Assembly: GCF_900100975.1 (NCBI RefSeq)
Contig: NZ_FNFX01000001.1
Span: 65,820-129,819, forward strand
Reading direction: 5' to 3'
Source of the DNA: Methylophilus rhizosphaerae
Lineage (GTDB): Bacteria > Pseudomonadota > Gammaproteobacteria > Burkholderiales > Methylophilaceae
Length of the DNA stretch: 64,000 bases
The notes beneath the pieces were generated by a model, which was not told the DNA's origin, searched no databases, and was given only the letters and a program-made list of their open reading frames with translations. Of this stretch, positions 1 to 64,000 are shown in pieces. Position 1 is the stretch's first letter, and each line of letters opens with the position of its first letter. Position numbers and translations under genes: made by a program.

Positions 1-57
1 CAACTTTGGGTTCAACTTTGGGTTCAACTTTGGGTTCAACTTTGGGTTCAACTTTGG
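1..57. repeat. 12-bp tandem repeat encoding VEPK
   Basis: Four exact copies of caactttgggtt plus a partial fifth run from base 1 to 57 and may continue beyond the edge. On the minus strand each unit reads gttgaaccc aaa, encoding Val-Glu-Pro-Lys inside the linker of the SPOR-type protein. The identity of the copies at DNA level suggests recent slippage or a copy number that varies between strains. The reading frame is preserved whatever the copy number. Confidence 0.95.
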
Positions 58-430
58 AAACTGGACTGGAGGAGGATTCAGGTTGGACAGTGGCTCCTTT
101 AGGCGCCACGGGAGTAAGTGCCGGAGTGTCTTCAATCTGGGCGACTGGCTGTTCTGTCGCAGGGGTAGCGGCTGAAGAATGATCAGGCACGATAGCTTCA
201 CTATCCAGTACCCCTTCATCATCGGGCAATTCCAGAATCGGCTCTTTATTGGCCTGGTGGTTTACAACTGTAATTTCTACATTATCGTGCGTCGGTTCTA
301 CCGCCCTGTCCTTCAACACAAAAGGCAGCACAATCAGCATTAACACGACCAGTGTCACAGCCCCTACCAGTCGCCTGCGGGCTGTTTTCTTGAGTACCAG
401 TTCCTTGTCTGTCAAAGCATCTCTCGCCAT
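1..430 (-). CDS. SPOR/DedD-like envelope protein, N-terminal part (cut by window edge)
   Basis: Partial gene: about 143 codons from the ATG at 428-430 run off the left edge. The N-terminus is a short basic cytoplasmic stretch, then one membrane segment (about residues 21-40, VGAVTLVVLMLIVLPFVL), then a long acidic, Pro/Ala/Glu-rich region. That region ends in a tandem VEPK repeat. This is the layout of betaproteobacterial SPOR-domain (DedD-like) proteins, which sit in the inner membrane and bind denuded septal peptidoglycan through a C-terminal SPOR domain. That domain would lie outside the window, so the assignment rests on architecture and on the position directly after accD-folC, where such a gene is usual in this group. 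The gap to folC is only 45 bp, which suggests one transcript. Confidence 0.7.
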   Translation of the reverse strand, partial: MARDALTDKELVLKKTARRRLVGAVTLVVLMLIVLPFVLKDRAVEPTHDNVEITVVNHQANKEPILELPDDEGVLDSEAIVPDHSSAATPATEQPVAQIEDTPALTPVAPKGATVQPESSSSPVSKVEPKVEPKVEPKVEPKV

Positions 431-475
431 ATGTGTGAAGTGTTCACCCAGATCAATATGTCAATCAGGAAAGCT

Positions 476-1771
476 TCATGAAGCCCATTGGTCAGGCGTG
501 GTTTCCAGGATTGCAGCCACAGTAAAGAATGAGCCGAACACAATGATTTTATCATTTTTTGCCGCTTTTCTATAACTGCTTCGCAAGGCTGCCGGCAAGT
601 CCGGATGGACAGTCACATGTGTTTCAGCCACTCTCTTGCACAGGCAATCTTTCAGGAAGTCGATGCTGGCGGCGCGCGGATGCTGGATGGACGCAATGTT
701 CCAGTCATCGATCACGTCATGCAGGATATCAATCACGCTGCTAATGTCCTTATCCGATAACATGGAAAATACGGCAATCACCTTGCCGCCATCTGTAGTT
801 AATTGCTGCAAGTTGCTGCGCAACGCGCGCGCGGCATGCGGATTATGGGCGACATCAAGGATAATATCCGGGTTCCGGTGCCAATATTGAAATCTGCCGA
901 CCACTTCAGTGCCGGTCAGGCCTTGCAACAGGCTGTCATCATTAACCGGTAGCCGGGATTGCAAGGTGCGTACGGCATATATCACGCTGGCGGCATTATG
1001 CCACTGGTAATCACCAAACAACCGCAATGAATCAATCGTCAACTGGCCTTGTGCATCATGATATTGCGCATGATGGGTATGGTCGACACTGATCTGGTAG
1101 TCGATGCCAAAGCGCCGCAATTTGACACCCAGCGCCTGGGCATAATCCAGCAATGATGCAGGTGGATCTGCATCACCGCAAATCGCAATTTGCTGCTGGC
1201 GATAAATGCCAGCTTTCTCGTGGCCAATCAATTCTCGGGTATCTCCCAGGAACTCCATATGGTCCAGGTCAACATTGGTCACAATGGCGCAATCCGCATC
1301 CACAATATTCACCGCATCCAGGCGGCCGCCCAGCCCGACTTCAAGGATCGCCACATCCAGCGCTTGTTGCTCAAAGGCCCACAACGCTGCCAATGTGCCC
1401 ATTTCAAAGTAGGTCAGGGAAATATCACCCCGCGCCTGTTCTACTGCTGCAAAACCGGCACACAGCAACTCATCGGCAATCTGGGTACCGTTAAAGCGTA
1501 CTCTTTCCTGATAGTGCAGCAGATGTGGGGAAGTGTAGCAACCGACACGATAGCCTGCCGTGGTATAGATACGCTCCAGCATGGCACAGGTAGAACCTTT
1601 GCCATTGGTGCCCCCCACGCTAATCACGATAAAAGGAAACGTGAGCTGCAAACAGGCAGCCACGGCCTGGACCCTGGACAACCCCATTTCTATGGAGGTG
1701 GGATGTAGCGATTCAATATAACTTAGCCAGGCCTCTACTGTATTGGGAAGCCTGGATATTGCAGATGACAT
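476..1771 (-). CDS. folC: Bifunctional dihydrofolate synthase / folylpolyglutamate synthase
   Basis: A 431-residue Mur-ligase-family enzyme that adds glutamate to dihydropteroate and polyglutamylates reduced folates in the cytoplasm. Visible motifs are the P-loop GGTNGKGST (residues 53-61), LEVGLGGRLDAVN, the metal-site region DLDHMEFLGDT and the C-terminal DVAHNPHA. The length fits the family. Its ATG shares one base with the accD stop codon (TGATG), so the two are translationally coupled. The accD-folC pair is very common in proteobacteria. Confidence 0.96.
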   Translation of the reverse strand: MSSAISRLPNTVEAWLSYIESLHPTSIEMGLSRVQAVAACLQLTFPFIVISVGGTNGKGSTCAMLERIYTTAGYRVGCYTSPHLLHYQERVRFNGTQIADELLCAGFAAVEQARGDISLTYFEMGTLAALWAFEQQALDVAILEVGLGGRLDAVNIVDADCAIVTNVDLDHMEFLGDTRELIGHEKAGIYRQQQIAICGDADPPASLLDYAQALGVKLRRFGIDYQISVDHTHHAQYHDAQGQLTIDSLRLFGDYQWHNAASVIYAVRTLQSRLPVNDDSLLQGLTGTEVVGRFQYWHRNPDIILDVAHNPHAARALRSNLQQLTTDGGKVIAVFSMLSDKDISSVIDILHDVIDDWNIASIQHPRAASIDFLKDCLCKRVAETHVTVHPDLPAALRSSYRKAAKNDKIIVFGSFFTVAAILETTPDQWAS

Positions 1772-2634
1772 CAGGCAGCTTTGGAAATATTCAACAGGCT
1801 GGCCATCAATTGACTTAACCTGGCACGCATTTCACGGCGGTCAATAATCATATCAATAGCACCATGCGTCAGCAGGAATTCGGCGCGCTGGAAGCCTTCC
1901 GGCAAGGTTTCACGTACCGTCTGCTCAATCACGCGCGGACCTGCAAAACCAATCAAGGCGTTAGGCTCGGCCACGATCACATCGCCCAACATGGCAAAAC
2001 TGGCGGATACACCACCCATGGTGGGATCGGTCAACACGGAGACATACGGCAAGCCGGCTTCAGATAGCTTAGTCAGCGCTGCGCTGGTTTTAGCCATTTG
2101 CATCAGGGACAGCAAGCCTTCCTGCATACGTGCACCTCCACTGGCAGAAATACAGATAAATGCACACTTATGCTCAATCGCAGCCTGCACTCCACGTACA
2201 AAGCGCTCACCGACCACAGAACCCATGGAGCCGCCCATGAATTTGAACTCAAACGCCGCCACCACAACCGGCACGCGTTCAACTGTACCGCGCATCACAA
2301 TCAGCGCATCTTTTTCCTTGACGTCACGCTGGGCTGCTCTCATGCGTTCAGCGTAAGGTTTGCTGTCCTTGAATTTCAAGGCATCCACGGGTGTTACATC
2401 AGTACCAATTTCACTGCGGCCTTCAGTATCCAGCAGCAGATTCAAACGGCTGCGTGCACCCAGCCGGTGGTGATGACCACATTGCGGGCAAACTTCAAGG
2501 TTAGCTTCCAGGTCAGTACGATAAAGTACTGTCTGGCAGGCATCACACTTATGCCACAAACCTTCCGGCATATTACGTCTCTGGCCAGTGACAGCCCGTT
2601 TAATCTTTTGTGGAATCTTGTCTAACCAACTCAT
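1771..2634 (-). CDS. accD: Acetyl-CoA carboxylase carboxyltransferase subunit beta
   Basis: A 287-residue subunit that, with AccA, transfers the carboxyl group from carboxybiotin to acetyl-CoA to make malonyl-CoA for fatty acid synthesis. The N-terminal four-cysteine zinc ribbon is intact (Cys30, Cys33, Cys49, Cys52). The crotonase-like core follows with [11 protein letters not shown] and [12 protein letters not shown]. It lies 30 bp after trpA and overlaps folC by one base, in the usual trpFBA-accD-folC order. Nothing unusual is seen. Confidence 0.97.
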
Positions 2635-2664
2635 ATCATCTCCTGCTTAGCTAGTGCGATGGCA

Positions 2665-3465
2665 TTAAACCGCATCAATCGCCGTACGCAATTCTTTCAT
2701 TAAAGCCTGTACATTCGGGATCAGCGTATTGGCATTGGATTGCTCAATTGCCAGCACCATACGGCTGCCCACCACCACCGCATCGGCGATCGCCGCCACT
2801 TCATGCGCAGTCGCGGCATCTTTTACGCCGAACCCTACGCCAATGGGCATATCCGTGGTTTTGCGGATTTCTGCCACGCGTTTTTTAACTTCAACAATAT
2901 CCAGGTTGGCCGCACCAGTCACACCTTTAAGCGATACATAATAGAGAAAACCGGTTGCCTGCTTAACGATTAATTCGGTGCGGGATGGTTCTGTCGTCGG
3001 TGACAACAGGAAAATGCTGTCAATATCGGCTTGCGCCAACTGCTGGTTAAAACTTTCACACTCTTCTGGTGGATAATCTACCGTCAGCACACCATCCACA
3101 CCGGCATCTTTTGCCAATGCCACGAATCTGGTTGTCCCCATCGCTTCGACAGGATTGGCATACCCCATCAGCACGACCGGTGTTTTCTGGTTGGTTTCGC
3201 GAAAGGTCTTCACCATTTCCAGCACTTTGCGCAGGCCTATTTTATGCACTAGCGCCCGTTCACTGGCCCGCTGGATCACGGGGCCATCTGCCATCGGGTC
3301 GGAAAAAGGCACGCCAAGTTCAATCATGTCGGCACCTGAAGCCACCAGCGCGTGCATTAAAGGCACCGTTTGGTCTGGATGTGGATCACCGGCAGTGATG
3401 TAGGGGATCAGCGCTTTTTTGCCCTGCGCTTTGAGTTCGGCAAAAACGGATTGGATACGGGACAT
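2665..3465 (-). CDS. trpA: Tryptophan synthase alpha chain
   Basis: A 266-residue TIM-barrel subunit that cleaves indole-3-glycerol phosphate to indole and glyceraldehyde 3-phosphate and channels indole to TrpB. Catalytic Glu49 (IELGVPFSDP) and Asp60 (MADGPVIQ) are both present. I chose the ATG giving MSRIQSVFAELK because this matches the family N-terminus. The open frame extends 28 codons upstream, but that part would overlap the end of trpB and has no family similarity. The gap to trpB is 31 bp. Confidence 0.97.
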   Translation of the reverse strand: MSRIQSVFAELKAQGKKALIPYITAGDPHPDQTVPLMHALVASGADMIELGVPFSDPMADGPVIQRASERALVHKIGLRKVLEMVKTFRETNQKTPVVLMGYANPVEAMGTTRFVALAKDAGVDGVLTVDYPPEECESFNQQLAQADIDSIFLLSPTTEPSRTELIVKQATGFLYYVSLKGVTGAANLDIVEVKKRVAEIRKTTDMPIGVGFGVKDAATAHEVAAIADAVVVGSRMVLAIEQSNANTLIPNVQALMKELRTAIDAV

Positions 3466-3496
3466 AACAAAGAATTCTTTTTTTAATGATCTTGAA

Positions 3497-4699
3497 TTAC
3501 AGCGTGATATTCGCCAGACGTGCCACGGTATTGATATCTTTGTCGCCACGGCCGGACAGGTTCACCAGCACCACTTGGTCTGGCGACATGGTTCTGGCCA
3601 GTTTTTCGGCATAAGCCAGGGCATGGCTGGATTCCATGGCAGGAATAATCCCTTCCGTGCGGCACAGCTGATGGAAAGCATTCATGGCTTCATCATCGGT
3701 AATCGCCACATATTCCGCACGTTTGATATCTTTCAACCATGCATGCTCAGGGCCGACGCCGGGATAATCCAGGCCAGCTGAAATGGAATGTGTTTCCACA
3801 ATATTGCCATCTTCGTCCTGCATCAGGTAAGTACGGTTACCATGCAGCACGCCCACAGGGCTGTTTGCAGTCAATGGGGCTGCATGCTGGCCGGTTTCAA
3901 GGCCATGCCCCGCCGCCTCCACACCAAACAGGCGTACGCCTTCAACGTCAATATAGGGATAGAAAATACCCATGGCATTAGAACCGCCGCCAACACAGGC
4001 AACCACCGCATCCGGTTGACGGCCTATCATTTCCTGCATCTGCTCTTTGGCTTCGATACCGATCACTGCCTGGAAATCACGTACCATCATCGGGTAAGGG
4101 TGTGGACCGGCCACAGTCCCGATAATATAAAAAGTATTGGAGATATTGGTGACCCAATCGCGCATCGCTTCGTTCAGGGCATCTTTCAGCGTTTTGGAAC
4201 CGCTTTCGACTGGCACAACAGTGGCGCCAAGTAATTTCATACGGAATACATTAGGCGCCTGGCGCTTGACATCTTCCGCCCCCATATACACGACGCATTC
4301 CAAACCCAGGCGTGCTGCGATGGTAGCAGTCGCAACCCCATGCTGCCCTGCTCCGGTTTCAGCAATCACGCGAGGTTTACCCATGCGCTTGGCCAGCAGT
4401 GCCTGGCCAATGGTATTGTTTATTTTGTGCGCGCCGGTATGGTTTAAATCTTCACGCTTGAGGTAAATCTGGGCACCGCCCACTTTTTCGGACAGGCGCT
4501 TGGCATGGTAAATCGGGCTGGGACGGCCAACAAAATGCTTGAGATCGTAAGCAAACTCAGCCAGGAATTCGGGATCATGCCGGTATTTTTCATACATCAC
4601 CCGCAACTCTTCGAGGGCTTCTACCAGGGTTTCTGCAACAAAAGTCCCACCAAATCGGCCAAAATGGCCACGCTCGTCTGGCATGTCATACACTTGCAT
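3497..4699 (-). CDS. trpB: Tryptophan synthase beta chain
   Basis: A 400-residue PLP enzyme that condenses indole with serine to give tryptophan. The PLP lysine is Lys92 in HTGAHKINN, and the phosphate-binding loop is [13 protein letters not shown]. The length and the N-terminal [15 protein letters not shown] are typical of TrpB1. It sits between trpF and trpA in a tight cluster. The rest of the trp pathway (trpE, trpG, trpD, trpC) is not in the window, as expected from the split trp operons of betaproteobacteria. Confidence 0.98.
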
Positions 4700-4726
4700 G
4701 CGCTACTCCGTCTATCGTTCCGTTAT

Positions 4727-5371
4727 TCAAACCGCCCCATTGTGCACAGCATCAAACTGCATCACCTGCTGCATGAATGCAGCTATTCTTTCCGGGGATT
4801 TAATTCCTTTTTGCGCCTCAACACCGCCACTGACATCCACTGCATAAGGCCTGACCTGTTGCATGGCCTGTGCGACATTGTCAGGATTTAATCCCCCGGC
4901 CAATATCAGTGGTTTTTGCATTCCTTGTGGAATCAGTGTCCAGTCAAATGCCAGCCCGGTACCACCGACTGCCTTTTCGGAAAAGGCATCCAGCAACAAG
5001 GCGGAAGCCGACGCAAAATCAAGCTCGCATTGTATCAAATTTACCCCTGGTTTGACGCGGATTGCTTTGTAATATGGCAGATTAAATTGCCCGCAATAAT
5101 CTGCTGGCTCATCTCCGTGAAACTGTAAACAATCCAGCGCAGTGGTTTCCAGTACTTGCCGTACTTCTGCCACAGAAGCATTCACAAACAGCCCCACTTT
5201 GCCGACATAAGGGGGCAAGGTTTTCATGATTGCCTGCGCTTGTGCTGCATCCACAGCCCGCGGACTGGGCGCATAAAACACAAACCCCAGTGCATCCGCG
5301 CCTGCATCAATAGCAGCCCATGCATCTTCCCGGCGTGTAATGCCACAAATTTTGACCCTGGTTCTTTTCAT
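4727..5371 (-). CDS. trpF: Phosphoribosylanthranilate isomerase
   Basis: A 214-residue TIM barrel catalysing the Amadori rearrangement of phosphoribosylanthranilate in tryptophan synthesis. The catalytic cysteine is in VKICGITR (Cys9) and the catalytic aspartate in [11 protein letters not shown] prefer the ATG at 5369-5371 ([10 protein letters not shown]), which matches family N-termini. An in-frame GTG nine bases upstream (5378-5380) would add three residues, and the sequence does not decide clearly between them. The gene follows truA by about 40 bp and precedes trpB by 27 bp. Confidence 0.95.
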
Positions 5372-5412
5372 CTCACTCACTGATCCGTATCACTTCATTA
5401 AATGGGGTACGC

Positions 5413-6186
5413 TCAATCCCAACATGCTTCGCATACTGGCAGTTGCCAGTGTTCATCATAGGTGACGCCCGTAAAATACAAGCCATCCGGCATAAACGTC
5501 GGCGGCGAAAGTGTGCGGTCTTTCTGCTGCAGTAATGCGCTGAAAGCGGGCACATCTAGTTTGCCTTGCCCGACATAGATAAGCGCACCCACCATATTAC
5601 GGATCTGGTGCTGCAGGAAGGCATTGGCCCGGAAACTGAAGATAATATAGCGTCCTTGCTGGCTCACCGTTGCATCATGCATGGTACGTATCGGCGAACT
5701 GGCCTGACACTCGCTGGCACGAAACGCACTGAAATCATGTTCGCCAATCAGCCCTTGAATTGCCTGTTGCATGGCATCGGCCGCCAAAGGCCTGTGATAC
5801 CAGCCTACCCTTCCATGCTGGCTGGCTGGTGCTACGGCATGGTTATACAGTACATACTGATAACTGCGCGCCCGGGCACTGAACCTGGCATGAAAATCGT
5901 CAGACACCCCATACGCCCACAATACGCGCACCCAGGGCGGCAAATGCGCGTTGGTACCCCGTACCCATGCCTGCTGTGGCCGGATGGCCGTTGTTTCAAA
6001 ATGGGCGACCTGCATCAAGGCATGCACGCCAGTATCCGTACGCCCTGCGGCATGCAATCTCACTGCCTCACCGGCCACCTCAGCAATGGCTGCTTCCAGA
6101 GCATCCTGAACACCACGATGGTTGGGTTGGCTTTGCCAGCCCTGAAAATAGGCGCCGTGATATTCAATGCCGATAGCGATTTTCAT
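5413..6186 (-). CDS. truA: tRNA pseudouridine(38-40) synthase
   Basis: A 257-residue enzyme that converts uridines 38-40 of the tRNA anticodon arm to pseudouridine. The catalytic aspartate is Asp51 in AGRTDTGVHA, and the N-terminus MKIAIGIEYHG is typical. The frame is open 11 codons further upstream, but that stretch does not fit the family, so the start at 6184-6186 is used. It heads the truA-trpFBA-accD-folC run. Confidence 0.96.
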   Translation of the reverse strand: MKIAIGIEYHGAYFQGWQSQPNHRGVQDALEAAIAEVAGEAVRLHAAGRTDTGVHALMQVAHFETTAIRPQQAWVRGTNAHLPPWVRVLWAYGVSDDFHARFSARARSYQYVLYNHAVAPASQHGRVGWYHRPLAADAMQQAIQGLIGEHDFSAFRASECQASSPIRTMHDATVSQQGRYIIFSFRANAFLQHQIRNMVGALIYVGQGKLDVPAFSALLQQKDRTLSPPTFMPDGLYFTGVTYDEHWQLPVCEACWD

Positions 6187-6275
6187 GGCGCCTAGTATAA
6201 GGGTTGCCAGCCATAACACCTAATGCAGTTTCGGCCGTGGCTTTGCAATAAACCACTGGAACCCCTATAATGCAG

Positions 6276-6298
6276 AAGGCCGGATTCCCGGCCTTTTT
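6276..6298. terminator. Hairpin between fimV and truA, possible terminator
   Basis: An 8-bp perfect stem, aaggccgg (6276-6283) with ccggcctt (6288-6295), has a four-base loop and a run of five T on the plus strand. On the minus strand, the direction of fimV, only two T follow the stem, so it would be a weak terminator for fimV. It lies 15 bp beyond the fimV stop. Confidence 0.5.
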
Positions 6299-6312
6299 AC
6301 GTCACCTTCTGG

Positions 6313-9114
6313 TTATGCCACTTTGGCCAGCAATTCGCTTGCACGCTGCCGCTGGCGCTCACCGCCTTCACTCATGACTTCTTCAATGAGCTCTTTCGCC
6401 CCTATCATGTCTTCCATGTCAATATAAGCCTGAATCAAATCCAGTTTGGTATTCACTTCTTCCGGCTCACTATCCAGTGCCACCATCTCCTCTTCCAGCT
6501 TACCTCCCATATCCAGAGAGATTTCGGGAAACTCCGCTACAGGAGAGGGCATATTATCAACAGGTATATCATTCAACACATCACCGGCAGTCTCTAAACT
6601 GACCTCTTCCATCAGCAGTGGATCATCCTCAGCCAAGGATTGATTGATAGCATTGGGTGCGCCCAACTCCAGCGAGAGCTCTGGCAGGGATTCAAATACA
6701 GCATCATCAGATGACAGTGTCTGCTCTCCTGTGGCTGATGGCTGATAGGCAGCATTGCTTTCAGTTTCTGCCATGCCTTCATCCAGATTCAGGGAAGGCA
6801 AATCCAGGGCTTTTGGTGTCAGCTCGGCATCCATACCGCTATCTAATTCAGCGTCAGCAGCCTCTGTTACTCCCGCTGCAAAGGTAGACTCAACACCCGG
6901 GTCTTGTGGTTGCGCCAGATCTGTAGCCAATTGCTGTTCCTGAAACTCCGCCGGCATTTCCAGCACAGGTGTTTCAGGAAGCGCTGGAAAATCCTCCGCC
7001 GGATCAGCCAGGGACGCCATCATTTCAGGCTGGGGATCTTCAGAAGCGTTTACATTACTATCCTCAACAGAAGAGCTTTCAGGGATAACACTACTGATCG
7101 CCGTTTTCTCAGCAGACGTGTCTGCCGCATCAAATTCCAGTGCCGGCGTTTCAAAGTTAAAGTGGTAGCCCGCTTCTTCATTTTGTGCTTCAGTCACTGG
7201 CACTATCGGGACATCATTATCCAAAGCAGGCATTTGATAGAGCGCGTTCTCAGGGTCGAGTTTCTGACCCATGGCGACAACTTTTGTCCAAGTTTGATCA
7301 CCAGAAGCCACCATGGAAGAGCCAATAGTTGAATAAACTTCACCCGCCAGCGACTCAAATGCTGCTTTATTGCCGGTGCTTTGGTAGATTTCAAGCAGCT
7401 TCAGCTTGAGCTCCTGCCGTTCCGGATCTTTCTGGATAGCATCCTTGAGAATCTCTTCTGCCTGCGCATCACGGCCATAGGCCATATATACCTCAGCTTC
7501 GGCAATGGGGTCCACATCATGTGAATCTATCATGCCACCAACACCACTTTGCGAGAAATCAGTCAGGAAAGACGTGTCACCTGAAGCAGCCTGTGTATCA
7601 CCAAAGACGGTATTATTCTGCATTTCTGTTGCAGGCGAAGTCATAATCGCGTCTTCAAAAGTATCAATTTCCTTTTTACGGCGGATGCGGATCAGCGCCC
7701 AGATACAAATCAGTATAGGCAATGCAATCAGTGCCCATGGCAAAACCGGATTAATATGTTTCAACCGTTCCAGCAACACTTTCATAAATGAAGGCTGTGT
7801 GCTCCCGGTTACCGGCTCTGCCGCGGGTGCTGTTTGTGCCGCAGGCGGGGCTGGCTCTGCTGTTTTTTCTGAAGATGGTTGATCCGTCTTCGGCTCGTTT
7901 TTCTGTGTTTGCGCAGCATTCTGTTCAGCCTGCGCCATGGCGTTATTTTTCATCTCCACCAGCTTCTTCATGTCAGCGACCTGTTTTTCCAGGGCCGCTG
8001 CACGAGACTGCTCTTCCTTGATGGCGTTTTCCTTGGCGATGGCCTCTTCTTTTGCGGCATTCGCCGAGGCTTTGTCTGTCTGGCTGCCGGACTTTTCATC
8101 ACCGGCAGATAGTTTCAACACATCTTTAGCAGCAGCTTGTGGTGCTGTTTTTTCCTGCGCACTGCCAATTTTGCCAGCGGATTGTTGCGTATTGCCACCC
8201 GCTTCATGGGCATCTGCATTTTTGACTGCATTTGACAGGGCGTTTTTATACGCCAGCCAATGGGTCGTATGCTCGACCACCAGGTGATTAGCCTGCTGAC
8301 GGCTGATACCGTTCAACGTGGCCTGGTCTGGCAGGCGGATAATCTTGCCGACTTTAAGGCGGTTCATGTTTTTGCCATCGAATGCGCCCTGGTTGGACTG
8401 GTAAAGCGCAGCGAGCATTTGCTCCATGCTGACGTTATCCGGCTTCATCTGCCTTGCAATCGCATATAACGTATCGCCACGGGCGGTGGTCACCGAGGCT
8501 GATGCTGTGTTATCGGCAGTTTCCTGCACGGATGGTTGGGAGGGTACAGTATCGGCCGCGGATGGCTTTTTAGCCAAAGGCTGGCTGATTTCAGGCTTTT
8601 CAGCATCCAGCGCAGGTGCAACTTCGGGCCTGGCCGCTTCAGGTGAGGCTACGGGCTGTGCTGCCACAGGCAATCCGTTTGGTTCTGATACGTAATTTGA
8701 GTTGAAACCGGGAGGATCCAGCAACAACGTATATTCCTTGACCAGACGACCGGTTGGCCAGTCCACCTGAACCAGCATATCCAGGAACGCTTCCGTAATC
8801 GGTTGCGAACTGGTGAGTTTGAGAACGGGTTGTCCTTGACTGTTATTGCCAACGGCAATATTGATATAAGGATAGGAAGCCGGCTTTTCCAGCATCTGGT
8901 CCTGATACACCTGATCACTGGCCAATGCGGCTTGAATACTATTCAATTCGCCAGGCGCCACGGCCAGCAATTCAATTTCTGCATTCAGCGGTTCACCCAA
9001 TTTGGAGCTGGAGGTCATCGAACCAAGGCCAGCTGCATAAGCAGTAATCGCCGCACTTAAACTTAACCCCAGGCTCAATGTAAAGGCTAATTTTTTTAAT
9101 TGGAATGTAGACAC
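6313..9114 (-). CDS. fimV: FimV-like inner-membrane hub protein with LysM domain
   Basis: A 933-residue FimV/HubP-family protein that organises polar complexes such as type IV pili. The order is: signal peptide (about 1-28); FimV N-terminal region (GLGSMTSSSKLGEPLNAEIELL); LysM peptidoglycan-binding domain (about 208-262); Ala/Glu/Lys/Gln-rich coiled coil; one membrane segment (LPWALIALPILICIWALI, about 455-472); a very acidic repeat-poor region with TPR-like helices; and the conserved C-terminal FimV motif (LIQAYIDMEDMIGAKELIEEV). The start is GTG at 9112-9114, with AAGGG about nine bases before it and no nearby ATG. It stands alone between truA and asd. Confidence 0.92.
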   Translation of the reverse strand: MSTFQLKKLAFTLSLGLSLSAAITAYAAGLGSMTSSSKLGEPLNAEIELLAVAPGELNSIQAALASDQVYQDQMLEKPASYPYINIAVGNNSQGQPVLKLTSSQPITEAFLDMLVQVDWPTGRLVKEYTLLLDPPGFNSNYVSEPNGLPVAAQPVASPEAARPEVAPALDAEKPEISQPLAKKPSAADTVPSQPSVQETADNTASASVTTARGDTLYAIARQMKPDNVSMEQMLAALYQSNQGAFDGKNMNRLKVGKIIRLPDQATLNGISRQQANHLVVEHTTHWLAYKNALSNAVKNADAHEAGGNTQQSAGKIGSAQEKTAPQAAAKDVLKLSAGDEKSGSQTDKASANAAKEEAIAKENAIKEEQSRAAALEKQVADMKKLVEMKNNAMAQAEQNAAQTQKNEPKTDQPSSEKTAEPAPPAAQTAPAAEPVTGSTQPSFMKVLLERLKHINPVLPWALIALPILICIWALIRIRRKKEIDTFEDAIMTSPATEMQNNTVFGDTQAASGDTSFLTDFSQSGVGGMIDSHDVDPIAEAEVYMAYGRDAQAEEILKDAIQKDPERQELKLKLLEIYQSTGNKAAFESLAGEVYSTIGSSMVASGDQTWTKVVAMGQKLDPENALYQMPALDNDVPIVPVTEAQNEEAGYHFNFETPALEFDAADTSAEKTAISSVIPESSSVEDSNVNASEDPQPEMMASLADPAEDFPALPETPVLEMPAEFQEQQLATDLAQPQDPGVESTFAAGVTEAADAELDSGMDAELTPKALDLPSLNLDEGMAETESNAAYQPSATGEQTLSSDDAVFESLPELSLELGAPNAINQSLAEDDPLLMEEVSLETAGDVLNDIPVDNMPSPVAEFPEISLDMGGKLEEEMVALDSEPEEVNTKLDLIQAYIDMEDMIGAKELIEEVMSEGGERQRQRASELLAKVA

Positions 9115-9257
9115 CGTTTAACCCTTGTAATTCATGGCGTTTGCCAACATAGCATCAATCTGCAAGCCACGCAAGCACGCCAAACTGCGCGATACACACG
9201 AAAACCGGCACTGATGACAGCTTACCATTCATTAAATAGCAAGGCATGAAAAGCAAA

Positions 9258-9305
9258 AGCCCGAAAAGACCATGATTTCACTAATCAATCATGGCTTTAC
9301 GGGCT
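9258..9305 (-). terminator. Rho-independent terminator of asd
   Basis: On the minus strand AGCCCGTAAAGCCATGAT pairs with ATCATGGTCTTTTCGGGCT around an 11-base loop, followed by TTTGCTTTT. It begins 18 bp after the asd stop. The long stem and T-rich tail make this the clearest terminator in the biosynthetic half. Confidence 0.85.
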
Positions 9306-9322
9306 GAAATTTAATCGCTTGC

Positions 9323-10435
9323 TTAAGCTTCGACCAGAATGCGCAGCATGCGACGCAGTGGCTCGGCAGCGCCCCACAGCAGTTGGTCGCCAACCGTGAA
9401 CGCAGACAGGTATTCCCCTCCCATGGCCAGCTTGCGCAAGCGACCCACTGGCGTAGTCAACGTACCTGTCACTGCAGCAGGCGTCAGTTCACGCATGCTG
9501 ATTTCACGCTCATTCGGGATGACCTTGGCCCATTCGTTCGCTTCAGCCAGCATCTGGTTGATTTCATCCAGCGGTACGTCTTTGCGCAATTTCAGTGTCA
9601 ATGCCTGCGAATGGCAACGCATGGCCCCGATTCGCACACATAAGCCATCAATCACAATCGGGTTAGCTTCGCGACCAAGAATCTTGTTGGTTTCCACGCC
9701 ACCTTTCCACTCTTCCTTGCTTTGGCCATTACCCAGGTCTTTGTCAATCCATGGAATCAGGCTACCAGCCAAAGGCACACCAAAGTTTGATTTGGGCAAT
9801 GCCTCACTGCGGATAGTGTCAGCCACTGTTTTATCAATTTGCAAAATGGCTGAAGCAGGATCCGCCAGAAGATCCGCCACAGAGGCATTGACTACACCCA
9901 TCTGGCTAATCAACTCACGCATATTCTGCGCACCGGCACCGGAAGCTGCCTGATAGGTCATGGAAGTCGCCCACTCGACCAAATCAGCCTTAAACAGACC
10001 GTTCAAAGCCATCAGCATCAGGGAAACAGTACAGTTGCCGCCAATCCAGTTCTTACCGCCATTTGCCAGTGCATCTTTAATCACATGCATATTGACCGGG
10101 TCGAGGATCACGACAGCTTCTTTTTCCATGCGCAGGGTTGAAGCGGCATCAATCCAGTGGCCATTCCAGCCACTATTGCGCAGTTGCGGAAAAATCTCAC
10201 TGGTGTAATCACCGCCCTGGCAGGAGACAATTGCATCCATCTTGCTCAGTTCGGCAATATTCCTGGCATCTTTCAACGCAGGTGAAGCCTTGCCTACACT
10301 CGGTGCGGCGCCACCAGCCTGCGATGTCGTGAAAAATTGTGGCTCGATATCCGCAAAATCATTCTCCTGCATCATGCGTTGCATGAGCACAGAGCCCACC
10401 ATACCGCGCCAGCCTACAAACCCTACTTTTAACAT
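9323..10435 (-). CDS. asd: Aspartate-semialdehyde dehydrogenase
   Basis: A 370-residue NADP-dependent enzyme that reduces aspartyl phosphate to aspartate semialdehyde, the branch point to Lys/DAP, Met, Thr and Ile. The N-terminal nucleotide loop is [14 protein letters not shown], the active-site cysteine is in [12 protein letters not shown], and the catalytic histidine is in [12 protein letters not shown]. The length matches the gamma/betaproteobacterial type (E. coli, about 367). A strong terminator follows. leuB-leuD-leuC lie upstream, separated by the small genes below. Confidence 0.97.
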
Positions 10436-10477
10436 GTTATCCCGATATTCTTACCGGCAATGCCGGCATTAAAAACC

Positions 10478-10600
10478 TTATTTAGTGGAACGCTGCACCG
10501 CTTCGCCAGCTTGCTCCATATCTTTACCCATGCCATTTACAGTATTGCAACCTGCCAATACCATGACAATTGCGATCAGTGCCATTACTTTTGACATCAT
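10478..10600 (-). CDS. Entericidin-type small lipoprotein
   Basis: A 40-residue ORF on the minus strand starting ATGATG, preceded by a good ribosome site (GGGAGAAAAA). The N-terminus is hydrophobic (MALIAIVMVLAGC). It ends in the lipobox LAGC, with the acylated cysteine at 18, and then NTVNGMGKDMEQAGEAVQ, the hallmark of the entericidin EcnA/EcnB family. In E. coli these are antidote and toxin lipoproteins of the cell envelope. In betaproteobacteria single copies near leu/asd genes are common and their role is not established. It lies between yajQ and asd. Confidence 0.9.
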   Translation of the reverse strand: MMSKVMALIAIVMVLAGCNTVNGMGKDMEQAGEAVQRSTK

Positions 10601-10616
10601 TTTTTCTCCCTATTTA

Positions 10617-11111
10617 TTAATCTCTAAAATTACCGAATTTCAGTGGAAAATCAGTAATGCTCTTTTTCACAAATGCAATGGCTTCCTGCAAGACATCGCG
10701 CTTGGCACCATTCACACGCACCGTATCACCCTGAATACTGGCCTGCACTTTCATACCGCTGTCTTTGATCAGCTTGGTGATTTTCTTGGCCAGGTCACTA
10801 TCAATGCCATCCTGCACACGCAAATCCTGTTTTACCTTATTACCAGACACTTTTTGCACGTCCTTGTGTTCCAGGCGCTTGGAGGATTCCGGCTCTTTTT
10901 TCTCCATCGCTGGCAGCAAGATATCTTTCACCTGGTCCAGCTGAAAGTCATTGTCGCCAAACAAGGTGATGACTTTGTCTTTTTCGTTGAACTCGACTTT
11001 GGCTGATGTGCCTTTGAAGTCATAGCGATTGGTAATCTGCTTGATCGAAGCATCAATCGAGTTCTTCAAGTTGACCATATCAACTTCTGATGTAATGTCA
11101 AAACTTGGCAT
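10617..11111 (-). CDS. yajQ: YajQ family nucleotide-binding protein
   Basis: A 164-residue protein with two ferredoxin-like halves. Family members bind nucleotides, and some bind cyclic di-GMP and act with transcription factors. The start MPSFDITSEVDMVN is the family consensus, so I reject the seven upstream in-frame codons. The conserved NRYDFKGT is present near residues 31-38, as is KLIKDSGMKVQASIQGD in the second half. It sits 16 bp upstream of the entericidin gene. Confidence 0.92.
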   Translation of the reverse strand: MPSFDITSEVDMVNLKNSIDASIKQITNRYDFKGTSAKVEFNEKDKVITLFGDNDFQLDQVKDILLPAMEKKEPESSKRLEHKDVQKVSGNKVKQDLRVQDGIDSDLAKKITKLIKDSGMKVQASIQGDTVRVNGAKRDVLQEAIAFVKKSITDFPLKFGNFRD

Positions 11112-11212
11112 CTTTAAAAACCTTTCCAGCAATGGCAGAACAAAGTATGAAGCGCGGGCAGTACATTAAATACGGCAAGCGTTCACAACATCGCTCTGCC
11201 AGGCAGTCATAA

Positions 11213-11524
11213 TTATTCAAAATGGCAGACGTAGTCTACGGTTTCAACCACTTCAATGTCAAAAGAAGAGTTACCGGCTACAGTGAATTTCTCGCCAGCC
11301 TTGTAAGTGATCCAGTTTTCTTCACCTTTCAAGCGTACCTTGCAAACACCGTCATTAATCTCCATCAATTCTGGAGAGCCGGTATTAAAGGTCAAAGTGC
11401 CAGGAAAAATAACTCCAACGGTACAGCGAGTGCCATTCGGGAACAGCACAGTGTGGCTTACACACTTGCCATCGAAATAAACGTTTGCCTTCTTTTTAAC
11501 GCTGACATTATCAAATTGCGCCAT
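11213..11524 (-). CDS. ppnP: Pyrimidine/purine nucleoside phosphorylase (PpnP, DUF1255)
   Basis: A 103-residue single-domain cupin. E. coli PpnP (YaiE) splits several nucleosides with phosphate in purine and pyrimidine salvage. The start [21 protein letters not shown], the central [19 protein letters not shown] and the terminal [16 protein letters not shown] fit the family along its whole length. It stands alone between leuB and yajQ. Confidence 0.92.
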
Positions 11525-11586
11525 TTTTTAAATCCTAATCATTAATTTGGTTGCGACTATACCATACGCAAATGGGATAGCCAGTG

Positions 11587-12657
11587 CTACATTGCCGCGA
11601 CGATCTGGTCACCCATTTCGGAACACGATACCTTCCTGGTGCCCTCTTCGTAAATGTCCCCCGTACGATAACCCGCCGCCAGTACTTTCTTCACGGCATT
11701 TTCAATACGCGTTGCCGCTGCTTCGTTATCAAAACTGTAACGCAGCATCATGGCAGCAGACAGGATGGTCGCAATCGGGTTGGCCAGGTTTTTACCGGCA
11801 ATATCCGGTGCAGAACCATGTGAAGGCTCGTACAACCCTTTTTTGCTTTCATTCAATGAAGCAGAGGCCAGCATGCCGATAGATCCGGTCAGCATGGAAG
11901 CCTCATCAGACAGGATATCGCCGAAGATATTGCCAGTCACCATCACATCGAATTGCTTCGGATTACGGATTAATTGCATGGCCGCGTTATCCACGTACAT
12001 ATGGCTCAGTTCTACCTCTGGATATTCTTTGGCCACATCGATGACGATTTCTTTCCAGAACTCTGTCGTTTCCAGCACGTTAGCTTTATCGACAGAACAC
12101 AGCTTTTTGCCACGCTTCATGGCAATTTCAAAAGCGACATGCGCAATGCGACGCACTTCTGGTTCGCTGTAAATCATGGTGTTAAAACCCTCGCGCACAC
12201 CTTCGTCATTGGTACGGATGCCACGTGGCTGGCCAAAATACACGTCACCAGTCAACTCACGCACAATCATGATATCCAGGCCAGCCACCACTTCCGCTTT
12301 CAAAGTGGAAGCATTGGCCAGCTCAGGGAACAGCACGGCCGGGCGCAAATTTGCGAATAAACCCAAGTCCTTGCGGATCGCCAGCAAACCACGCTCCGGA
12401 CGCAATGGACGGTCCAGACTGTCATATTGCGGGCCACCGACGGCACCCAGCAATACCGCGTCGGCTTTACGACAGATTTCCTGCGTGAATTCAGGGTACG
12501 GATGACCAAACCGGTCATAGGCCTGCCCGCCCAATGGCGCTTCAGTGAAGGTCATGTCCAGACCTTCTTTTTTCAGCACTTCCAGCACGCGCAACGCCTG
12601 CGCAATAATTTCCGGGCCGATGCCATCACCAGGTAAGACTGCAATATTTAAAGCCAT
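11587..12657 (-). CDS. leuB: 3-isopropylmalate dehydrogenase
   Basis: A 356-residue NAD-dependent beta-decarboxylating dehydrogenase for the third step of leucine synthesis. The N-terminus [17 protein letters not shown] is diagnostic. The signature [19 protein letters not shown] carries the metal-binding aspartates, and the substrate arginines and [15 protein letters not shown] loop are present. The citramalate route supplies a chemically parallel step for isoleucine, so LeuB probably also handles 3-methylmalate together with cimA nearby. The gap to leuD is 69 bp. Confidence 0.97.
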
Positions 12658-12726
12658 TTAAAAAATTCCTTTTTCATCATTTTGAATAAAGCACATAGTC
12701 AGCGCAAACATCGTTGCGCCGCTGAG

Positions 12727-13365
12727 TTAAGCAAACAACCAGGGTTGTGCCGCCTTATGTTTCACTTCAAACGCCCGGATATCATCCGCATGCTGCAAGG
12801 TCAGGCCAATTTCATCCAGGCCATTAAGCAGGTTGTGCTTGCGGGTGGGCGTGATCTCAAAGCTGAATGACTGGCCAGAAGGCATCGTCACCGTTTGCGC
12901 GACCAGATCAACGCTCAGCTTGTAGCCTTCATTCGCCAGGCACTCTTTAAACAACTGATCTACCTGCTCTGCGGAAGCCACAATCGGCAGAATGCCGTTT
13001 TTGTAGCAGTTATTAAAGAAAATATCGGCAAAGCTGGGCGCGATAATTACACGGAAACCCTGATCCTCAATCGCCCACGGTGCATGCTCACGCGAGGAGC
13101 CACAACCGAAATTGTCACGCGCCAGCAGGACTTGTGCACCCTGGTAGCGTGGCTGGTTGAGTACAAAATCCTTGTTGAGCGGACGCGTACTGCAATCCAT
13201 GCCTGGCTCACCGTAATTAGTATAACGCCACTCATCAAACAGATAAGGGCCAAAGCCGGAGCGTTTGATCGACTTCAGAAACTGCTTGGGAATAATGGCG
13301 TCCGTATCCACGTTGGCACGATCAAGCGGGCAGACCAGGCCATTTAAAGTAGTAAATGCTTTCAT
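12727..13365 (-). CDS. leuD: 3-isopropylmalate dehydratase small subunit
   Basis: A 212-residue swivel domain that pairs with LeuC to isomerise 2-isopropylmalate. It contains the family motif [14 protein letters not shown] and the N-terminus [30 protein letters not shown]. It starts 12 bp after leuC, preceded by AGGAGAATACT, a strong ribosome site. Confidence 0.97.
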
Positions 13366-13377
13366 AGTATTCTCCTC

Positions 13378-14784
13378 TTATGCGCTGCGCACATCCACAA
13401 AGTGACCGGCAATCGCAGCCGCAGCAGCCATCTCCGGACTCACCAGGTGCGTACGGCCACCCGGCCCCTGACGGCCTTCAAAGTTACGGTTGGAGGTGGA
13501 AGCACAACGCTCGCCAGGGCTCAAACGGTCTGAATTCATCGCCAGGCACATGGAGCACCCTGGCTCACGCCATTCAAAACCGGCTTCAATAAAGATTTTG
13601 TCCAGCCCCTCTTCTTCCGCCTGGCGCTTCACCTGGCCGGAACCTGGCACCACCATGGCAAGCTTGATATTGCTGGCCACTTTCTTACCTTTGGCCACAC
13701 TGGCAGCTGCACGCAAGTCTTCAATACGCGAGTTGGTGCATGAACCAATAAAGATTTTATCCAGCTGGATCTGGTCAATCGGCGTATTGGCGTTCAAACC
13801 CATGTATTTCAGCGCGTTTTCGATACTGGTGCGCTTGGTCGTGTCTGCCTCCTTCGCCGGATCTGGCACTGTGGAACCGATAGGCAGCACTTGTTCTGGC
13901 GAAGTACCCCAGGTCACTTGCGGCGCAATATCAGCCCCGTTCAATGCCACCACGGTGTCATATTGCGCATCCGCATCTGATTGCAAAGTATTCCAGTAAG
14001 CGACTGCCTTGGTCCAGTTTTCTCCTTTGGGCGCATGCAGGCGGCCTTCAAGGTAAGCCGCTGTTTTTTCATCCGGCGCCACCAGGCCAGCACGGGCGCC
14101 CGCTTCAATCGCCATATTACATAGCGTCATGCGCCCTTCCATGCTCAAGGCACGGATGACTTCACCACCGAACTCAATCGCATAGCCTGTGCCGCCGGCT
14201 GTCCCGATCTTGCCGATAATCGCCAAAGCAACATCCTTGGCGGTCACGCCTTTACCCAATTGGCCATCCACGCGCACCAGCATGCGTTTGGATTTTTTAG
14301 CGACCAGGGTCTGCGTTGCCAGTACGTGCTCAACCTCCGATGTTCCAATGCCATGCGCCAGTGCGCCAAACGCACCATGTGTGGAAGTATGGCTATCGCC
14401 GCAAACCACGGTCATGCCAGGCAACGTGGTGCCATTCTCGGGCCCGATCACGTGAATAATGCCTTGATCCTTGTTTTTAAAAGGAAAATACACCAGGGCA
14501 CCGAACTCTTTGATGTTGTTATCCAGGGTTTCCACTTGCAGGCGTGAAATCGGGTCTTCAATGCCTTTGTCCCAGTCCTTGGTCGGCGTATTGTGATCCG
14601 GGTTTGCCACAATAGAAGTATTGCGCCATGGCTTGCGTCCTGCCATGCGCAGCCCCTCAAACGCCTGTGGACTGGTGACTTCATGCACCAGGTGACGGTC
14701 GATATAAATCAAACAGGTACCATCTGACTCTTCACGTACCACATGCGAATCCCATAATTTGTCGTACAGCGTTTTTCCTGCCAT
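13378..14784 (-). CDS. leuC: 3-isopropylmalate dehydratase large subunit
   Basis: A 468-residue aconitase-family subunit with a [4Fe-4S] cluster. The cluster cysteines are visible in FIGSCTNSR and in [10 protein letters not shown]. The active-site regions [15 protein letters not shown] and [17 protein letters not shown] are intact. It is first in leuC-leuD-leuB. A good promoter lies directly upstream and overlaps that of the divergent XRE/MmyB regulator. The pair with LeuD should also act on citramalate made by CimA. Confidence 0.97.
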
Positions 14785-14825
14785 GACAGTTCCTTTCCTA
14801 CCCCATAAATAAATAAAACACGCGC

Positions 14826-14854
14826 AGAATACCGAACTTTTAATACCCTTACAA
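14826..14854 (-). promoter_or_regulatory. Sigma-70-type promoter of leuCDB
   Basis: Reading the minus strand, TTGTAA (14849-14854) and TATTCT (14826-14831) are separated by 17 bases, a good match to -35/-10. The predicted start gives a leader of about 35 bases before leuC. No leucine-rich leader peptide or attenuator can be seen in that short leader. Confidence 0.6.
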
Positions 14855-14864
14855 GAATATGATT

Positions 14865-14883
14865 TATACTAGTATTAACACTA
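14865..14883 (+). promoter_or_regulatory. -10 element and dyad (possible operator) before the MmyB-type regulator
   Basis: TATACT at 14865-14870 is a good -10 element for the plus-strand regulator gene. It overlaps by one base the imperfect palindrome TAGTATTAACACTA (14870-14883, 12 of 14 positions symmetric). No convincing -35 is seen. A dyad right over the transcription start is a typical autorepression site. It is also 16 bases upstream of the leuC -35, so a bound regulator could affect leuC. Confidence 0.4.
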
Positions 14884-14901
14884 ATAGGATAATCAAATCA
14901 A

Positions 14902-15687
14902 ATGGATACACGAAGAGTAGAACTTGCAGAATTTCTACAAGCCATGCGTCAGCGAGGTAGCCCGGAAGCTTTTGGTTTTCCTTCCGGTTCTCGCAGGCGT
15001 ACGCAGGGTTTGCGGCGGGAAGAAGTCGCCCAACTGGCAGGCATCAGTGCCACCTGGTATACCTGGATTGAGCAGGCACGTGAAATCAATGTCTCGGCTG
15101 AAGCACTGGACAGGTTGGCAACAGCATTAAAACTGAGCAAATCGGAACGTAATTACTTGTTTGACATGGCAGACCGGCGTGATCCGCAGGCCCATCAAAG
15201 CGAAGTGGATACGGCACCAGAACCCCTGGTCAGCATATTAAGCCATATCCAGGTTCCCGCTTACATTATGGGGCGCACCTGGGATATGCTGGCCTGGAAC
15301 CAGGCCGCCGCCGAATTATTCGCCGGTCTGCTGGATGTTACATGGCCTGCCGGCCAGCATCCCAACCTGCTGCGGTTCGTATTTTCCAATCCGGCTGCGA
15401 GACAGTTTGTAGTCAACTGGGAAATGCGCAGCCGGCGGCTGGTAGCTGAATTCAGGGCTGATTGCCGCTCACGGCTGGAGGAGCCCGAAGTCAAGCAACT
15501 AGTCAGTGAATTGAGTAGCAGCAGCCCGGAGTTTGATCGTTTCTGGAAACAGCATGATGTACTGGAAAGACAAGGTGGGCAGCGTGAATTCCAACATCCG
15601 CAATCCGGGCTGATACATTTTCAACAGGTCACACTGCGCCTGGTAGAACAGGAGCAATTAAAGATGGTGTTGTTACAGCCGGTGTAA
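14902..15687 (+). CDS. XRE-family regulator with MmyB-like ligand-binding domain
   Basis: A 261-residue regulator. An N-terminal helix-turn-helix (about residues 30-85: SGSRRRTQGLRREEVAQLAG, ISATWYTWIEQAR, VSAEALDRLATAL) is followed by the MmyB-like sensor domain (about 105-255). That domain contains the typical IMGRTWDMLAWNQAAAELF and NLLRFVFSNPAARQFVVNWE. Such regulators usually act on neighbouring genes, and MmyB domains are thought to bind fatty-acid-like ligands. It is divergent from leuC and tail to tail with cimA: its TAA is followed immediately by the cimA stop codon with no base between. Confidence 0.88.
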   Translation: MDTRRVELAEFLQAMRQRGSPEAFGFPSGSRRRTQGLRREEVAQLAGISATWYTWIEQAREINVSAEALDRLATALKLSKSERNYLFDMADRRDPQAHQSEVDTAPEPLVSILSHIQVPAYIMGRTWDMLAWNQAAAELFAGLLDVTWPAGQHPNLLRFVFSNPAARQFVVNWEMRSRRLVAEFRADCRSRLEEPEVKQLVSELSSSSPEFDRFWKQHDVLERQGGQREFQHPQSGLIHFQQVTLRLVEQEQLKMVLLQPV

Positions 15688-17274
15688 TCAGGCAACAACG
15701 CGTGTTTTGCCAGCGTTGAGCAGCTTATATTCCACCGCATCCTTCAGGGCCAGCCAGGAAGCCTGGATAATATCCGTAGAGACGCCGATCGTTGTCCAGT
15801 TGGTTTGCTGGTCGGTCGATTCAATCATGACGCGCACTTTGGCAGCCGTTGCCAGATTGGAGTCCAGCACGCGTACCTTGTAATCTACCAGTTTGATGTC
15901 TTGAATGGCTGGGTAAAACGGCGCCAGCGCATTGCGCATTGCCTGGTCCAGTGCATCCACTGGCCCATCCGCTTGCGCACTGCCGCCAGACTCTTGCCCC
16001 TCCACAATAAGATGAACGGTAACGGATGAATTCATGCCATCGGCGCTAGGCTCATGAATATCGACACTATATTGCTTGAGTGTGAAAAATGGCTGGAATT
16101 TCCCCAGCAGCTTTTGCATCAGCAGTTCAAACGAGCTTTCTGCGCTTTCAAACTGATAGCCTTCATGCTCAAGTGCTTTCAAATGCTCCAGTATTTTGAT
16201 TGCCGCTTCAGACTCTTTGGTCAATGTGGGGTCGATTTGCTGCAGCTTGCTCAGGATGGCGCCCCGCCCTGCCACTTCGGACACCAGTATATGGCGCTCG
16301 TTACCTACGGCATTCGGGCTGATATGTTCATAGGACTTGGGATTTTTGTTAACGGCATCAATATGCATGCCGCCCTTGTGTGAAAAAGCGTCATAACCGA
16401 CATAAGGCGCTTTGTCATTGAAAGCGACATTCGCCACTTCGCTGACAAAGCGTGCGGCAGCCGTCAGTTCAGCCAATTGCGCCCCAGAAATGCACTCAAA
16501 CCCTAATTTCAACTGCACGTTAGGAATGATAGAGACCAGGTTGGCATTGCCGCAACGTTCGCCAATGCCATTCATGGTGCCCTGCACCTGTACTGCACCG
16601 GCCTGTATCGCAGCTACGGAATTTGCCACGGCCATATCACAGTCATTGTGGCAATGGATGCCAATTTGCAATAGAGGATAACGGGCAACGACTGTTTTGG
16701 TGATTGCAAAGATTTCGTCAGGGAACGTCCCGCCATTGGTATCGCACAATACCAGCACATCTGCACCCGCATCAGCCGCTGCTTGTAGGGTCTGCAAGGC
16801 GTATTCTGCATTCGCCTTGTATCCATCATAGAAATGCTCGGCATCAAACACGACTTCTTTGCCCTGTGCTTTAAGATAGGCGATTGTATCCCCTATCATG
16901 GCCAGGTTTTCCTGCAGGGAGGTACGCAGGATATCAGTGACCTGATAGTCCCAGCTTTTGCCAAAAATGGCAACCGCCTGGGTATTGGCTGATAACAGGG
17001 ATTGCAGGTTCTTGTCTTCAGCCGCAGTAATCCCGATCCGGCGGGTACTGCCAAAGGCGATGATTTTGGCGTGCCTGAGGTTTAACTCACCCACACGTGT
17101 GAAGAACTCCAAATCTTTAGGATTTGAACCCGGATTGCCGGCTTCAACATAGCCAATGCCTAATTCATCCAGGCGCTGGACAATTTTGAGCTTATCTTCC
17201 ACAGAGAACGACACACCTTGCGCCTGTGCCCCGTCGCGCAAGGTAGAGTCATAAGCAATCACACGCCTGGACAT
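15688..17274 (-). CDS. cimA: (R)-citramalate synthase
   Basis: A 528-residue DRE-TIM metallolyase that condenses pyruvate with acetyl-CoA to citramalate, giving 2-oxobutyrate for isoleucine without threonine. Motifs are YDSTLRDGAQAQGVSFSVEDK near the N-terminus, the metal histidines in IHCHNDCDMAVANS, and a C-terminal LeuA-type regulatory domain (about 395-520). The length and DGAQAQG fit the Geobacter/Aquifex-type CimA rather than LeuA (2-isopropylmalate synthase). I chose MSRRVIAYDSTLRDG, because the 18 upstream codons overlap argG. It lies four bases after argG, so it is probably cotranscribed. Confidence 0.92.
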   Translation of the reverse strand: MSRRVIAYDSTLRDGAQAQGVSFSVEDKLKIVQRLDELGIGYVEAGNPGSNPKDLEFFTRVGELNLRHAKIIAFGSTRRIGITAAEDKNLQSLLSANTQAVAIFGKSWDYQVTDILRTSLQENLAMIGDTIAYLKAQGKEVVFDAEHFYDGYKANAEYALQTLQAAADAGADVLVLCDTNGGTFPDEIFAITKTVVARYPLLQIGIHCHNDCDMAVANSVAAIQAGAVQVQGTMNGIGERCGNANLVSIIPNVQLKLGFECISGAQLAELTAAARFVSEVANVAFNDKAPYVGYDAFSHKGGMHIDAVNKNPKSYEHISPNAVGNERHILVSEVAGRGAILSKLQQIDPTLTKESEAAIKILEHLKALEHEGYQFESAESSFELLMQKLLGKFQPFFTLKQYSVDIHEPSADGMNSSVTVHLIVEGQESGGSAQADGPVDALDQAMRNALAPFYPAIQDIKLVDYKVRVLDSNLATAAKVRVMIESTDQQTNWTTIGVSTDIIQASWLALKDAVEYKLLNAGKTRVVA

Positions 17275-17278
17275 GGGT

Positions 17279-18502
17279 TTATTTTTTGCGGTTATGCAAA
17301 TTGGCTGCAATGCGCATGCGCAAGGCATTCAGCTTGATAAAGCCGCCGGCATCTTTCTGGTCGTACGCACCTTTGTCATCTTCAAAGGTAGCGATGGTCG
17401 AATCAAACAGCGAATCTGTCTTGCTGTCACGGCCCACCACAATCACATTGCCTTTGTACAATTTCACACGCACCCAGCCGTTAACCGTGGCCTGAGTGTG
17501 ATCGATCAGGGTTTGTAGCGCAAGACGCTCAGGACTCCACCAGTAACCGTTATAAATCAGGCTGGCATAGCGTGGCATCAGGTCATCTTTCAAATGCGCC
17601 ACTTCACGGTCCAAGGTGATGCTTTCAATCGCACGGTGTGCTTTCAGAATAATGGTGCCGCCCGGTGTTTCGTAACAGCCACGGGACTTCATGCCGACAT
17701 AGCGGTTTTCCACCAGGTCCAGACGGCCCACGCCATGTTTACCACCCAAACGGTTCAATTCGGCCAGGATTTCATGCGCCTTCATGGTTTTGCCATTCAG
17801 GGCCACGATATCGCCATTACGGAACTCAAGGTCCAGGTACTCGGCTGCATCCGGTGCTTTTTCCGGTGACACAGTCCAGCGCCACATATCCTCTTCGGCT
17901 TCTGCCGCTGGGTCTTCCAGGTGACGGCCTTCATAAGAGATATGCAGCAAGTTGGCATCCATGGAATAGGGGCTACCGCCTTGTTTATGCTTCATTTCCA
18001 CTGGGATGCCGTGTTTCTCGGCATAGGACAGCAGTTTTTCACGGGACAGCAAATCCCATTCACGCCATGGGGCGATAATCTTGATATTCGGGTTCAGCGC
18101 ATAAGCGCCCAACTCAAAACGTACCTGGTCGTTGCCTTTACCGGTTGCGCCGTGTGAAATGGCGTCGGCCTGGGTTTCATTAGCGATTTCAATCAGGCGC
18201 TTGGCAATCAATGGACGTGCGATAGAGGTGCCTAACAGGTACTCACCTTCATACACCGTGTTGGCACGAAACATCGGGAACACGAAATCACGTACGAACT
18301 CTTCACGCAAATCGTCGATGTAAATTTCACTGACACCGAATTTCTTGGCCTTTTCACGCGCTGGCTCCAGCTCTTCACCTTGCCCCAGATCAGCCGTAAA
18401 TGTCACCACTTCACACTGGTAGGTGTCTTGCAACCATTTCAAGATTACGGAGGTATCCAGACCGCCGGAGTATGCCAACACCGCTTTTTTAATATCGCTC
18501 AT
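17279..18502 (-). CDS. argG: Argininosuccinate synthase
   Basis: A 407-residue enzyme joining citrulline and aspartate with ATP. The N-terminal ATP pyrophosphatase loop is [16 protein letters not shown] (residues 9-24). [15 protein letters not shown] and the C-terminal [19 protein letters not shown] are intact. The length is that of the common short ArgG. It lies downstream of argF in an argD-argF-argG-cimA run. The 156 bp between argF and argG hold a remnant copy of the argF 3' end. Confidence 0.97.
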
Positions 18503-18535
18503 CTAAAATTATCCCAAATCTGCAGGCCCGTTCAA

Positions 18536-18580
18536 TCAGGCCACTTTTCCTAATAACAAATACTCCATCAGTGCTGGCTG
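18536..18580 (-). pseudogene. Second copy of the argF 3' end (remnant)
   Basis: The minus strand encodes QPALMEYLLLGKVA followed by TGA. The intact ArgF ends QKALMEYLLLGKVA, so 13 of 14 residues are identical. Many codons differ at silent positions (tat/tac, ttg/ctt, tta/ttg, gga/ggc, gtg/gtc, gcc/gca). The frame continues open and in phase for 41 codons from the argF TAA (18659) to this TGA. The intervening residues (for example LSESDLSQAIVI) do not resemble ArgF. The protein-level identity with DNA divergence suggests a leftover of a resident argF after replacement by a related allele, or an old duplication. It has no start codon of its own in a sensible place. Confidence 0.75.
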
Positions 18581-18658
18581 TATGACGATGGCTTGGCTAA
18601 GGTCGCTTTCGCTTAAAAGGTTAGCCTGCGCCGAAATCACTCGCACATCACACTTTGC

Positions 18659-19576
18659 TTATGCGACTTTGCCCAACAAAAGGTACTCCATCAGTGCCTT
18701 TTGGGTATGCAACCTGTTTTCCGCTTCATCCCAGACCACACTATGCGACCCATCAATCACATCTGCCGACACTTCTTCGCCCCTATGCGCAGGCAGGCAG
18801 TGCATAAACAAGGCATCAGCTTTTGCCACTTTCATCATGTCGGCATCTACCTGCCAGTCCGCAAAATCTTTACGGCGCTCTTCATTCTCGGCTTCAAACC
18901 CCATGCTGGTCCAGACATCGGTGGTGACCAGATCAGCACCACGCGCAGCTTCCATCGGGTCAGCGAATGACTCAAAGTGATCCGTGCCATACAAGTTAGC
19001 GCGTTCAGGCTCCACTTCGTAACCGGGCGGCGTAGATACATGTACATTAAAATCCAGCACTTCGGCGGCTTGCAACCAGGTATTGCACACGTTGTTGCTG
19101 TCGCCAATCCAGGCCACGGTCTTGCCCTGAATCGAACCACGATGCTCGATAAAGGTGAAAATATCCGCCAGGATCTGGCAAGGGTGATATTCATTGGTCA
19201 AACCGTTAATCACTGGCACACGGGAGTTTTGTGCAAAACGCTCGATAATGCTTTGTTCAAATGTACGGATCATCACCAGATCGCTCATGCGTGAAATCAC
19301 CTGCGCCGCATCTTCCACCGGCTCGCCACGCCCCAACTGGGAATCACGCGTATTCAGGTAAATCGCCGAACCGCCCAATTGCTGCATGCCTGCTTCGAAC
19401 GACAGGCGGGTACGCGTACTGGCTTTTTCAAAGATCATCACCAGGGTACGGTCTGTCAAAGGCCAGTATTGCTGGTAGTTCTTGAACTGCGACTTAATCC
19501 ATTTGGCACGTGCGAAGATATGCTCTATCTCGTCGCGGGTCAGATCATTAAATTGCAAAAAATGTTTGATACTCAT
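18659..19576 (-). CDS. argF: Ornithine carbamoyltransferase
   Basis: A 305-residue enzyme making citrulline from ornithine and carbamoyl phosphate. The carbamoyl phosphate loop FEKASTRTRLSFE, the HPCQILAD motif and the ornithine/catalytic MHCLPAHRGEEV are intact. It starts 21 bp after argD. The C-terminus MEYLLLGKVA recurs in the downstream gap (see the remnant at 18536-18580). Confidence 0.97.
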   Translation of the reverse strand: MSIKHFLQFNDLTRDEIEHIFARAKWIKSQFKNYQQYWPLTDRTLVMIFEKASTRTRLSFEAGMQQLGGSAIYLNTRDSQLGRGEPVEDAAQVISRMSDLVMIRTFEQSIIERFAQNSRVPVINGLTNEYHPCQILADIFTFIEHRGSIQGKTVAWIGDSNNVCNTWLQAAEVLDFNVHVSTPPGYEVEPERANLYGTDHFESFADPMEAARGADLVTTDVWTSMGFEAENEERRKDFADWQVDADMMKVAKADALFMHCLPAHRGEEVSADVIDGSHSVVWDEAENRLHTQKALMEYLLLGKVA

Positions 19577-19597
19577 GATATTCAGGCGCTCATTACT

Positions 19598-20788
19598 TTA
19601 TGCGCTTGCCTTTAAAAAATTCAAAATCAGAGGAGCCAGCCTGTTGACCAGCTCTTCAGCTTCCTGCTTGCTCATCACCAGGGATGGTAACAAACGAATG
19701 ACTTTCTCGGAGGTGACATTGATCAACAGTCTGGCCGCCAGGGCCTGTTTGACCAGCTCGCCACATGGCCTGTCCAACTCTACGCCTATCATCATGCCAG
19801 CGTTGCGTATATTGACGATACCAGCCTGGTTTTTCAGTGCGTCGGTTAACAGGCTGGCGATGTAATCCCCCACCTCTTGTGCGTTTTCACGCAGGTTTTC
19901 TTCTGCAATGATATTCAGTGTGGCCAGGCCGGCTGCAGTCGCCAGTGGATTACCGCCAAAGGTGGAGCCATGCTTGCCCGGCGTAAAGGTTTCTGCCGCC
20001 ACACCGCGTGCTACACAGGCACCAATCGGCACGCCAGAGCCCAGGCCTTTCGCCAGTGTCATTACATCCGGCATAATGCTGGTATGCTGGAAGGCAAACC
20101 AGGTACCGGTCCGGGCAATACCGGACTGTACTTCATCCAGCATCAGCAACCAGCCGTTGGCATCACAAATCTCACGCAAACCCTGGAAATAACTGTCCAG
20201 GCTGGCCGGGATATGCACACCGCCCTCGCCTTGTACTGGCTCCAGCAGAATGGCCACCACGTTGTTTTTGCGCGAAGCAATGGCTTTAATCGCTTCCAGG
20301 TCATCAAAAGGCACCCGCACAAAGCCACTGACCAATGGCTCAAAACCGGCCTGCACCTTGCGGTTACCGGTGGCCGACAAGGTTGCCATGGTTCTGCCAT
20401 GAAAACTCTGGTCCATGACAATGATTTCCGGATGGTCTATGCCTTTGTTATGCCCATACAGCCGTGCCAGTTTAATGGCTGCCTCGTTGGCCTCACAGCC
20501 AGAGTTACAAAAAAACACCCTATCCATGCCGGACAGTTCTGTCAGCTTGTCAGCCAGTGCTGCTTGCTCGGCAATCTGGTAGACATTGGAGACATGAATC
20601 AACCTGGCAATCTGTGCATTTAGTGCAGCCACAAATTTGGGGTGGGCATGACCGAGGCCATTCACCGCAACCCCGGATAATGCATCCAGATAGCGATCAC
20701 CGGCAGTATCCGTCAACCAGACGCCCTCGCCTTTGACAAATGTCACAGGCTGCCTGCCATACGTGTTCATTAAATGTTCGGAATGCAT
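19598..20788 (-). CDS. argD: Acetylornithine / succinyldiaminopimelate aminotransferase
   Basis: A 396-residue class III PLP aminotransferase for arginine synthesis, probably also for the succinyl-DAP step of lysine synthesis. The PLP lysine is in TLAKGLGSGVPIGA, the aspartate contacting PLP is in LMLDEVQSGIARTG, and FCNSGCEANEAAIKLAR is typical. I prefer MHSEHLMNTYGRQPV as the start. Eight more in-frame codons upstream (ATG at 20812) overlap the terminator-like hairpin and are unlikely. The next Met, giving MNTYGRQPV, is also possible. Confidence 0.95.
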   Translation of the reverse strand: MHSEHLMNTYGRQPVTFVKGEGVWLTDTAGDRYLDALSGVAVNGLGHAHPKFVAALNAQIARLIHVSNVYQIAEQAALADKLTELSGMDRVFFCNSGCEANEAAIKLARLYGHNKGIDHPEIIVMDQSFHGRTMATLSATGNRKVQAGFEPLVSGFVRVPFDDLEAIKAIASRKNNVVAILLEPVQGEGGVHIPASLDSYFQGLREICDANGWLLMLDEVQSGIARTGTWFAFQHTSIMPDVMTLAKGLGSGVPIGACVARGVAAETFTPGKHGSTFGGNPLATAAGLATLNIIAEENLRENAQEVGDYIASLLTDALKNQAGIVNIRNAGMMIGVELDRPCGELVKQALAARLLINVTSEKVIRLLPSLVMSKQEAEELVNRLAPLILNFLKASA

Positions 20789-20813
20789 TTCAAACCCTTT
20801 TTTCAAAAACAAA

Positions 20814-20833
20814 ACGGCGGCTTAAGCCGCCGT
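20814..20833 (-). terminator. Rho-independent terminator after the PuuD-like gene
   Basis: A perfect 8-bp stem, acggcggc (20814-20821) and gccgccgt (20826-20833), has a TTAA loop. On the minus strand TTTTGTTTTTG follows. It ends the small membrane-protein pair upstream and separates it from argD. Confidence 0.85.
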
Positions 20834-20849
20834 AACCGCCTTAAACCCG

Positions 20850-21341
20850 TTAAAACCCTAATACCGCACGGTGGCTCAACCCGTTTGCCATAAAAAACAG
20901 CATGGGCAGAGACAGCATCATATTCACTCGTGACGCCAGCATGGCTACACGTCGCGCCGCATTTCTGGCAGGTTCATCTGCCACAACCAATCCCAGAATT
21001 TTTTTCTGGTTAGGCCAGATCAGAATCCAAACATTCAACAGCATGATGGTACCTAGCCACGCACCTACACCAATCACTTCAAACCCATTGCGCAACATAA
21101 ACGCATCCGTGAAATGTGCCCCTAACAGGGCAGCGCCCGCCAACCATGTCACTACGGCTGACCAGCGAAACCAGAATAAGGCGCGCGGGGCGACATGCCT
21201 GTTGATGCCGATGGCTGTTCCATCAGCTGCTGCTGCCTTTAAGGCCGTCATTTGCACTAGGTTAAAGTAATAAAGCAGGCCGACCCAGGTAATGCCCGCC
21301 AGAAAATGTATCCATCGTGCCAGTGCCGGGACCAGTTCCAT
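20850..21341 (-). CDS. PuuD-like (urate oxidase N-terminal type) membrane protein
   Basis: A 163-residue integral membrane protein with about four segments (around 8-30, 57-77, 88-110 and 136-153). ARWIHFLAGITWVGLLYYFNLVQ is the usual start of the Urate_ox_N/PuuD membrane domain, whose histidines suggest haem binding. Full PuuD carries a C-terminal cytochrome c, which is absent here, so urate oxidation is not supported. Many proteobacteria carry this short form with unknown role. It starts 3 bp after a 34-residue membrane peptide and ends at a strong terminator. Confidence 0.72.
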   Translation of the reverse strand: MELVPALARWIHFLAGITWVGLLYYFNLVQMTALKAAAADGTAIGINRHVAPRALFWFRWSAVVTWLAGAALLGAHFTDAFMLRNGFEVIGVGAWLGTIMLLNVWILIWPNQKKILGLVVADEPARNAARRVAMLASRVNMMLSLPMLFFMANGLSHRAVLGF

Positions 21342-21344
21342 GGT

Positions 21345-21449
21345 TCAGCCCCCGGCCACAATAAAATTTTTCAGGAAAAAAACCAGTGCCAGAGTCAGCA
21401 ACAACCCCGAGATGATGGTGCCAGTGATTGATTCCAACGGATTTTTCAT
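21345..21449 (-). CDS. Small single-pass membrane protein
   Basis: A 34-residue ORF beginning MKNPLESITGTIISG, with one hydrophobic helix (about 11-31, TIISGLLLTLALVFFLKNFIV). It has a strong ribosome site (GGGGAG, seven bases upstream). It ends three bases before the ATG of the PuuD-like gene, so the two are surely cotranscribed. I do not recognise the family. The composition and coupling suggest an accessory subunit of the PuuD-like membrane protein. Confidence 0.65.
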   Translation of the reverse strand: MKNPLESITGTIISGLLLTLALVFFLKNFIVAGG

Positions 21450-21745
21450 ACGCTCCCCATTCACACACCCATGCCAGATACTTTAGTCAGGCACGTCAAA
21501 TAATTAACTTCGCCCAAGTGCCTGGCAATTCCGGCCAGATTTTATTTTCTACTTGTTAAATCACTTCTTTGGCGAATGCTGGAGATTACCGCAAAAGTCT
21601 TTATTTGACAAGGCTGTAGCCGCTTTGCCGCTTTCCCTGCGTGCCGTGATAGACGGCTGGATGATGGTTTTCTTTTTTCGATTTATAATGCGGGGTTATT
21701 GTGCGTTTGGCCTGCAAGCGCCCCATTATGAGGAATTCACACATC

Positions 21746-23236
21746 ATGGCAACAACCGATATCGATGTATTGCTGGTTGGCGGCGGCATCATGAGCGCCA
21801 CGCTGGCTATTTTGCTGCATCGGCTGGATCCCCAATTACATATCTGCATGGTGGAGCAACTGGAAGATGTGGCACTCGAAAGTTCGGATGCATTAAACAA
21901 CGCGGGCACAGGGCATGCCGGTTATTGCGAACTGAACTACACACCTCAAGACAAGCATGGCGACATCCATATCCGGCGCGCCCTTGAAATCAATGCCGCG
22001 TTTGAAGTGTCATTGCAATGCTGGTCGACGCTGGCCAAAGAAGGCATTCTGGATGCCGCCGGTTTTATCCAGCGCGTGCCCCACCTGAGCGCTGTCTGGG
22101 GAGAGCAGAACAGCGCCTTTTTACGCAAACGCCATACACTGCTACAAGCACACCCGCTGTTTGCCGACATGCAATGGAGCGACCAGCCAGCCACATTAAA
22201 TGACTGGATGCCGCTGATGATGGCTGGCCGCAAACAAGCAGCCAGCATGGCAGCTACCTGCGTGGAATATGGTTCTGATGTCAACTTTGGTGCGTTGACG
22301 CGCCAACTGGTGGCTTATTTGAAAACACGCCCCAATTTTACCTTGCTGACGCAGTCACACGTCAGCAAACTCAAGCGATCTGCCACCCGTGAGCGCAGCT
22401 TCTGGCAAGTGCGCGTGCAACACCTGCCATCCGGGCAAACACAATCATTCAACACGCCATTCGTATTCCTGGGGGCAGGCGGTGGCGCATTGCCGCTGTT
22501 ACAGCAATCCGGCATTCCCGAAGCCCATGGCTATGGCGGTTTCCCGGTTAGCGGCCAATGGCTGATTTGCAATAACCCCGAACTCATCCACCAGCATCAT
22601 GCCAAGGTCTACAGCCAGGCTGCCGTAGGTGCTCCCCCCATGTCAGTCCCGCATCTGGATACACGCCTGATCCAGGGTAAGCCAGCCTTGTTGTTTGGCC
22701 CGTATGCAGGCTTCACCACGCGCTTTCTCAAGCAAGGCTCACGCTTCGACCTGGCCAAATCGGTTAAATTCAAGAACATCAAAAGCCTGCTGGGCGCCTG
22801 TCGCCATAATGTCGACCTGACCAAATACCTGATCAAGGAAGTTTTTCAAAGCCACGAACAGCGCATGCAGGCGCTACGCGTGTTTTTACCCGATGCCAAT
22901 GGCAAGGACTGGAGCCTGGCGCACGCCGGGCAGCGCGTGCAGATCATTAAACGTTGCCACCAGCATTGGGGCAAGCTGGAATTCGGGACTGAAATTGTCG
23001 CCAGCGAAGATGGCAGCCTGGCCGCCCTGCTTGGCGCATCGCCTGGAGCCTCCGTCAGCGTCAAAGCCATGCTGGACGTGTTGCAGCGCTGTTTTGCAGC
23101 TCGCATGCAAAGCGCATCCTGGCAAGAGCGCTTGAAAGCATTGATTCCGTCTTATGGTGAATCCCTGATTGACGATGCTGCCTTGCTTGCGCGTGTCAGA
23201 CGGGAGACACTAACGACATTAAACTTGGCGCCCTAG
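21746..23236 (+). CDS. mqo: Malate:quinone oxidoreductase
   Basis: A 496-residue FAD enzyme at the inner face of the membrane that oxidises malate to oxaloacetate and passes electrons to quinone. The FAD motif DVLLVGGGIMSATLAILL is at residues 6-23. LNNAGTGHAGYCELNYTP and GTEIVASEDGSLAALLGASPGAS are Mqo signatures. I chose the ATG at 21746 (GAGG eleven bases upstream). Two other in-frame ATGs, at 21701 and 21728, are less likely. A TATAAT at 21684-21689 is a plausible -10. Mqo could replace or supplement NAD-malate dehydrogenase. Confidence 0.95.
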   Translation: MATTDIDVLLVGGGIMSATLAILLHRLDPQLHICMVEQLEDVALESSDALNNAGTGHAGYCELNYTPQDKHGDIHIRRALEINAAFEVSLQCWSTLAKEGILDAAGFIQRVPHLSAVWGEQNSAFLRKRHTLLQAHPLFADMQWSDQPATLNDWMPLMMAGRKQAASMAATCVEYGSDVNFGALTRQLVAYLKTRPNFTLLTQSHVSKLKRSATRERSFWQVRVQHLPSGQTQSFNTPFVFLGAGGGALPLLQQSGIPEAHGYGGFPVSGQWLICNNPELIHQHHAKVYSQAAVGAPPMSVPHLDTRLIQGKPALLFGPYAGFTTRFLKQGSRFDLAKSVKFKNIKSLLGACRHNVDLTKYLIKEVFQSHEQRMQALRVFLPDANGKDWSLAHAGQRVQIIKRCHQHWGKLEFGTEIVASEDGSLAALLGASPGASVSVKAMLDVLQRCFAARMQSASWQERLKALIPSYGESLIDDAALLARVRRETLTTLNLAP

Positions 23237-23365
23237 TGATTAATTCTGGAAATAAATACACGCGGCACTCAGGCTGGCTCACCACATGGTGGTCAGAAAA
23301 ATTGAATTTCACGGCTCATGCAGTGGTCAAGCAAACAGTCGTGATAAGTTGAAAGAACCCTGTTT

Positions 23366-25117
23366 ATGTCTTACTTTTCATTTCATCGCCATGGTGTGTA
23401 TGCCGCCACTGCAAGCTTGACCTCTTTGCTTTTGCTTGGTTGCCAGGCCACGGAAGCACAGAAAAAAACGGTGGCAACACCCGATTTTGGTGAGCATGTC
23501 CTCATCATGGACCCCTCCATGCCTGCCAATGAAGTACAACAAAAACTGGACGCTTTATTCGAACAGCAGGAAAGCAATCAATTCGGCCCGGAACGCTATG
23601 CCGTACTGTTCAAACCAGGTGTTTACCACAATAAAGTGCAGCTGGGTTTTTACACACAGTTACTGGGACTGGGCCAAACACCGGATGATGTCACGTTGCA
23701 AGGTGGTATCCGCGTGGAAGCTGCCTGGCATGGCGGCGATGCCACGCAAAACTTCTGGCGCAGCGTAGAGAACCTTTCCGTGATTCCGGAGAATGGCACC
23801 ATGCAATGGGCAGTCTCCCAGGCAGCACCGCTACGCCGCCTGCATGTGCGTGGAAATATGCTGCTGGATGATGATAGCGGCTGGTCCAGCGGTGGTTTCA
23901 TTGCCGATAGCCTGGTTGACCAGCAGATTAATTCCGGCACCCAGCAGCAATGGCTGACGCGCAATTCAACCATAGGGAGTTGGACCAATGCCAACTGGAA
24001 CATGGTGTTTGTCGGTGTGAAAAATGCACCAGCATCCAAAAACTGGCCAAACCCGCCTTATACGGTGGTTGAACAGACACCCGTGGTGCGCGAAAAACCT
24101 TTCCTGACCATAGATCATGCCGGCAACTATAGTGTGGTAGTGCCAGGGTTGCGCCAAAATAGCCAAGGTATTAGCTGGCAAACCCAAGCACAAAATGAAA
24201 CATTGTTACCGCTGGACCAATTCTATATCGCCAAAGCGGACACAGACACCGCATACACCATCAATATGGCCTTATCCAAAGGCAAGCACCTGTTGCTAAC
24301 ACCTGGTATTTACAAGCTGGATGCGCCATTGCATGTTACGCAAGCCAATACCGTTGTCCTTGGACTGGGCATCGCTACCCTGCAGCCAGTTGCAGGCAAT
24401 GCCGCCATGACCATCGCCGATGTCGACGGTGTCAAAGTAGGCGGGATCCTGTTTGATGCCGGCGAGGAAAACTCGGATGTATTACTGCAAGTGGGAGACA
24501 GTAAAAACACCAGCAGCCATGCGCAAAGCCCTATCAGTTTGCATGATGCCTTTTTCCGGGTGGGCGGTGCCACGGTAGGGAATGCAACAGACAGCGTGAT
24601 TATCAACAGCAACAATGTGATTGGTGACAATTTATGGGTATGGCGCGCCGATCATGGCGATGGCATAGGCTGGAACACCAATAAAACCAGGCACGGTATC
24701 GTTGTGAATGGTGACGATGTCACCATGTATGGCTTGTTTGTAGAACATTTCCACGATTACCAGACCTTGTGGAATGGTAATCGTGGTGAAGTGTACTTCT
24801 ACCAGAGCGAAGCCCCTTATGATGTGCCTGACCAGCAAAGCTGGATGAATGGCACTGTCAACGGCTATGCTTCATACAAACTGGCTGACCAGGTCACCCA
24901 TCACAAAGCAGTGGGAATGGGCGTATATTGCTTTTTTAGCAATAACCCGGGCGTCAAGCTTAATAGCGCCATTGAAGCGCCAACGGCACCTGACATCCAG
25001 TTCAGCCATGTGACCAGTGTGTCACTGGGCGGTACCGGGGAAATTACCCATGTGCTGAACAACCAGGGCGACAAGGCGGATGAGAAAAATTTTGTGTCCA
25101 GGCTTGCGCATCAATAA
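23366..25117 (+). CDS. Secreted beta-helix (pectate-lyase-like) lipoprotein
   Basis: A 583-residue predicted lipoprotein. The signal peptide ends in LLLLGC, putting the lipidated cysteine at about residue 26. The mature part starts with VLIMDPSMPANEVQQKLD, then YAVLFKPGVYHNKVQLGFYTQLLGLG, the look of right-handed beta-helix proteins of the pectate-lyase fold found in soil bacteria. Repeated asparagine-rich turns (SVIINSNNVIGDNLWVWRAD, DDVTMYGLFVEHFHDY) support stacked coils. Substrate and activity are unknown; a polysaccharide-binding or lyase role is only an inference from the fold. It stands alone after mqo. Confidence 0.6.
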   Translation: MSYFSFHRHGVYAATASLTSLLLLGCQATEAQKKTVATPDFGEHVLIMDPSMPANEVQQKLDALFEQQESNQFGPERYAVLFKPGVYHNKVQLGFYTQLLGLGQTPDDVTLQGGIRVEAAWHGGDATQNFWRSVENLSVIPENGTMQWAVSQAAPLRRLHVRGNMLLDDDSGWSSGGFIADSLVDQQINSGTQQQWLTRNSTIGSWTNANWNMVFVGVKNAPASKNWPNPPYTVVEQTPVVREKPFLTIDHAGNYSVVVPGLRQNSQGISWQTQAQNETLLPLDQFYIAKADTDTAYTINMALSKGKHLLLTPGIYKLDAPLHVTQANTVVLGLGIATLQPVAGNAAMTIADVDGVKVGGILFDAGEENSDVLLQVGDSKNTSSHAQSPISLHDAFFRVGGATVGNATDSVIINSNNVIGDNLWVWRADHGDGIGWNTNKTRHGIVVNGDDVTMYGLFVEHFHDYQTLWNGNRGEVYFYQSEAPYDVPDQQSWMNGTVNGYASYKLADQVTHHKAVGMGVYCFFSNNPGVKLNSAIEAPTAPDIQFSHVTSVSLGGTGEITHVLNNQGDKADEKNFVSRLAHQ

Positions 25118-25144
25118 TAACGAATGCCAATCTCCCAGCCCAGT

Positions 25145-25650
25145 CTACGCCATTTGCTGGCCGTATAAGCGCTGGTAAACGCTACCGGCCTGAGTAACCA
25201 AGGTATTGCTGGCACGTAACTGTTGCATGGCTTCCAGGGTTCCAGTGGCCGACTGCGACAACCATTCAAACGCCGTATTCTCGCGCTGCTTCCAGGTTTT
25301 CACCTGCTTGCCCAGTACCATGGTCAACGCAATCACAAACGGATTCAGCAACAGGATAATCAGCGCCAGCTGCCAGTGCATCCATAGCAATACCGCCGTT
25401 ACGCCAATCACACTTAACACCGCCGCCAGCACTTTGGTAATGGTTTCGCCGAGAAGCTTGTCCAGCAATGCCTGCCGGACATTCAAAGTAACTTGTTTGG
25501 ATAAGCTGACGAAGATATGGGCGGTCGCCATGCCGGGCAATACACTACTCAGGCGCAGCGTGATAGTAAATAAGGTCACGCAGATGATAATGGCACCGAC
25601 CCCAGCCACAGGCGGTGGGAATGCTGCCACAAGCCTGCTAACGTAATCAT
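25145..25650 (-). pseudogene. Decayed ABC exporter membrane domain
   Basis: A minus-strand remnant of an ABC transporter transmembrane domain. The main frame (25145-25630) holds recognisable membrane helices (VLSVIGVTAVLLWMHWQLALIILLLNPFVIAL) and TLEAMQQLRAS. The usual stretch after LNVRQALLDKLLG is missing, and there is no ATP-binding domain. The expected N-terminus (MITLAGLWQHSHRLWLGS) is in another frame beginning at the ATG at 25648-25650, so a frameshift lies near 25600. It ends in a stop shortly before the convergent lipoprotein gene. Confidence 0.75.
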
Positions 25651-25665
25651 GACAAGCTTACAAAG

Positions 25666-26427
25666 TTACTGCTTGCCGGTTGCCAATACACGCTGGCGAC
25701 GGATTTCGTATAAGGCGATACCGCTGGCAACGCTTACATTCAGGCTTTGTACTGAACCAAACATGGGAATCGTGATTAATGCATCGCAGGTTTCCTGCGT
25801 CAACCGGCGCAAACCATCGCCTTCAGCGCCCATCACCAGGGCAATCGGGCCCTCCAGCCTGGTGTTATGCAAGTCACCGGGTGCATCCATGGTGGTGCCG
25901 ATAATATAGACACCGGCCTCCTTAAGTTCGCGCATGGTGCGCGCCAGATTGGTCACAGCGATAAAAGGAACGGTTTCAGCCGCGCCGCTGGCCACCTTGC
26001 GAACGGTGCCATTCAAGCCGACAGAACGGTCCTTGGGCGCAATAATTGCATGCACACCCATGGCATCTGCCACACGCAGGCAGGCGCCTAAATTGTGTGG
26101 GTCTTGTACACCATCCAGTATCAGGAAGAAAGGTGGCTCATCCAGGTCTGATTCGAGAATATCGTGAATGTCCTTGTATGGCATCGGTGTTTCAACCACG
26201 CGTGCAATCACGCCCTGGTGCCGGCCATGCGCACCAATAAAACCATCCAGGCGGTGACGTTCAGCCTGGATCACGCGGATATTTTGATTTTTTGCCATTT
26301 CGAGCAGATCACGCATACGCGCATCTACCCTATCCTGGTCAATGATAATTTCCTGAATGCTGTTGCCATGCTGACGCATGCGACTCAACACCGCATGAAA
26401 ACCAAACAGAATGCGGGTTTCCGACAT
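25666..26427 (-). CDS. rlmB: 23S rRNA (guanosine2251-2'-O)-methyltransferase
   Basis: A 253-residue SPOUT methyltransferase that 2'-O-methylates G2251 in the peptidyl-transferase P-loop of 23S rRNA. The N-terminal substrate-binding domain starts ILFGFHAVLSRMRQ. The catalytic knot motifs are DGVQDPHNLGACLRVADAMG, LVMGAEGDGLRRLT and SLNVSVASGIALYE. I chose MSETRILFGFH because AGGAGTAACT precedes it. The seven upstream in-frame codons contain that ribosome site. It is downstream of rnr, as in many proteobacteria. Confidence 0.95.
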   Translation of the reverse strand: MSETRILFGFHAVLSRMRQHGNSIQEIIIDQDRVDARMRDLLEMAKNQNIRVIQAERHRLDGFIGAHGRHQGVIARVVETPMPYKDIHDILESDLDEPPFFLILDGVQDPHNLGACLRVADAMGVHAIIAPKDRSVGLNGTVRKVASGAAETVPFIAVTNLARTMRELKEAGVYIIGTTMDAPGDLHNTRLEGPIALVMGAEGDGLRRLTQETCDALITIPMFGSVQSLNVSVASGIALYEIRRQRVLATGKQ

Positions 26428-26470
26428 AGTTACTCCTAAATCTTTCATTACGCTTGGACAATAAACATAT

Positions 26471-26529
26471 TAGCGGCAGCGGCAAACCGGCCCTGAATCA
26501 TTATCCAGGACAACTTGCCGCTGCCGCTA
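26471..26529. repeat. Perfect 15-bp inverted repeat between rlmB and rnr
   Basis: tagcggcagcggcaa (26471-26485) is the exact reverse complement of ttgccgctgccgcta (26515-26529), with a 29-base spacer. No T run follows on either strand, so it is not a standard terminator. It could form an RNA hairpin in a rnr-rlmB transcript (minus strand), just before the rlmB start. Confidence 0.8.
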
Positions 26530-26535
26530 TTGCTT

Positions 26536-26558
26536 AAAAGCCGTATTATCGGGCTTTT
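26536..26558 (-). terminator. Weak hairpin overlapping the rnr stop
   Basis: On the minus strand AAAAGCCC and GGCTTTTAAG can pair around the rnr stop region (stem about 7 bp, loop GATAATAC), followed by four T. It is a possible weak terminator or attenuator, letting some transcripts continue into rlmB. Confidence 0.4.
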
Positions 26559-28999
26559 GCCTTGGGTTTGCCCTTGTTTTTTTGCATGGCATGCCGCCCT
26601 TTTTCCTTGGCCGGCCGTGATTTTCCTGCCGCGGACTTGGTTTTACCTACTGCAGAAGGTGCAACAGGAGGTTTGGAAGATGCCTGATGGCCTGAAACTT
26701 TGCTTGCTTCTTTACTATTGCCAGGCTTGATTTTCTGTGTGGTGCCCTGCGCTTTTTTGGCTCTCGATATTGATCCCTCCGACACACCTCCAACCTCTGC
26801 AATGTCTGATGGCATTTCACTGTTCGCCACCAGCGTGAAGTCAATCCGGCTGGTTTCCAGGTCCACCCTGACCACTTTGACGGTCAGCCTGTCGCCCAAA
26901 CGGTAACGTACCCCCGTACGCTCACCCACCATTTCATGGCGGGCCTTGTCATGAATAAAGTAGTCGTTGCCCAGATCCGTCACATGCAGAAGGCCCTCGA
27001 CATAGACTTCATCCAACGCCACGAACAGGCCAAAACTGGTGACACCAGCGACTGTACCGGCAAACACTTCACCCACTTTGTCCTGCATATAGAAGCACTT
27101 AAGCCAATTGGTGACGTCACGCGTCGCATCATCGGCACGGCGTTCTGTCATGGAGCAATGCATGCCCAGTTGATGCCAATCCTTGGCCTGGTAACGCTTA
27201 CCCTCGACCACGGCCTTGATGGCACGGTGTACCAACAGGTCAGGATAACGCCGGATAGGCGAAGTAAAGTGCGTATAGGCGTCATAGGCCAAGCCGAAGT
27301 GGCCTACATTATCCGGGCTATACACCGCCTGTTGCATGGAGCGTAGCAACACCGTTTGCAGTAACTGCGCATCCGGCCGATCCTTAATACGCTGCATCAG
27401 TTTGGCATAGTCTTTGGCCTGCGGGCTTTCACCGCCACCTACGCCAAAGCCAAATTCCCCCATAAACAGGCGCAATGCCTCCAGTTTTTCCGGCGTTGGC
27501 CCTTCATGAATGCGGTATAAACAAGCCTGTTCGTTTTTGAGCAGGAAATCAGCCGCACAAACGTTGGCAGCCAGCATGCACTCTTCAATCAGCCGGTGTG
27601 CTTCGTTACGCACGACAGGTACGATCTTGTCGATCTTGCCGTTATCGTTGAACACCATCATGGTTTCAGTGGATTCAAACTCCACCGCCCAACGCTTCTC
27701 GCGCTGGGTCAGCATCAGGCGGAATACACTGTTAAGATTATTCAAATGCGGCAGCAACCAGGCATACTTTTCTGCCAGTGACGGATCTTCACCTTGCAGC
27801 AAGGTATGCACCTGGGTATAAGTCATGCGTGCTTTGGAAAGCATCACAGAAGGATAGAACTGGTACTGCTTGACCAAGCCCTGTCCATCCACCTGCATGT
27901 CGCATACCATGCATAAGCGCTCGACATCAGGATTAAGCGAGCACAAACCGTTTGACAAGGCTTCCGGCAGCATCGGAATCACGCGGCGCGGGAAATACAC
28001 TGAATTGCCCCTGTCATAGGCATCTTTATCCAGCGCATCACCAGGCTGCACATAAAAGCTGACATCTGCAATCGCCACCACCAGCCGCCAGCCTTTACCT
28101 TGCGGCTCGGCAAACACGGCATCGTCAAAATCACGGGCCGTTTCACCATCTATGGTAATCAGCGGCAGGGCACGTAAATCCTTACGGCCTTTGTAATCTT
28201 TAGGCTGGACAGTTTTTGGAAAGGCTTCCGCCTGATTGACAGCAGCTGGATTAAACTGGTGCGGCAGGTGATGCTTGCGCAAGGCAATCTCAATTTCCAT
28301 TCCGCTGTCAGCATAGTTACCCAATATTTCCACCACTTTACCCATGGGCATGGAATGTGAAGACGGATATTCGGTTAACTCAATCGTCACTACCTGCCCG
28401 ACCTGGGCATCCATATCCAGGTGGTAAGGAATCAGGATATCCTGGCTGATACGCTTATCCTCAGCCGCCACCATGGTCACACCCTGAGCGCGAATCACGC
28501 GCCCGACCAGGGTTTTATTGGCACGTTCCAGCACCTCGACCAGTTTGCCTTCCGGGCGGCCTTTCCTGTCCATCCCGGCCAGGCGCACCATGGCGCGGTC
28601 GCCATGCATGACCATGGTCATTTCTTTAGGCCCCAGGAAAATATCTTCAGGGTTCCTGGCTTTATCATCAGGCACTAAAAAACCGTAACCGTCCGTATGG
28701 CCAAATACCGTTCCGGCAATCAGGTGTATCTTGTCAGGCAGGCAAAAAGCCCCCTTGCGGTTACGCATCAGCTGGCCATCGCGCTCCATTGCAGCCAGGC
28801 GGCGATTAAAAATATCCCGCTCATCATGACTGATGTCGAGTAATACATAAATCTGTTCAGCGCTTAAAGGGACACCCTGGTCTGAAAGAAGCTGTAGAAC
28901 CAGCTCCCGACTCGGTAATGGTGTTTGGTATAGTTCAGCTTCTCGCTGGGCCTGCGGGTCATTTGCACGCAGGGATTTTTTCGTTTTTCTGGTTGACAA
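26546..28999 (-). CDS. rnr: Ribonuclease R
   Basis: An 817-residue 3'-5' exoribonuclease that degrades structured RNA. The order is an N-terminal winged helix (about 20-85), cold-shock domains (about 88-250), the RNB catalytic domain (about 275-600) with the metal aspartates in GETARDFDDAVFAEP, an S1 domain (about 655-735) with GLFVALDEVYVEGLLHV, and a Lys/Ala-rich basic tail. The start is TTG at 28997-28999 with AAGGAAG eight bases before it, and no ATG fits better. The start codon overlaps the -35 box of the divergent tRNA-Leu promoter. Confidence 0.95.
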   Translation of the reverse strand: MSTRKTKKSLRANDPQAQREAELYQTPLPSRELVLQLLSDQGVPLSAEQIYVLLDISHDERDIFNRRLAAMERDGQLMRNRKGAFCLPDKIHLIAGTVFGHTDGYGFLVPDDKARNPEDIFLGPKEMTMVMHGDRAMVRLAGMDRKGRPEGKLVEVLERANKTLVGRVIRAQGVTMVAAEDKRISQDILIPYHLDMDAQVGQVVTIELTEYPSSHSMPMGKVVEILGNYADSGMEIEIALRKHHLPHQFNPAAVNQAEAFPKTVQPKDYKGRKDLRALPLITIDGETARDFDDAVFAEPQGKGWRLVVAIADVSFYVQPGDALDKDAYDRGNSVYFPRRVIPMLPEALSNGLCSLNPDVERLCMVCDMQVDGQGLVKQYQFYPSVMLSKARMTYTQVHTLLQGEDPSLAEKYAWLLPHLNNLNSVFRLMLTQREKRWAVEFESTETMMVFNDNGKIDKIVPVVRNEAHRLIEECMLAANVCAADFLLKNEQACLYRIHEGPTPEKLEALRLFMGEFGFGVGGGESPQAKDYAKLMQRIKDRPDAQLLQTVLLRSMQQAVYSPDNVGHFGLAYDAYTHFTSPIRRYPDLLVHRAIKAVVEGKRYQAKDWHQLGMHCSMTERRADDATRDVTNWLKCFYMQDKVGEVFAGTVAGVTSFGLFVALDEVYVEGLLHVTDLGNDYFIHDKARHEMVGERTGVRYRLGDRLTVKVVRVDLETSRIDFTLVANSEMPSDIAEVGGVSEGSISRAKKAQGTTQKIKPGNSKEASKVSGHQASSKPPVAPSAVGKTKSAAGKSRPAKEKGRHAMQKNKGKPKAKAR

Positions 29000-29020
29000 T
29001 ATTTATTCTTCCTTTAAAAT
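28993..29020 (+). promoter_or_regulatory. Promoter of tRNA-Leu
   Basis: A consensus -35 TTGACA (28993-28998), a 16-base spacer and TAAAAT (29015-29020) lie about 15 bp before the tRNA. The -35 box covers the first codons of rnr on the other strand, so strong tRNA transcription may interfere with rnr initiation. Confidence 0.8.
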
Positions 29021-29034
29021 GCACAGCTTCTTCA

Positions 29035-29119
29035 GCCCAGATGGCGAAATTGGTAGACGCGCTAGTTTCAGGTACTAGTGTTTAACGACGTGGAGGTTCG
29101 AGTCCTCTTCTGGGCACCA
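29035..29119 (+). tRNA. tRNA-Leu (anticodon CAG)
   Basis: 85 bases with a long variable arm. The acceptor stem gcccaga (29035-29041) pairs with tctgggc (29109-29115), then A and an encoded CCA. The anticodon arm ctagt-ttCAGgt-actag gives CAG, reading CUG. The T arm ggttcgagtcc is standard. Confidence 0.95.
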
Positions 29120-29173
29120 TCGGATGGTTTTCAACCACTCCAGCAACAAACTCCCGACATGATTTGATTTTTT

Positions 29174-29194
29174 CGTACATCGAAGTACGTTTTT
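29174..29194 (+). terminator. Possible terminator of tRNA-Leu
   Basis: cgtac (29174-29178) pairs with gtacg (29185-29189) and is followed by TTTTT. It is 55 bases after the tRNA end. The stem is short, so confidence is moderate. Confidence 0.5.
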
Positions 29195-29648
29195 CATGTT
29201 CTGTGGCGGAATTTCCCGATCTCTTCATGCAGTCAGTGTAGCATCTTTTCATTTGGATTCAGATTTAACTTCCCGATTCATGCGATTCATCCCCGCTGGT
29301 GGATGCAATCACGGATTAAAAGCATCCACTGTCACCATGCATGAATCCGCCAGCTAAATCATCATCGAGCTGGTAATTTTTTGCGGGTGAAATTTCACGA
29401 CTTTTGACTTCAGAGATTGTTACGTTCACAGTCAGGTTCATTGCCAACAGCTAGAGAGTTATCTTCTATCAACTTTTTGAAATGGCTAATGAATATCCAT
29501 TGCCAGATGGAAAAATGTAGGCGCATTCCTACACCGGAAGCAGTGATTACCTGATAATCCCCATGCTTGGCAACATGTATTCTGGCATTGTTGATACCAA
29601 AGGTTTATACCCGCTAAGGGTTCTATCTCCAAAGATGGTTATTAACTA

Positions 29649-29683
29649 AACGGTGGTTCCTACGGGAGCCACCGTTATTTTTT
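29649..29683 (+). terminator. Strong Rho-independent terminator in the gene-poor stretch
   Basis: aacggtggttcc (29649-29660) pairs with gggagccaccgtt (29664-29676), with one G-U pair and a short loop. ATTTTTTG follows. It directly follows the TAA of the broken frame, so some plus-strand transcript ends here. Confidence 0.8.
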
Positions 29684-29886
29684 GCCCCTCATCCCTACAT
29701 ACTGGGCTGGCCACGCTACCTGATGATTTTTGCTGCCATGCCTTGGCTCACTGCTTTTCTATTTACCTCATCCGGAAATCCCTGGGCAGCAATAATAAAA
29801 GCGCAACCTGAAGACTAAAGCTGGTGAACTTTTATCCGTTACAAATGTGAATACCGCATGTCTGCGCAAAAAATAAAAGGGAAATC

Positions 29887-30621
29887 ATGCCTGCAAGCAA
29901 TCACATTTCAGCACTTATCATTGCACTCATTTTGCCTGTTCCGGTCATTGCTGAAAATGCTGGCTTTTTTGCCGGTATTGATGCCAGTAGCGGGATAGCG
30001 CATGGCCATTCCAATACTAAAAATGGCGGAGGTGACCCGATTAATAATATCCCTGGTGCTGGCGGAATTGTTGAAAATGTCAAATTCAAGGAAGTCAACG
30101 GAATTGGCGCACATGTAGGTTATCAATTTAATGACACTTTATCCGCCTTCATCAGCTACCAGCACATCAGGAGCAAAGTGAGCTGGGACGCCAACTTTCC
30201 ATTGTTTGGTGGAGGAGTCGCCTCAAGCTTTAATGGCACGGCCACTAGCAATGCCCTCTTTGGCAATATTGCCTATGAATGGGCCTTGACAGACCTGACT
30301 GCCATCAAAACTTCGGCAGGGCTGGGATTCACTTATAACACCTTATCCAGCACCACGGAAATAGACAAAGCTTCAGGCCTGTTTCTAAGCAAGGTTGCCA
30401 GTCACAGGGAGATCAGCCCTGCCATGCAGCTTGCCAGTGGGCTTCGGCATAAAGTCTCGCCCAATCTCACTTTAGGCATTGACGCACTGATTGCCTATAT
30501 GGACGGATTTGAAACAGGTGATACACGCAGCGGCAATCTGGGCGTGACAAGAATCAACCCTTACAAAATTGACGGCGTATGGCGGGCTAGCCTTGACGCT
30601 TCATTAACCTTCCATTTTTAG
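29887..30621 (+). CDS. Outer-membrane beta-barrel protein (porin-like, OmpA/OmpW-type fold)
   Basis: A 244-residue protein with a signal peptide (cleavage near VIAENA, about residue 22). Alternating aromatic beta strands include GIGAHVGYQFNDTLSAFISYQHI and TSAGLGFTYNTLSS. The protein ends in Phe (TFHF), the terminal signal of barrels inserted by BamA. About eight strands are likely. The exact family and any ligand are unknown. AAGGGA precedes the start. It is convergent with the antiporter gene 25 bp away. Confidence 0.7.
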   Translation: MPASNHISALIIALILPVPVIAENAGFFAGIDASSGIAHGHSNTKNGGGDPINNIPGAGGIVENVKFKEVNGIGAHVGYQFNDTLSAFISYQHIRSKVSWDANFPLFGGGVASSFNGTATSNALFGNIAYEWALTDLTAIKTSAGLGFTYNTLSSTTEIDKASGLFLSKVASHREISPAMQLASGLRHKVSPNLTLGIDALIAYMDGFETGDTRSGNLGVTRINPYKIDGVWRASLDASLTFHF

Positions 30622-30646
30622 CCAGCTGTTAGCCTCCCTTTGCCAA

Positions 30647-32407
30647 TCAAGCATTCGGGTTTTCCAGTTCCAGCAATGTTTTCAAGTCCTCACGACCCTG
30701 CTCCATCACGCTGGATAGCGCTTTGCGATCATGCCTGATCTTGCGGGTTGCTTCCAGTTGCTCATGATCGTGCTTCTCAAACTGTCTGATGATTTTTGCA
30801 GCTGCGGCAGATGTTTCCCCCATGACCACCAGTGCTTGCCTGGCCGCCTCTAGCGAAGAATAAAAGGTTTCCCGCACCGGATTCAAGTCAAGATCACGCA
30901 AATCAAAAGCATCCGTTCTGCTTCTGGCCCTGGCCACCATCCTGACGCCGGGCCAGCGTTCCTTGACTAATTTAGCCATGGCCAGCGCAGCAGCAGAATT
31001 GTTCACCGCAATGACAAACAGGTTGGCTTCAGCAATACCAGCCTCTTCCAGCACATCCAGCCTGGATGCGTCACCGTAATAACAGCGCCAGCCGAACTGG
31101 CGCATTAAATCCACCTGGTTAGGGTCATTATCAATCAATGTCGTGGTAATTCCCTTGGCCATCAATACACGGCCGACGATTTGCCCGAACCGGCCAAAGC
31201 CGGCAATGATGACCGTATTGTTTTCCGGGATGGCATCTTTAGGCCGCTCACCGCATTGCAGCATCAGGAAGTGGTCATACAACAGCAATAACACAGGCGT
31301 AATCAGCATGGAGACGGCAACAACCGCATTGAGGATGTTGTAAGTGTCGCGGGAAATAGACTCCTGGCCTAAAGCCACACCAAAAATCACAAAAGCAAAT
31401 TCGCCTACCTGCGAAAGGGAGACGCCGAATAGCAACTTATCCCGCAGCGGATAACGAAACAGCCAGCCAAGACCCATCAGCACCAGGATTTTGGTAAGGA
31501 CCACCAGCAATGCAAAGCCGAAAATCACTAAAGGTTGTGCTGCGACCAACGATAGGTCCACTGTCATGCCGACCGAAATAAAGAACAACCCTAACAGCAA
31601 GCCCTTGACTGGCTCGATATCCAGCCTGAGCTCGTAGCGGTATTCCGAATCGGCCAGTAATACCCCGGCCAAAAAAGTACCCAGCGCCATTGACAGGCCG
31701 ACCGACTCCATAGCGAGCGACACACCGATCACCAGCAATAATGAAAACGCGACAAATACTTCGCGTATGCCGGTCTGCGCCATGATACGCATGATAGGCC
31801 GGAGGATGGTTTTGCTCGCTACGACAATGGCCAGAATCACCGCAACCGACTTTGTCACCGCCAGCAAATCAAAACCGGAAGCCATTTTATGCGGTGCAAT
31901 AAATGCCAGCAGCATAAACAGCGGGATCACGGATAAATCCTGGAACAACAGCGTGGCAAACGCCGCCTGGCCGCCTTGTGTGTGCAATTGTTTCTTTTCA
32001 ATCAGCGCAGTCAGGCCAATCGCCGTTGAGGACATGGCCACACCCATGCCGATAATCAGCGCCTCACGCCAGCTGAAATGCAACAGGTGGGCAATCATAG
32101 CCACCAGGGCAATCGTGAATATCACTTGCATACCACCCAGCCCGAATAGCAGCTTGCGTAATTCCCAGACTTTTTGCGATTCAAGCTCCAGGCCAATCAG
32201 GAACAGCATCAATACCACCCCGAACTCGGCAAAATGCAGCATGTGCTCCGGATCTGCAATCAGTTTTAACGCATAAGGCCCGATCAGGATGCCCGCAATC
32301 AGATAACCGAGTACGGAACCCAACCCCAGCCGTTTAAAGACAGGCACCAGCAGAATCGCGGCAGAAAGATATATCGCGGCTTGAACAAGAAAAGTGGAAG
32401 TATCCAT
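30647..32407 (-). CDS. Kef-type potassium/proton antiporter (CPA2) with TrkA-N domain
   Basis: A 586-residue protein. A 12-13 segment CPA2 exchanger domain (about 1-380) is followed by a cytoplasmic RCK/TrkA-N domain (about 400-520) with the nucleotide loop IAGFGRFGQIVGRVL. A charged helical tail ends the protein. It resembles KefB/KefC, which release K+ during electrophile stress and are gated by glutathione adducts, but no KefF/KefG partner is nearby. It is divergent from a small unknown gene. Confidence 0.88.
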   Translation of the reverse strand: MDTSTFLVQAAIYLSAAILLVPVFKRLGLGSVLGYLIAGILIGPYALKLIADPEHMLHFAEFGVVLMLFLIGLELESQKVWELRKLLFGLGGMQVIFTIALVAMIAHLLHFSWREALIIGMGVAMSSTAIGLTALIEKKQLHTQGGQAAFATLLFQDLSVIPLFMLLAFIAPHKMASGFDLLAVTKSVAVILAIVVASKTILRPIMRIMAQTGIREVFVAFSLLLVIGVSLAMESVGLSMALGTFLAGVLLADSEYRYELRLDIEPVKGLLLGLFFISVGMTVDLSLVAAQPLVIFGFALLVVLTKILVLMGLGWLFRYPLRDKLLFGVSLSQVGEFAFVIFGVALGQESISRDTYNILNAVVAVSMLITPVLLLLYDHFLMLQCGERPKDAIPENNTVIIAGFGRFGQIVGRVLMAKGITTTLIDNDPNQVDLMRQFGWRCYYGDASRLDVLEEAGIAEANLFVIAVNNSAAALAMAKLVKERWPGVRMVARARSRTDAFDLRDLDLNPVRETFYSSLEAARQALVVMGETSAAAAKIIRQFEKHDHEQLEATRKIRHDRKALSSVMEQGREDLKTLLELENPNA

Positions 32408-32578
32408 GACGGTCTTTCATCGTTGTTTTTATGGAGTGATTACGCTGTCCTGGTCATTCGCAGCGTTTTATGCATATGAGCAGGAAAAGCGCTACAATCA
32501 AGTGCCGCGAGGACGCTCTGGGCGTTTTCTCAATGCGATTGATTAGAAGTGTTTAATAATGACTCAAGGAGGTAGTAA

Positions 32579-32836
32579 ATGTCGCATGTTTTGCTGATAC
32601 TGAAAAGACCTTATGATGCATCCCCTGCTTACAATAGCGTCATTGACGAAATTAAGGAAAAGTTTGAAAAAGAAGTGAAATTGCTGGACAGAAACGTCCT
32701 GCTCATTGATCTGGTCGAGTATCACCATGTCTTCACTTATGTCGTGGAAAAATGCCGGTCACAGAAATTAAACTACTGCTTCACCATGTCGGAAGCACCT
32801 TTAAAATTCATCACTAAAGAATTCAAGCGAGCGTAA
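32579..32836 (+). CDS. Small protein of unknown function (85 aa)
   Basis: An 85-residue soluble protein beginning MSHVLLILKRPYDASPAYNSV. It has an unusually strong ribosome site (AAGGAGGTAGTAA then ATG), so it should be well translated. It has a mixed alpha/beta pattern, two cysteines (CRSQKLNYC) and no signal or membrane segment. I do not recognise the family. It stands alone and is followed by an inverted repeat (32854-32882). Confidence 0.7.
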   Translation: MSHVLLILKRPYDASPAYNSVIDEIKEKFEKEVKLLDRNVLLIDLVEYHHVFTYVVEKCRSQKLNYCFTMSEAPLKFITKEFKRA

Positions 32837-32853
32837 ACGGGATAAACGCCACC

Positions 32854-32882
32854 CTGACAGGGTCAATTCTGTATCCTGTCAG
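32854..32882 (+). terminator. Hairpin after the 85-aa gene
   Basis: ctgacagg (32854-32861) and cctgtcag (32875-32882) form a perfect 8-bp stem 18 bp after the stop. There is no T run, so it may be a Rho-dependent end or an RNA-stabilising hairpin. Confidence 0.4.
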
Positions 32883-33125
32883 TACTCCCACTCGCAAAAT
32901 ATCCTGCCATTTCCTTTGATATCCCGATTGCCCGTTTTCTGTCGCAGTAATCCGGTCAAAAGCTTATAATCGCACACTTAAAAGCACGGCCAATCCGTGT
33001 ATTCACTATTTCCACCTGTATTTAACAAACCCGTGTGAAGGCTATCCAGGAGGCTCATTGATTCATCCTGCATATCCATTGACAGGCATCACACATGGAT
33101 ATCCCTCTGATTTACTGGAGCTTTA

Positions 33126-34661
33126 ATGCCGGCCATGCCCTCCTCACCCTCAATATTCAACGAGCTGAAAACCAATCTGTTAAGTGGGCTCACCGTTGCC
33201 CTGGCCATGGTGCCTGAGGCCATTGCCTTTGCACTGATTGCGCATGTTTCCCCTCTAACCGGACTATACGCCGCCGTGCTGGTTTCCTTTATTACCGCCG
33301 CTTTCGGAGGACGTCCCGGCATGATTTCAGGGGCAGCAGGCGCGCTGGCAGTTGTCATGGTTGCACTCGTGGTGCAACACGGTGTGCAATACCTGTTTGC
33401 CACCATTGTGCTGATGGGGTTATTGCAGATACTGTTTGCCACTGCCAGATTGGGCAAGTTTATCCGCATGGTGCCGCATCCGGTGATGCTGGGCTTTGTC
33501 AACGGGCTGGCGATTGTGATTTTCCTGGCACAATTTGGCCATTTTAAAACCACGCATGCCGATGGCTCGGTAACCTGGTTGTCCGGCCAACCGTTATTCA
33601 TGATGTGTGGCCTGATCGCGTTAACCGTGACCATCATTTACCTGTTGCCACGTTTCACCAAAGCGATTCCATCCACGCTGGCAGCCATTATGGTGGTGAC
33701 CTTGTGCGTAGTCGGCTTCGGCCTGGATACTAAAACCGTGGGCGATCTGGGATCTATCGCCGGTGGCCTGCCGACTTTCCATGTACCGCAAGTGCCATGG
33801 AACCTGGAAACCCTGTCCATTATTTTTCCGTATGCGCTGATTCTGGCGGCAGTCGGCCTGATTGAAACCTTGCTGACATTAAACCTGATTGACGAAATGA
33901 CCGATACGCGCGGCCGCCCCAACCGCGAAGCCATGGCGCAAGGAGTTGCCAATGTGATTACTGCGTTTTTTGGTGGTATGGGCGGTTGTGCCATGATAGG
34001 CCAGAGCATGATTAATATTAACAACGGTGCACTGAAACGGCTGTCAGGTATGGCGACCTCGATCTTCCTGCTTTCGTTTATCCTGTTTGCTTCAAAGTGG
34101 ATTGAAATGATTCCGCTGGCCGCGCTGATTGGCGTGATGTTTGTGGTGGCCGCCAAAACTTTTGAATGGGGCACGCTTAAACTGTTTGGTAAAGCCCCCA
34201 GGCAAGATGTGTTTGTCGGCCTGCTAGTCGGTGGCGTGACGATTATTGCCAACCTGGCAACCGCCGTGATTGCCGGTGTCATTGTCTCGGCACTGGTATT
34301 TGCATGGGAGCATGCCAAACAGATTACTGCGCAGATTGAAACCGGCCACGATGGTCAAAAAATATACTGGCTGAACGGTAGCCTGTTCTTTGCATCAGTC
34401 GCTAATTTCCAGGCTTTATTTGACGCCAGCAATGACCCTGAACATGTGGTGATTGACTTCAAACAAGCGCGCGTGGTCGATCATTCCGCACTGGTCGCCA
34501 TAGACAGCCTGGCGGCAAAATACCGCGCAGCAGGTAAGAAACTGCATCTCCGGCATTTAAGCAAAGACTGCCAGGAACTGCTTGAAAACGCCAGGGACAT
34601 GATAGAAGTGAATTTACTTGAAGACCCCAAGTATCATGTGTCAGATGACAAATTAAGCTAA
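33126..34661 (+). CDS. SulP family anion transporter with STAS domain
   Basis: A 511-residue inner-membrane transporter. It has about 10-14 membrane segments (about 15-400), with the N-terminal SGLTVALAMVPEAIAFALIAHVSPLTGLY typical of the family. A cytoplasmic STAS domain (about 420-505) contains VVIDFKQARVVDHSALVAIDSLA. Family members carry sulfate, bicarbonate or other anions, and the sequence does not identify which. A TATAAT lies at 32965-32970, 155 bp upstream. dinB follows after 27 bp. Confidence 0.9.
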   Translation: MPAMPSSPSIFNELKTNLLSGLTVALAMVPEAIAFALIAHVSPLTGLYAAVLVSFITAAFGGRPGMISGAAGALAVVMVALVVQHGVQYLFATIVLMGLLQILFATARLGKFIRMVPHPVMLGFVNGLAIVIFLAQFGHFKTTHADGSVTWLSGQPLFMMCGLIALTVTIIYLLPRFTKAIPSTLAAIMVVTLCVVGFGLDTKTVGDLGSIAGGLPTFHVPQVPWNLETLSIIFPYALILAAVGLIETLLTLNLIDEMTDTRGRPNREAMAQGVANVITAFFGGMGGCAMIGQSMININNGALKRLSGMATSIFLLSFILFASKWIEMIPLAALIGVMFVVAAKTFEWGTLKLFGKAPRQDVFVGLLVGGVTIIANLATAVIAGVIVSALVFAWEHAKQITAQIETGHDGQKIYWLNGSLFFASVANFQALFDASNDPEHVVIDFKQARVVDHSALVAIDSLAAKYRAAGKKLHLRHLSKDCQELLENARDMIEVNLLEDPKYHVSDDKLS

Positions 34662-34688
34662 CCGGACCTGAGTGCCTGAAAGACCGGC

Positions 34689-35855
34689 ATGAGTGAAGCC
34701 AGCACACGACGCATCGCCCATATCGATATGGATGCTTTCTTTGCATCCTGCGAATTGTCGCAATATCCGGAATTGCGCGGTTTACCCATGGTGGTGGCCG
34801 GACGCGCTTCACACAGCCCGAAAATCAGGCCTGATGGCACGCGTGAATTTTCCAGGCTGCGCGATTATGCAGGGCGTGGTGTCCTGACCACCGCCACTTA
34901 CGAAGCGCGCGCCCTGGGCGTGCATTCGGCGATGCCTGCCATGCAGGCAGCACGTCTGGCGCCGAATGCCATCCTGCTGCCGGTGAATTTTGAGTTATAC
35001 CGCCGTTATTCCCGCCTGTTCAAGGAGGCGGTGCACTCTATCAGCCCATTGGTGCAGGACGTCGGCATTGATGAAGTCTACGCCGATGTTTCAGCGCTGG
35101 AAGCCGATTCAGCAACCATCGCACAACAGTTGAAAGCTGCCGTGTTTGCTGCCACCAACCTGACCTGTTCAGTCGGTATCGCGCCAAACAAGTTGCTGGC
35201 AAAACTCTGTTCCGATATGCAAAAACCGGATGGCACCACCATTATCACCATGGCAGATCTGCCCGTCCGCATCTGGCCCATGCCAGCGAGCAAAATCAAT
35301 GGCATAGGCCCCAAGGCAAACGCCAAACTGGCCACTTTTGGCATCACGACCATTGGCGAACTCGCCACCTACCCTGAACCATGGCTGGTGCAGCACTTCG
35401 GGCAAAGTTACGGCCATTGGCTTTACCGCGTCTCCCACGGCCTGGATGACAGGCCTGTCGTCATCGAACGCCAGCCGGTGTCAATGAGCCGGGAAACCAC
35501 ATTTGAACGTAACCTGCATCCTGTCCGCGATCGGGACGAACTGCGTGCAGCGTTTACCCATTTATGTGAACGGGTCGCGGATGATTTACAACGCAAAGGT
35601 TATCTATGCCGTAAAGTTGGCCTCAAGCTACGCTTTGATGACTTTAAAACCGTGACGCGCGACCTTACCTTGCCTGAGCCTGTCGCAGAGGCAAAACCAT
35701 TGCGTCATGCCGCTGGCCAGTGTTTAAAAAGAATTGACTTGGGCCGGACGATCCGCCTGCTGGGTGTCAAAGCCAGTGGCCTGCTGCGCGCAAGTGAATT
35801 AACGTCTGCAATCACGGGCAAAGATGAGGCACAATTTATGCTGGATTTTGATTGA
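34689..35855 (+). CDS. dinB: DNA polymerase IV (Y-family)
   Basis: A 388-residue translesion polymerase. HIDMDAFFASCE carries the first metal site and DVGIDEVYADVS the catalytic acidic pair. SVGIAPNKLLAKLCSDMQKPDG is diagnostic, and the little-finger domain follows (about 245-350). No LexA box is evident in the 27 bp before it, so it probably depends on the sulP transcript or an internal promoter. The SMR gene begins 13 bp after its stop. Confidence 0.93.
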   Translation: MSEASTRRIAHIDMDAFFASCELSQYPELRGLPMVVAGRASHSPKIRPDGTREFSRLRDYAGRGVLTTATYEARALGVHSAMPAMQAARLAPNAILLPVNFELYRRYSRLFKEAVHSISPLVQDVGIDEVYADVSALEADSATIAQQLKAAVFAATNLTCSVGIAPNKLLAKLCSDMQKPDGTTIITMADLPVRIWPMPASKINGIGPKANAKLATFGITTIGELATYPEPWLVQHFGQSYGHWLYRVSHGLDDRPVVIERQPVSMSRETTFERNLHPVRDRDELRAAFTHLCERVADDLQRKGYLCRKVGLKLRFDDFKTVTRDLTLPEPVAEAKPLRHAAGQCLKRIDLGRTIRLLGVKASGLLRASELTSAITGKDEAQFMLDFD

Positions 35856-35868
35856 TAGGGAGTCCCTG

Positions 35869-36201
35869 ATGAAATACTGGCTGTTCCTGGCCATTGCCAT
35901 TGTTTCCGAAATATCCGCCACCTCTGCCTTAAAAGCGAGTGCCGGGTTTACCAAAATCGTACCTTCCATCGTGGTGGTGATCGGTTACCTGCTGTCTTTC
36001 TATTTTCTATCACTGACACTGAAAGTGATCCCGATTGGCATTGCCTATGCCATCTGGGCTGGTCTGGGCATCGTGCTACTCGCGGTAGTCGGCTGGGTGG
36101 TCTATGACCAGCAGCTTGATATTGCCGCCATGCTGGGCATCTCTTTGATTATGGTCGGTGTGCTTGTTTTGAATCTGTTTTCAAAAACAGCCTCTCATTA
36201 G
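35869..36201 (+). CDS. SMR-family multidrug efflux protein
   Basis: A 110-residue protein with four membrane helices. The essential glutamate of helix 1 is present (AIVSEISATSALKAS), as are the family motifs around GIAYAIWAGLGIVLLAVVGW. I chose the ATG at 35869 because GGGAGTCCCTG precedes it. The frame open upstream overlaps dinB. It resembles EmrE/QacE-type exporters of quaternary ammonium compounds. It is probably in one operon with sulP and dinB. Confidence 0.92.
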   Translation: MKYWLFLAIAIVSEISATSALKASAGFTKIVPSIVVVIGYLLSFYFLSLTLKVIPIGIAYAIWAGLGIVLLAVVGWVVYDQQLDIAAMLGISLIMVGVLVLNLFSKTASH

Positions 36202-36297
36202 GCACCTGATCTTCCGGTCAGGCTGTGACCACACAGCCAGGCACGACAAGTACTATATAATCAGATCTTTCCAATTATCTTAATTCCCCAGGTCATT

Positions 36298-37602
36298 ATG
36301 CAAAACGAGCTGCTGCTAACCCTGTTTGCGCTTGGATTAGTGCTGCTAAACGGTTTTTTCGTCGCTGCCGAGTTCGGGCTGGTCAAGCTGCGCAGTACCC
36401 GGGTAAAAGCAGTTGCAAAAAACCATCGCTGGGTCGGCCGGATTTTAATCAAGGTCCACCATGACCTGGATGCCTATTTATCCACTTGCCAGTTAGGCAT
36501 TACCCTCACCTCCCTGGGCCTGGGCTGGATAGGCGAACCAGCCTTTGCCAGGTTAATTGAACCGTTATTGCTGCTGGCCGGCGTTGAGAGCGCAGAGTTG
36601 ATGCAGGCAATCTCTTTCGGCGCCGCCTTTTTCATCATTTCCTATCTGCATATCGTGCTGGGTGAACTCGTGCCAAAATCCCTGGCAATCAGGATGTCGG
36701 AAAAACTCAGTATCTGGACCGCGCCTGGCCTGTATCTATTCTACTGGCTGATGTTTCCGGCCATCTGGCTGCTGAACCAGAGTGCCAACCTGGTGTTGCA
36801 TAGCTTTAACCTCAAACACGTTGAACTGAGCGACAGCAACTATTCCACTGAAGAGCTTAAGATCATCCTGCGGGCTTCCCGGCCACGAGATGAATTCAAT
36901 GCCATTGAATGGAAAGTGCTGGCCCAGGCCATTGATTTCAAAGAACTGGTCGTATCAGACCTGATGCGGCCATTTGGCGAAGCCGTGGCCTTATATGAAG
37001 CCGACACATTTGCGCAGAACCTGGAGAAGATCAGCAGCCATCGCTACAGCCGTTACCCGTGGATTGGGCTGGATAGCGAAGTCAAAGGCATTATCCATAT
37101 CAAGGATGTGTTAGTCGCCCTGGCCAAAAACAACCAGTTTAACGATTTGGCCAGCCTGGTCAGGCATATTGAACTGGTCTCGCCTGACACCCATGCGGCA
37201 GAGTTATTCAACCGCCTGAAAATGGGCGCACCACACTTTACGGTAGTTGGCTACGATGACTGGGAGCCCTTGGGATTTATTACGCTGGATAATTTACTGT
37301 CTGCCCTGGTTGGCGATATCAGTGATGAATTCAAGCGCTCGCAATCAGAGTGGATCAAGCTGGAGGATGGCTCGTTGCTTGGCAAAGGCACGCTGCCCAT
37401 CAACACGCTGGAACGCACACTGGGTATTGATATCGTATCGGAGGAGGCAGACACGGTCGCCGGCCTGGTGTTATGGAAACTGGCGGAGCTGCCGGCAGAA
37501 GGCCAGCGCGTGGTGTTTGAACAATTTGATATCGTGATCAAGAAAATGTCGGGCCCGAAAATTCTGCTGGTCCGCGTTTATCCGCACGTGAATAATCCGT
37601 AA
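36298..37602 (+). CDS. CNNM/CorC-type membrane protein (hemolysin C-like)
   Basis: A 434-residue protein. An N-terminal DUF21/CNNM membrane domain (about 1-190, four helices, ALGLVLLNGFFVAAEFGLVKLR) is followed by a CBS pair (about 215-335) and a C-terminal CorC_HlyC domain (about 350-430). Family members take part in Mg2+ or Co2+ export or resistance. Hemolysin is a historical label. TATAAT at 36256-36261 is a plausible -10. It is convergent with alkA, 18 bp apart. Confidence 0.88.
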   Translation: MQNELLLTLFALGLVLLNGFFVAAEFGLVKLRSTRVKAVAKNHRWVGRILIKVHHDLDAYLSTCQLGITLTSLGLGWIGEPAFARLIEPLLLLAGVESAELMQAISFGAAFFIISYLHIVLGELVPKSLAIRMSEKLSIWTAPGLYLFYWLMFPAIWLLNQSANLVLHSFNLKHVELSDSNYSTEELKIILRASRPRDEFNAIEWKVLAQAIDFKELVVSDLMRPFGEAVALYEADTFAQNLEKISSHRYSRYPWIGLDSEVKGIIHIKDVLVALAKNNQFNDLASLVRHIELVSPDTHAAELFNRLKMGAPHFTVVGYDDWEPLGFITLDNLLSALVGDISDEFKRSQSEWIKLEDGSLLGKGTLPINTLERTLGIDIVSEEADTVAGLVLWKLAELPAEGQRVVFEQFDIVIKKMSGPKILLVRVYPHVNNP

Positions 37603-37620
37603 TACTACTGCAAGGCACCA

Positions 37621-38523
37621 TCACAGTTGTTGGGCCAAGGCATGTTGCCAGGCCCACAAATGCGCGGCCAATAATGCCCGCCAGGGCTGGTAGGTCTGCA
37701 GCCAGCGCGCAGCTTCTTTTTCACTCAACTCATCCAGCACCATCAATCCCCTGATCGCCCGACGTACGGCAGCGTCTCCATGCAATGACCCATCCAGCCA
37801 GCCATAGCCCCGGAGTAAAGTGTAGTTAATCGTCCATGGCCCAATCCCTTTAATACCGGACAAGGCGTGGGCAATCTCCTGCGATGGCGTCTCGGTTTGC
37901 AACCATGCATTGAGTGGCAAATCGCCGGACACCACCTGCTGGCTTACCTGGATTAGCGCCGTTGCCTTGGTGTGCGAAATACCCGCCTCACGCAATCTTT
38001 CAGGCAAAAGCCCTGAGACAAGCTCCGCTGAAGGATAACAATATAAGCCCGAGGAATGCCGGAGATCCACCAGTTGAATAAATTTGCGCCTTAATGCAGT
38101 TGCTGCACTCAGGCTGATCTGCTGGGCAAGGATGGCCCAGGTCACGGCCTCATAAGGACTGACGCTGACAGGAACGCGCAAACCGGATTGTGTAGTCACC
38201 ATACGGCCAATAAAAGGATGGCCGGCATACGCCTGCTCAAAGATTTCTATCGCCTGATTGAAACCAAGGATATGCCGAATCAGTGCATGCACTTCATCCA
38301 GCGTAACATTCACCTGTGCATTATCCACATCCAGCGTGTAATGCACCTTGTCTTGCGAGAACTTCAAACCGAGCAAGGCCGGGTAACCTTTTAAAACGAT
38401 GGCCTTTTGCAGCGCATCAGGGGTAATGCGTTCAGAAACCTCTTGTTTGTCACGGCCATGAAACAGCAAAAAATCCTGTGGCCGGAAACCGGCGGGTAAT
38501 GGCATCGTGGCTTGAATATGCAT
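37621..38523 (-). CDS. alkA: DNA-3-methyladenine glycosylase II (AlkA type)
   Basis: A 300-residue base-excision enzyme. An AlkA-type N-terminal domain (about 1-100) precedes the HhH-GPD domain. The helix-hairpin-helix is ALSGIKGIGPWTINYTLLRG, and the likely catalytic aspartate is in LHGDAAVRRAI. The start MHIQATMPLPAGFRPQDFL is chosen because AGAGGTGG lies directly before it. The ten upstream in-frame codons encode that ribosome site. No Ada-type activator is adjacent. Confidence 0.88.
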   Translation of the reverse strand: MHIQATMPLPAGFRPQDFLLFHGRDKQEVSERITPDALQKAIVLKGYPALLGLKFSQDKVHYTLDVDNAQVNVTLDEVHALIRHILGFNQAIEIFEQAYAGHPFIGRMVTTQSGLRVPVSVSPYEAVTWAILAQQISLSAATALRRKFIQLVDLRHSSGLYCYPSAELVSGLLPERLREAGISHTKATALIQVSQQVVSGDLPLNAWLQTETPSQEIAHALSGIKGIGPWTINYTLLRGYGWLDGSLHGDAAVRRAIRGLMVLDELSEKEAARWLQTYQPWRALLAAHLWAWQHALAQQL

Positions 38524-38701
38524 AGTTCCACCTCTTGCTTCATCATCATTCAAATATGATTAGTATAAATCCGATGATGATGGCTATCGTCACACTTACA
38601 CGTCTGTAGGAATATTCATACGCCATTTTCAGCCAGAAAGTGACGTGAATTTTACGGAACCTTGGGTAGGATGATGGCTGCAACCTTCAGGCAAGGCAAA
38701 G

Positions 38702-38725
38702 GACTCATGGCATCGTGAGTCTTTT
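38702..38725 (+). terminator. Terminator-like hairpin before the 207-aa gene
   Basis: gactca (38702-38707) and tgagtc (38716-38721) form a stem with an 8-base loop followed by TTTTATTATTT on the plus strand. No plus-strand gene lies upstream within 258 bp. It may end a short RNA or act as a leader attenuator about 57 bp before the next ATG. Confidence 0.45.
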
Positions 38726-38781
38726 ATTATTTGTAGTCCCACACTCTTTATTGACACTGATTAATTTAGGAGCAATAAGAC

Positions 38782-39405
38782 ATGTGCAGTTCCGAACATT
38801 TCAGAACCCCTGATAACGTGATGCTGCCCGATACGCGCTGCAAGCACATGTCGATTGAACAGATTTATTCGGAGTTATTGCAATACACCCTTGATCCGAA
38901 TGTGCCAGCTCATATCTCTGCCGAATTTGAAACCGCCAGGAACCTCTATTTATACACCTGGTTTGTATATGAATTTCTGGCTGTGGCCGACAGGCAAGCC
39001 CTCGCGACGCTGGAAGGCGCATTAAAAACCAGGCTGGATGAATTGAATATCGTGCGCAAGGAAAAAGATGACCTGTGGAAGCTGCTGCTCAAAGCCGAGC
39101 AACAAGCGTTGGTTGACTGGAAGGATTTACCAGAAGATATTGCACAAACCAGTCTCAAGCCACAGCCTTTGAGTAAATGCCTCAAGAAAACTGTCAAAGC
39201 ACACTTGTCCGGCAACCAGGTTGGAATTGACCTGGCAATCCCCCGGACTGAAGATATGAACCTGCAGTTGCCAGGGGAAGCGGCCAACCATTTGCCAGCC
39301 TCTCAAGCGATCATAGCGATAGATGAATGCCTGGCCCAGCCAACCGGCTTCACCATACTAAAATTCAGCTGTGCGCTCATCAACGCCATTTATACGGTGC
39401 ATTAA
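38782..39405 (+). CDS. Protein of unknown function (207 aa)
   Basis: A 207-residue soluble, mostly helical protein with no signal peptide. The N-terminal half (MSIEQIYSELLQYTLD, FETARNLYLYTWFVYEFLAVADRQALATLEGAL) looks like a globular helical domain. TAGGAGCAATAAGAC before the ATG is a good ribosome site. I do not recognise a family. The next gene, also unknown, starts 70 bp downstream and may be cotranscribed. Confidence 0.65.
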   Translation: MCSSEHFRTPDNVMLPDTRCKHMSIEQIYSELLQYTLDPNVPAHISAEFETARNLYLYTWFVYEFLAVADRQALATLEGALKTRLDELNIVRKEKDDLWKLLLKAEQQALVDWKDLPEDIAQTSLKPQPLSKCLKKTVKAHLSGNQVGIDLAIPRTEDMNLQLPGEAANHLPASQAIIAIDECLAQPTGFTILKFSCALINAIYTVH

Positions 39406-39475
39406 CCTTGATAAATTACTGGATGGGCCTGCACTATCCCTTCTGCGATTTCACTTGAAAATGAGGAAGACGCCT

Positions 39476-39943
39476 ATGCATCACCGAATAATAGCGATAG
39501 CGCTGCTAACCGGCAGTTTACTGGCTTCCCATACCCTTTCTGCCGCAGACAGCGGGCAAGCGCCCGCCATTGCCTTCTCTTCAAAATTCAGGAATGTGGA
39601 TTACCTGTTCACCGAACATGCCGAGCGGGCCGCCATGGACGATGGCGCCAATTATGAGATTGCGATCCGTGAAGTGGGATGGGACCTGATTTCTGCCGTA
39701 GGCCGGGCATGCAGCTCCATCCACAATATCGAAGGTATTTTTATAGACCGCATTTACTTTAAAGAGCGCCATGCGCTGGTAGTCCTGGGCGTGCTGGCAG
39801 ATTTAGAATTCCTGCCCTTCAATACCGAAGAGGCGATAGCCACCCCTGCGCTACAGGCATTACTGGATGCCTTCACGCGCGAGCATATTACGATAACCCA
39901 GCTGGCGGATGCTAAAGGGGTTGAGCTTTCAATGTCAAAATAA
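39476..39943 (+). CDS. Periplasmic protein of unknown function
   Basis: A 155-residue protein with a clear signal peptide (MHHRIIAIALLTGSLLASHTLSAADS, cleavage about residue 25). GAGGAAGA is well placed before this ATG. The longer frame upstream overlaps the previous gene and is rejected. The mature part holds SKFRNVDYLFTEHAERAAMDDG and a single cysteine, with no known motif. It forms a likely pair with the 207-aa gene. Confidence 0.65.
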   Translation: MHHRIIAIALLTGSLLASHTLSAADSGQAPAIAFSSKFRNVDYLFTEHAERAAMDDGANYEIAIREVGWDLISAVGRACSSIHNIEGIFIDRIYFKERHALVVLGVLADLEFLPFNTEEAIATPALQALLDAFTREHITITQLADAKGVELSMSK

Positions 39944-40281
39944 TCCTTAATGCATTGACATGTGATTCCCATTACCCATTCATAAGATCCCGGTCAGAGA
40001 AAGCCAGTCGAGGCTGAACAGCGAGGGTAAGCCAAATTGGTATCTCCAAATCCATTCTCGATAAAGCGGCGCATCGTGCCACGTACCATAGAAACGGGAA
40101 ATATATTTCTCATGTCTGCTGGAAAACAAACAACACTTAAACATTAACTGTTTATAAATAAGCATTTCTAAACAAACCACCCTTTGATTTCATTATAGAA
40201 AATCATGGCATGAAATTTGATAGGCCTAACCGTTGGCACAGAGCCTGAATTCTTAAGTTATGTTGTAAAAGAGAAACAATT
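39944..40281. other. 338-bp gap before the ABC exporter
   Basis: AT-rich, without a convincing gene. A minus-strand frame at 39980-40180 (66 codons, with HDAPLYREWIWRYQFG) has no good ribosome site and no recognised family. I see no clear promoter consensus. Confidence 0.4.
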
Positions 40282-42039
40282 ATGAAAAACGTATGGCGTG
40301 CCATTCAGTTTATTCCCGAATATAAAGGCAAAGTCATCGGTGTCATTCTGGTAGGCACCGCACTTGGTTTCATCAATACCGCTACCCCTTACATTTACAA
40401 ATTTATTGTTGATGTGATTTCGCGCATGCTTTCCGGAACGATTACAAAAGAGCAAGCCACCTGGAGCGTGACTGTTTTACTGGGGGTATTTTTCGCATTG
40501 CGTCTGGGCGTAGTCATTTTTGGTGCGATTCAAAACAAGCAGGCGGATGACCTGTGGCTGGATACCGTCAGTACATTCAGGCAGCGCGTATTCGATAATA
40601 TGACGCAAAAATCCATCGACTACTTCGAGAAAACCCGTGTCGGTGAAATCATGGACCGGTTTGGGACGATCACCAGTATCACCATGTGGTTATCCTCGCT
40701 GACTGAAGGCACCTTATCCGGCATCCTCCAGATGCTGTTCATCCTGACTGTGCTGCTGCTCAAGGCCCCTGTCATCGGCCTGATCATGACGGTGGTACTC
40801 GCGATCAATTTCTGGGTTTCCTATCGCACGGTAGGCTGGACCCATCAATATCGCCGCGGCTGGCAGGCACTGGCCGGCAGGATGACAGGCCTGCTGGCGG
40901 AAATGGTGGGCAATATTGCAACAGTGAGGAGCTTTGGTGGCGAACCTGCCGTCAAACAACGTTATGACACCACACAGGCCGAATGGCGGATTGTGCGCGA
41001 TAACCTGCACAAGACCCAATGGAAATCGGAACAGGGCCTGAATGTTGTCAACACCTTTGGGGTATTTGCAGCAGTCGCCTTGACGGTTAAGGGCGCGCTG
41101 AATGGGGCTTATACCACGGGTGATATCCTGCTGGTATTAACGCTTGGCCAGAACCTGATCAGCACGATTGGCCCCATTGCACGCCAGGTAAACCAGGCCA
41201 GTGAGATTGAAAGCAGCGCCGAACGCCTGGTTGAACTATTGGATGTCGAGGCTGAACACAGGGACAAACCTGACGCCATCGTGCTGGAACAGTTGGAAAC
41301 CATCACCTTTGACCAGGTCACTTTCCGTTACCCTGGCAAAGAAACCAGCGCCTTAGATCAAGTGTCGTTTCATCTCAATGCAGGCCAGACACTGGCACTG
41401 GTCGGCACCAGCGGCAGTGGCAAAACCACCATCGTCAAACTGCTGATGCGCTTTTATGACCCGACCGAAGGCCGCATCCTCATTAACGGCATAGACCTCA
41501 AGGATTACCAGCAACGCAGCATCCGTGCCGTGATGGGCGTGGTATTGCAAGACGTCGCCCTGTTTAATGACAGCATAGGCGAGAACATTGCCTTTGCCAG
41601 ACCTGGCGCGACCAACCAGGACGTGATTGCCGCGGCGGTTGCAGCACATGCTGACGAATTTATCCGGCATCTGGATGACCAATATGAAACACGGGTCGGT
41701 GAGCGCGGGATCAAACTGTCTGGTGGCGAAAAACAACGCGTGGCGATTGCCCGCGCCATTCTTAAAAACCCGCAGCTGATTATTCTGGACGAAGCCACCA
41801 GCGCACTGGACTCTGAATCCGAACACCTGGTGCAGCAAGGCCTGGAGCAGCTGGTGTCAGGCCGCAGTTCCATCATTATCGCGCACCGTCTGAGTACGGT
41901 CATGAATGCAGACATGATCCTGGTATTGCAACATGGCCATATTATCGAAAGAGGCCATCACGCCGAGCTGCTCGCCGTGCAAGGGCTGTATGCACGACTA
42001 TTTTCACTGCAATCCAAAGGGCATCTGGCTGTTGCCTGA
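40282..42039 (+). CDS. ABC exporter, fused membrane and ATPase domains
   Basis: A 585-residue half-transporter. A six-helix type I exporter domain (about 1-310) precedes the ATPase, with Walker A VGTSGSGKTTIVKL, signature KLSGGEKQRVAIARA, Walker B LIILDEATSALD and the switch histidine in IIAHRLST. It should work as a homodimer in the inner membrane. The substrate cannot be read from the sequence. No fusion partner or TolC gene is adjacent. A DUF1993 gene follows 45 bp downstream. Confidence 0.88.
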   Translation: MKNVWRAIQFIPEYKGKVIGVILVGTALGFINTATPYIYKFIVDVISRMLSGTITKEQATWSVTVLLGVFFALRLGVVIFGAIQNKQADDLWLDTVSTFRQRVFDNMTQKSIDYFEKTRVGEIMDRFGTITSITMWLSSLTEGTLSGILQMLFILTVLLLKAPVIGLIMTVVLAINFWVSYRTVGWTHQYRRGWQALAGRMTGLLAEMVGNIATVRSFGGEPAVKQRYDTTQAEWRIVRDNLHKTQWKSEQGLNVVNTFGVFAAVALTVKGALNGAYTTGDILLVLTLGQNLISTIGPIARQVNQASEIESSAERLVELLDVEAEHRDKPDAIVLEQLETITFDQVTFRYPGKETSALDQVSFHLNAGQTLALVGTSGSGKTTIVKLLMRFYDPTEGRILINGIDLKDYQQRSIRAVMGVVLQDVALFNDSIGENIAFARPGATNQDVIAAAVAAHADEFIRHLDDQYETRVGERGIKLSGGEKQRVAIARAILKNPQLIILDEATSALDSESEHLVQQGLEQLVSGRSSIIIAHRLSTVMNADMILVLQHGHIIERGHHAELLAVQGLYARLFSLQSKGHLAVA

Positions 42040-42084
42040 TGTTTGACTTCAACTTTAAAACCAACTTTAAAACGGTGATTAATC

Positions 42085-42591
42085 ATGAGCATTTCTTTAT
42101 ACCAGGTATCGGTGCCTGTATTTATCAAATTTCTGGGCAATCTTTCGCACATTCTGGATAAGGCCGCAACGTTTGCGTCGGAAAAAAAGATTGAGCAAAG
42201 CGTCTTACTGGAAACACGTTTATATCCCAACATGTTCACCTTTGGCCGCCAGCTCCAACGTGTCACCGACCATGCCACCAGCTATTCAGCCAGGCTGGCC
42301 GGGCTCCCTCCTCCGGCATTTGACATTTCATTAACGAGCATTGCAGATTATCAGGCATTGATTAAAGCCTCGATAGATTTCCTGTCAGGGATTGAAGCGG
42401 GCCAAATAGACGGGCAGGAATCAAGGGAGATCTCCATTCCGCGTGGCACCGAAGTAAGAATCGTGCAAGGCCAACAGCATTTGCTGAATAACATTTTGCC
42501 GAATTTCTATTTTCACCTCACCGCCGCGTACGCTATTCTCAGAAACATCGGCGTAGAGGTTGGCAAGCAGGACTTTTTAGGTAAAAGCTAA
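42085..42591 (+). CDS. DUF1993 family protein
   Basis: A 168-residue soluble helical protein of the DUF1993 family, related to the DinB/YfiT four-helix bundles. The start MSISLYQVSVPVFIKFLGNLSHIL, the middle RLYPNMFTFGRQLQRVTDHA and the end LPNFYFHLTAAYAILRNIGV are typical. The role is unknown. It probably shares a transcript with the ABC exporter upstream and converges on the hydrolase gene. Confidence 0.85.
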   Translation: MSISLYQVSVPVFIKFLGNLSHILDKAATFASEKKIEQSVLLETRLYPNMFTFGRQLQRVTDHATSYSARLAGLPPPAFDISLTSIADYQALIKASIDFLSGIEAGQIDGQESREISIPRGTEVRIVQGQQHLLNNILPNFYFHLTAAYAILRNIGVEVGKQDFLGKS

Positions 42592-42625
42592 TCGCAGGCA
42601 GCAATCGTTGCCTGGCATCACTCGC

Positions 42626-43525
42626 TTAACCTCTTAAATGCAGGTTGAAAAATTCCAGGCTACGTTTCCATGCCAGGTTGGCAGCGGTTTCATCAAACCT
42701 TGGCGTCGTATCATTATTAAATCCATGCTGGGTGCCGGCATACACATATGCCTCATAGGGAATGCCGGCAGACTTCAATGCCTGTTCATATGGCGGCCAG
42801 CCCGCATTTACCCGTTCGTCATTCTCTGCAAAATGAATCAATAATGGCGATTTGATATTGGGTACCAACGCTAACGGAGGGGCACTGCCATAAAAAGGAA
42901 CAGCTGCGTTCAGGTCAGGCAACCGGGTCGCCAGAATATTGGCAATGCCTCCGCCATAGCAAAAACCAATCACGCCGACTTTGCCATTGCCTTCCGGTAA
43001 CTGTTTTAGCCAATGAAAGATAGCTACGAAGTCTTCATGCGTTTTAGGCTGTTCCAGCTTTTTGAACAGTTCACGGGCTGCATCTTCATCTCCTGGATAG
43101 CCCCCTAAAGGAAACAAGGCATCTGGTGCAAAGGCAATAAAATTATCCAATGCGATACGTCGCGCAATATCTTCGATGTGCGGGTTTAGCCCACGATTTT
43201 CATGGATCACCAATACAATGGGCAATGTTCCTTTCGCATCGGCTGGCTTGACCCAGTATCCCCTGGCCTTGCCATACCCTTTCGGCGAATCCACTTCCAC
43301 ATAAGTCGACTGAATGCGGCTATCTTCCTCCGTAACCCGCTGTTGTGCCTGCGCAAAATTTGGGCTCAATGCTTCAAGCAAACCGGCAGCGGTCAATATG
43401 CCAGCAAACCTGGCGGCTTTAGACAAAAATTCACGCCTGTCAATATCGCCATGTACCAGCTTGTCAAACAGGCGCAATACTTCGGGGTGAAAGTCATGCG
43501 CAGTGTATTGCGGACGTTCTATCAT
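42626..43525 (-). CDS. Dienelactone hydrolase family protein with Tat signal
   Basis: A 299-residue alpha/beta hydrolase. A twin-arginine motif (DRREFLSKAARFAG, about 30-43) followed by a hydrophobic stretch suggests Tat export, as in YghX-type members. The catalytic triad is Cys in VGVIGFCYGGG, Asp in FAENDERVNAG and His in AGTQHGFNND. The true substrate is unknown; classical DLH opens dienelactone in aromatic degradation, and no such pathway is nearby. Confidence 0.85.
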   Translation of the reverse strand: MIERPQYTAHDFHPEVLRLFDKLVHGDIDRREFLSKAARFAGILTAAGLLEALSPNFAQAQQRVTEEDSRIQSTYVEVDSPKGYGKARGYWVKPADAKGTLPIVLVIHENRGLNPHIEDIARRIALDNFIAFAPDALFPLGGYPGDEDAARELFKKLEQPKTHEDFVAIFHWLKQLPEGNGKVGVIGFCYGGGIANILATRLPDLNAAVPFYGSAPPLALVPNIKSPLLIHFAENDERVNAGWPPYEQALKSAGIPYEAYVYAGTQHGFNNDTTPRFDETAANLAWKRSLEFFNLHLRG

Positions 43526-43570
43526 CCTGGCTCTCCAGTAAAGAATTAATTATTTCAACATGATTAAGCC

Positions 43571-44134
43571 TCACGCTTCTCTGCCATGAGGCCTGTAACT
43601 CCAGTGCGGGATCAACAATAATGCGATCAATGAAAATACTGCAATCACCGCGCTGATCCAGATAACCTCAGGATTTGCAGCCATACGTTCAGGATAAATT
43701 CTCAGCACGGCACCCAGGCCAATTGCATTTCCCCCGGCAACCAGTACCGCAGCAGCAAAATCATGAAACCGACGGGCCCTGTTTGCACCCATCGCCCATT
43801 TGGGGTCAGTGTTATAACTCGGCAAATACACATGCGCACCCTGTAACTTTTCCAGTTGGGATAAAAACTCCCTCAAATTGCTGATAGCGCGCTCTGATTT
43901 GTAATCCAGGAATGCCAGGCAAGTGGAAGATACCGGAAAACCAAGCACCAGCCACTCGATGGGTAATTTGCTTGTGTTTTCCCCTGGCTTTAGTGCCACC
44001 ATCGCCGCCAGCAACCCCACCATTAAAGTGACATAAAGTGCCAACGCTTGCTGGCGTTGTGTGATCCTTGCGTTTACTTCCTGGGATGCTGCCATAAAAC
44101 GGTAGTTAGCATCTACAATAGATTTATGCTCCAT
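43571..44134 (-). CDS. Membrane protein of unknown function
   Basis: A 187-residue protein from the ATG giving MEHKSIVDANYRFMAAS. It has about four hydrophobic segments (ALYVTLMVGLLAAMVAL, LVLGFPVSSTCLAFL, AAAVLVAGGNAIGLGAVL, WISAVIAVFSLIALLLIP) and a soluble loop between the second and third. An in-frame ATG 35 codons upstream (44239) is possible, but its extra residues look less protein-like. I do not recognise the family. It lies just outside the organosulfur island. Confidence 0.6.
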   Translation of the reverse strand: MEHKSIVDANYRFMAASQEVNARITQRQQALALYVTLMVGLLAAMVALKPGENTSKLPIEWLVLGFPVSSTCLAFLDYKSERAISNLREFLSQLEKLQGAHVYLPSYNTDPKWAMGANRARRFHDFAAAVLVAGGNAIGLGAVLRIYPERMAANPEVIWISAVIAVFSLIALLLIPHWSYRPHGREA

Positions 44135-44336
44135 GCCAATCTCTTTTGATTTGATATCTACAAAAAACACCGCGTCCAAGACCTGCAAGCCTTCAATTCC
44201 CAAGCGATTATAAATGCGGTGAAATACGCAGGACTTCATGCTTACAGCGCCTGATCATTTGATCAGACATCAGCTGACTAGGTTGCATTGCCGTGTCACA
44301 TACAAGCCCCCTGATAAAATCACGCTTTCCATGTAA

Positions 44337-44370
44337 AAGCCCTCATGAAGAATTAAATTCATGAGGGCTT
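44337..44370 (-). terminator. Rho-independent terminator of the ssuD-like operon
   Basis: A perfect 13-bp stem, aagccctcatgaa (44337-44349) with ttcatgagggctt (44358-44370), has an 8-base loop. On the minus strand TTTTAC follows. It lies 20 bp after the last stop codon and marks the left end of the island. Confidence 0.85.
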
Positions 44371-44389
44371 GAATTACTACCAACTAACT

Positions 44390-45550
44390 TTAAGCAACTG
44401 CGCGCAAATTACCGGCACCCGCCTTACCGCGTACCAATGGCAAGACTTCTTCCCCTACACGGTACGCTTCTTCCAGGTGGGGGGTACTGGCTAAAATAAA
44501 GGCATCAGCACCCAGCTGTACCAGTTCATCCAGGCGGGCTGCCACATTTTCGTAGCTGCCGACGATACCCAGGGTCTGGCCACCTCGCAATAAGTTGAAT
44601 CCTGTCCAGATATTGGGAGACAGAATAAAGTCCTTGTAGCTATTAATGGTTTGCGGCCTCAGCCCGCGCTGTCGGCTTGCACCTACGGAATCGCCGGCAT
44701 TCTGGGCTTTATAACGGTCCAGGACATCTTTAGGAATATTGTCAAAGCCACGGCTAATTTCCCGCCATGCTTCCTCCTCTGTTGGCCTGGCCAGAATATC
44801 CACGCGGATAGAGCACTTGATCTTGCGACCCAGCTGGTCCGTACGCTCCTTGACCCGCGCAAATTTGTCTTTAATCAGGTCAAATGGTTCCAGCCAGGAG
44901 AGGTAGTAATCTGCATGCTTGGATGCAGACGCGAGTGCAGCATCGGACGAACCTGAGAAATAGATTTCCGGGTATTCCTCTTTCGATAAAGGATCCGGCA
45001 AACCGGCATCTTCTACCTGGTAGAATTGGCCGTTATAGGAAAAAGGCCCGCCAGCCCAGATACCTTTTAATACATCCAGGAACTCTGTGGTACGGCCATA
45101 GCGGTCATCATGCTTGACAGGATCTCCCCACCATAATTGTGATGGTCCACCGCCGCCAGTGATGATGTTATACAGCGCCCTTCCCCCTGTGGCACGCTGC
45201 AAACTTGCTGTCATGCGCGCAGCGGTGACCGGGTTAAGGAAACCCGGCTGGAAGGGAATCATAAACCGGAAGTTTTTGGTTTCACGCGCCAGGAAGGCCG
45301 AAATCACCCAAGGCTCATCCGTGTTGGGGAATGAGGGAATCAATCCGCCCTGGAAACCTGAAATTTCTGCCGCACGTGCAATTTCCGCCAGGTAATCAAT
45401 GTAGGTAAAACCATCATCGCCACCACCACTCAAGCCACTCAGGGTTCTATTGTCATTACCGGGGAACCAGTCACCGCGGAAGGGCGAACGGGCACGGTGG
45501 GAGCTGGGTTCACCATGGGTTGGAATTCTCCAAAAAACATCTATCGTCAT
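44390..45550 (-). CDS. FMNH2-dependent alkanesulfonate monooxygenase-like (SsuD-type)
   Basis: A 386-residue luciferase-like monooxygenase close to SsuD. SsuD uses FMNH2 and oxygen to split alkanesulfonates into aldehyde and sulfite. The start MTIDVFWRIPTHGEP, ATGGRALYNIITGGG, PEIYFSGSSDAALASASKHADYYLSWLEP and the C-terminal PHLEEAYRVGEEVLPLV are SsuD-like. The FMN/sulfonate arginine region near GASRQRGLR is present. It is the second gene of a two-gene unit 19 bp after its paralogue. No SsuE-type flavin reductase is in the window. Confidence 0.88.
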   Translation of the reverse strand: MTIDVFWRIPTHGEPSSHRARSPFRGDWFPGNDNRTLSGLSGGGDDGFTYIDYLAEIARAAEISGFQGGLIPSFPNTDEPWVISAFLARETKNFRFMIPFQPGFLNPVTAARMTASLQRATGGRALYNIITGGGGPSQLWWGDPVKHDDRYGRTTEFLDVLKGIWAGGPFSYNGQFYQVEDAGLPDPLSKEEYPEIYFSGSSDAALASASKHADYYLSWLEPFDLIKDKFARVKERTDQLGRKIKCSIRVDILARPTEEEAWREISRGFDNIPKDVLDRYKAQNAGDSVGASRQRGLRPQTINSYKDFILSPNIWTGFNLLRGGQTLGIVGSYENVAARLDELVQLGADAFILASTPHLEEAYRVGEEVLPLVRGKAGAGNLRAVA

Positions 45551-45569
45551 TGTTTTCTCCTTATAAATC

Positions 45570-46634
45570 TCAGGCAGCCTGTTTTTGCGCAGGACGGGTT
45601 AATTCACGTACCAGTGGCAATACATAACTGCCTACACGATAGGCTTCTTCAAAATGCGGCACGGCAGCCAGTACAAACTGCGTGACACCCAAATTGGCAT
45701 AAGCAGCCAGAGCGGCCGCCACTTCATCATAACTGCCGATCAAGGAAGCGTTTGCGCCGGTATATTCGGCAGCGAACCCGGGCCACAGTAATGAAGATTC
45801 ATCTTTTGGAATCGGTGCACCTGTTTGCCCGAGGAAACGTTTGGCATCTGCCAGGGCTTCTTCGCGGGTTTCACGGGCCAGCACATCAATCCTGAGGGCA
45901 AACTCAGGCGCATTGGTGCTGGCAGCCTGTTGATATCGGGCAATCTGTTGGGCAATCGTTTCATGCCCGGCTGCCTCCAGCACATGCACATCGGCATGCT
46001 TTGCCGACAGCGCCACTTGTTCATCCGAACTGCCACTGAGGTAAACGCGCGGCACTTCACGGCTGGACAATGGTCCCTGGAATCCCCCATCCTGTACTTC
46101 GAAAAAGCGGCCGACAAAATTGAACGGATAGGTAGTCAACACGCCTTTGGCAACAGTGATGAACTCATCAATGCGCGCCAGGATATCTTCCTTGGGAACA
46201 AAGTCACCCAGCTGTTTACGCGTATGCTCATCACTATTACCTTCGGTGATATGCCATGCAAAGCGGCCACCGGTGTAGCGCTGGAAACTGACTGCATTTT
46301 TAGCCGCATAGACAGCAGAACCCCTTGAAGCGTCAAACTGTGTCAGCAGTTTCAGGCGCTGTGTACTTCTTGCAATATAACCGGCCACAATCCAGGGTTC
46401 TTCCCCGTCCGGATTATCGGGGATAAAAACCCCGGTAAACCCGGAAATATCCGCAGCCTTGGTCACCTGGTGGATATAGTCATAATAGTTAAATGCATTC
46501 TGGCGCGGATCAGTCACGCCGCTGCCAAAGACCGGGTAGTTAGGGTCAGCAGCTTCCCCACGACGCTGCCTGGTGGCATCGCCATAACGTGCATCACCGG
46601 ATGTCGGAAGCTGCCAATAAAATTGATTAGCCAT
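45570..46634 (-). CDS. SsuD-like flavin-dependent monooxygenase (paralogue)
   Basis: A 354-residue luciferase-like monooxygenase, shorter and more divergent than its neighbour but sharing layout and motifs (QFYWQLPTSGDARYG, YTGGRFAWHITEGNSDEHT, PRVYLSGSSDEQVALSAKHAD, PHFEEAYRVGSYVLPLVREL). GGAG lies six bases before the ATG chosen; another ATG directly upstream is too close. It is first in its operon behind a very good sigma-54 element. The substrate is probably a sulfonate or sulfone, but this is inferred from family and context. Confidence 0.82.
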   Translation of the reverse strand: MANQFYWQLPTSGDARYGDATRQRRGEAADPNYPVFGSGVTDPRQNAFNYYDYIHQVTKAADISGFTGVFIPDNPDGEEPWIVAGYIARSTQRLKLLTQFDASRGSAVYAAKNAVSFQRYTGGRFAWHITEGNSDEHTRKQLGDFVPKEDILARIDEFITVAKGVLTTYPFNFVGRFFEVQDGGFQGPLSSREVPRVYLSGSSDEQVALSAKHADVHVLEAAGHETIAQQIARYQQAASTNAPEFALRIDVLARETREEALADAKRFLGQTGAPIPKDESSLLWPGFAAEYTGANASLIGSYDEVAAALAAYANLGVTQFVLAAVPHFEEAYRVGSYVLPLVRELTRPAQKQAA

Positions 46635-46697
46635 CATTATCTCCTTCATGATCTGGGCACAAACCTGTGCTGTTCAATTACGGGCTATTCAATCATT

Positions 46698-46713
46698 GGC
46701 AGTTTTCGTGCCA
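46698..46713 (-). promoter_or_regulatory. Sigma-54-type -24/-12 promoter of the SsuD-like pair
   Basis: The minus strand reads TGGCACGAAAACTGCC. It matches TGGCACG-N4-TTGC in all but one defined base, with GG and GC at the correct 12-base step. The predicted start leaves a leader of about 53 bases. Two TGTTGC/GCAAC dyads lie further upstream at 46817-46834 and 46850-46863, where an enhancer-binding activator could sit. Confidence 0.8.
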
Positions 46714-46816
46714 AGAATTATGTAAGGCTAATATTCGAATTAATAAACATAACCATTTGTATTAAAAAGAATTTTTCCATATGTCATTTGTGGGTAGAGA
46801 GCTAAATAGAATTGGC

Positions 46817-46863
46817 TGTTGCCTAAGCAGCAACTCCACCATCACATGTGTTGTTCAAGCAAC
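46817..46863. promoter_or_regulatory. Possible enhancer sites (TGTTGC/GCAAC dyads)
   Basis: TGTTGCCTAAGCAGCAAC (46817-46834) and GTTGTTCAAGCAAC (46850-46863) lie about 118-164 bp upstream of the -12 element. The same TGTTGC/GCAACA core recurs upstream of the other three sigma-54 elements of the island. Confidence 0.45.
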
Positions 46864-46877
46864 TTTGCTCTCCCTGC

Positions 46878-47480
46878 TTACTCACTAAAACTAAACGTCC
46901 CTTCTGCAATAAACTTTTCGACGGGCTTTCTTGGCGTAGGCTGTTCACGTTCATGAAAGTCTTCTGGCAAGACCGATTTATCCGCCTGCTTGCCGACTGC
47001 GATCAGGATTTCCACCTGGTAACCTTCTGGCACGCCTAATACTTCTGGCGCCGCATCACGGTTAAAACCGCCAATCGCACGTGTCCGCCAGCCAAGTCGA
47101 TAGGCTTGAAAAGCCAGGCTGGCCCATGCCGCACCAGCATCTAAAGAATGATTTTTTAACGGTGATGCCGCAGTTTCACCCGGACGCACATGTGTTTTCT
47201 TGGAAACCAATGCAATGAGTACGGCGGCGCGATTCACCCAGCGCTGATTATTCTCGTTGAGCAGCGCAAACAAATTGCCCCAGTGCGCAGAGCCATTTTT
47301 TGCATAGATAAATCGCCAGGGCTGGGAGTTATTGGCAGATGGTGCCCATCTTGCCGCTTCAAACAGGCTGAACAAAGTGGCGTCATCAATGACTTCGCCG
47401 GTGTAGGCGCGTGGTGACCAGCGGTCAATAAAAATAGGCTCTATGGAATGCTGTGCATTTCTATTTGCAGCTTGTGTCAT
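46878..47480 (-). CDS. Nitroreductase family protein
   Basis: A 200-residue FMN-binding oxidoreductase. WSPRAYTGEVIDDATLFSLFEAARWAPSA followed by NNSQPWRFIYA is the family FMN-binding start, and GWRTRAIGGFNRDAAPEVLGVPEGYQVEILIAVG the C-terminal part. It lies 60 bp after yejA on the same strand, without its own visible promoter, so it is probably the last gene of the Yej operon. A role in supplying reduced flavin to the nearby monooxygenases is possible but only inferred. Confidence 0.85.
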   Translation of the reverse strand: MTQAANRNAQHSIEPIFIDRWSPRAYTGEVIDDATLFSLFEAARWAPSANNSQPWRFIYAKNGSAHWGNLFALLNENNQRWVNRAAVLIALVSKKTHVRPGETAASPLKNHSLDAGAAWASLAFQAYRLGWRTRAIGGFNRDAAPEVLGVPEGYQVEILIAVGKQADKSVLPEDFHEREQPTPRKPVEKFIAEGTFSFSE

Positions 47481-47540
47481 GAAATTCTCCTTTATGGATG
47501 AGCTTGATTGCTGATGCTTCTAACCCTGTAGGCATCTCGT

Positions 47541-49412
47541 TTAATCAGGATTTGCTTTTTTGTGACCGGCTCCACCATCCCACCAATACGCCAAGGCCCA
47601 CTCTTGCGCCCCATAATACTTGGGCAATACCTGCGGCCGCTTCAATCGATGGTGGTAAATCAGGTAATGATGGGTGAGGTAACGCCAGGGAATCACATAA
47701 TGACCATGCACCAAAACACGATCCAGCGCATGTGCGGCAATTTCCAGTTCATGCTGGCTATCAGCATTGAGCAGCTTCTGGATGAGCGCATCGATTACCG
47801 GCGACTTCACGCCAATGACATTCTCCGAACCAGGCTTATCGGCATCCTTGCTGTTGAAATTACGCCATAGTTCTGCGCCCGGCATCCGGCCTTCCCGCAG
47901 GGCAATGGTCGTATAGTCAAAATCAAAGTTTTTCATCTGGCTGCGCGAAGTGGCAGCATCAGACACCCGTTTCACCACCACAATGCCCAGTTTCGACATA
48001 TTCAGGCAAACCGGGTCCATGTACGGGGTCTGGCCGCGCGTGGCAAAGGTCACTTCGATGACAAAAGGCTCCCCTTTGGCGTTGCGCAATACACCATCAC
48101 GGTTATGCCAGCCGGCTTCAGCCATTAATTCAAGTGCCTTGGTCAGGTTCTTCCTGATGCTGCCCGGCGGTTTGGTATTCGGTTGTTCCAGCATGGGGCC
48201 AAATACTTCGGCGGGCAATTGCTGGCGGTATGGTTCCAGGATTTCCAATTCCTCAGGGCCGGGCAACCCTTTTGCCGCCAGGGGACTGTATGCAAAATAG
48301 CTGTTCACGCGGTTGAATTCACTATCAAAGATTTTCTGGTTCATGAATTCAAAATCCATGGCGTAATTCAATGCCAGCCTGACGCGGGGATCCTGGAATT
48401 TTTCCCGGCGCAAATTGACTATCCAGCCATTCATCGCCACCGGATTCTGGTGTGGCACCAGCTCCTTGAGCAATTCACCTTCGTCAAAACGCTTGCCTAT
48501 ATACTGGCAGCACCAGTAGCGCATTTTATTTTCACTCAGAAAATCAAAATCACCCGCGCGTAACGCGGCTACCATGGTGTCGGTGTCTTTGTAAATACGG
48601 TAAACCACACGTTCAAAGTTATAAGTACCCACTCTTGAAGGCACCTGTGTACCCCAATAATCTGGATTGCGCTTATAAGTAACCGCCTGGCCACTGACTG
48701 CTCTCTCAATCAAATAAGGCCCTGATGCGATTGGCTCCTCCAACCCTATTTTGTTAAATGGCACGTGACTGCCATCTGCTTTTAAACCCCACTTCGGCGA
48801 GAAGACCGGCAGGCTGCCTGCCACAAAGGACAAGTCCCGACCTTTACGCTTGAATTCAAAATGGATGGTCTGGGCATCAAGCACCGTGACAGACTTGATT
48901 TCCGAAAAATACGCTTTAAATCGGGGATTGCCTTTCTTGTTGGTCAGGGTGTCGAATGAATACTTCACTTCTTTGGCTGTCACCGCATCCCCATTAGAAA
49001 ACCTGGCTAAGGGATTGATATGGAAAGTGACGGCACTGAAGTCAGGGGCTAGCTTGATATCATCAGCCAGCAAACCATACTGGGTATTGATTTCATCCAG
49101 GCTGTAGACAGTCAGTGTCTCAAACATTTGCTCTATCAGCCCCGGAGCAGGCTTGCCCTTCAGGCTGAATGGGTTGAGTTTATCAAAGCCGCTGTTCTGG
49201 CTGATGACTGCAAAACGGATTTGCCCGGCTTTTGGCGCATCGGGATTGGCATAATCAAAATGCTTGAAATCTGCCGGATATTTGGGCTCACCGAATTGTG
49301 CCACCGCGTGTGCAGCCAAACTATTGCTGGATGGCATCCAAAGCATTATGGATAACGCCACCAACGACACCCATTTGGAATAAGTTTTTTTATTACGGAT
49401 ATTCATAAACAT
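47541..49412 (-). CDS. yejA: Extracellular solute-binding protein of a Yej-type ABC importer
   Basis: A 623-residue periplasmic SBP (family 5) with signal peptide (about 1-33, LVALSIMLWMPSSNSLAAHA). The mature start AVAQFGEPKYPADFKHFDYANPDAPK is typical of YejA. E. coli YejABEF imports microcin C and oligopeptide-like compounds. Here, with a sigma-54 promoter and sulfur genes around, the natural ligand may be a sulfur-containing molecule. It begins 3 bp after yejF. Two Met codons (49412, 49406) are possible starts. Confidence 0.88.
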   Translation of the reverse strand: MFMNIRNKKTYSKWVSLVALSIMLWMPSSNSLAAHAVAQFGEPKYPADFKHFDYANPDAPKAGQIRFAVISQNSGFDKLNPFSLKGKPAPGLIEQMFETLTVYSLDEINTQYGLLADDIKLAPDFSAVTFHINPLARFSNGDAVTAKEVKYSFDTLTNKKGNPRFKAYFSEIKSVTVLDAQTIHFEFKRKGRDLSFVAGSLPVFSPKWGLKADGSHVPFNKIGLEEPIASGPYLIERAVSGQAVTYKRNPDYWGTQVPSRVGTYNFERVVYRIYKDTDTMVAALRAGDFDFLSENKMRYWCCQYIGKRFDEGELLKELVPHQNPVAMNGWIVNLRREKFQDPRVRLALNYAMDFEFMNQKIFDSEFNRVNSYFAYSPLAAKGLPGPEELEILEPYRQQLPAEVFGPMLEQPNTKPPGSIRKNLTKALELMAEAGWHNRDGVLRNAKGEPFVIEVTFATRGQTPYMDPVCLNMSKLGIVVVKRVSDAATSRSQMKNFDFDYTTIALREGRMPGAELWRNFNSKDADKPGSENVIGVKSPVIDALIQKLLNADSQHELEIAAHALDRVLVHGHYVIPWRYLTHHYLIYHHRLKRPQVLPKYYGAQEWALAYWWDGGAGHKKANPD

Positions 49413-49415
49413 TCA

Positions 49416-51017
49416 CTAGAGAGAGGCTTGTACCAGGGATTTTGTATATGGATGGCGTGGTGCCTGTATGACTTGCTCGGTATCACCCGACTCGATGATC
49501 TCGCCGTCTTTAAGTACGTAAACACGATGCGCCAGCGCCTGGATGACGGTCAAGTCATGGCTGATCAACAGGTAGCTCATACCGAATTTCTTCTGTAATG
49601 ACACCAGCAACTCCAGCACCTGTTTCTGAATGGAGACATCCAGCGCAGAAGTCGGCTCATCCAGGACCACTACCTGTGGCGAGAGCACGAAGGCACGTGC
49701 AATGGCGATACGCTGCCGCTGCCCACCCGAGAACTCATGCGGATAGGAATCCAGCACCTGGGCGCTCAGGCCCACTTCGGAGAGCACCTGCACCATCCGC
49801 TCATAACGCTGTTCAGGTGTCAGCTCAGGAAAATGCAGTTCCAGGCCTTCGCCCACAATCTGGCGGATGGTCTGCCGGGGGGAAAGTGAACCGAACGGAT
49901 CCTGGAACACCACCTGCAACCTGGCCCTCACCTCACGCTGTAATCTCGCACTCAGGCTATAGAGTGGCGCGCCTGCAATTTCAATGTCACCTGATTTAAC
50001 CTTGATCAGGTTTAACACCGCCTGTGCCAGCGTCGATTTGCCGGAACCCGACTCTCCTACGATGCCCACTGTTTCTCCCTCTCGCAAAGTGATATCAACA
50101 CCGTGCAGGGCCGTGAATGTCTGGGCGTGGAACAAGCCACGCCAGCCTTTCCTGGGCAAAGGGTATTCCACCCTGATCTGCCTGGCTTCAAGCAGGGTTT
50201 TGGCATCCCCCGCCACCGGCAGTACGTTGCGTACCGGGACGCTGTTGATCAGCTTGAGGGTGTAAGGATGTGCAGGCTGTTCAAAAATCGCCTTGGTTTC
50301 ACCGGTTTCCACCAGCCTGCCCCGCTCCATCACGGCGACCCGGTGGGCAAATTTACGCACCAGGTTGAGGTCATGCGTAATCAGCAGGATAGCCATGGCA
50401 TGCTCGCCATTTTCACGTACTTCCTCTTCCTGGATATCAATCAGCAATTTAACGATACGTGCCCGTATGGTTAAATCAAGTGCGGTTGTCGGTTCATCCG
50501 CAATCAGTAACTTGGGTTTGCATGACAGGGCCATCGCGATCATGGCGCGCTGGCGCTGGCCGCCCGAGAGCTGGTGCGGGTAGCTGTTGATGTTTTTCTC
50601 CGGCTGGCGGATACCGGTGCGTGTCAGCAATTCCAGGGCTTTCTGTTTTGCCTGGGCACGGGTGAGTGCCTGGTGCGCAATCAGCGTTTCAACGATTTGC
50701 TCACCGATCGTAAACAGCGGGTTCAGCGCAGTCATGGGCTCCTGGAAGATCATGGCGATGTCAGCACCACGCACACGCTGGATCTCACGCGCTGATTTCT
50801 GCAGCAGGTCTTCGCCCCTGAATATGATCCTGCCACCCAGTTCGGCGGCTTCCACCAGCTTGAGGATGGATAATGCAGTGACCGTTTTGCCTGAGCCCGA
50901 TTCCCCTACCAGTGCCAGCCTTTCCCCGCTGTTAATATGCAGGTTAAGTTGTTCGACAACGGTTTTCTTCTCAAACCTGGCTGAGAAATCTTCAATGGAT
51001 AATAATGGCTGTGTCAT
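49416..51017 (-). CDS. yejF: Double ATP-binding subunit of the Yej-type importer
   Basis: A 533-residue protein with two fused ABC ATPase domains. The first has Walker A VGESGSGKTVTALS and signature LSGGQRQRAMIAMAL. The second has VGESGSGKSTLAQA and FSGGQRQRIAIARAF, with Walker B VVVLDEPTSALD. An Opp/Dpp C-terminal extension follows the first domain (AHPYTLKLINSVP). Its ATG overlaps the yejE stop by one base (TAATG). Confidence 0.92.
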   Translation of the reverse strand: MTQPLLSIEDFSARFEKKTVVEQLNLHINSGERLALVGESGSGKTVTALSILKLVEAAELGGRIIFRGEDLLQKSAREIQRVRGADIAMIFQEPMTALNPLFTIGEQIVETLIAHQALTRAQAKQKALELLTRTGIRQPEKNINSYPHQLSGGQRQRAMIAMALSCKPKLLIADEPTTALDLTIRARIVKLLIDIQEEEVRENGEHAMAILLITHDLNLVRKFAHRVAVMERGRLVETGETKAIFEQPAHPYTLKLINSVPVRNVLPVAGDAKTLLEARQIRVEYPLPRKGWRGLFHAQTFTALHGVDITLREGETVGIVGESGSGKSTLAQAVLNLIKVKSGDIEIAGAPLYSLSARLQREVRARLQVVFQDPFGSLSPRQTIRQIVGEGLELHFPELTPEQRYERMVQVLSEVGLSAQVLDSYPHEFSGGQRQRIAIARAFVLSPQVVVLDEPTSALDVSIQKQVLELLVSLQKKFGMSYLLISHDLTVIQALAHRVYVLKDGEIIESGDTEQVIQAPRHPYTKSLVQASL

Positions 51018-52078
51018 TACAAAGTACCGCCTTGTCGGGCATCAGAAATCCGGGTATCCAGCGCGTTACGCAAGGCTTCCCCGGTAAAAGTCAGCAATAG
51101 CAGGGTCAGCACCAGTACGCTGAATGCCGAGACTGCGATCCACCATGCATCCAGGTTCTCCTTACCCTGCAATAGCAGCTGGCCCAGGCTGGGCGCAGGT
51201 GCAGTCACGCCCAGACCCAGGAAATCCAGGCTGGCCAGTGCCATGATGGCGGCACTCATGCGGAAAGGTAAAAAGGTGATGACAGGCGTCAAACTGTTGG
51301 GCAGGATATGCCGCCAGATGATCTGGAAATTAGACAGGCCCAGCGCCCGGGCGGATTTGACATACTCAAGCTGGCGGTTGCGCAAAAACTCTGCGCGTAC
51401 ATAATCGGATAATGTGATCCAGCCGAACAATGACAGCAGGCCGAACAGCAGCAACAGGCTGTGGTCAAAAATAGAGGCAAAAATAATCAGCAGGTAGAGT
51501 TCCGGCATGGAGCCCCAGATATCGATTAAGCGTTGCGTAACCAGGTCGACCTTGCCGGCGAAATATCCCTGTATGGCACCAAAAAATATCCCCAGTATCA
51601 CCCCCACCGCAGTCAGGCCAAGTGCGAATGTGACTGAGACCCTAAAACCGTAAAGCAGGCGCGCCAGGATATCGTAACCAGCGATATCGGTACCCAGCAG
51701 GTTTTCATCGTCAGGCTTGCCCGGGTAATGTTCCGCAGTCGAAAAATAATTCAGCGTATCGTAGTAATAAGGGTTAAGCGGATAGATGGCGAAGTTGTCC
51801 TGCCTGGACAGTTGCGCCTTGATGAAGGGGTCATGATAGTCGGCCTGTATCGGCAGGTTGCCACCAAAGACAGACTCGGGGTAATCATGCAGCAAGGGGA
51901 AATACCATTGCTGTTCGTAACGCACGATTAATGGCTTATCATTTGAGATCACCTCACCTGCCAGGCTGATCACATACAGCAATACAAATACAATCAGGCT
52001 CCAGTAACCCAGGCGGTTGCGCTTGAAGCGTTGCCAGTTACGGCGGGCAGGAGAAAGATGGGGAATGACCTGGCTCAC
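51017..52078 (-). CDS. yejE: Permease subunit YejE
   Basis: A 353-residue inner-membrane permease with six segments and the binding-protein-dependent transport loop (YVKSARALGLSNFQIIWRHILPNSLTPVI). I chose the GTG at 52076-52078, one base after the yejB stop, because AGGAG precedes it by seven bases. The product then begins MSQVIPHLSPARRNWQRFKRN, like E. coli YejE. An in-frame ATG six codons upstream would overlap yejB. Confidence 0.9.
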   Translation of the reverse strand: MSQVIPHLSPARRNWQRFKRNRLGYWSLIVFVLLYVISLAGEVISNDKPLIVRYEQQWYFPLLHDYPESVFGGNLPIQADYHDPFIKAQLSRQDNFAIYPLNPYYYDTLNYFSTAEHYPGKPDDENLLGTDIAGYDILARLLYGFRVSVTFALGLTAVGVILGIFFGAIQGYFAGKVDLVTQRLIDIWGSMPELYLLIIFASIFDHSLLLLFGLLSLFGWITLSDYVRAEFLRNRQLEYVKSARALGLSNFQIIWRHILPNSLTPVITFLPFRMSAAIMALASLDFLGLGVTAPAPSLGQLLLQGKENLDAWWIAVSAFSVLVLTLLLLTFTGEALRNALDTRISDARQGGTL

Positions 52079-52079
52079 T

Positions 52080-53141
52080 TTATGACTCCTGCGCATCGAA
52101 CTTGATTCTTGGATCGACCAGCACATAAGCAAAATCGCCCAGCAGCTTGATCAGCAAACCGATTAACGTAAACAGGTACAGTGTTCCCAGCACCACCGGG
52201 TAATCACGGCTATTGATAGACTCAAAGGAAAGCAACCCCAGGCCATCCAGTGAAAACAGGGTCTCTATCAACAGGCTGCCGGTAAAAAAAGCCATGATGA
52301 AAGTCGCAGGAAAACCGGTAATCAGCGGCAACAAGGCATTGCGGAAGACATGCTTCCAGAGCACCTGCCGTTCGGATAACCCTTTGGCTCGTGCGGTCAA
52401 TACATATTGCCGGCGGATCTCCTCCAGGAAAGTATTTTTTGTGAGCAGTGTTTTAAAGGCAAAGGTACTGACCACCGAAGCAGTCACAGGCAAGGTGATA
52501 TGCCACAAATAGTCTGTCACTTTGGCCAGAGGGCTTAATTCGGCCCAGTTATCAGAGGTCAGTCCGCGCAAGGGAAAAATATCCCAGAACGACCCGCCGC
52601 CAAACAATACAATCAGCAGCACCCCCAATACAAAGCCGGGAATGGCATACCCCACCAGCACTACCAGGCTGGTCACAAAATCGAACGTGGTGCCTGCCCT
52701 CACCGCTTTGGCGACTCCTAGTGGCACGGCAATCAGGTAAGTCAGCGTGAATGTCCAGAAGCCCAGTGCAATCGATACGCCGAGCTTGTCTTTAATCAGG
52801 GATAAAACGCTTTGGTTACGGAAATAACTTTCCCCGAGGTCGAAACGGGCGTACTGCACAATCATTTGCCAATACCGCTCCAATATAGGCTTGTCAAAGC
52901 CATATAACTCAGTGAGCTGTTCCACCTGCTGTGTATCTATGCCCTGCCTGCCGCTATAACTCCACCCGCCGGAACCGGAAGAACCATCGGTACCGGAACG
53001 TGCATCTTGCGCATCCAACTGTGCAATGGCGCTATCCACCGGCCCACCGGGAACAAATTGGGTCACCAGGAAAGTTAAGGTCATCACCCCGATCAGGGTG
53101 GGAATCATGATAAGCAAGCGCTTCAGCAGGTAGTGCCACAT
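52080..53141 (-). CDS. yejB: Permease subunit YejB
   Basis: A 353-residue permease of the Opp/Dpp type. MWHYLLKRLLIMIPTLIGVMTLTFLVTQFVPGGPVD is the classic N-terminus. A periplasmic insert rich in Gly/Ser (GTDGSSGSGGWSYSGRQG) follows, as in YejB, and then the permease loop (RQYVLTARAKGLSERQVLWKHVFRNALLPLI). It is first in yejB-yejE-yejF-yejA-nitroreductase behind a sigma-54-type element. Confidence 0.92.
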   Translation of the reverse strand: MWHYLLKRLLIMIPTLIGVMTLTFLVTQFVPGGPVDSAIAQLDAQDARSGTDGSSGSGGWSYSGRQGIDTQQVEQLTELYGFDKPILERYWQMIVQYARFDLGESYFRNQSVLSLIKDKLGVSIALGFWTFTLTYLIAVPLGVAKAVRAGTTFDFVTSLVVLVGYAIPGFVLGVLLIVLFGGGSFWDIFPLRGLTSDNWAELSPLAKVTDYLWHITLPVTASVVSTFAFKTLLTKNTFLEEIRRQYVLTARAKGLSERQVLWKHVFRNALLPLITGFPATFIMAFFTGSLLIETLFSLDGLGLLSFESINSRDYPVVLGTLYLFTLIGLLIKLLGDFAYVLVDPRIKFDAQES

Positions 53142-53189
53142 ATTCTTTTGTTTTGTAATGTTGTTAAGTCATTAATGCTGGCGTAATAC

Positions 53190-53205
53190 TGCAGATTCCG
53201 TACCA
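53190..53205 (-). promoter_or_regulatory. Sigma-54-type -24/-12 promoter of the yej operon
   Basis: The minus strand reads TGGTACGGAATCTGCA, differing from TGGCACG-N4-TTGCA at two defined positions but with GG and GC correctly spaced. The predicted leader is about 38 bases. This is the weakest of the four sites by sequence, yet its position matches the others. Confidence 0.65.
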
Positions 53206-53324
53206 ACTATGAAAGCGCACTATTTTTAATGTAAAAAATAAATTTAATTGATGAATATCAATGACTTAAAAAAACATATTAGTTCTTTACCTAAACAGCA
53301 GGATAGAGAGATGTGATGCAGGAA

Positions 53325-53350
53325 CAACAGCGGCATGCAACCGCTGTTGC
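53325..53350. promoter_or_regulatory. Inverted repeat CAACAGCGG/CCGCTGTTG: enhancer site or terminator
   Basis: A perfect 9-bp inverted repeat with a 7-base loop (53325-53333 and 53341-53349) lies 12 bp after the cytochrome b561 stop. No T run follows, so it is a poor terminator. It lies about 134-159 bp upstream of the yej -12 element and contains TGTTGC, like the possible enhancer sites of the other units. Confidence 0.5.
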
Positions 53351-53361
53351 AGGAAGGACAT

Positions 53362-53901
53362 TTAATACGGAGCGGTGAACCAGATACGGCGGATCAGGCC
53401 ATCTTTTTGTACAAACTGGTGCCAGAAGAAAGCTGCCAGGTGCAACCCCAGCAGTGCAGCCAGCAGGTAGGCAGTGACCCCATGCCAGCCCATGATCTGA
53501 TGCGCGAGCGCCTTATTCACCGTGAACAGCGGCTCCCAATGGAATACAAATAGATTGAAGCCATGGTTGAATGCGCTGGCCAGCAACCCAATGCCGGGCA
53601 CCACCAGGATCAGCGCATAAATAAAAATATGGGCGTAATGCGCCAGCCGCACTTGCAGGCGGCTGCCCGGCACATGTTCCGGCACCGCATGGCTAAGCCG
53701 CCAATAAATCCTGAACAGTACCAATGCAAACACAATCAGCCCGAAGGATTTGTGAAGGTTGTATATCACTTTGCGTAAGGGGGTCTTGGGCAAGTCGGGC
53801 ATGAAAAATCCCACCACTAAAAGACCGGTAATCAGGATGGCCAGCAGCCAGTGTAAAAGAATGGCGGTGTTGTTGTAGCGTTTTGGTTTGGCAGTGCTCA
53901 T
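53362..53901 (-). CDS. Cytochrome b561 family protein
   Basis: A 179-residue di-haem-type membrane protein with four helices. Helix histidines appear in YNNTAILLHWLLAIL, YNLHKSFGLIVFALVLFRIYWRL, LAHYAHIFIYALILVVPGIGLL and AALLGLHLAAFFWHQFV. It should pass electrons between quinol and a periplasmic partner. It begins 9 bp from the DszA-like stop and is the last gene of the large sigma-54 operon. GAGGATACTT precedes the ATG. A link to flavin or sulfur oxidation is not established. Confidence 0.88.
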   Translation of the reverse strand: MSTAKPKRYNNTAILLHWLLAILITGLLVVGFFMPDLPKTPLRKVIYNLHKSFGLIVFALVLFRIYWRLSHAVPEHVPGSRLQVRLAHYAHIFIYALILVVPGIGLLASAFNHGFNLFVFHWEPLFTVNKALAHQIMGWHGVTAYLLAALLGLHLAAFFWHQFVQKDGLIRRIWFTAPY

Positions 53902-53909
53902 AAGTATCC

Positions 53910-55235
53910 TCATTTCGAATTAGGATTAGCCGGATGCCTGAGGCCCAGGTTATCCCGGTAAGTGCCTGGTACATACTCTTTGCGGAAAATGCCCCTGCGC
54001 TGCAACTCAGGCACCACCAGGCGCGTAAAGTCCTCAAAGCCTTGCGGCAGTAATGGCGGCACGACATTAAATCCGTCTGCACCTTTCTCGACAAACCACT
54101 CTTCGATCAGGTCAGCGACTGTTTTCACAGAACCGATCGCCTGCAAGTGTCCCCGCGCAACCCTGAACTTCAGCACCAGTTGGCGGATGGTCAGGTTCTC
54201 GCGGCGTGCCAGTTCCAGTTGTTGCAGGAACCGGCCTTTACCATTCTCGCTGGGCTGGTAAGGCAGATCGGGCAAAGGTTCATCCAGTGGGTACTGGCTT
54301 AAATCGTAGCCACCGAATTCGATATGGCTGAAATCAACTGCGGCTTGCAGCTCGCCAAACTTGTCCTGCGCCTCCTGGTCGGATTCGCCAACCACGACGG
54401 ATAATCCCGGGGAGATTTTCAGTTGATCCGGGTCGCGTCCATATTTGGCCATACGCCCTTTCACATCGGCATAATATTCCTGTGCCACCTTGAGCGACGT
54501 CGCGGAGCAATATGTCATTTCCGCATGCTGGGCCGCGAATTCGCGGCCAGTGTCAGAGTTGCCGGCCTGGACAAATACCGGATAGCCTTGCAATGGCCGC
54601 GGAAAATCCAGCAGGCCTTCAGATCGATAATACTTGCCCTTGAAATTCACCGGGTGGGCACTGCCGGCATCGAAATAAGCCCCGGTCTTTTGATCGGGGT
54701 GATCAAAAGCATCGTCATCCCAGCTATCCCATAAGGCTTTACTGGCTGCCAGGAACTCGGCTGCCCTGGCATAGCGTTCTTCATGGCCCCTGTCCCTGGC
54801 CAGGCCAAAATTAGCCGCGGTTGCCTCGCTGAATGAAGAGACAATATTCCAGCCTGCCCTGCCGCCACTTAAATGATCCAGCGAAGTGAATGCACGGGCG
54901 ATATTGTAGGGATCAGAGAAATTGATATTGACTGTGGCTACCAGCCCGATATGCCGGGTATTCGCTGCAATGGCAGAAAGCAGCGTCAAAGGCTCAAACT
55001 GGTAACTTAAGCCGCTGCGGCCCGTCTGTGGCGTCACTTGTGCGGAGCGGCCGATAAAATCTGCCAGAAAGAAAGTATGGAACCTGGCCTCTTCAGCCAG
55101 TTTGGCAGCCCTCAGCCACCAGCCAAAGTTCGGCCGGCCATCATCTTTCGAACTGGGATGGCGCCAGCCGGCAGGATGATGGCCAAAACGTTGAAAAAAG
55201 ACATTAAGAATAAGCTGGCGGGATGTGCTTGCCAT
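53910..55235 (-). CDS. DszA/NtaA/SnaA-family flavin monooxygenase (copy 2)
   Basis: A 441-residue luciferase-like monooxygenase of the NtaA/SnaA/DszA family, whose members oxidise dibenzothiophene sulfone, nitrilotriacetate and similar compounds with FMNH2. Motifs are LDHLSGGRAGWNIVSSFSEATAANFG, SWDDDAFDHPD, FPRPLQGYPVFVQAGNSDTGREFAAQHAE and the C-terminal GADGFNVVPPLLPQGFEDFTRLVVPELQRRG. It is a close paralogue of the gene at 55835-57190, and the two flank a small kinase-like gene. The substrate is unknown. Confidence 0.88.
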   Translation of the reverse strand: MASTSRQLILNVFFQRFGHHPAGWRHPSSKDDGRPNFGWWLRAAKLAEEARFHTFFLADFIGRSAQVTPQTGRSGLSYQFEPLTLLSAIAANTRHIGLVATVNINFSDPYNIARAFTSLDHLSGGRAGWNIVSSFSEATAANFGLARDRGHEERYARAAEFLAASKALWDSWDDDAFDHPDQKTGAYFDAGSAHPVNFKGKYYRSEGLLDFPRPLQGYPVFVQAGNSDTGREFAAQHAEMTYCSATSLKVAQEYYADVKGRMAKYGRDPDQLKISPGLSVVVGESDQEAQDKFGELQAAVDFSHIEFGGYDLSQYPLDEPLPDLPYQPSENGKGRFLQQLELARRENLTIRQLVLKFRVARGHLQAIGSVKTVADLIEEWFVEKGADGFNVVPPLLPQGFEDFTRLVVPELQRRGIFRKEYVPGTYRDNLGLRHPANPNSK

Positions 55236-55254
55236 GATTTGTGATCCTGTTCAA

Positions 55255-55797
55255 TTAAATTTTGCCACTGAGGGTGGTTTGTTGTTGGGCTGCGGGGGAT
55301 ATCACACCCATGATGTGTACGATACGCTCTGCAATGGTGAAGTCTTTTTCTAGGCGCAATATGCGGCATGATCGCTGCGCAAGCCATGCATTATGTTTTG
55401 CCAGGCTGCGGCCTTCTGCCACACCTTCGTCATATTGGGAAGCCCATGCCAGGAATGCCGGGTCAACAGTGCCGTACCGGGCCAGTTCGCGTTGGCGGAG
55501 CCGCTCCAGGCGTATACTGGCCGGCAGGTATAAAAACACAATCAGATCGAATGCATTTTCAATATCTGCGCCCCAGCCCACCAGTGACCCCGAAACCACT
55601 ACATTTTCTTCCGCTTGAATATCTGTGTTAAGCAAAGCCGACCTGTCCGCAATCGGCCGCTTCTGTTTGTAAGGTGGATGTGTCGGTAACCAGTAGTAAT
55701 GATCGCTATCTAGGTGCTTGAGGGAAAGCGTTCGCGCAAGCGAATGCCCGAGAGTAGTCGTACCACTCCCGGAAGCACCTGTAATATGTATTCTCAT
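55255..55797 (-). CDS. P-loop kinase-like protein (adenylate-kinase type)
   Basis: A 180-residue P-loop protein. Walker A is HITGASGSGTTTLGHSL (residues 4-20), followed by HLDSDHYYWLPT, an acidic acceptor-binding region, and a lid-like stretch (SIRLERLRQRELARYG). It resembles the AAA_17/AAA_18 adenylate-kinase-like proteins of unknown substrate. It sits between two DszA-like paralogues in the same direction (19 and 37 bp gaps), so it should be cotranscribed. A role in the pathway cannot be assigned. Confidence 0.8.
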   Translation of the reverse strand: MRIHITGASGSGTTTLGHSLARTLSLKHLDSDHYYWLPTHPPYKQKRPIADRSALLNTDIQAEENVVVSGSLVGWGADIENAFDLIVFLYLPASIRLERLRQRELARYGTVDPAFLAWASQYDEGVAEGRSLAKHNAWLAQRSCRILRLEKDFTIAERIVHIMGVISPAAQQQTTLSGKI

Positions 55798-55834
55798 GAT
55801 GCTGGACGCCAGGGATGAGCGGGGACACAGCGGA

Positions 55835-57190
55835 TCAAGAGGCGGCTTTAAGCTGGCTTTGTGCGACCGTATGCTGATTTTCAGGCCGGTCTAAGCCCAA
55901 ATTTTCGCGATAGGTCTTACCTTCGTATTCCTTGCGGAAAATACCGCGGCGCTGCAATTCCGGAACCACCAGGCGGGTAAAGTCTTCCAGGCCTTTGATA
56001 GAGTAAGGAGGCACGACATTAAAGCCATCAGCGCCCTTCTCCACAAACCATTGTTCAATGGTATCGGCCACTGTTTTCACGGAACCAATGGCCTGTAAAT
56101 GGCCCCTTGCAACGCGGAATTTAAGCACCAACTGGCGGATCGTCAGGTTCTCGCGCCTGGCCAATTCGAGTTGTTGCTGGAAACGGCCACGGCCATTTTC
56201 ACCCGGATCATAATCCAGGTCCGGCAATGGGCCATCCAATGGATATTTGGATAAATCCTGGCCGCCAAACTCCAGGTCGGAAAAATCGACCAGTGCCTGT
56301 AACTCGCCGTATTTGTCCTGGGCTTCCTGGTCGGTTTCAGCCACCACGACATTCAGGCCAGGTGTGATCTTGAGCTGGTCTTCAGCGCGGCCATATTTGG
56401 CCATGCGCGATTTCACATCGGCATAATAGGCTTTGGCAACTTCCAGTGAAGTCGCCGAGCTATAGGTCATTTCCGCTTCACGCGCTGCAAATTCACGGCC
56501 GGTATCTGAGTTGCCTGCCTGTACAAACACCGGATACCCTTGGATCGGCCTTGGAAAATCCAGCAGGCCTTCTGATCTGAAATACTCCCCCTTGAAATCC
56601 ACCGGATGCCCTGAAGCAGGGTCATAAAACTGCCCGGCCTGGCGGTCGGGATGATCGAAAGCATCATCATCCCAGCTATCCCATAATGCCTTTGTCAACC
56701 TGATGAACTCACTGGCACGCTCATAGCGTTCTTCATGCGTGATCGGCGCTTCTATGCCAAAGTTCTTGGCGGTGACCGGGTTAAGCGAAGAGACGACATT
56801 CCAGCCGGCGCGGCCCCCGCTTAAATGGTCAAGCGAGGTGAATTGGCGCGCGACATTGTAAGGCTCGGAAAAATTGGTATTCACGGTAGCCACCAGGCCA
56901 ATATGTTTGGTCTGCGAGGCAATGGCTGACAGCAGGGTGAATGGTTCAAAGTGAAAATTGTTCGGGTTTTTCACTGCCTGCTTGTCGATGATACCGGAGC
57001 GCCCGATAAAATCAGCCACAAAAAAAGTGTCGAACTTGGCAGCTTCGGCGATCTGGGCCGCGCGTATCCACCACTGCAGATCCGGACGCCCGTTCTCCGT
57101 CCATGTCGGATGCAGCCAGCCGGCGGGATGGTGCCCATAGCGCAGTAAAAATACATTGAGGACCAGTTGTCTGTTTTTGTGTTGACTCAC
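55835..57190 (-). CDS. DszA/NtaA/SnaA-family flavin monooxygenase (copy 1)
   Basis: A 451-residue paralogue of the protein at 53910-55235, very similar along its length. Motifs are LDHLSGGRAGWNVVSSLNPVTAKNFG, SWDDDAFDHPDR, FPRPIQGYPVFVQAGNSDTG and GADGFNVVPPYSIKGLEDFTRL. By analogy with DszA it may insert oxygen and open a C-S bond of a sulfone, giving a sulfinate, the substrate class of the DszB-like protein two genes upstream. That link is inferred from context. Confidence 0.88.
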   Translation of the reverse strand: MSQHKNRQLVLNVFLLRYGHHPAGWLHPTWTENGRPDLQWWIRAAQIAEAAKFDTFFVADFIGRSGIIDKQAVKNPNNFHFEPFTLLSAIASQTKHIGLVATVNTNFSEPYNVARQFTSLDHLSGGRAGWNVVSSLNPVTAKNFGIEAPITHEERYERASEFIRLTKALWDSWDDDAFDHPDRQAGQFYDPASGHPVDFKGEYFRSEGLLDFPRPIQGYPVFVQAGNSDTGREFAAREAEMTYSSATSLEVAKAYYADVKSRMAKYGRAEDQLKITPGLNVVVAETDQEAQDKYGELQALVDFSDLEFGGQDLSKYPLDGPLPDLDYDPGENGRGRFQQQLELARRENLTIRQLVLKFRVARGHLQAIGSVKTVADTIEQWFVEKGADGFNVVPPYSIKGLEDFTRLVVPELQRRGIFRKEYEGKTYRENLGLDRPENQHTVAQSQLKAAS

Positions 57191-57256
57191 GATATGCTCT
57201 TTTCAATAAAAAGCCGGGTACAAGCATGACTTGTCCCGACTAAAATGGTGATGAGG

Positions 57257-57961
57257 TCAAGCCGCTTTTTGCTTGAGCAGGTCTGAAATAAAACGGCCTG
57301 AATACTGTTTGGCTTTTTCCACCAGGCCAGTGCGTTTCCATTGCACTTCCAGCGCACCCGGAGTGTATTCTTTCGCTCCGCCCACCTGTTCAGCCAGTGA
57401 CTGGAAGCGCGCGGCCTCTTCGATCAGCAGCACCAGTTGTGAGGTGCCAATAATGCCCTTGCCCCAGATATTGGCGCCACCATTGGATTCCAGTAATGCT
57501 GGTGGAGGTGCCAGCTCGGGATGATTGTCCAGGCGCTCGGAAATGATCGACAGGATGCTGCGGGTGCGGTCTAGGTGGTTAGGAATCTCCCTTGCCAGCA
57601 GATGGCGTTGTGCAGCCACATATAAAATAGGGAAATTGATTTGCGCCAGGGACCAGGCAGCCAGGTAAGGGGTATGCGCGTGAATTACGGTATCCGCATC
57701 GATACGCGATTCATGCAGGATGTGGTCTTTCTTTTCGGAGAAAGTATCAATACTCACCACCGGGTCACGCGACTTTTCCCATGGCCATGGGAAGCGGATA
57801 TTCAGCAGTTTGTCCTGGCCTGGAATTTTGTGGGTGATATGGTAAGTCCAGGTAGCAGACAAAGTGCCGGTTTCTTTCAGGAAGTTGAATGAATGCAACG
57901 CATCCGCCTTGGCCTGTTCTACATACTTGATCAAATCTGCTTCTGTAACGATGTCGCTCAT
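57257..57961 (-). CDS. Class II aldolase/adducin family protein
   Basis: A 234-residue protein of the class II aldolase/adducin fold. The zinc-site histidines are visible in VIHAHTPYLAAW, and the N-terminal region holds FLKETGTLSATWTYHITHK. Members split or epimerise sugar phosphates, or decarboxylate. Here it may process the carbon part released from an organosulfur substrate, but this is only context. AGGAGCATTTATT precedes the ATG. It lies between the DszB-like and DszA-like genes. Confidence 0.8.
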   Translation of the reverse strand: MSDIVTEADLIKYVEQAKADALHSFNFLKETGTLSATWTYHITHKIPGQDKLLNIRFPWPWEKSRDPVVSIDTFSEKKDHILHESRIDADTVIHAHTPYLAAWSLAQINFPILYVAAQRHLLAREIPNHLDRTRSILSIISERLDNHPELAPPPALLESNGGANIWGKGIIGTSQLVLLIEEAARFQSLAEQVGGAKEYTPGALEVQWKRTGLVEKAKQYSGRFISDLLKQKAA

Positions 57962-57985
57962 AATAAATGCTCCTGTTTAAGTGGG

Positions 57986-59065
57986 TTATGCAGCTTTTGC
58001 TGCCTCAAAGGTGGTAAATTCCGGTTGCTGCCTGACCAGTTTTGCGGCACGCTGCAAAGGCGCCGGGTCTATCCAGTCCTGGATATCAAAATCCTGTTTT
58101 ACGTACCCCCAGTCGCGCAGGAAATTCTTCTGGATTTCCAGGCCTTTGACATATTGGTTACTCAGGGATGGGGTAAAAGAGAGATGTACATTGGCCCCAT
58201 GCGAGGCAACGACCTCGGATTCGCTGGCGCTCTGCGCTTCTGGTGCCAGCAGGTGCAGCACATCCTGCGGATGCGTCTTTGCCCATTCGGCAGTGCGTAA
58301 CAACACGGCCAGGTAGCGGTCTACAATATCCGGATGCTTTTGCAGGAAAGCACGGTCAATCGTGATCGGTCTGGGCGTGCCATTGTTTACACGCACAAAA
58401 GGATCGTGATGCTCGTTAATATTGAGCAGTTGGCGATAGCCTGGGGTATTTGCCAACCGCACACCACGGGCAAACCGGACGAAAATGGCATCCACGTGCC
58501 CATCATTCAACGCCTCCAGTTCAACATGGCGGTATTCAGGGCGCTCACGTCTTGGGCCATCACTCAGGTCATAGCTAGGGGCAGCGATATCCACCCATTG
58601 TGCATCGGCTGGCGACAATCCATGTAATGCAAACGCAGTCGCAAAACCATGCTGTGCCGCACCCCGCTGGAAGTCAATCACGGCATCCGCATGGTCAGGA
58701 ATACCCACGCGCTTGCCTTTAAGATCGCTGATGGAATGGATGGCACTGTCGTCCCTGACAATAATGCCCTGATACTCATCCAGCCAGGTGATGCCGACGA
58801 CCACGGTGTCATGCCCCAGGCCCTTGGCCCAGATAGGGGGAATATTACCGCCCTCCCTGAACATGCCGGATTGTTTGTGGTGGTAATGTGAATTCCTGAC
58901 TTCCAGGCTCTCAGCATCACGCAGTGAATGTAACCGCGTCCCATGCCCGGCAAATTCCTGCTGTAGCCATTGCTGGCGGATAGCTAATGCCGAAGCCGTT
59001 GCAGCACCGCACCGGGTGTACCAGAGATGCACGACCTGATCTGAGACCGATAAATGTTGACTCAT
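57986..59065 (-). CDS. DszB-like desulfinase (cytoplasmic, SBP-fold)
   Basis: A 359-residue protein with the fold of SsuA-type solute-binding proteins but no signal peptide (MSQHLSVSDQVVHLWYTRCG). It matches DszB (2'-hydroxybiphenyl-2-sulfinate desulfinase) in the key region. Cys19 (YTRCGAATASALA) aligns with DszB Cys27. His60 and Arg70 fall in SHYHHKQSGMFREGGNIPP, with the same spacing, to each other and to the GG-IPP motif, as DszB His60 and Arg70. VVVGITWLDEYQGIIVRDDSAI continues the likeness. It probably hydrolyses a sulfinate to sulfite, but the substrate is unknown. It is first in the six-gene operon. The alternative is a periplasmic binding protein, which the missing signal argues against. 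Confidence 0.8.
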   Translation of the reverse strand: MSQHLSVSDQVVHLWYTRCGAATASALAIRQQWLQQEFAGHGTRLHSLRDAESLEVRNSHYHHKQSGMFREGGNIPPIWAKGLGHDTVVVGITWLDEYQGIIVRDDSAIHSISDLKGKRVGIPDHADAVIDFQRGAAQHGFATAFALHGLSPADAQWVDIAAPSYDLSDGPRRERPEYRHVELEALNDGHVDAIFVRFARGVRLANTPGYRQLLNINEHHDPFVRVNNGTPRPITIDRAFLQKHPDIVDRYLAVLLRTAEWAKTHPQDVLHLLAPEAQSASESEVVASHGANVHLSFTPSLSNQYVKGLEIQKNFLRDWGYVKQDFDIQDWIDPAPLQRAAKLVRQQPEFTTFEAAKAA

Positions 59066-59103
59066 ACCTTACCCCTTGGGATTGCCTAAATGACAACCAT
59101 AGT

Positions 59104-59119
59104 GGCAAACAACATGCCA
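59104..59119 (-). promoter_or_regulatory. Sigma-54-type -24/-12 promoter of the DszB/DszA operon
   Basis: The minus strand reads TGGCATGTTGTTTGCC, matching TGGCACG-N4-TTGC with one mismatch. The predicted start leaves a leader of about 28 bases before the DszB-like gene. Confidence 0.8.
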
Positions 59120-59252
59120 ACCCTATCTGCGTGCACAAGAATATATGGGCAATCCACAGTATCTATATGATATTTAAAGAATATCTTTGGCGGGCAATGA
59201 TTGCCCCTGCCCGGCATTCAAGCTCGCCTGCCAACATTCTTCTGCTTGCCCT

Positions 59253-59289
59253 GCAACAGCAACCTGGATTTTTGCTGCTACCGCAACAA
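59253..59289. promoter_or_regulatory. Possible enhancer sites for the DszB/DszA promoter
   Basis: GCAACAGCAAC (59253-59263) and a TTGCTG...CGCAACAA pair (59272-59289) lie about 148-183 bp upstream of the -12 element. They share the GCAACA core with the sites before the other units. Confidence 0.4.
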
Positions 59290-59510
59290 AAAAGCCGGCC
59301 ACCTAAATCATTGTCTTCCGGGGCACCTGGCTTCTCAGTTCAAGCCTCATGCCTGGCCGCTATGCTTCCCAGAGGGATGCCACATTTCCCCTGCATGAAA
59401 AATACAAGTTCTGTACCTATGAATACAGGCTACCCGGGACAGGAAAAATAGCCAGGCCCACAGCCCGCAATCAAGCCCTCAAAAAGCCGTAAACATTTTT
59501 TAAAAGTGTT

Positions 59511-59561
59511 TGTTCAGCAACATCCCGGTAAAACAGTTACCCCGCGTATTGTTGCTGACAA
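59511..59561. promoter_or_regulatory. Possible enhancer sites for the TonB receptor promoter
   Basis: TGTTCAGCAACA (59511-59522) and TTGTTGCTGACAA (59549-59561) form an inverted pair sharing the CAGCAACA core, about 95-145 bp upstream of the -12 element. Confidence 0.45.
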
Positions 59562-59642
59562 AACAATTTACCTGTCAAAGCCAAAAATAAAAATTCCAAT
59601 AAAAACAATAATAATCAAAAGGTTATAAAAAAATTATTTGAT

Positions 59643-59658
59643 TGGCATGATTCATGCC
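59643..59658 (+). promoter_or_regulatory. Sigma-54-type -24/-12 promoter of the TonB receptor
   Basis: TGGCATGATTCATGCC matches TGGCACG-N4-TTGC with two mismatches and correct GG/GC spacing. The predicted leader is about 43 bases. It shares TGGCATG with the divergent operon promoter. Confidence 0.75.
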
Positions 59659-59711
59659 CTTGAGGTCACAACACTTTTTTTAAGTGCTTCATCTCAACTC
59701 AAGGGAACATT

Positions 59712-62168
59712 ATGAAAAGAACTAATGACACAATCGGCGCGCAACAGCCGAGCAATTTATGGAAATTAAGAACAGTCAAAATAGCTGTTTTAAGTGCCTT
59801 TGCAGGTTCACTGGCATTCAATCCAGCCTGGGCTGCCGAAGAAGAAAAAGTAGTTGAAGGCCAGGAAGCACAAGTTTCAGAAACTGCCGAAAACAATGAA
59901 GCCAGCAACAAACCTGAAGAGAATCAAGCCCAGGATTCTTCTTTGGGCAGCGTCACCGTAACCGCAAACAGACGCAAGGAAAATGCACAGAAAATCGCTA
60001 CCCCGATCACAGTTCTCAAAGGGAAAGACCTGCTTGACCAGGGTGTTGGCCGTTCAGCACAGGAAGTTTTTAACTATGTGCCTAACGCGACAGCCGTTGG
60101 CCAGCAACATGGCCGGCCACGCTGGTGGATTCGTGGTATCGGTGCCGGCCAGCAACAACAGGATTTGGCCAGCCCGATCGGTTTTTACCTGGATGAGGTG
60201 TATATCAGTAATACAAATGCCACCGGTTTCCCATTATTTGACCTGGAGCGTGTTGAAGTGCTTCGCGGCCCTCAAGGTACCAAGTATGGTAAGAACACGA
60301 CTGGTGGTGCTGTCAATATCATCTCGCAAAAACCTTCATTGAAAGAAGGCAAAACAGATGATTATGTCAAAGCGGAGTATGGCACTTTCAATGACAAAAT
60401 CATCCAGGGGGGTGTCAATATCCCTCTGGTTGACGACCGCCTCGGTGCCCGTATTTCTTTCTATAACGAAGATACCGATGGTCGTTTCCGCAATCAATTT
60501 AAAGGCACCAAAGATGGCGGCTTGCAGGATGGTGCATTGCGCGGCCAGTTATTGGGAAAAATCTCGGATGACTTTGAAGCATTGCTGAATGTCCATTACC
60601 GCAAATATAAAACGGATGGTGCCATTACCAACACAAACAGTTATAGAGCAGATGGCGTACTGCGCGCAAACTACAGGCCTAGCACAGACTATGATGATGT
60701 CAGCACCAACGCAGACAACTGGACAGACTCGTCACAAACGGGTGCTAACCTGAACCTGAAGTGGAATGTTGGCAAATATGCCCTCACTTCGATTACTGGT
60801 TTCGAGGGCTTCAAGAACGAAGGCTTGAGTGATGGTGATAACTCGCCACTTGAACTTTCCCGCAGCCACACAGACAGCCAATCACGCCAGGTTTCCCAAG
60901 AATTCCGCATTACCTCCCCGCGTGAAGATCAATGGAACTGGCTGGGGGGTGTGCATTTGTTTAAAGAGACTATTGATTTAGCTAGCCAAAATGCAAAATT
61001 GCCTGCTGGCCAGGTCGCTAACTCAAGCCCTGCTGATTCTGGTACAGCCGTTACTTACAACGAAACGGATCTGAAGCACGAAACAACAAGCTTCTCATTA
61101 TTCGGCAACACTACCTATAACTGGACAGATGCATTTGCAACTTCAGCAGGGTTAAGCTGGAGCCATGAGAAAAAAGACTATGACTTAAATCGCAGAGGGA
61201 CTAGCAATACGGGTGTCAATGGCAGCTTCTCGAACCTGGCTCAATGGTGGAATTCATTTACGCCATCAGGCGCTGGTTTTACACCAGCCGGTACATTAGG
61301 GTCAGGGACATTTAGTACCAGTGACTCCGCCACTTGGAATCGTTGGAGCTATGACTTCACACCAGAATACAAAATAACACCTACTGATCGCGTATTTTTC
61401 AAATATGCACATGGCATCAAATCTGGTGGTTTCAATACGGCTGCGACTAATCTGGCTGCTGTCAATGAGGTAAAGCCTGAGCAGCTGGACTCTTACGAAT
61501 TAGGCTACAAATCCGAATGGCTGGCTGGCCGTTTGAACTTCAACGCAACTGCGTTTTACTACGATTACAAAGACGTTCAGGTCAACGTGGTTGGCTTTAA
61601 CGTATTGGCAGGCCAAACCGTGTCTTACCTGCAAAACGTAGATAGTGCCAAAACCTATGGCCTGGAGCTGGAAGTACAGGCACTGCCAACCAACGACTGG
61701 TTTATCAATGGCAGCCTAGGCCTGCTCAGCACCAAGTACGAAGATGCAGAGATCCTGAACAATGGTGGTAACTTCGACGGCAACCACCTGGTTCGTTCAC
61801 CTAATGTCACCGCCAACATCCTGAGCACTTATACCTTCCACGTCGACAATGGCGCCAAGGTAGTCGTAGGTGGGGATGCCCGTTTCCTGTCCAAGCAATA
61901 CTACTATGTGACACCACAAGGTGTGGATGATAATGGTGTATACCGTTCAGGGCTTGAGCAAGGAGCGTTCACCATTGTGAATGCGCGCATTTCCTATATC
62001 ACTGCAGGTAACAAATACACAGTGACTGCTTATGCCAACAACCTGTTTGACAAGCACTACCTGCAACACTCAACACCGTCATATAGCGCAGGACAGGGTG
62101 TTTTTGGTGACAACATCATGCAAGGCAGCGTCAGAACGGTAGGTGTTTCTTTCGCAGCAGCGTTCTAG
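59712..62168 (+). CDS. TonB-dependent outer-membrane receptor
   Basis: An 818-residue receptor. A signal peptide (about 1-41, ending SLAFNPAWAAEEE) is followed by an acidic spacer (no obvious signalling domain). The TonB box region and plug (about 78-215) contain SVTVTANRRKE, RPRWWIRGIGAG, ERVEVLRGPQGTKYGKNTTGGAVNI. A large beta barrel ends in Phe (GVSFAAAF). It belongs to the broad FecA/SftP-like group. Given the sigma-54 element shared with the desulfurisation operons, its ligand may be an organosulfur compound. AAGGGA precedes the ATG. Confidence 0.9.
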   Translation: MKRTNDTIGAQQPSNLWKLRTVKIAVLSAFAGSLAFNPAWAAEEEKVVEGQEAQVSETAENNEASNKPEENQAQDSSLGSVTVTANRRKENAQKIATPITVLKGKDLLDQGVGRSAQEVFNYVPNATAVGQQHGRPRWWIRGIGAGQQQQDLASPIGFYLDEVYISNTNATGFPLFDLERVEVLRGPQGTKYGKNTTGGAVNIISQKPSLKEGKTDDYVKAEYGTFNDKIIQGGVNIPLVDDRLGARISFYNEDTDGRFRNQFKGTKDGGLQDGALRGQLLGKISDDFEALLNVHYRKYKTDGAITNTNSYRADGVLRANYRPSTDYDDVSTNADNWTDSSQTGANLNLKWNVGKYALTSITGFEGFKNEGLSDGDNSPLELSRSHTDSQSRQVSQEFRITSPREDQWNWLGGVHLFKETIDLASQNAKLPAGQVANSSPADSGTAVTYNETDLKHETTSFSLFGNTTYNWTDAFATSAGLSWSHEKKDYDLNRRGTSNTGVNGSFSNLAQWWNSFTPSGAGFTPAGTLGSGTFSTSDSATWNRWSYDFTPEYKITPTDRVFFKYAHGIKSGGFNTAATNLAAVNEVKPEQLDSYELGYKSEWLAGRLNFNATAFYYDYKDVQVNVVGFNVLAGQTVSYLQNVDSAKTYGLELEVQALPTNDWFINGSLGLLSTKYEDAEILNNGGNFDGNHLVRSPNVTANILSTYTFHVDNGAKVVVGGDARFLSKQYYYVTPQGVDDNGVYRSGLEQGAFTIVNARISYITAGNKYTVTAYANNLFDKHYLQHSTPSYSAGQGVFGDNIMQGSVRTVGVSFAAAF

Positions 62169-62189
62169 CGCCTGTAAAACTTCTGCCAG

Positions 62190-62222
62190 CGCCAGTGCAT
62201 CTCGTATGTCCTGGCGTTTTTT
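62190..62222 (+). terminator. Rho-independent terminator after the TonB receptor
   Basis: cgccag (62190-62195) pairs with ctggcg (62211-62216), with further pairing possible in the loop, then TTTTTT. It lies 21 bp after the stop and before the ABC exporter, which must rely on read-through or its own promoter. Confidence 0.65.
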
Positions 62223-62249
62223 GCTTGACTCACCACTAAGGAGGACTGC

Positions 62250-64000
62250 TTGAAGTCCTACATCAATACTGAAGAGAATGGGGTATATGCGCCATCGTCG
62301 CGCGCGCCCCTGTTTCAACTAAAACAACCATTGCTGCGTTGCCTGGCCTTGTATGCCCACATGCCGTGGCAATTCACCCTCACTGCCCTGCTGTTTATCC
62401 TGGTCAATGCAGGGATGGCCTGGCAACTCTGGCTGGTAGGCCAGATAGTGCAATCCATTCACGTTGGCGAATTTGTCACGCGCAATATGCAGGGCCTGCC
62501 TGATTTCACCAATGCGCGTCACTGGCTGATGCTGCTGATTGGTGTGGCAATTGGCCGTGGCATCCTGCAATATATTGGTGGCGTGATGTCACTGATTATT
62601 GGCCAGGAACTGCTCTATATTCTGCGCGAACGCATTTTGCACCAGGTACAACGGTTAGACCTGGCCTATCACTGGCAACACGGCATCGGTGAAATTGTGA
62701 CACGTACCACGCGTGATGCCGACAAAGTGCGTGATGCCCTGATCAATTTCTGGCGCCAGGTGTTTGAAGCCTCCATCTGGGTGCTGATCTCTGTCACCGT
62801 TCTAAGCGTTTATCATCCGCTGATTGGCCTGGGCATCCTGCTGCTGGTCGTGGCTGGCATGTGCTTGTTTGTCAGGCATACCAATACTTTGGTCATCCTG
62901 GACCGCGAAGTCGGCAACGCTTATGACCAGGTCAATCAGGAACTCAGTGAGGGCGTCAATGGCATACGCGTGATTAAAGCCTTTGGACTGGAATCTCCCC
63001 GTACCAAACACTTTGCCAGCCTGGTTGATACCTTTGTCAGCCATGCGCATACCGCGCTGGCCTTTGCCGCCAAAAGAATTCCTCTACCGCAGATGGTGAT
63101 TGGTTTTAGTCAGGTGTGGATCCTTGCCTTTGGCGCTTACCTGGTCAGCAAAGGTACATTGAATATCGGTCAGCTAGTGGCCGCTTTACTCATCGCGAAT
63201 GCCCTGGTGTTCCGCGTCGAAGGCATCGGCCGTGTCATGCAGGTATTTGCCGATGCACGCGCTTCTGCCAGCCGCATCTGGGAGTTGCTGGATGAAGAGC
63301 CACAGATCCTGTCCGGCTCTCACACGCTGGCGACACAAGCACTGGGTTTCCGCCTAACCAATGTCACTACCCAGGCACCTAACAGTGACCAGGTCATTTT
63401 GCATCATTGCAGCCTGGAGGTCAGCCCGGGCGAAACGGTGGCCATAGTCGGGGCAACGGGTGCCGGTAAGAGCTCATTGGCCGGGCTATTGCCGCGATTG
63501 CTGGATGCCAAACACGGTAGTGTGGAAATCGGCTCCGCCTGGGCAGGCTGGCATGACGTAAAAACCTTAAACCTGCAACAACTGCGCAAGTCTGTACATG
63601 TCGTGCCGCAGGAAAGTTTCTTGTTCTCGGACACACTGGCGGCCAATTTACGCCTGGCCAAACCCGATGCGACGGATGAAGAACTGTTGCAGGCTCTGCA
63701 TCTGGCAGCCGCCGATGAAGTACTGGAAAAACTCAGTGATGGCCTGCAGACCAAAATCGGTGACCGCGGCATTACATTGTCAGGTGGGCAACGCCAGCGC
63801 ATCAGCCTGGCGCGTGCCTTTTTATCGGCGCCTTCCATCCTGGTGCTGGATGACTCGACCAGTGCACTGGATGCCATTACCGAGCGCAAAGTACTGGATA
63901 ACATCCGTAACCTGCGCGATACCACCGGCAAAAACACCACGGTACTTATCATCGCCAGCAAGCTATCCACCATTTTGCTGGCAGATCGCGTCGCCATGCT
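62250..64000 (+). CDS. ABC exporter with fused ATPase (cut by window edge)
   Basis: An open frame of more than 580 codons runs off the right edge. The proposed start is TTG at 62250-62252, five bases after AAGGAGG. A six-segment exporter domain (about 30-330) is followed by an ATPase with Walker A VGATGAGKSSLAGLL, signature LSGGQRQRISLARAF and Walker B ILVLDDSTSALD, where the usual Glu after Asp is Asp. That change suggests this half is a weak or non-hydrolysing partner in a heterodimer. The next gene beyond the edge probably encodes the other half. The substrate is unknown. Confidence 0.82.
   Translation, partial: MKSYINTEENGVYAPSSRAPLFQLKQPLLRCLALYAHMPWQFTLTALLFILVNAGMAWQLWLVGQIVQSIHVGEFVTRNMQGLPDFTNARHWLMLLIGVAIGRGILQYIGGVMSLIIGQELLYILRERILHQVQRLDLAYHWQHGIGEIVTRTTRDADKVRDALINFWRQVFEASIWVLISVTVLSVYHPLIGLGILLLVVAGMCLFVRHTNTLVILDREVGNAYDQVNQELSEGVNGIRVIKAFGLESPRTKHFASLVDTFVSHAHTALAFAAKRIPLPQMVIGFSQVWILAFGAYLVSKGTLNIGQLVAALLIANALVFRVEGIGRVMQVFADARASASRIWELLDEEPQILSGSHTLATQALGFRLTNVTTQAPNSDQVILHHCSLEVSPGETVAIVGATGAGKSSLAGLLPRLLDAKHGSVEIGSAWAGWHDVKTLNLQQLRKSVHVVPQESFLFSDTLAANLRLAKPDATDEELLQALHLAAADEVLEKLSDGLQTKIGDRGITLSGGQRQRISLARAFLSAPSILVLDDSTSALDAITERKVLDNIRNLRDTTGKNTTVLIIASKLSTILLADRVAM

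Follow-up and report, generated by a model that had tools for sequence, protein, structure and literature searches.

Do the genes at positions 44390 to 64000 of a 64,000-nucleotide stretch of DNA from a Methylophilus genome (the window) form a single system for the use of organic sulfur, and of what kind would it be? A sequence-only reading had described them as a sigma-54-controlled organosulfur island of about 19 kb in a probable methylotroph, and the host genus bears out the last point. The gene content claimed was also confirmed, with qualifications on the family labels (see below): an ORF check found intact ORFs across the block, and the families are backed by profile searches. The genes are:

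44390-45550, minus strand: ssuD1, LLM flavin monooxygenase, SsuD/MsuD-like (ORF, profile search and relatives)
45570-46649, minus strand: ssuD2, second SsuD-like LLM monooxygenase (ORF, profile search and relatives)
46878-47480, minus strand: nitroreductase-family protein (profile search)
47541-49412, minus strand: YejA/MbnE-type periplasmic binding protein (profile search and solved-structure match)
49416-51017, minus strand: YejF-type double ATPase (best model YejF, under its cut-off)
51017-52132, minus strand: YejE-type permease (longest ORF opens at TTG; the real start is probably further in)
52080-53141, minus strand: YejB permease (above the NCBIfam cut-off)
53362-53913, minus strand: cytochrome b561 (profile search)
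53910-55235, minus strand: dszA1, NtaA/DmoA/DszA-family FMN monooxygenase (profile search)
55255-55797, minus strand: small P-loop kinase-like protein (PRK06217, above cut-off)
55835-57190, minus strand: dszA2, NtaA/DmoA/DszA-family FMN monooxygenase (closest solved relative YtnJ/MoxC)
57257-57961, minus strand: aldII_1, class II aldolase fold (His-x-His; Asn replaces the expected third metal-binding His)
57986-59065, minus strand: dszB1, predicted DszB-like desulfinase (Cys/His/Arg kept, no signal peptide)
59712-62168, plus strand: TonB-dependent receptor (profile search)
62250-64000, plus strand: exp1a, first half of a heterodimeric ABC exporter (the gene ends 94 bases beyond the window)

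The gene block was as described, but its size had been underestimated by half: the island continues for about 23.6 kb beyond the window end, to G000:C10:153461, and measures 43 kb. Likewise, the 'ABC exporter' is present, but only one half of the pair lies in the window, its partner exp1b following directly outside. The extension further holds dszB2, a 1-Cys peroxiredoxin, a hydrolase, a Ddl-like ligase, a HAD protein, a SIP protein (70594-71328 of the extended sequence) and MarR; a thiol-dioxygenase-like protein, dszB3, a second exporter pair, two ssuC genes, exbD, exbB and tonB; and ssuB, ssuA, dszB4, aldII_2, an SfnR-type activator and an FMN reductase. Four DszB-like proteins are encoded in all, one inside the window and three in the extension. 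Gene order, the loss of which in relatives had been named beforehand as a reason to abandon the proposal, is conserved in Methylophilaceae relatives; the Yej and DszA genes are the variable part, and together with cytochrome b561 are absent from the island stretch of one relative (G010). We consider it probable that the island is a sulfate-starvation regulon of the SfnR type, clustered at a single locus, with desulfinase-based use of organosulfur compounds, a reading that draws on gene content, on the kept order and promoters, on an enhancer site common with sfnG loci and on catalytic residues, all of them features of the sequence.

Each transcription unit in the window had been said to open with a -24/-12 element. 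Three of the sites score 13.4-14.1 bits; the fourth, before the TonB receptor, reaches only 9.5 bits here, though sites of 11.0-17.0 bits lie upstream of the receptor ortholog in 6/6 relatives. These elements, and the putative enhancer sites discussed below, are:

46698-46713, minus strand: -24/-12 element TGGCACGAAAACTGCC, unit ssuD2-ssuD1 (13.8 bits)
46817-46832: putative enhancer palindrome TGTTGCCTAAGCAGCA (1 mismatch)
46849-46864: second palindrome copy (2 mismatches; 32 bp from the TGTTGCCTAAGCAGCA copy)
53190-53205, minus strand: -24/-12 element TGGTACGGAATCTGCA, unit yejBEFA-nitroreductase (14.1 bits, identical score in G008 and G014)
53314-53329: putative enhancer palindrome TGATGCAGGAACAACA (2 mismatches)
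59104-59119, minus strand: -24/-12 element TGGCATGTTGTTTGCC, unit dszB1-aldII-dszA2-kinase-dszA1-cytochrome b561 (13.4 bits)
59273-59288: putative enhancer palindrome TGCTGCTACCGCAACA (1 mismatch)
59507-59522 and 59550-59565: two putative enhancer palindromes (2 mismatches each)
59643-59658, plus strand: -24/-12 element TGGCATGATTCATGCC, unit TonB receptor-exporter (9.5 bits)

A blind -24/-12 scan of the window was not above chance (7 sites of at least 12 bits, 10.85 expected), and the case for these predicted promoters is one of position and conservation, not of the blind scan. The elements are found again before the orthologs of these units, in as many as seven genomes of the Methylophilaceae. 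When gene heads were defined as ORFs of at least 120 aa with at least 60 bp upstream, a site of at least 11 bits was found at 47/95 heads inside the seven islands and at 3/111 outside, a count that includes orthologs and so not only independent cases; for this genome by itself the figures were 8/17 and 2/25. Sites that scored ahead of the CDO gene overlap the gene start and are unlikely to be promoters.

A palindrome, TGTTGC-N4-GCAACA, lies upstream of 40 of 47 promoters in the Methylophilaceae islands with at most 2 mismatches, the other seven having none within that limit. The copy before the aldII_1 ortholog is perfect in three relatives (G008, G010 and G014), and heads with both a sigma-54 site and the palindrome number 38/95 in islands but 0/111 outside. 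Genome-wide, 25 palindromes with at most 1 mismatch were counted, against 9 for a reversed control; all four that fall in the island have a -24/-12 element of at least 13.4 bits at 79-169 bp, whereas two of the other 21 have one of at least 11 bits (11.9 and 13.5, at 195 and 225 bp). The motif was derived from the same promoters on which it was scored, and only loci outside the Methylophilaceae are independent: in 68 such loci 28 near-matches were found, where the 59 other half-site permutations gave 2.6 on average (sd 2.9, maximum 16). The palindrome precedes sfnG in four of five Pseudomonas loci (none at L148), and FMN reductase-MsuD-like pairs at L154, L155 and L156. The island activator has an AAA+ domain from residue 43 of 381 and HTH_8 at its end, and lacks a sensor domain; its best matches in seven genomes show 57-60% identity (65% over a partial length in G065), and a relative in G063 (58%) sits between sfnG and an MsuD-like gene. 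Thus, the conserved promoters, the SfnR-type activator and the likely enhancer site support the claimed sigma-54 control. SfnR had been cited as a known parallel from Pseudomonas; since the palindrome is common to the island promoters and to sfnG loci, the island would be an SfnR-type regulon itself.

The four DszB-like proteins keep the Cys, His and Arg of DszB (Cys27, His60 and Arg70, its catalytic triad; structure 2de3 is the C27S form); the three residues align and do not vary among the four paralogs of the island and six relatives. A profile built from these ten sequences gave no solved structure other than DszB (6.9e-28) within the limit of 1e-5, and the predicted fold of DszB1 (pLDDT 90.7) ranks DszB first (5.3e-21). 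The DszB-like proteins might instead be sulfonate-binding paralogs of SsuA with no enzymatic role, and the island no more than an expanded version of alkanesulfonate uptake with SsuD: SsuA comes second in the structural ranking (2.7e-16), a single-sequence search also reaches SsuA, weakly, and the top NCBIfam match for the three proteins tested, under its cut-off, is TIGR01728, a model of the SsuA family. Moreover, relatives are labelled 'ABC transporter substrate-binding protein' in public records, and 34 of 151 aligned DszB-family sequences lack the Cys or the His, or have a gap at that place (3/150 matches, with stops, were removed before alignment). However, the residues are complete in 117/151, a separate SsuA is encoded in the island, and the hydrophobic N-terminus seen in SsuA, YejA and the TonB receptor (peak 1.61-1.83) is absent from all four (0.49-0.91), which are predicted to be cytosolic and without signal peptide. 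We therefore regard the binding-protein reading as improbable and the desulfinase assignment as the better one; in the 61 genomes searched, no other protein exceeds 41% identity to dszB1.

Some other labels also need qualifying. The two SsuD-like proteins score 275.8 and 163.8 bits where 510 is the cut-off, and 270 and 160.6 where the equivalog cut-off is 518.2; being far under it, they are by this measure SsuD-like, not SsuD. Both DszA-like proteins exceed the broad NtaA/DmoA model TIGR03860 (506.5 and 518.8, cut-off 279.7), but dszA2, the one compared with solved structures, is closer to B. subtilis YtnJ/MoxC (331 bits) than to a DszA (257 bits). As for the Yej-type importer, YejB is above its cut-off (461.8, cut-off 445), and Yej models are the best for YejE and YejF, yet under cut-off (364 vs 439 and 612 vs 834); YejA best matches an unnamed binding protein, 7z8e (371 bits), and then, equally, solved YejA (319.5) and the methanobactin-binding MbnE (318.9). 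The B. subtilis ytmI operon, which includes the monooxygenase YtnJ, serves the salvage of S-modified cysteine and small peptides. A similar salvage role for the Yej, nitroreductase, DszA-like and kinase genes, in place of a sulfone route, would accord with the YtnJ match, with an importer of peptide type and with a genome in which no PF08028-type oxidase that would make sulfones was found. We hold it to be rather unlikely: dszB1 heads the DszA-containing unit and would need sulfinate, inspection of the window and extension ORFs recognised no acetyltransferase or deacetylase, and the YtnJ similarity is family-level. The receptor could serve a sulfur-free ligand. Its best NCBIfam match, under cut-off, is TonB-siderophore, and together with the exporters, SIP protein and nitroreductase it could form a metallophore system merely beside sulfur genes, as the MbnE likeness of YejA might also suggest. 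Against this distinctly improbable arrangement, the receptor has the conserved -24/-12 site and palindrome (1 or 2 mismatches) in 7/7 genomes, receptor-like genes occur in 42/77 DszB loci (41 at 30% identity or more), and no metallophore synthesis genes were recognised by inspection of the extended-island ORFs.

For the favoured sulfate-starvation regulon we propose the following scheme, in which induction by sulfur limitation, the enzyme activities, the exporter direction and the order of steps are what we infer. The activator would bind TGTTGC-N4-GCAACA sites, many of them in pairs about 30-33 bp apart and mostly 80-170 bp upstream of the promoters, and sigma-54 polymerase would then transcribe each unit; a CysB-type protein may set the activator level, as in Pseudomonas (a CysB/Cbl-family regulator is present in the genome). 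Organosulfur compounds would enter through the TonB receptor, powered by the dedicated TonB-ExbBD, and the SsuABC and Yej-type importers. Flavin monooxygenases, with reduced flavin from the FMN reductase, would yield sulfinates or sulfite, as perhaps would the thiol dioxygenase; the protein so named has only a weak structural relative (3e-4) and matches nothing in Pfam or NCBIfam at 1e-3. No SfnG over cut-off was found in the genome (best 137.6, cut-off 382.95; all five matching stretches fall inside the island), nor a PF08028 match at 1e-3, the family to which MsuC and DszC presumably belong. The four desulfinases would therefore hydrolyse sulfinates straight to sulfite for assimilation; a CysI-like sulfite reductase, its CysI match under cut-off, is encoded in the genome. 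The carbon left over, hardly useful to a cell living on one-carbon compounds, might be split by the aldolase-like proteins or expelled through the two heterodimeric exporters, export being a guess because exp1a resembles MsbA and CydD models only under cut-off.

Four known systems resemble parts of the island. The Pseudomonas SfnR/msu/sfn regulon (dimethyl sulfone to sulfite) shares the activator type, sigma-54 promoters, palindrome and SsuD/MsuD-like monooxygenases with FMN reductase; the Methylophilus genome, however, lacks SfnG over cut-off and an MsuC-type match, and the island instead has DszB-like desulfinases, a class II aldolase, the TonB receptor and exporters. The Rhodococcus 4S pathway (dszABC) likewise combines, in a single unit, monooxygenases of the DszA family with a DszB desulfinase that has the same catalytic residues, but the island has four DszB paralogs, sigma-54 control and importers, a dszA2 closer to YtnJ, and a genome without a DszC-type match. 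The ssuEADCB system shares the SsuABC importer, SsuD-like monooxygenases and FMN reductase, but not the extra desulfinases and TonB-ExbBD, and the island proteins are far under the SsuD cut-off. The Yej (microcin C) and methanobactin-type importers share a YejABEF-like set including the binding protein, which here stands under the promoter type of a sulfur regulon.

More than 95% of soil sulfur is organic, as the abstract of PMC4267179 states. Copies of ssuD1 72-94% identical are found in relatives (Methylophilaceae, Pseudomonas, Massilia and a methanotroph MAG), where ssuD2 frequently adjoins it. Within the genus, DszB-like genes were seen in 4/22 genomes and not in the other 18 (four of the 22 are less than 90% complete). 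The cassette of DszB-like protein, class II aldolase, SsuABC and TonB receptor recurs in Pseudomonas, Oxalobacteraceae, Sphingomonadaceae and others; no description of it was found in the open literature searched. To our knowledge, the desulfinase branch is known mainly from fuel-desulfurising actinobacteria. In the aldolase-fold family, His-x-His is kept in 51/51 sequences and the third position is Asn in 51/51; the position was judged from AraD/FucA motifs, by which aldII_1 lacks the third metal-binding His. NovR and TqaM are class II aldolase-fold non-haem iron oxygenases. Tentatively, and with slightly more doubt than confidence, we propose a widespread, undescribed SfnR-type pathway, from TonB uptake through flavin monooxygenases to cytosolic DszB-type desulfinases that take sulfinates directly to sulfite instead of by MsuC oxidation; the Asn variant of the aldolase fold, which may be a non-haem iron oxygenase, would handle a shared natural sulfur compound. 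If so, many 'ABC transporter substrate-binding protein' entries would be desulfinases in sulfate-starvation regulons spanning Pseudomonas, Burkholderiales, sphingomonads and methylotrophs. The conservation of the cassette points to a natural sulfur compound that is common and has to be taken up actively across the outer membrane, and the enhancer motif offers a sequence handle for locating such regulons.

The sequence-only reading had proposed a sigma-54-controlled organosulfur island, and every gene that it named was found in the window. Its gene content stood and its extent did not: when the sequence was read onward, the island, which starts at position 44390, was found to end near C10:153461, 23.6 kb beyond the end of the window. 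The observation is confirmed and enlarged, and the interpretation as an organosulfur island under sigma-54 control is supported at the level of sequence. The genes past the window end are as follows (extended coordinates continue the numbering of the window; C10 is the contig, of which the window takes up 65820-129819):

past window end, second exporter half
past window end, DszB2
past window end, peroxiredoxin with a 1-Cys C-terminal domain
past window end, hydrolase
extended 68785-70507 (C10:134604-136326), Ddl-like (D-Ala-D-Ala-ligase-like) ligase and HAD protein
past window end, SIP protein and MarR
past window end, protein nearest to mercaptosuccinate dioxygenase among solved relatives (E 3e-4)
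past window end, DszB3 and second exporter pair
past window end, two SsuC, ExbD, ExbB and TonB (named from the sequence alone)
past window end, SsuB, SsuA and DszB4
extended 84895-85617, second class II aldolase
past window end, sigma-54 activator
past window end, MsuE-like FMN reductase (score slightly under the cut-off)

The mercaptosuccinate-dioxygenase-like protein had no Pfam or NCBIfam match at 1e-3. The Ddl-like and HAD genes were unmatched in the island stretches fetched from three of the genomes compared (G008, G010 and G014). In sulfur-starved P. aeruginosa, LsfA, a 1-Cys peroxiredoxin, is named among the raised antioxidant genes in passages of PMC12581299. Composition gives no clear sign that the island is recent foreign DNA, because its G+C content is 51.4%, as against 51.0% before it and 55.5% after it.

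A blind scan of the window for -24/-12 elements did not rise above chance, and the evidence for these promoters was taken from conservation tests instead. Sites recur at the same unit heads in orthologous islands, for instance before the TonB receptor in 7/7 genomes (9.5 bits in this genome, 11.0-17.0 in the others), before yejB in 3/3, before ssuD2, an SsuD-like monooxygenase gene, in 5/5, before dszB2 in all four Methylophilus genomes with the island, before ssuB in 6/7 and before the second aldolase gene, aldII_2, in 5/7. A -24/-12-like site (12.9 bits) also lies at 40234-40282, 32 bp ahead of an ABC exporter gene at 40282, and has no enhancer palindrome.

Among perfect palindromes upstream of the 47 -24/-12 sites, TGTTG-N6-CAACA was the most frequent, being present in 17; in the longer form TGTTGC-N4-GCAACA, with at most two mismatches, it was found at 40/47 promoters, mostly 80-170 bp upstream. 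This palindrome, the putative site of an SfnR-type sigma-54 activator, is often doubled at a spacing of 30-33 bp; outside the Methylophilaceae, spacings of 21, 55 and 3 bp recur beside it, as judged against a spacing control of one permuted half-site only. A sigma-54 site together with the enhancer was present at 38 of 95 heads within seven islands and at 0 of 111 outside, a comparison that is partly circular, the motif having been derived from the same promoters and orthologs not being independent. Across the whole genome (2.76 Mb) there were 25 palindromes with at most one mismatch, as against nine for a reversed control. All four in the island have a -24/-12 element of at least 13.4 bits at 79-169 bp; of the 21 outside it, 19 have no element of at least 11 bits within 40-260 bp, and the combination of palindrome and -24/-12 element marks the island within this genome. 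The 21 are treated as chance occurrences; the two that do have a -24/-12-like site (G000:C5:236230 and G000:C10:304102, loci L186 and L200; 195 and 225 bp away) are possibly further targets or chance. Independent support for the motif came from 68 loci outside the Methylophilaceae, where its 28 near-matches were the highest count among 60 half-site permutations (mean of the others 2.6, maximum 16).

The sigma-54 activator encoded in the island has an AAA+ domain that begins almost at its N-terminus; SfnR likewise begins nearly directly with this domain. SfnG was found above the cut-off in five Pseudomonas genomes among seven searched, and in 4/5 of the Pseudomonas loci the palindrome precedes sfnG or an FMN reductase-sfnG pair. 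At L154, L155 and L156, the scanned loci where tblastn shows an FMN reductase-MsuD-like pair, the palindrome lies ahead of that pair as well; L157, likewise scanned, gave no palindrome. Within the genomes searched for SfnG, the best homologs of the island activator share 57-60% identity with it (in one genome 65%, over part of the length), and one homolog is flanked by sfnG and an MsuD-like gene. The Methylophilus genome also encodes, outside the island, a CysB/Cbl-family regulator.

When a profile of ten DszB-like proteins was compared with solved structures, DszB alone reached 1e-5 or better, and Cys27, His60 and Arg70 of DszB align with invariant columns of the ten. The predicted model of DszB1 (pLDDT 90.7) matched DszB first and SsuA second, and none of DszB1-DszB4 has a hydrophobic N-terminus. 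Counting against a function as desulfinases, 34 of 151 family members lack the Cys or His or are gapped at these positions. Eleven of the 34 are the second gene of a Pseudomonas tandem pair, with Ser replacing the catalytic Cys (L099, L100, L102, L104, L109, L111-L113, L117 near 11.1 kb, L120 at 6.6 kb and L121 at 4.9 kb), possibly an active/inactive pair. In the aldolase-like proteins, including those encoded at 57257-57961 and extended 84895-85617, His-x-His is present in 51/51, as is an Asn at the position expected for the third metal-binding His. For the first aldolase, aldII_1, the predicted fold (pLDDT 86.8) matches that of fuculose aldolase (1.1e-10); three iron oxygenases, NovR, TqaM and pyruvic oxime dioxygenase, are matched too.

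No SfnG was found in this genome, all five stretches matched by the SfnG profile falling in the island's own four monooxygenases, and PF08028, which we take to be the family of MsuC, DszC and SfnB, has no match in it. In Pseudomonas, according to passages of PMC8234197, SfnG yields methanesulfinate, MsuC oxidises this to methanesulfonate and MsuD frees sulfite. Since both SfnG and a PF08028 match are absent, the simplest reading is that the DszB-like proteins would hydrolyse sulfinates directly; the sulfite could then go to a CysI-like reductase (650 bits, under the cut-off of 757). The two heterodimeric exporters may pump out the desulfurised skeleton, a guess made plausible by the growth of bacteria of this genus on methanol (abstract of PMC8399692). 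For units 2 and 3 (yejBEFA-nitroreductase and dszB1-aldII-dszA2-kinase-dszA1-cytochrome b561), sulfones compete as candidate substrates with S-modified cysteines or peptides, because the DszA-like protein tested is closer to YtnJ than to DszA and the Yej-type importer is of the peptide type; we consider the cysteine or peptide alternative rather unlikely.

In open PubMed Central text, subscription papers being outside the scope, the titles, abstract openings and passages retrieved, which included papers on SfnR, DszABC and Methylophilus genomes, gave no description of DszB-like, aldolase, TonB and SfnR genes together. Passages of a sulfolane paper report DszA homologs and no DszB. In passages from genome papers on Methylophilus and the Methylophilaceae, ssuC, sfnG and alkanesulfonate transporters are named and the island is not described. 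New here are the activator with its putative enhancer site (the palindrome may already be in print), four predicted desulfinases with the Cys intact and the breadth of the cassette.

DszB-like proteins were found in 9/61 genomes searched: the window's own, 3/21 others of the genus, 3/15 of the family and 2/24 of the order, both of the latter matches being weak and partial. DszB1 shares at most 41% identity with any other protein in the 61 genomes. The gene order read in the window recurs in relatives: most of the island is kept in order in three members of the genus, and three other genera of the family keep the core in a rearranged order. The shared core consists of DszB, aldolase, SsuABC, TonB-ExbBD, TonB receptor, activator and FMN reductase; the Yej and DszA genes are variable.

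A neighbourhood map built from longest ORFs undercounted in G+C-rich genomes and was replaced by tblastn. In a set of 77 loci from named genomes, taken as the best from 576 or more relatives of a single query, so that gene counts lean towards near relatives, a TonB receptor like that of the island was found in 42, SsuC in 51, SsuA in 42, an aldolase of either type in 44 (the second type in 38, the first in 10), an ssuD1-like gene in 33, the activator in 19 and an exporter half in 18, counts that take in weak matches with as little as 23% identity; when at least 40% was required, ssuD1 was found in 30, ssuC1 in 46 and ssuA in 39. One B. cenocepacia replicon groups aldolase, activator, SsuA, SsuC, three DszB-like genes, TonB-ExbBD and receptor (genes here and in S. 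meliloti assigned by tblastn). In some loci (Comamonas, Variovorax, Bradyrhizobium and S. meliloti pSymA) the setting is a second one, in which the neighbours include dipeptide-type transporters and DszA-like genes. At L132 (pSymA) the DszB-like genes adjoin such transporters and a DszA-like gene, and at L133 (Variovorax) they lie near SfnB-family and cysteine-dioxygenase-family genes. The activator is also kept in five genomes of the genus that have no DszB-like genes (G007:C205, G020:C15, G003, G011 and G012; L126-L130), at 83-84% identity in two and 67-70% in three, and the latter three adjoin TonB-ExbB genes.
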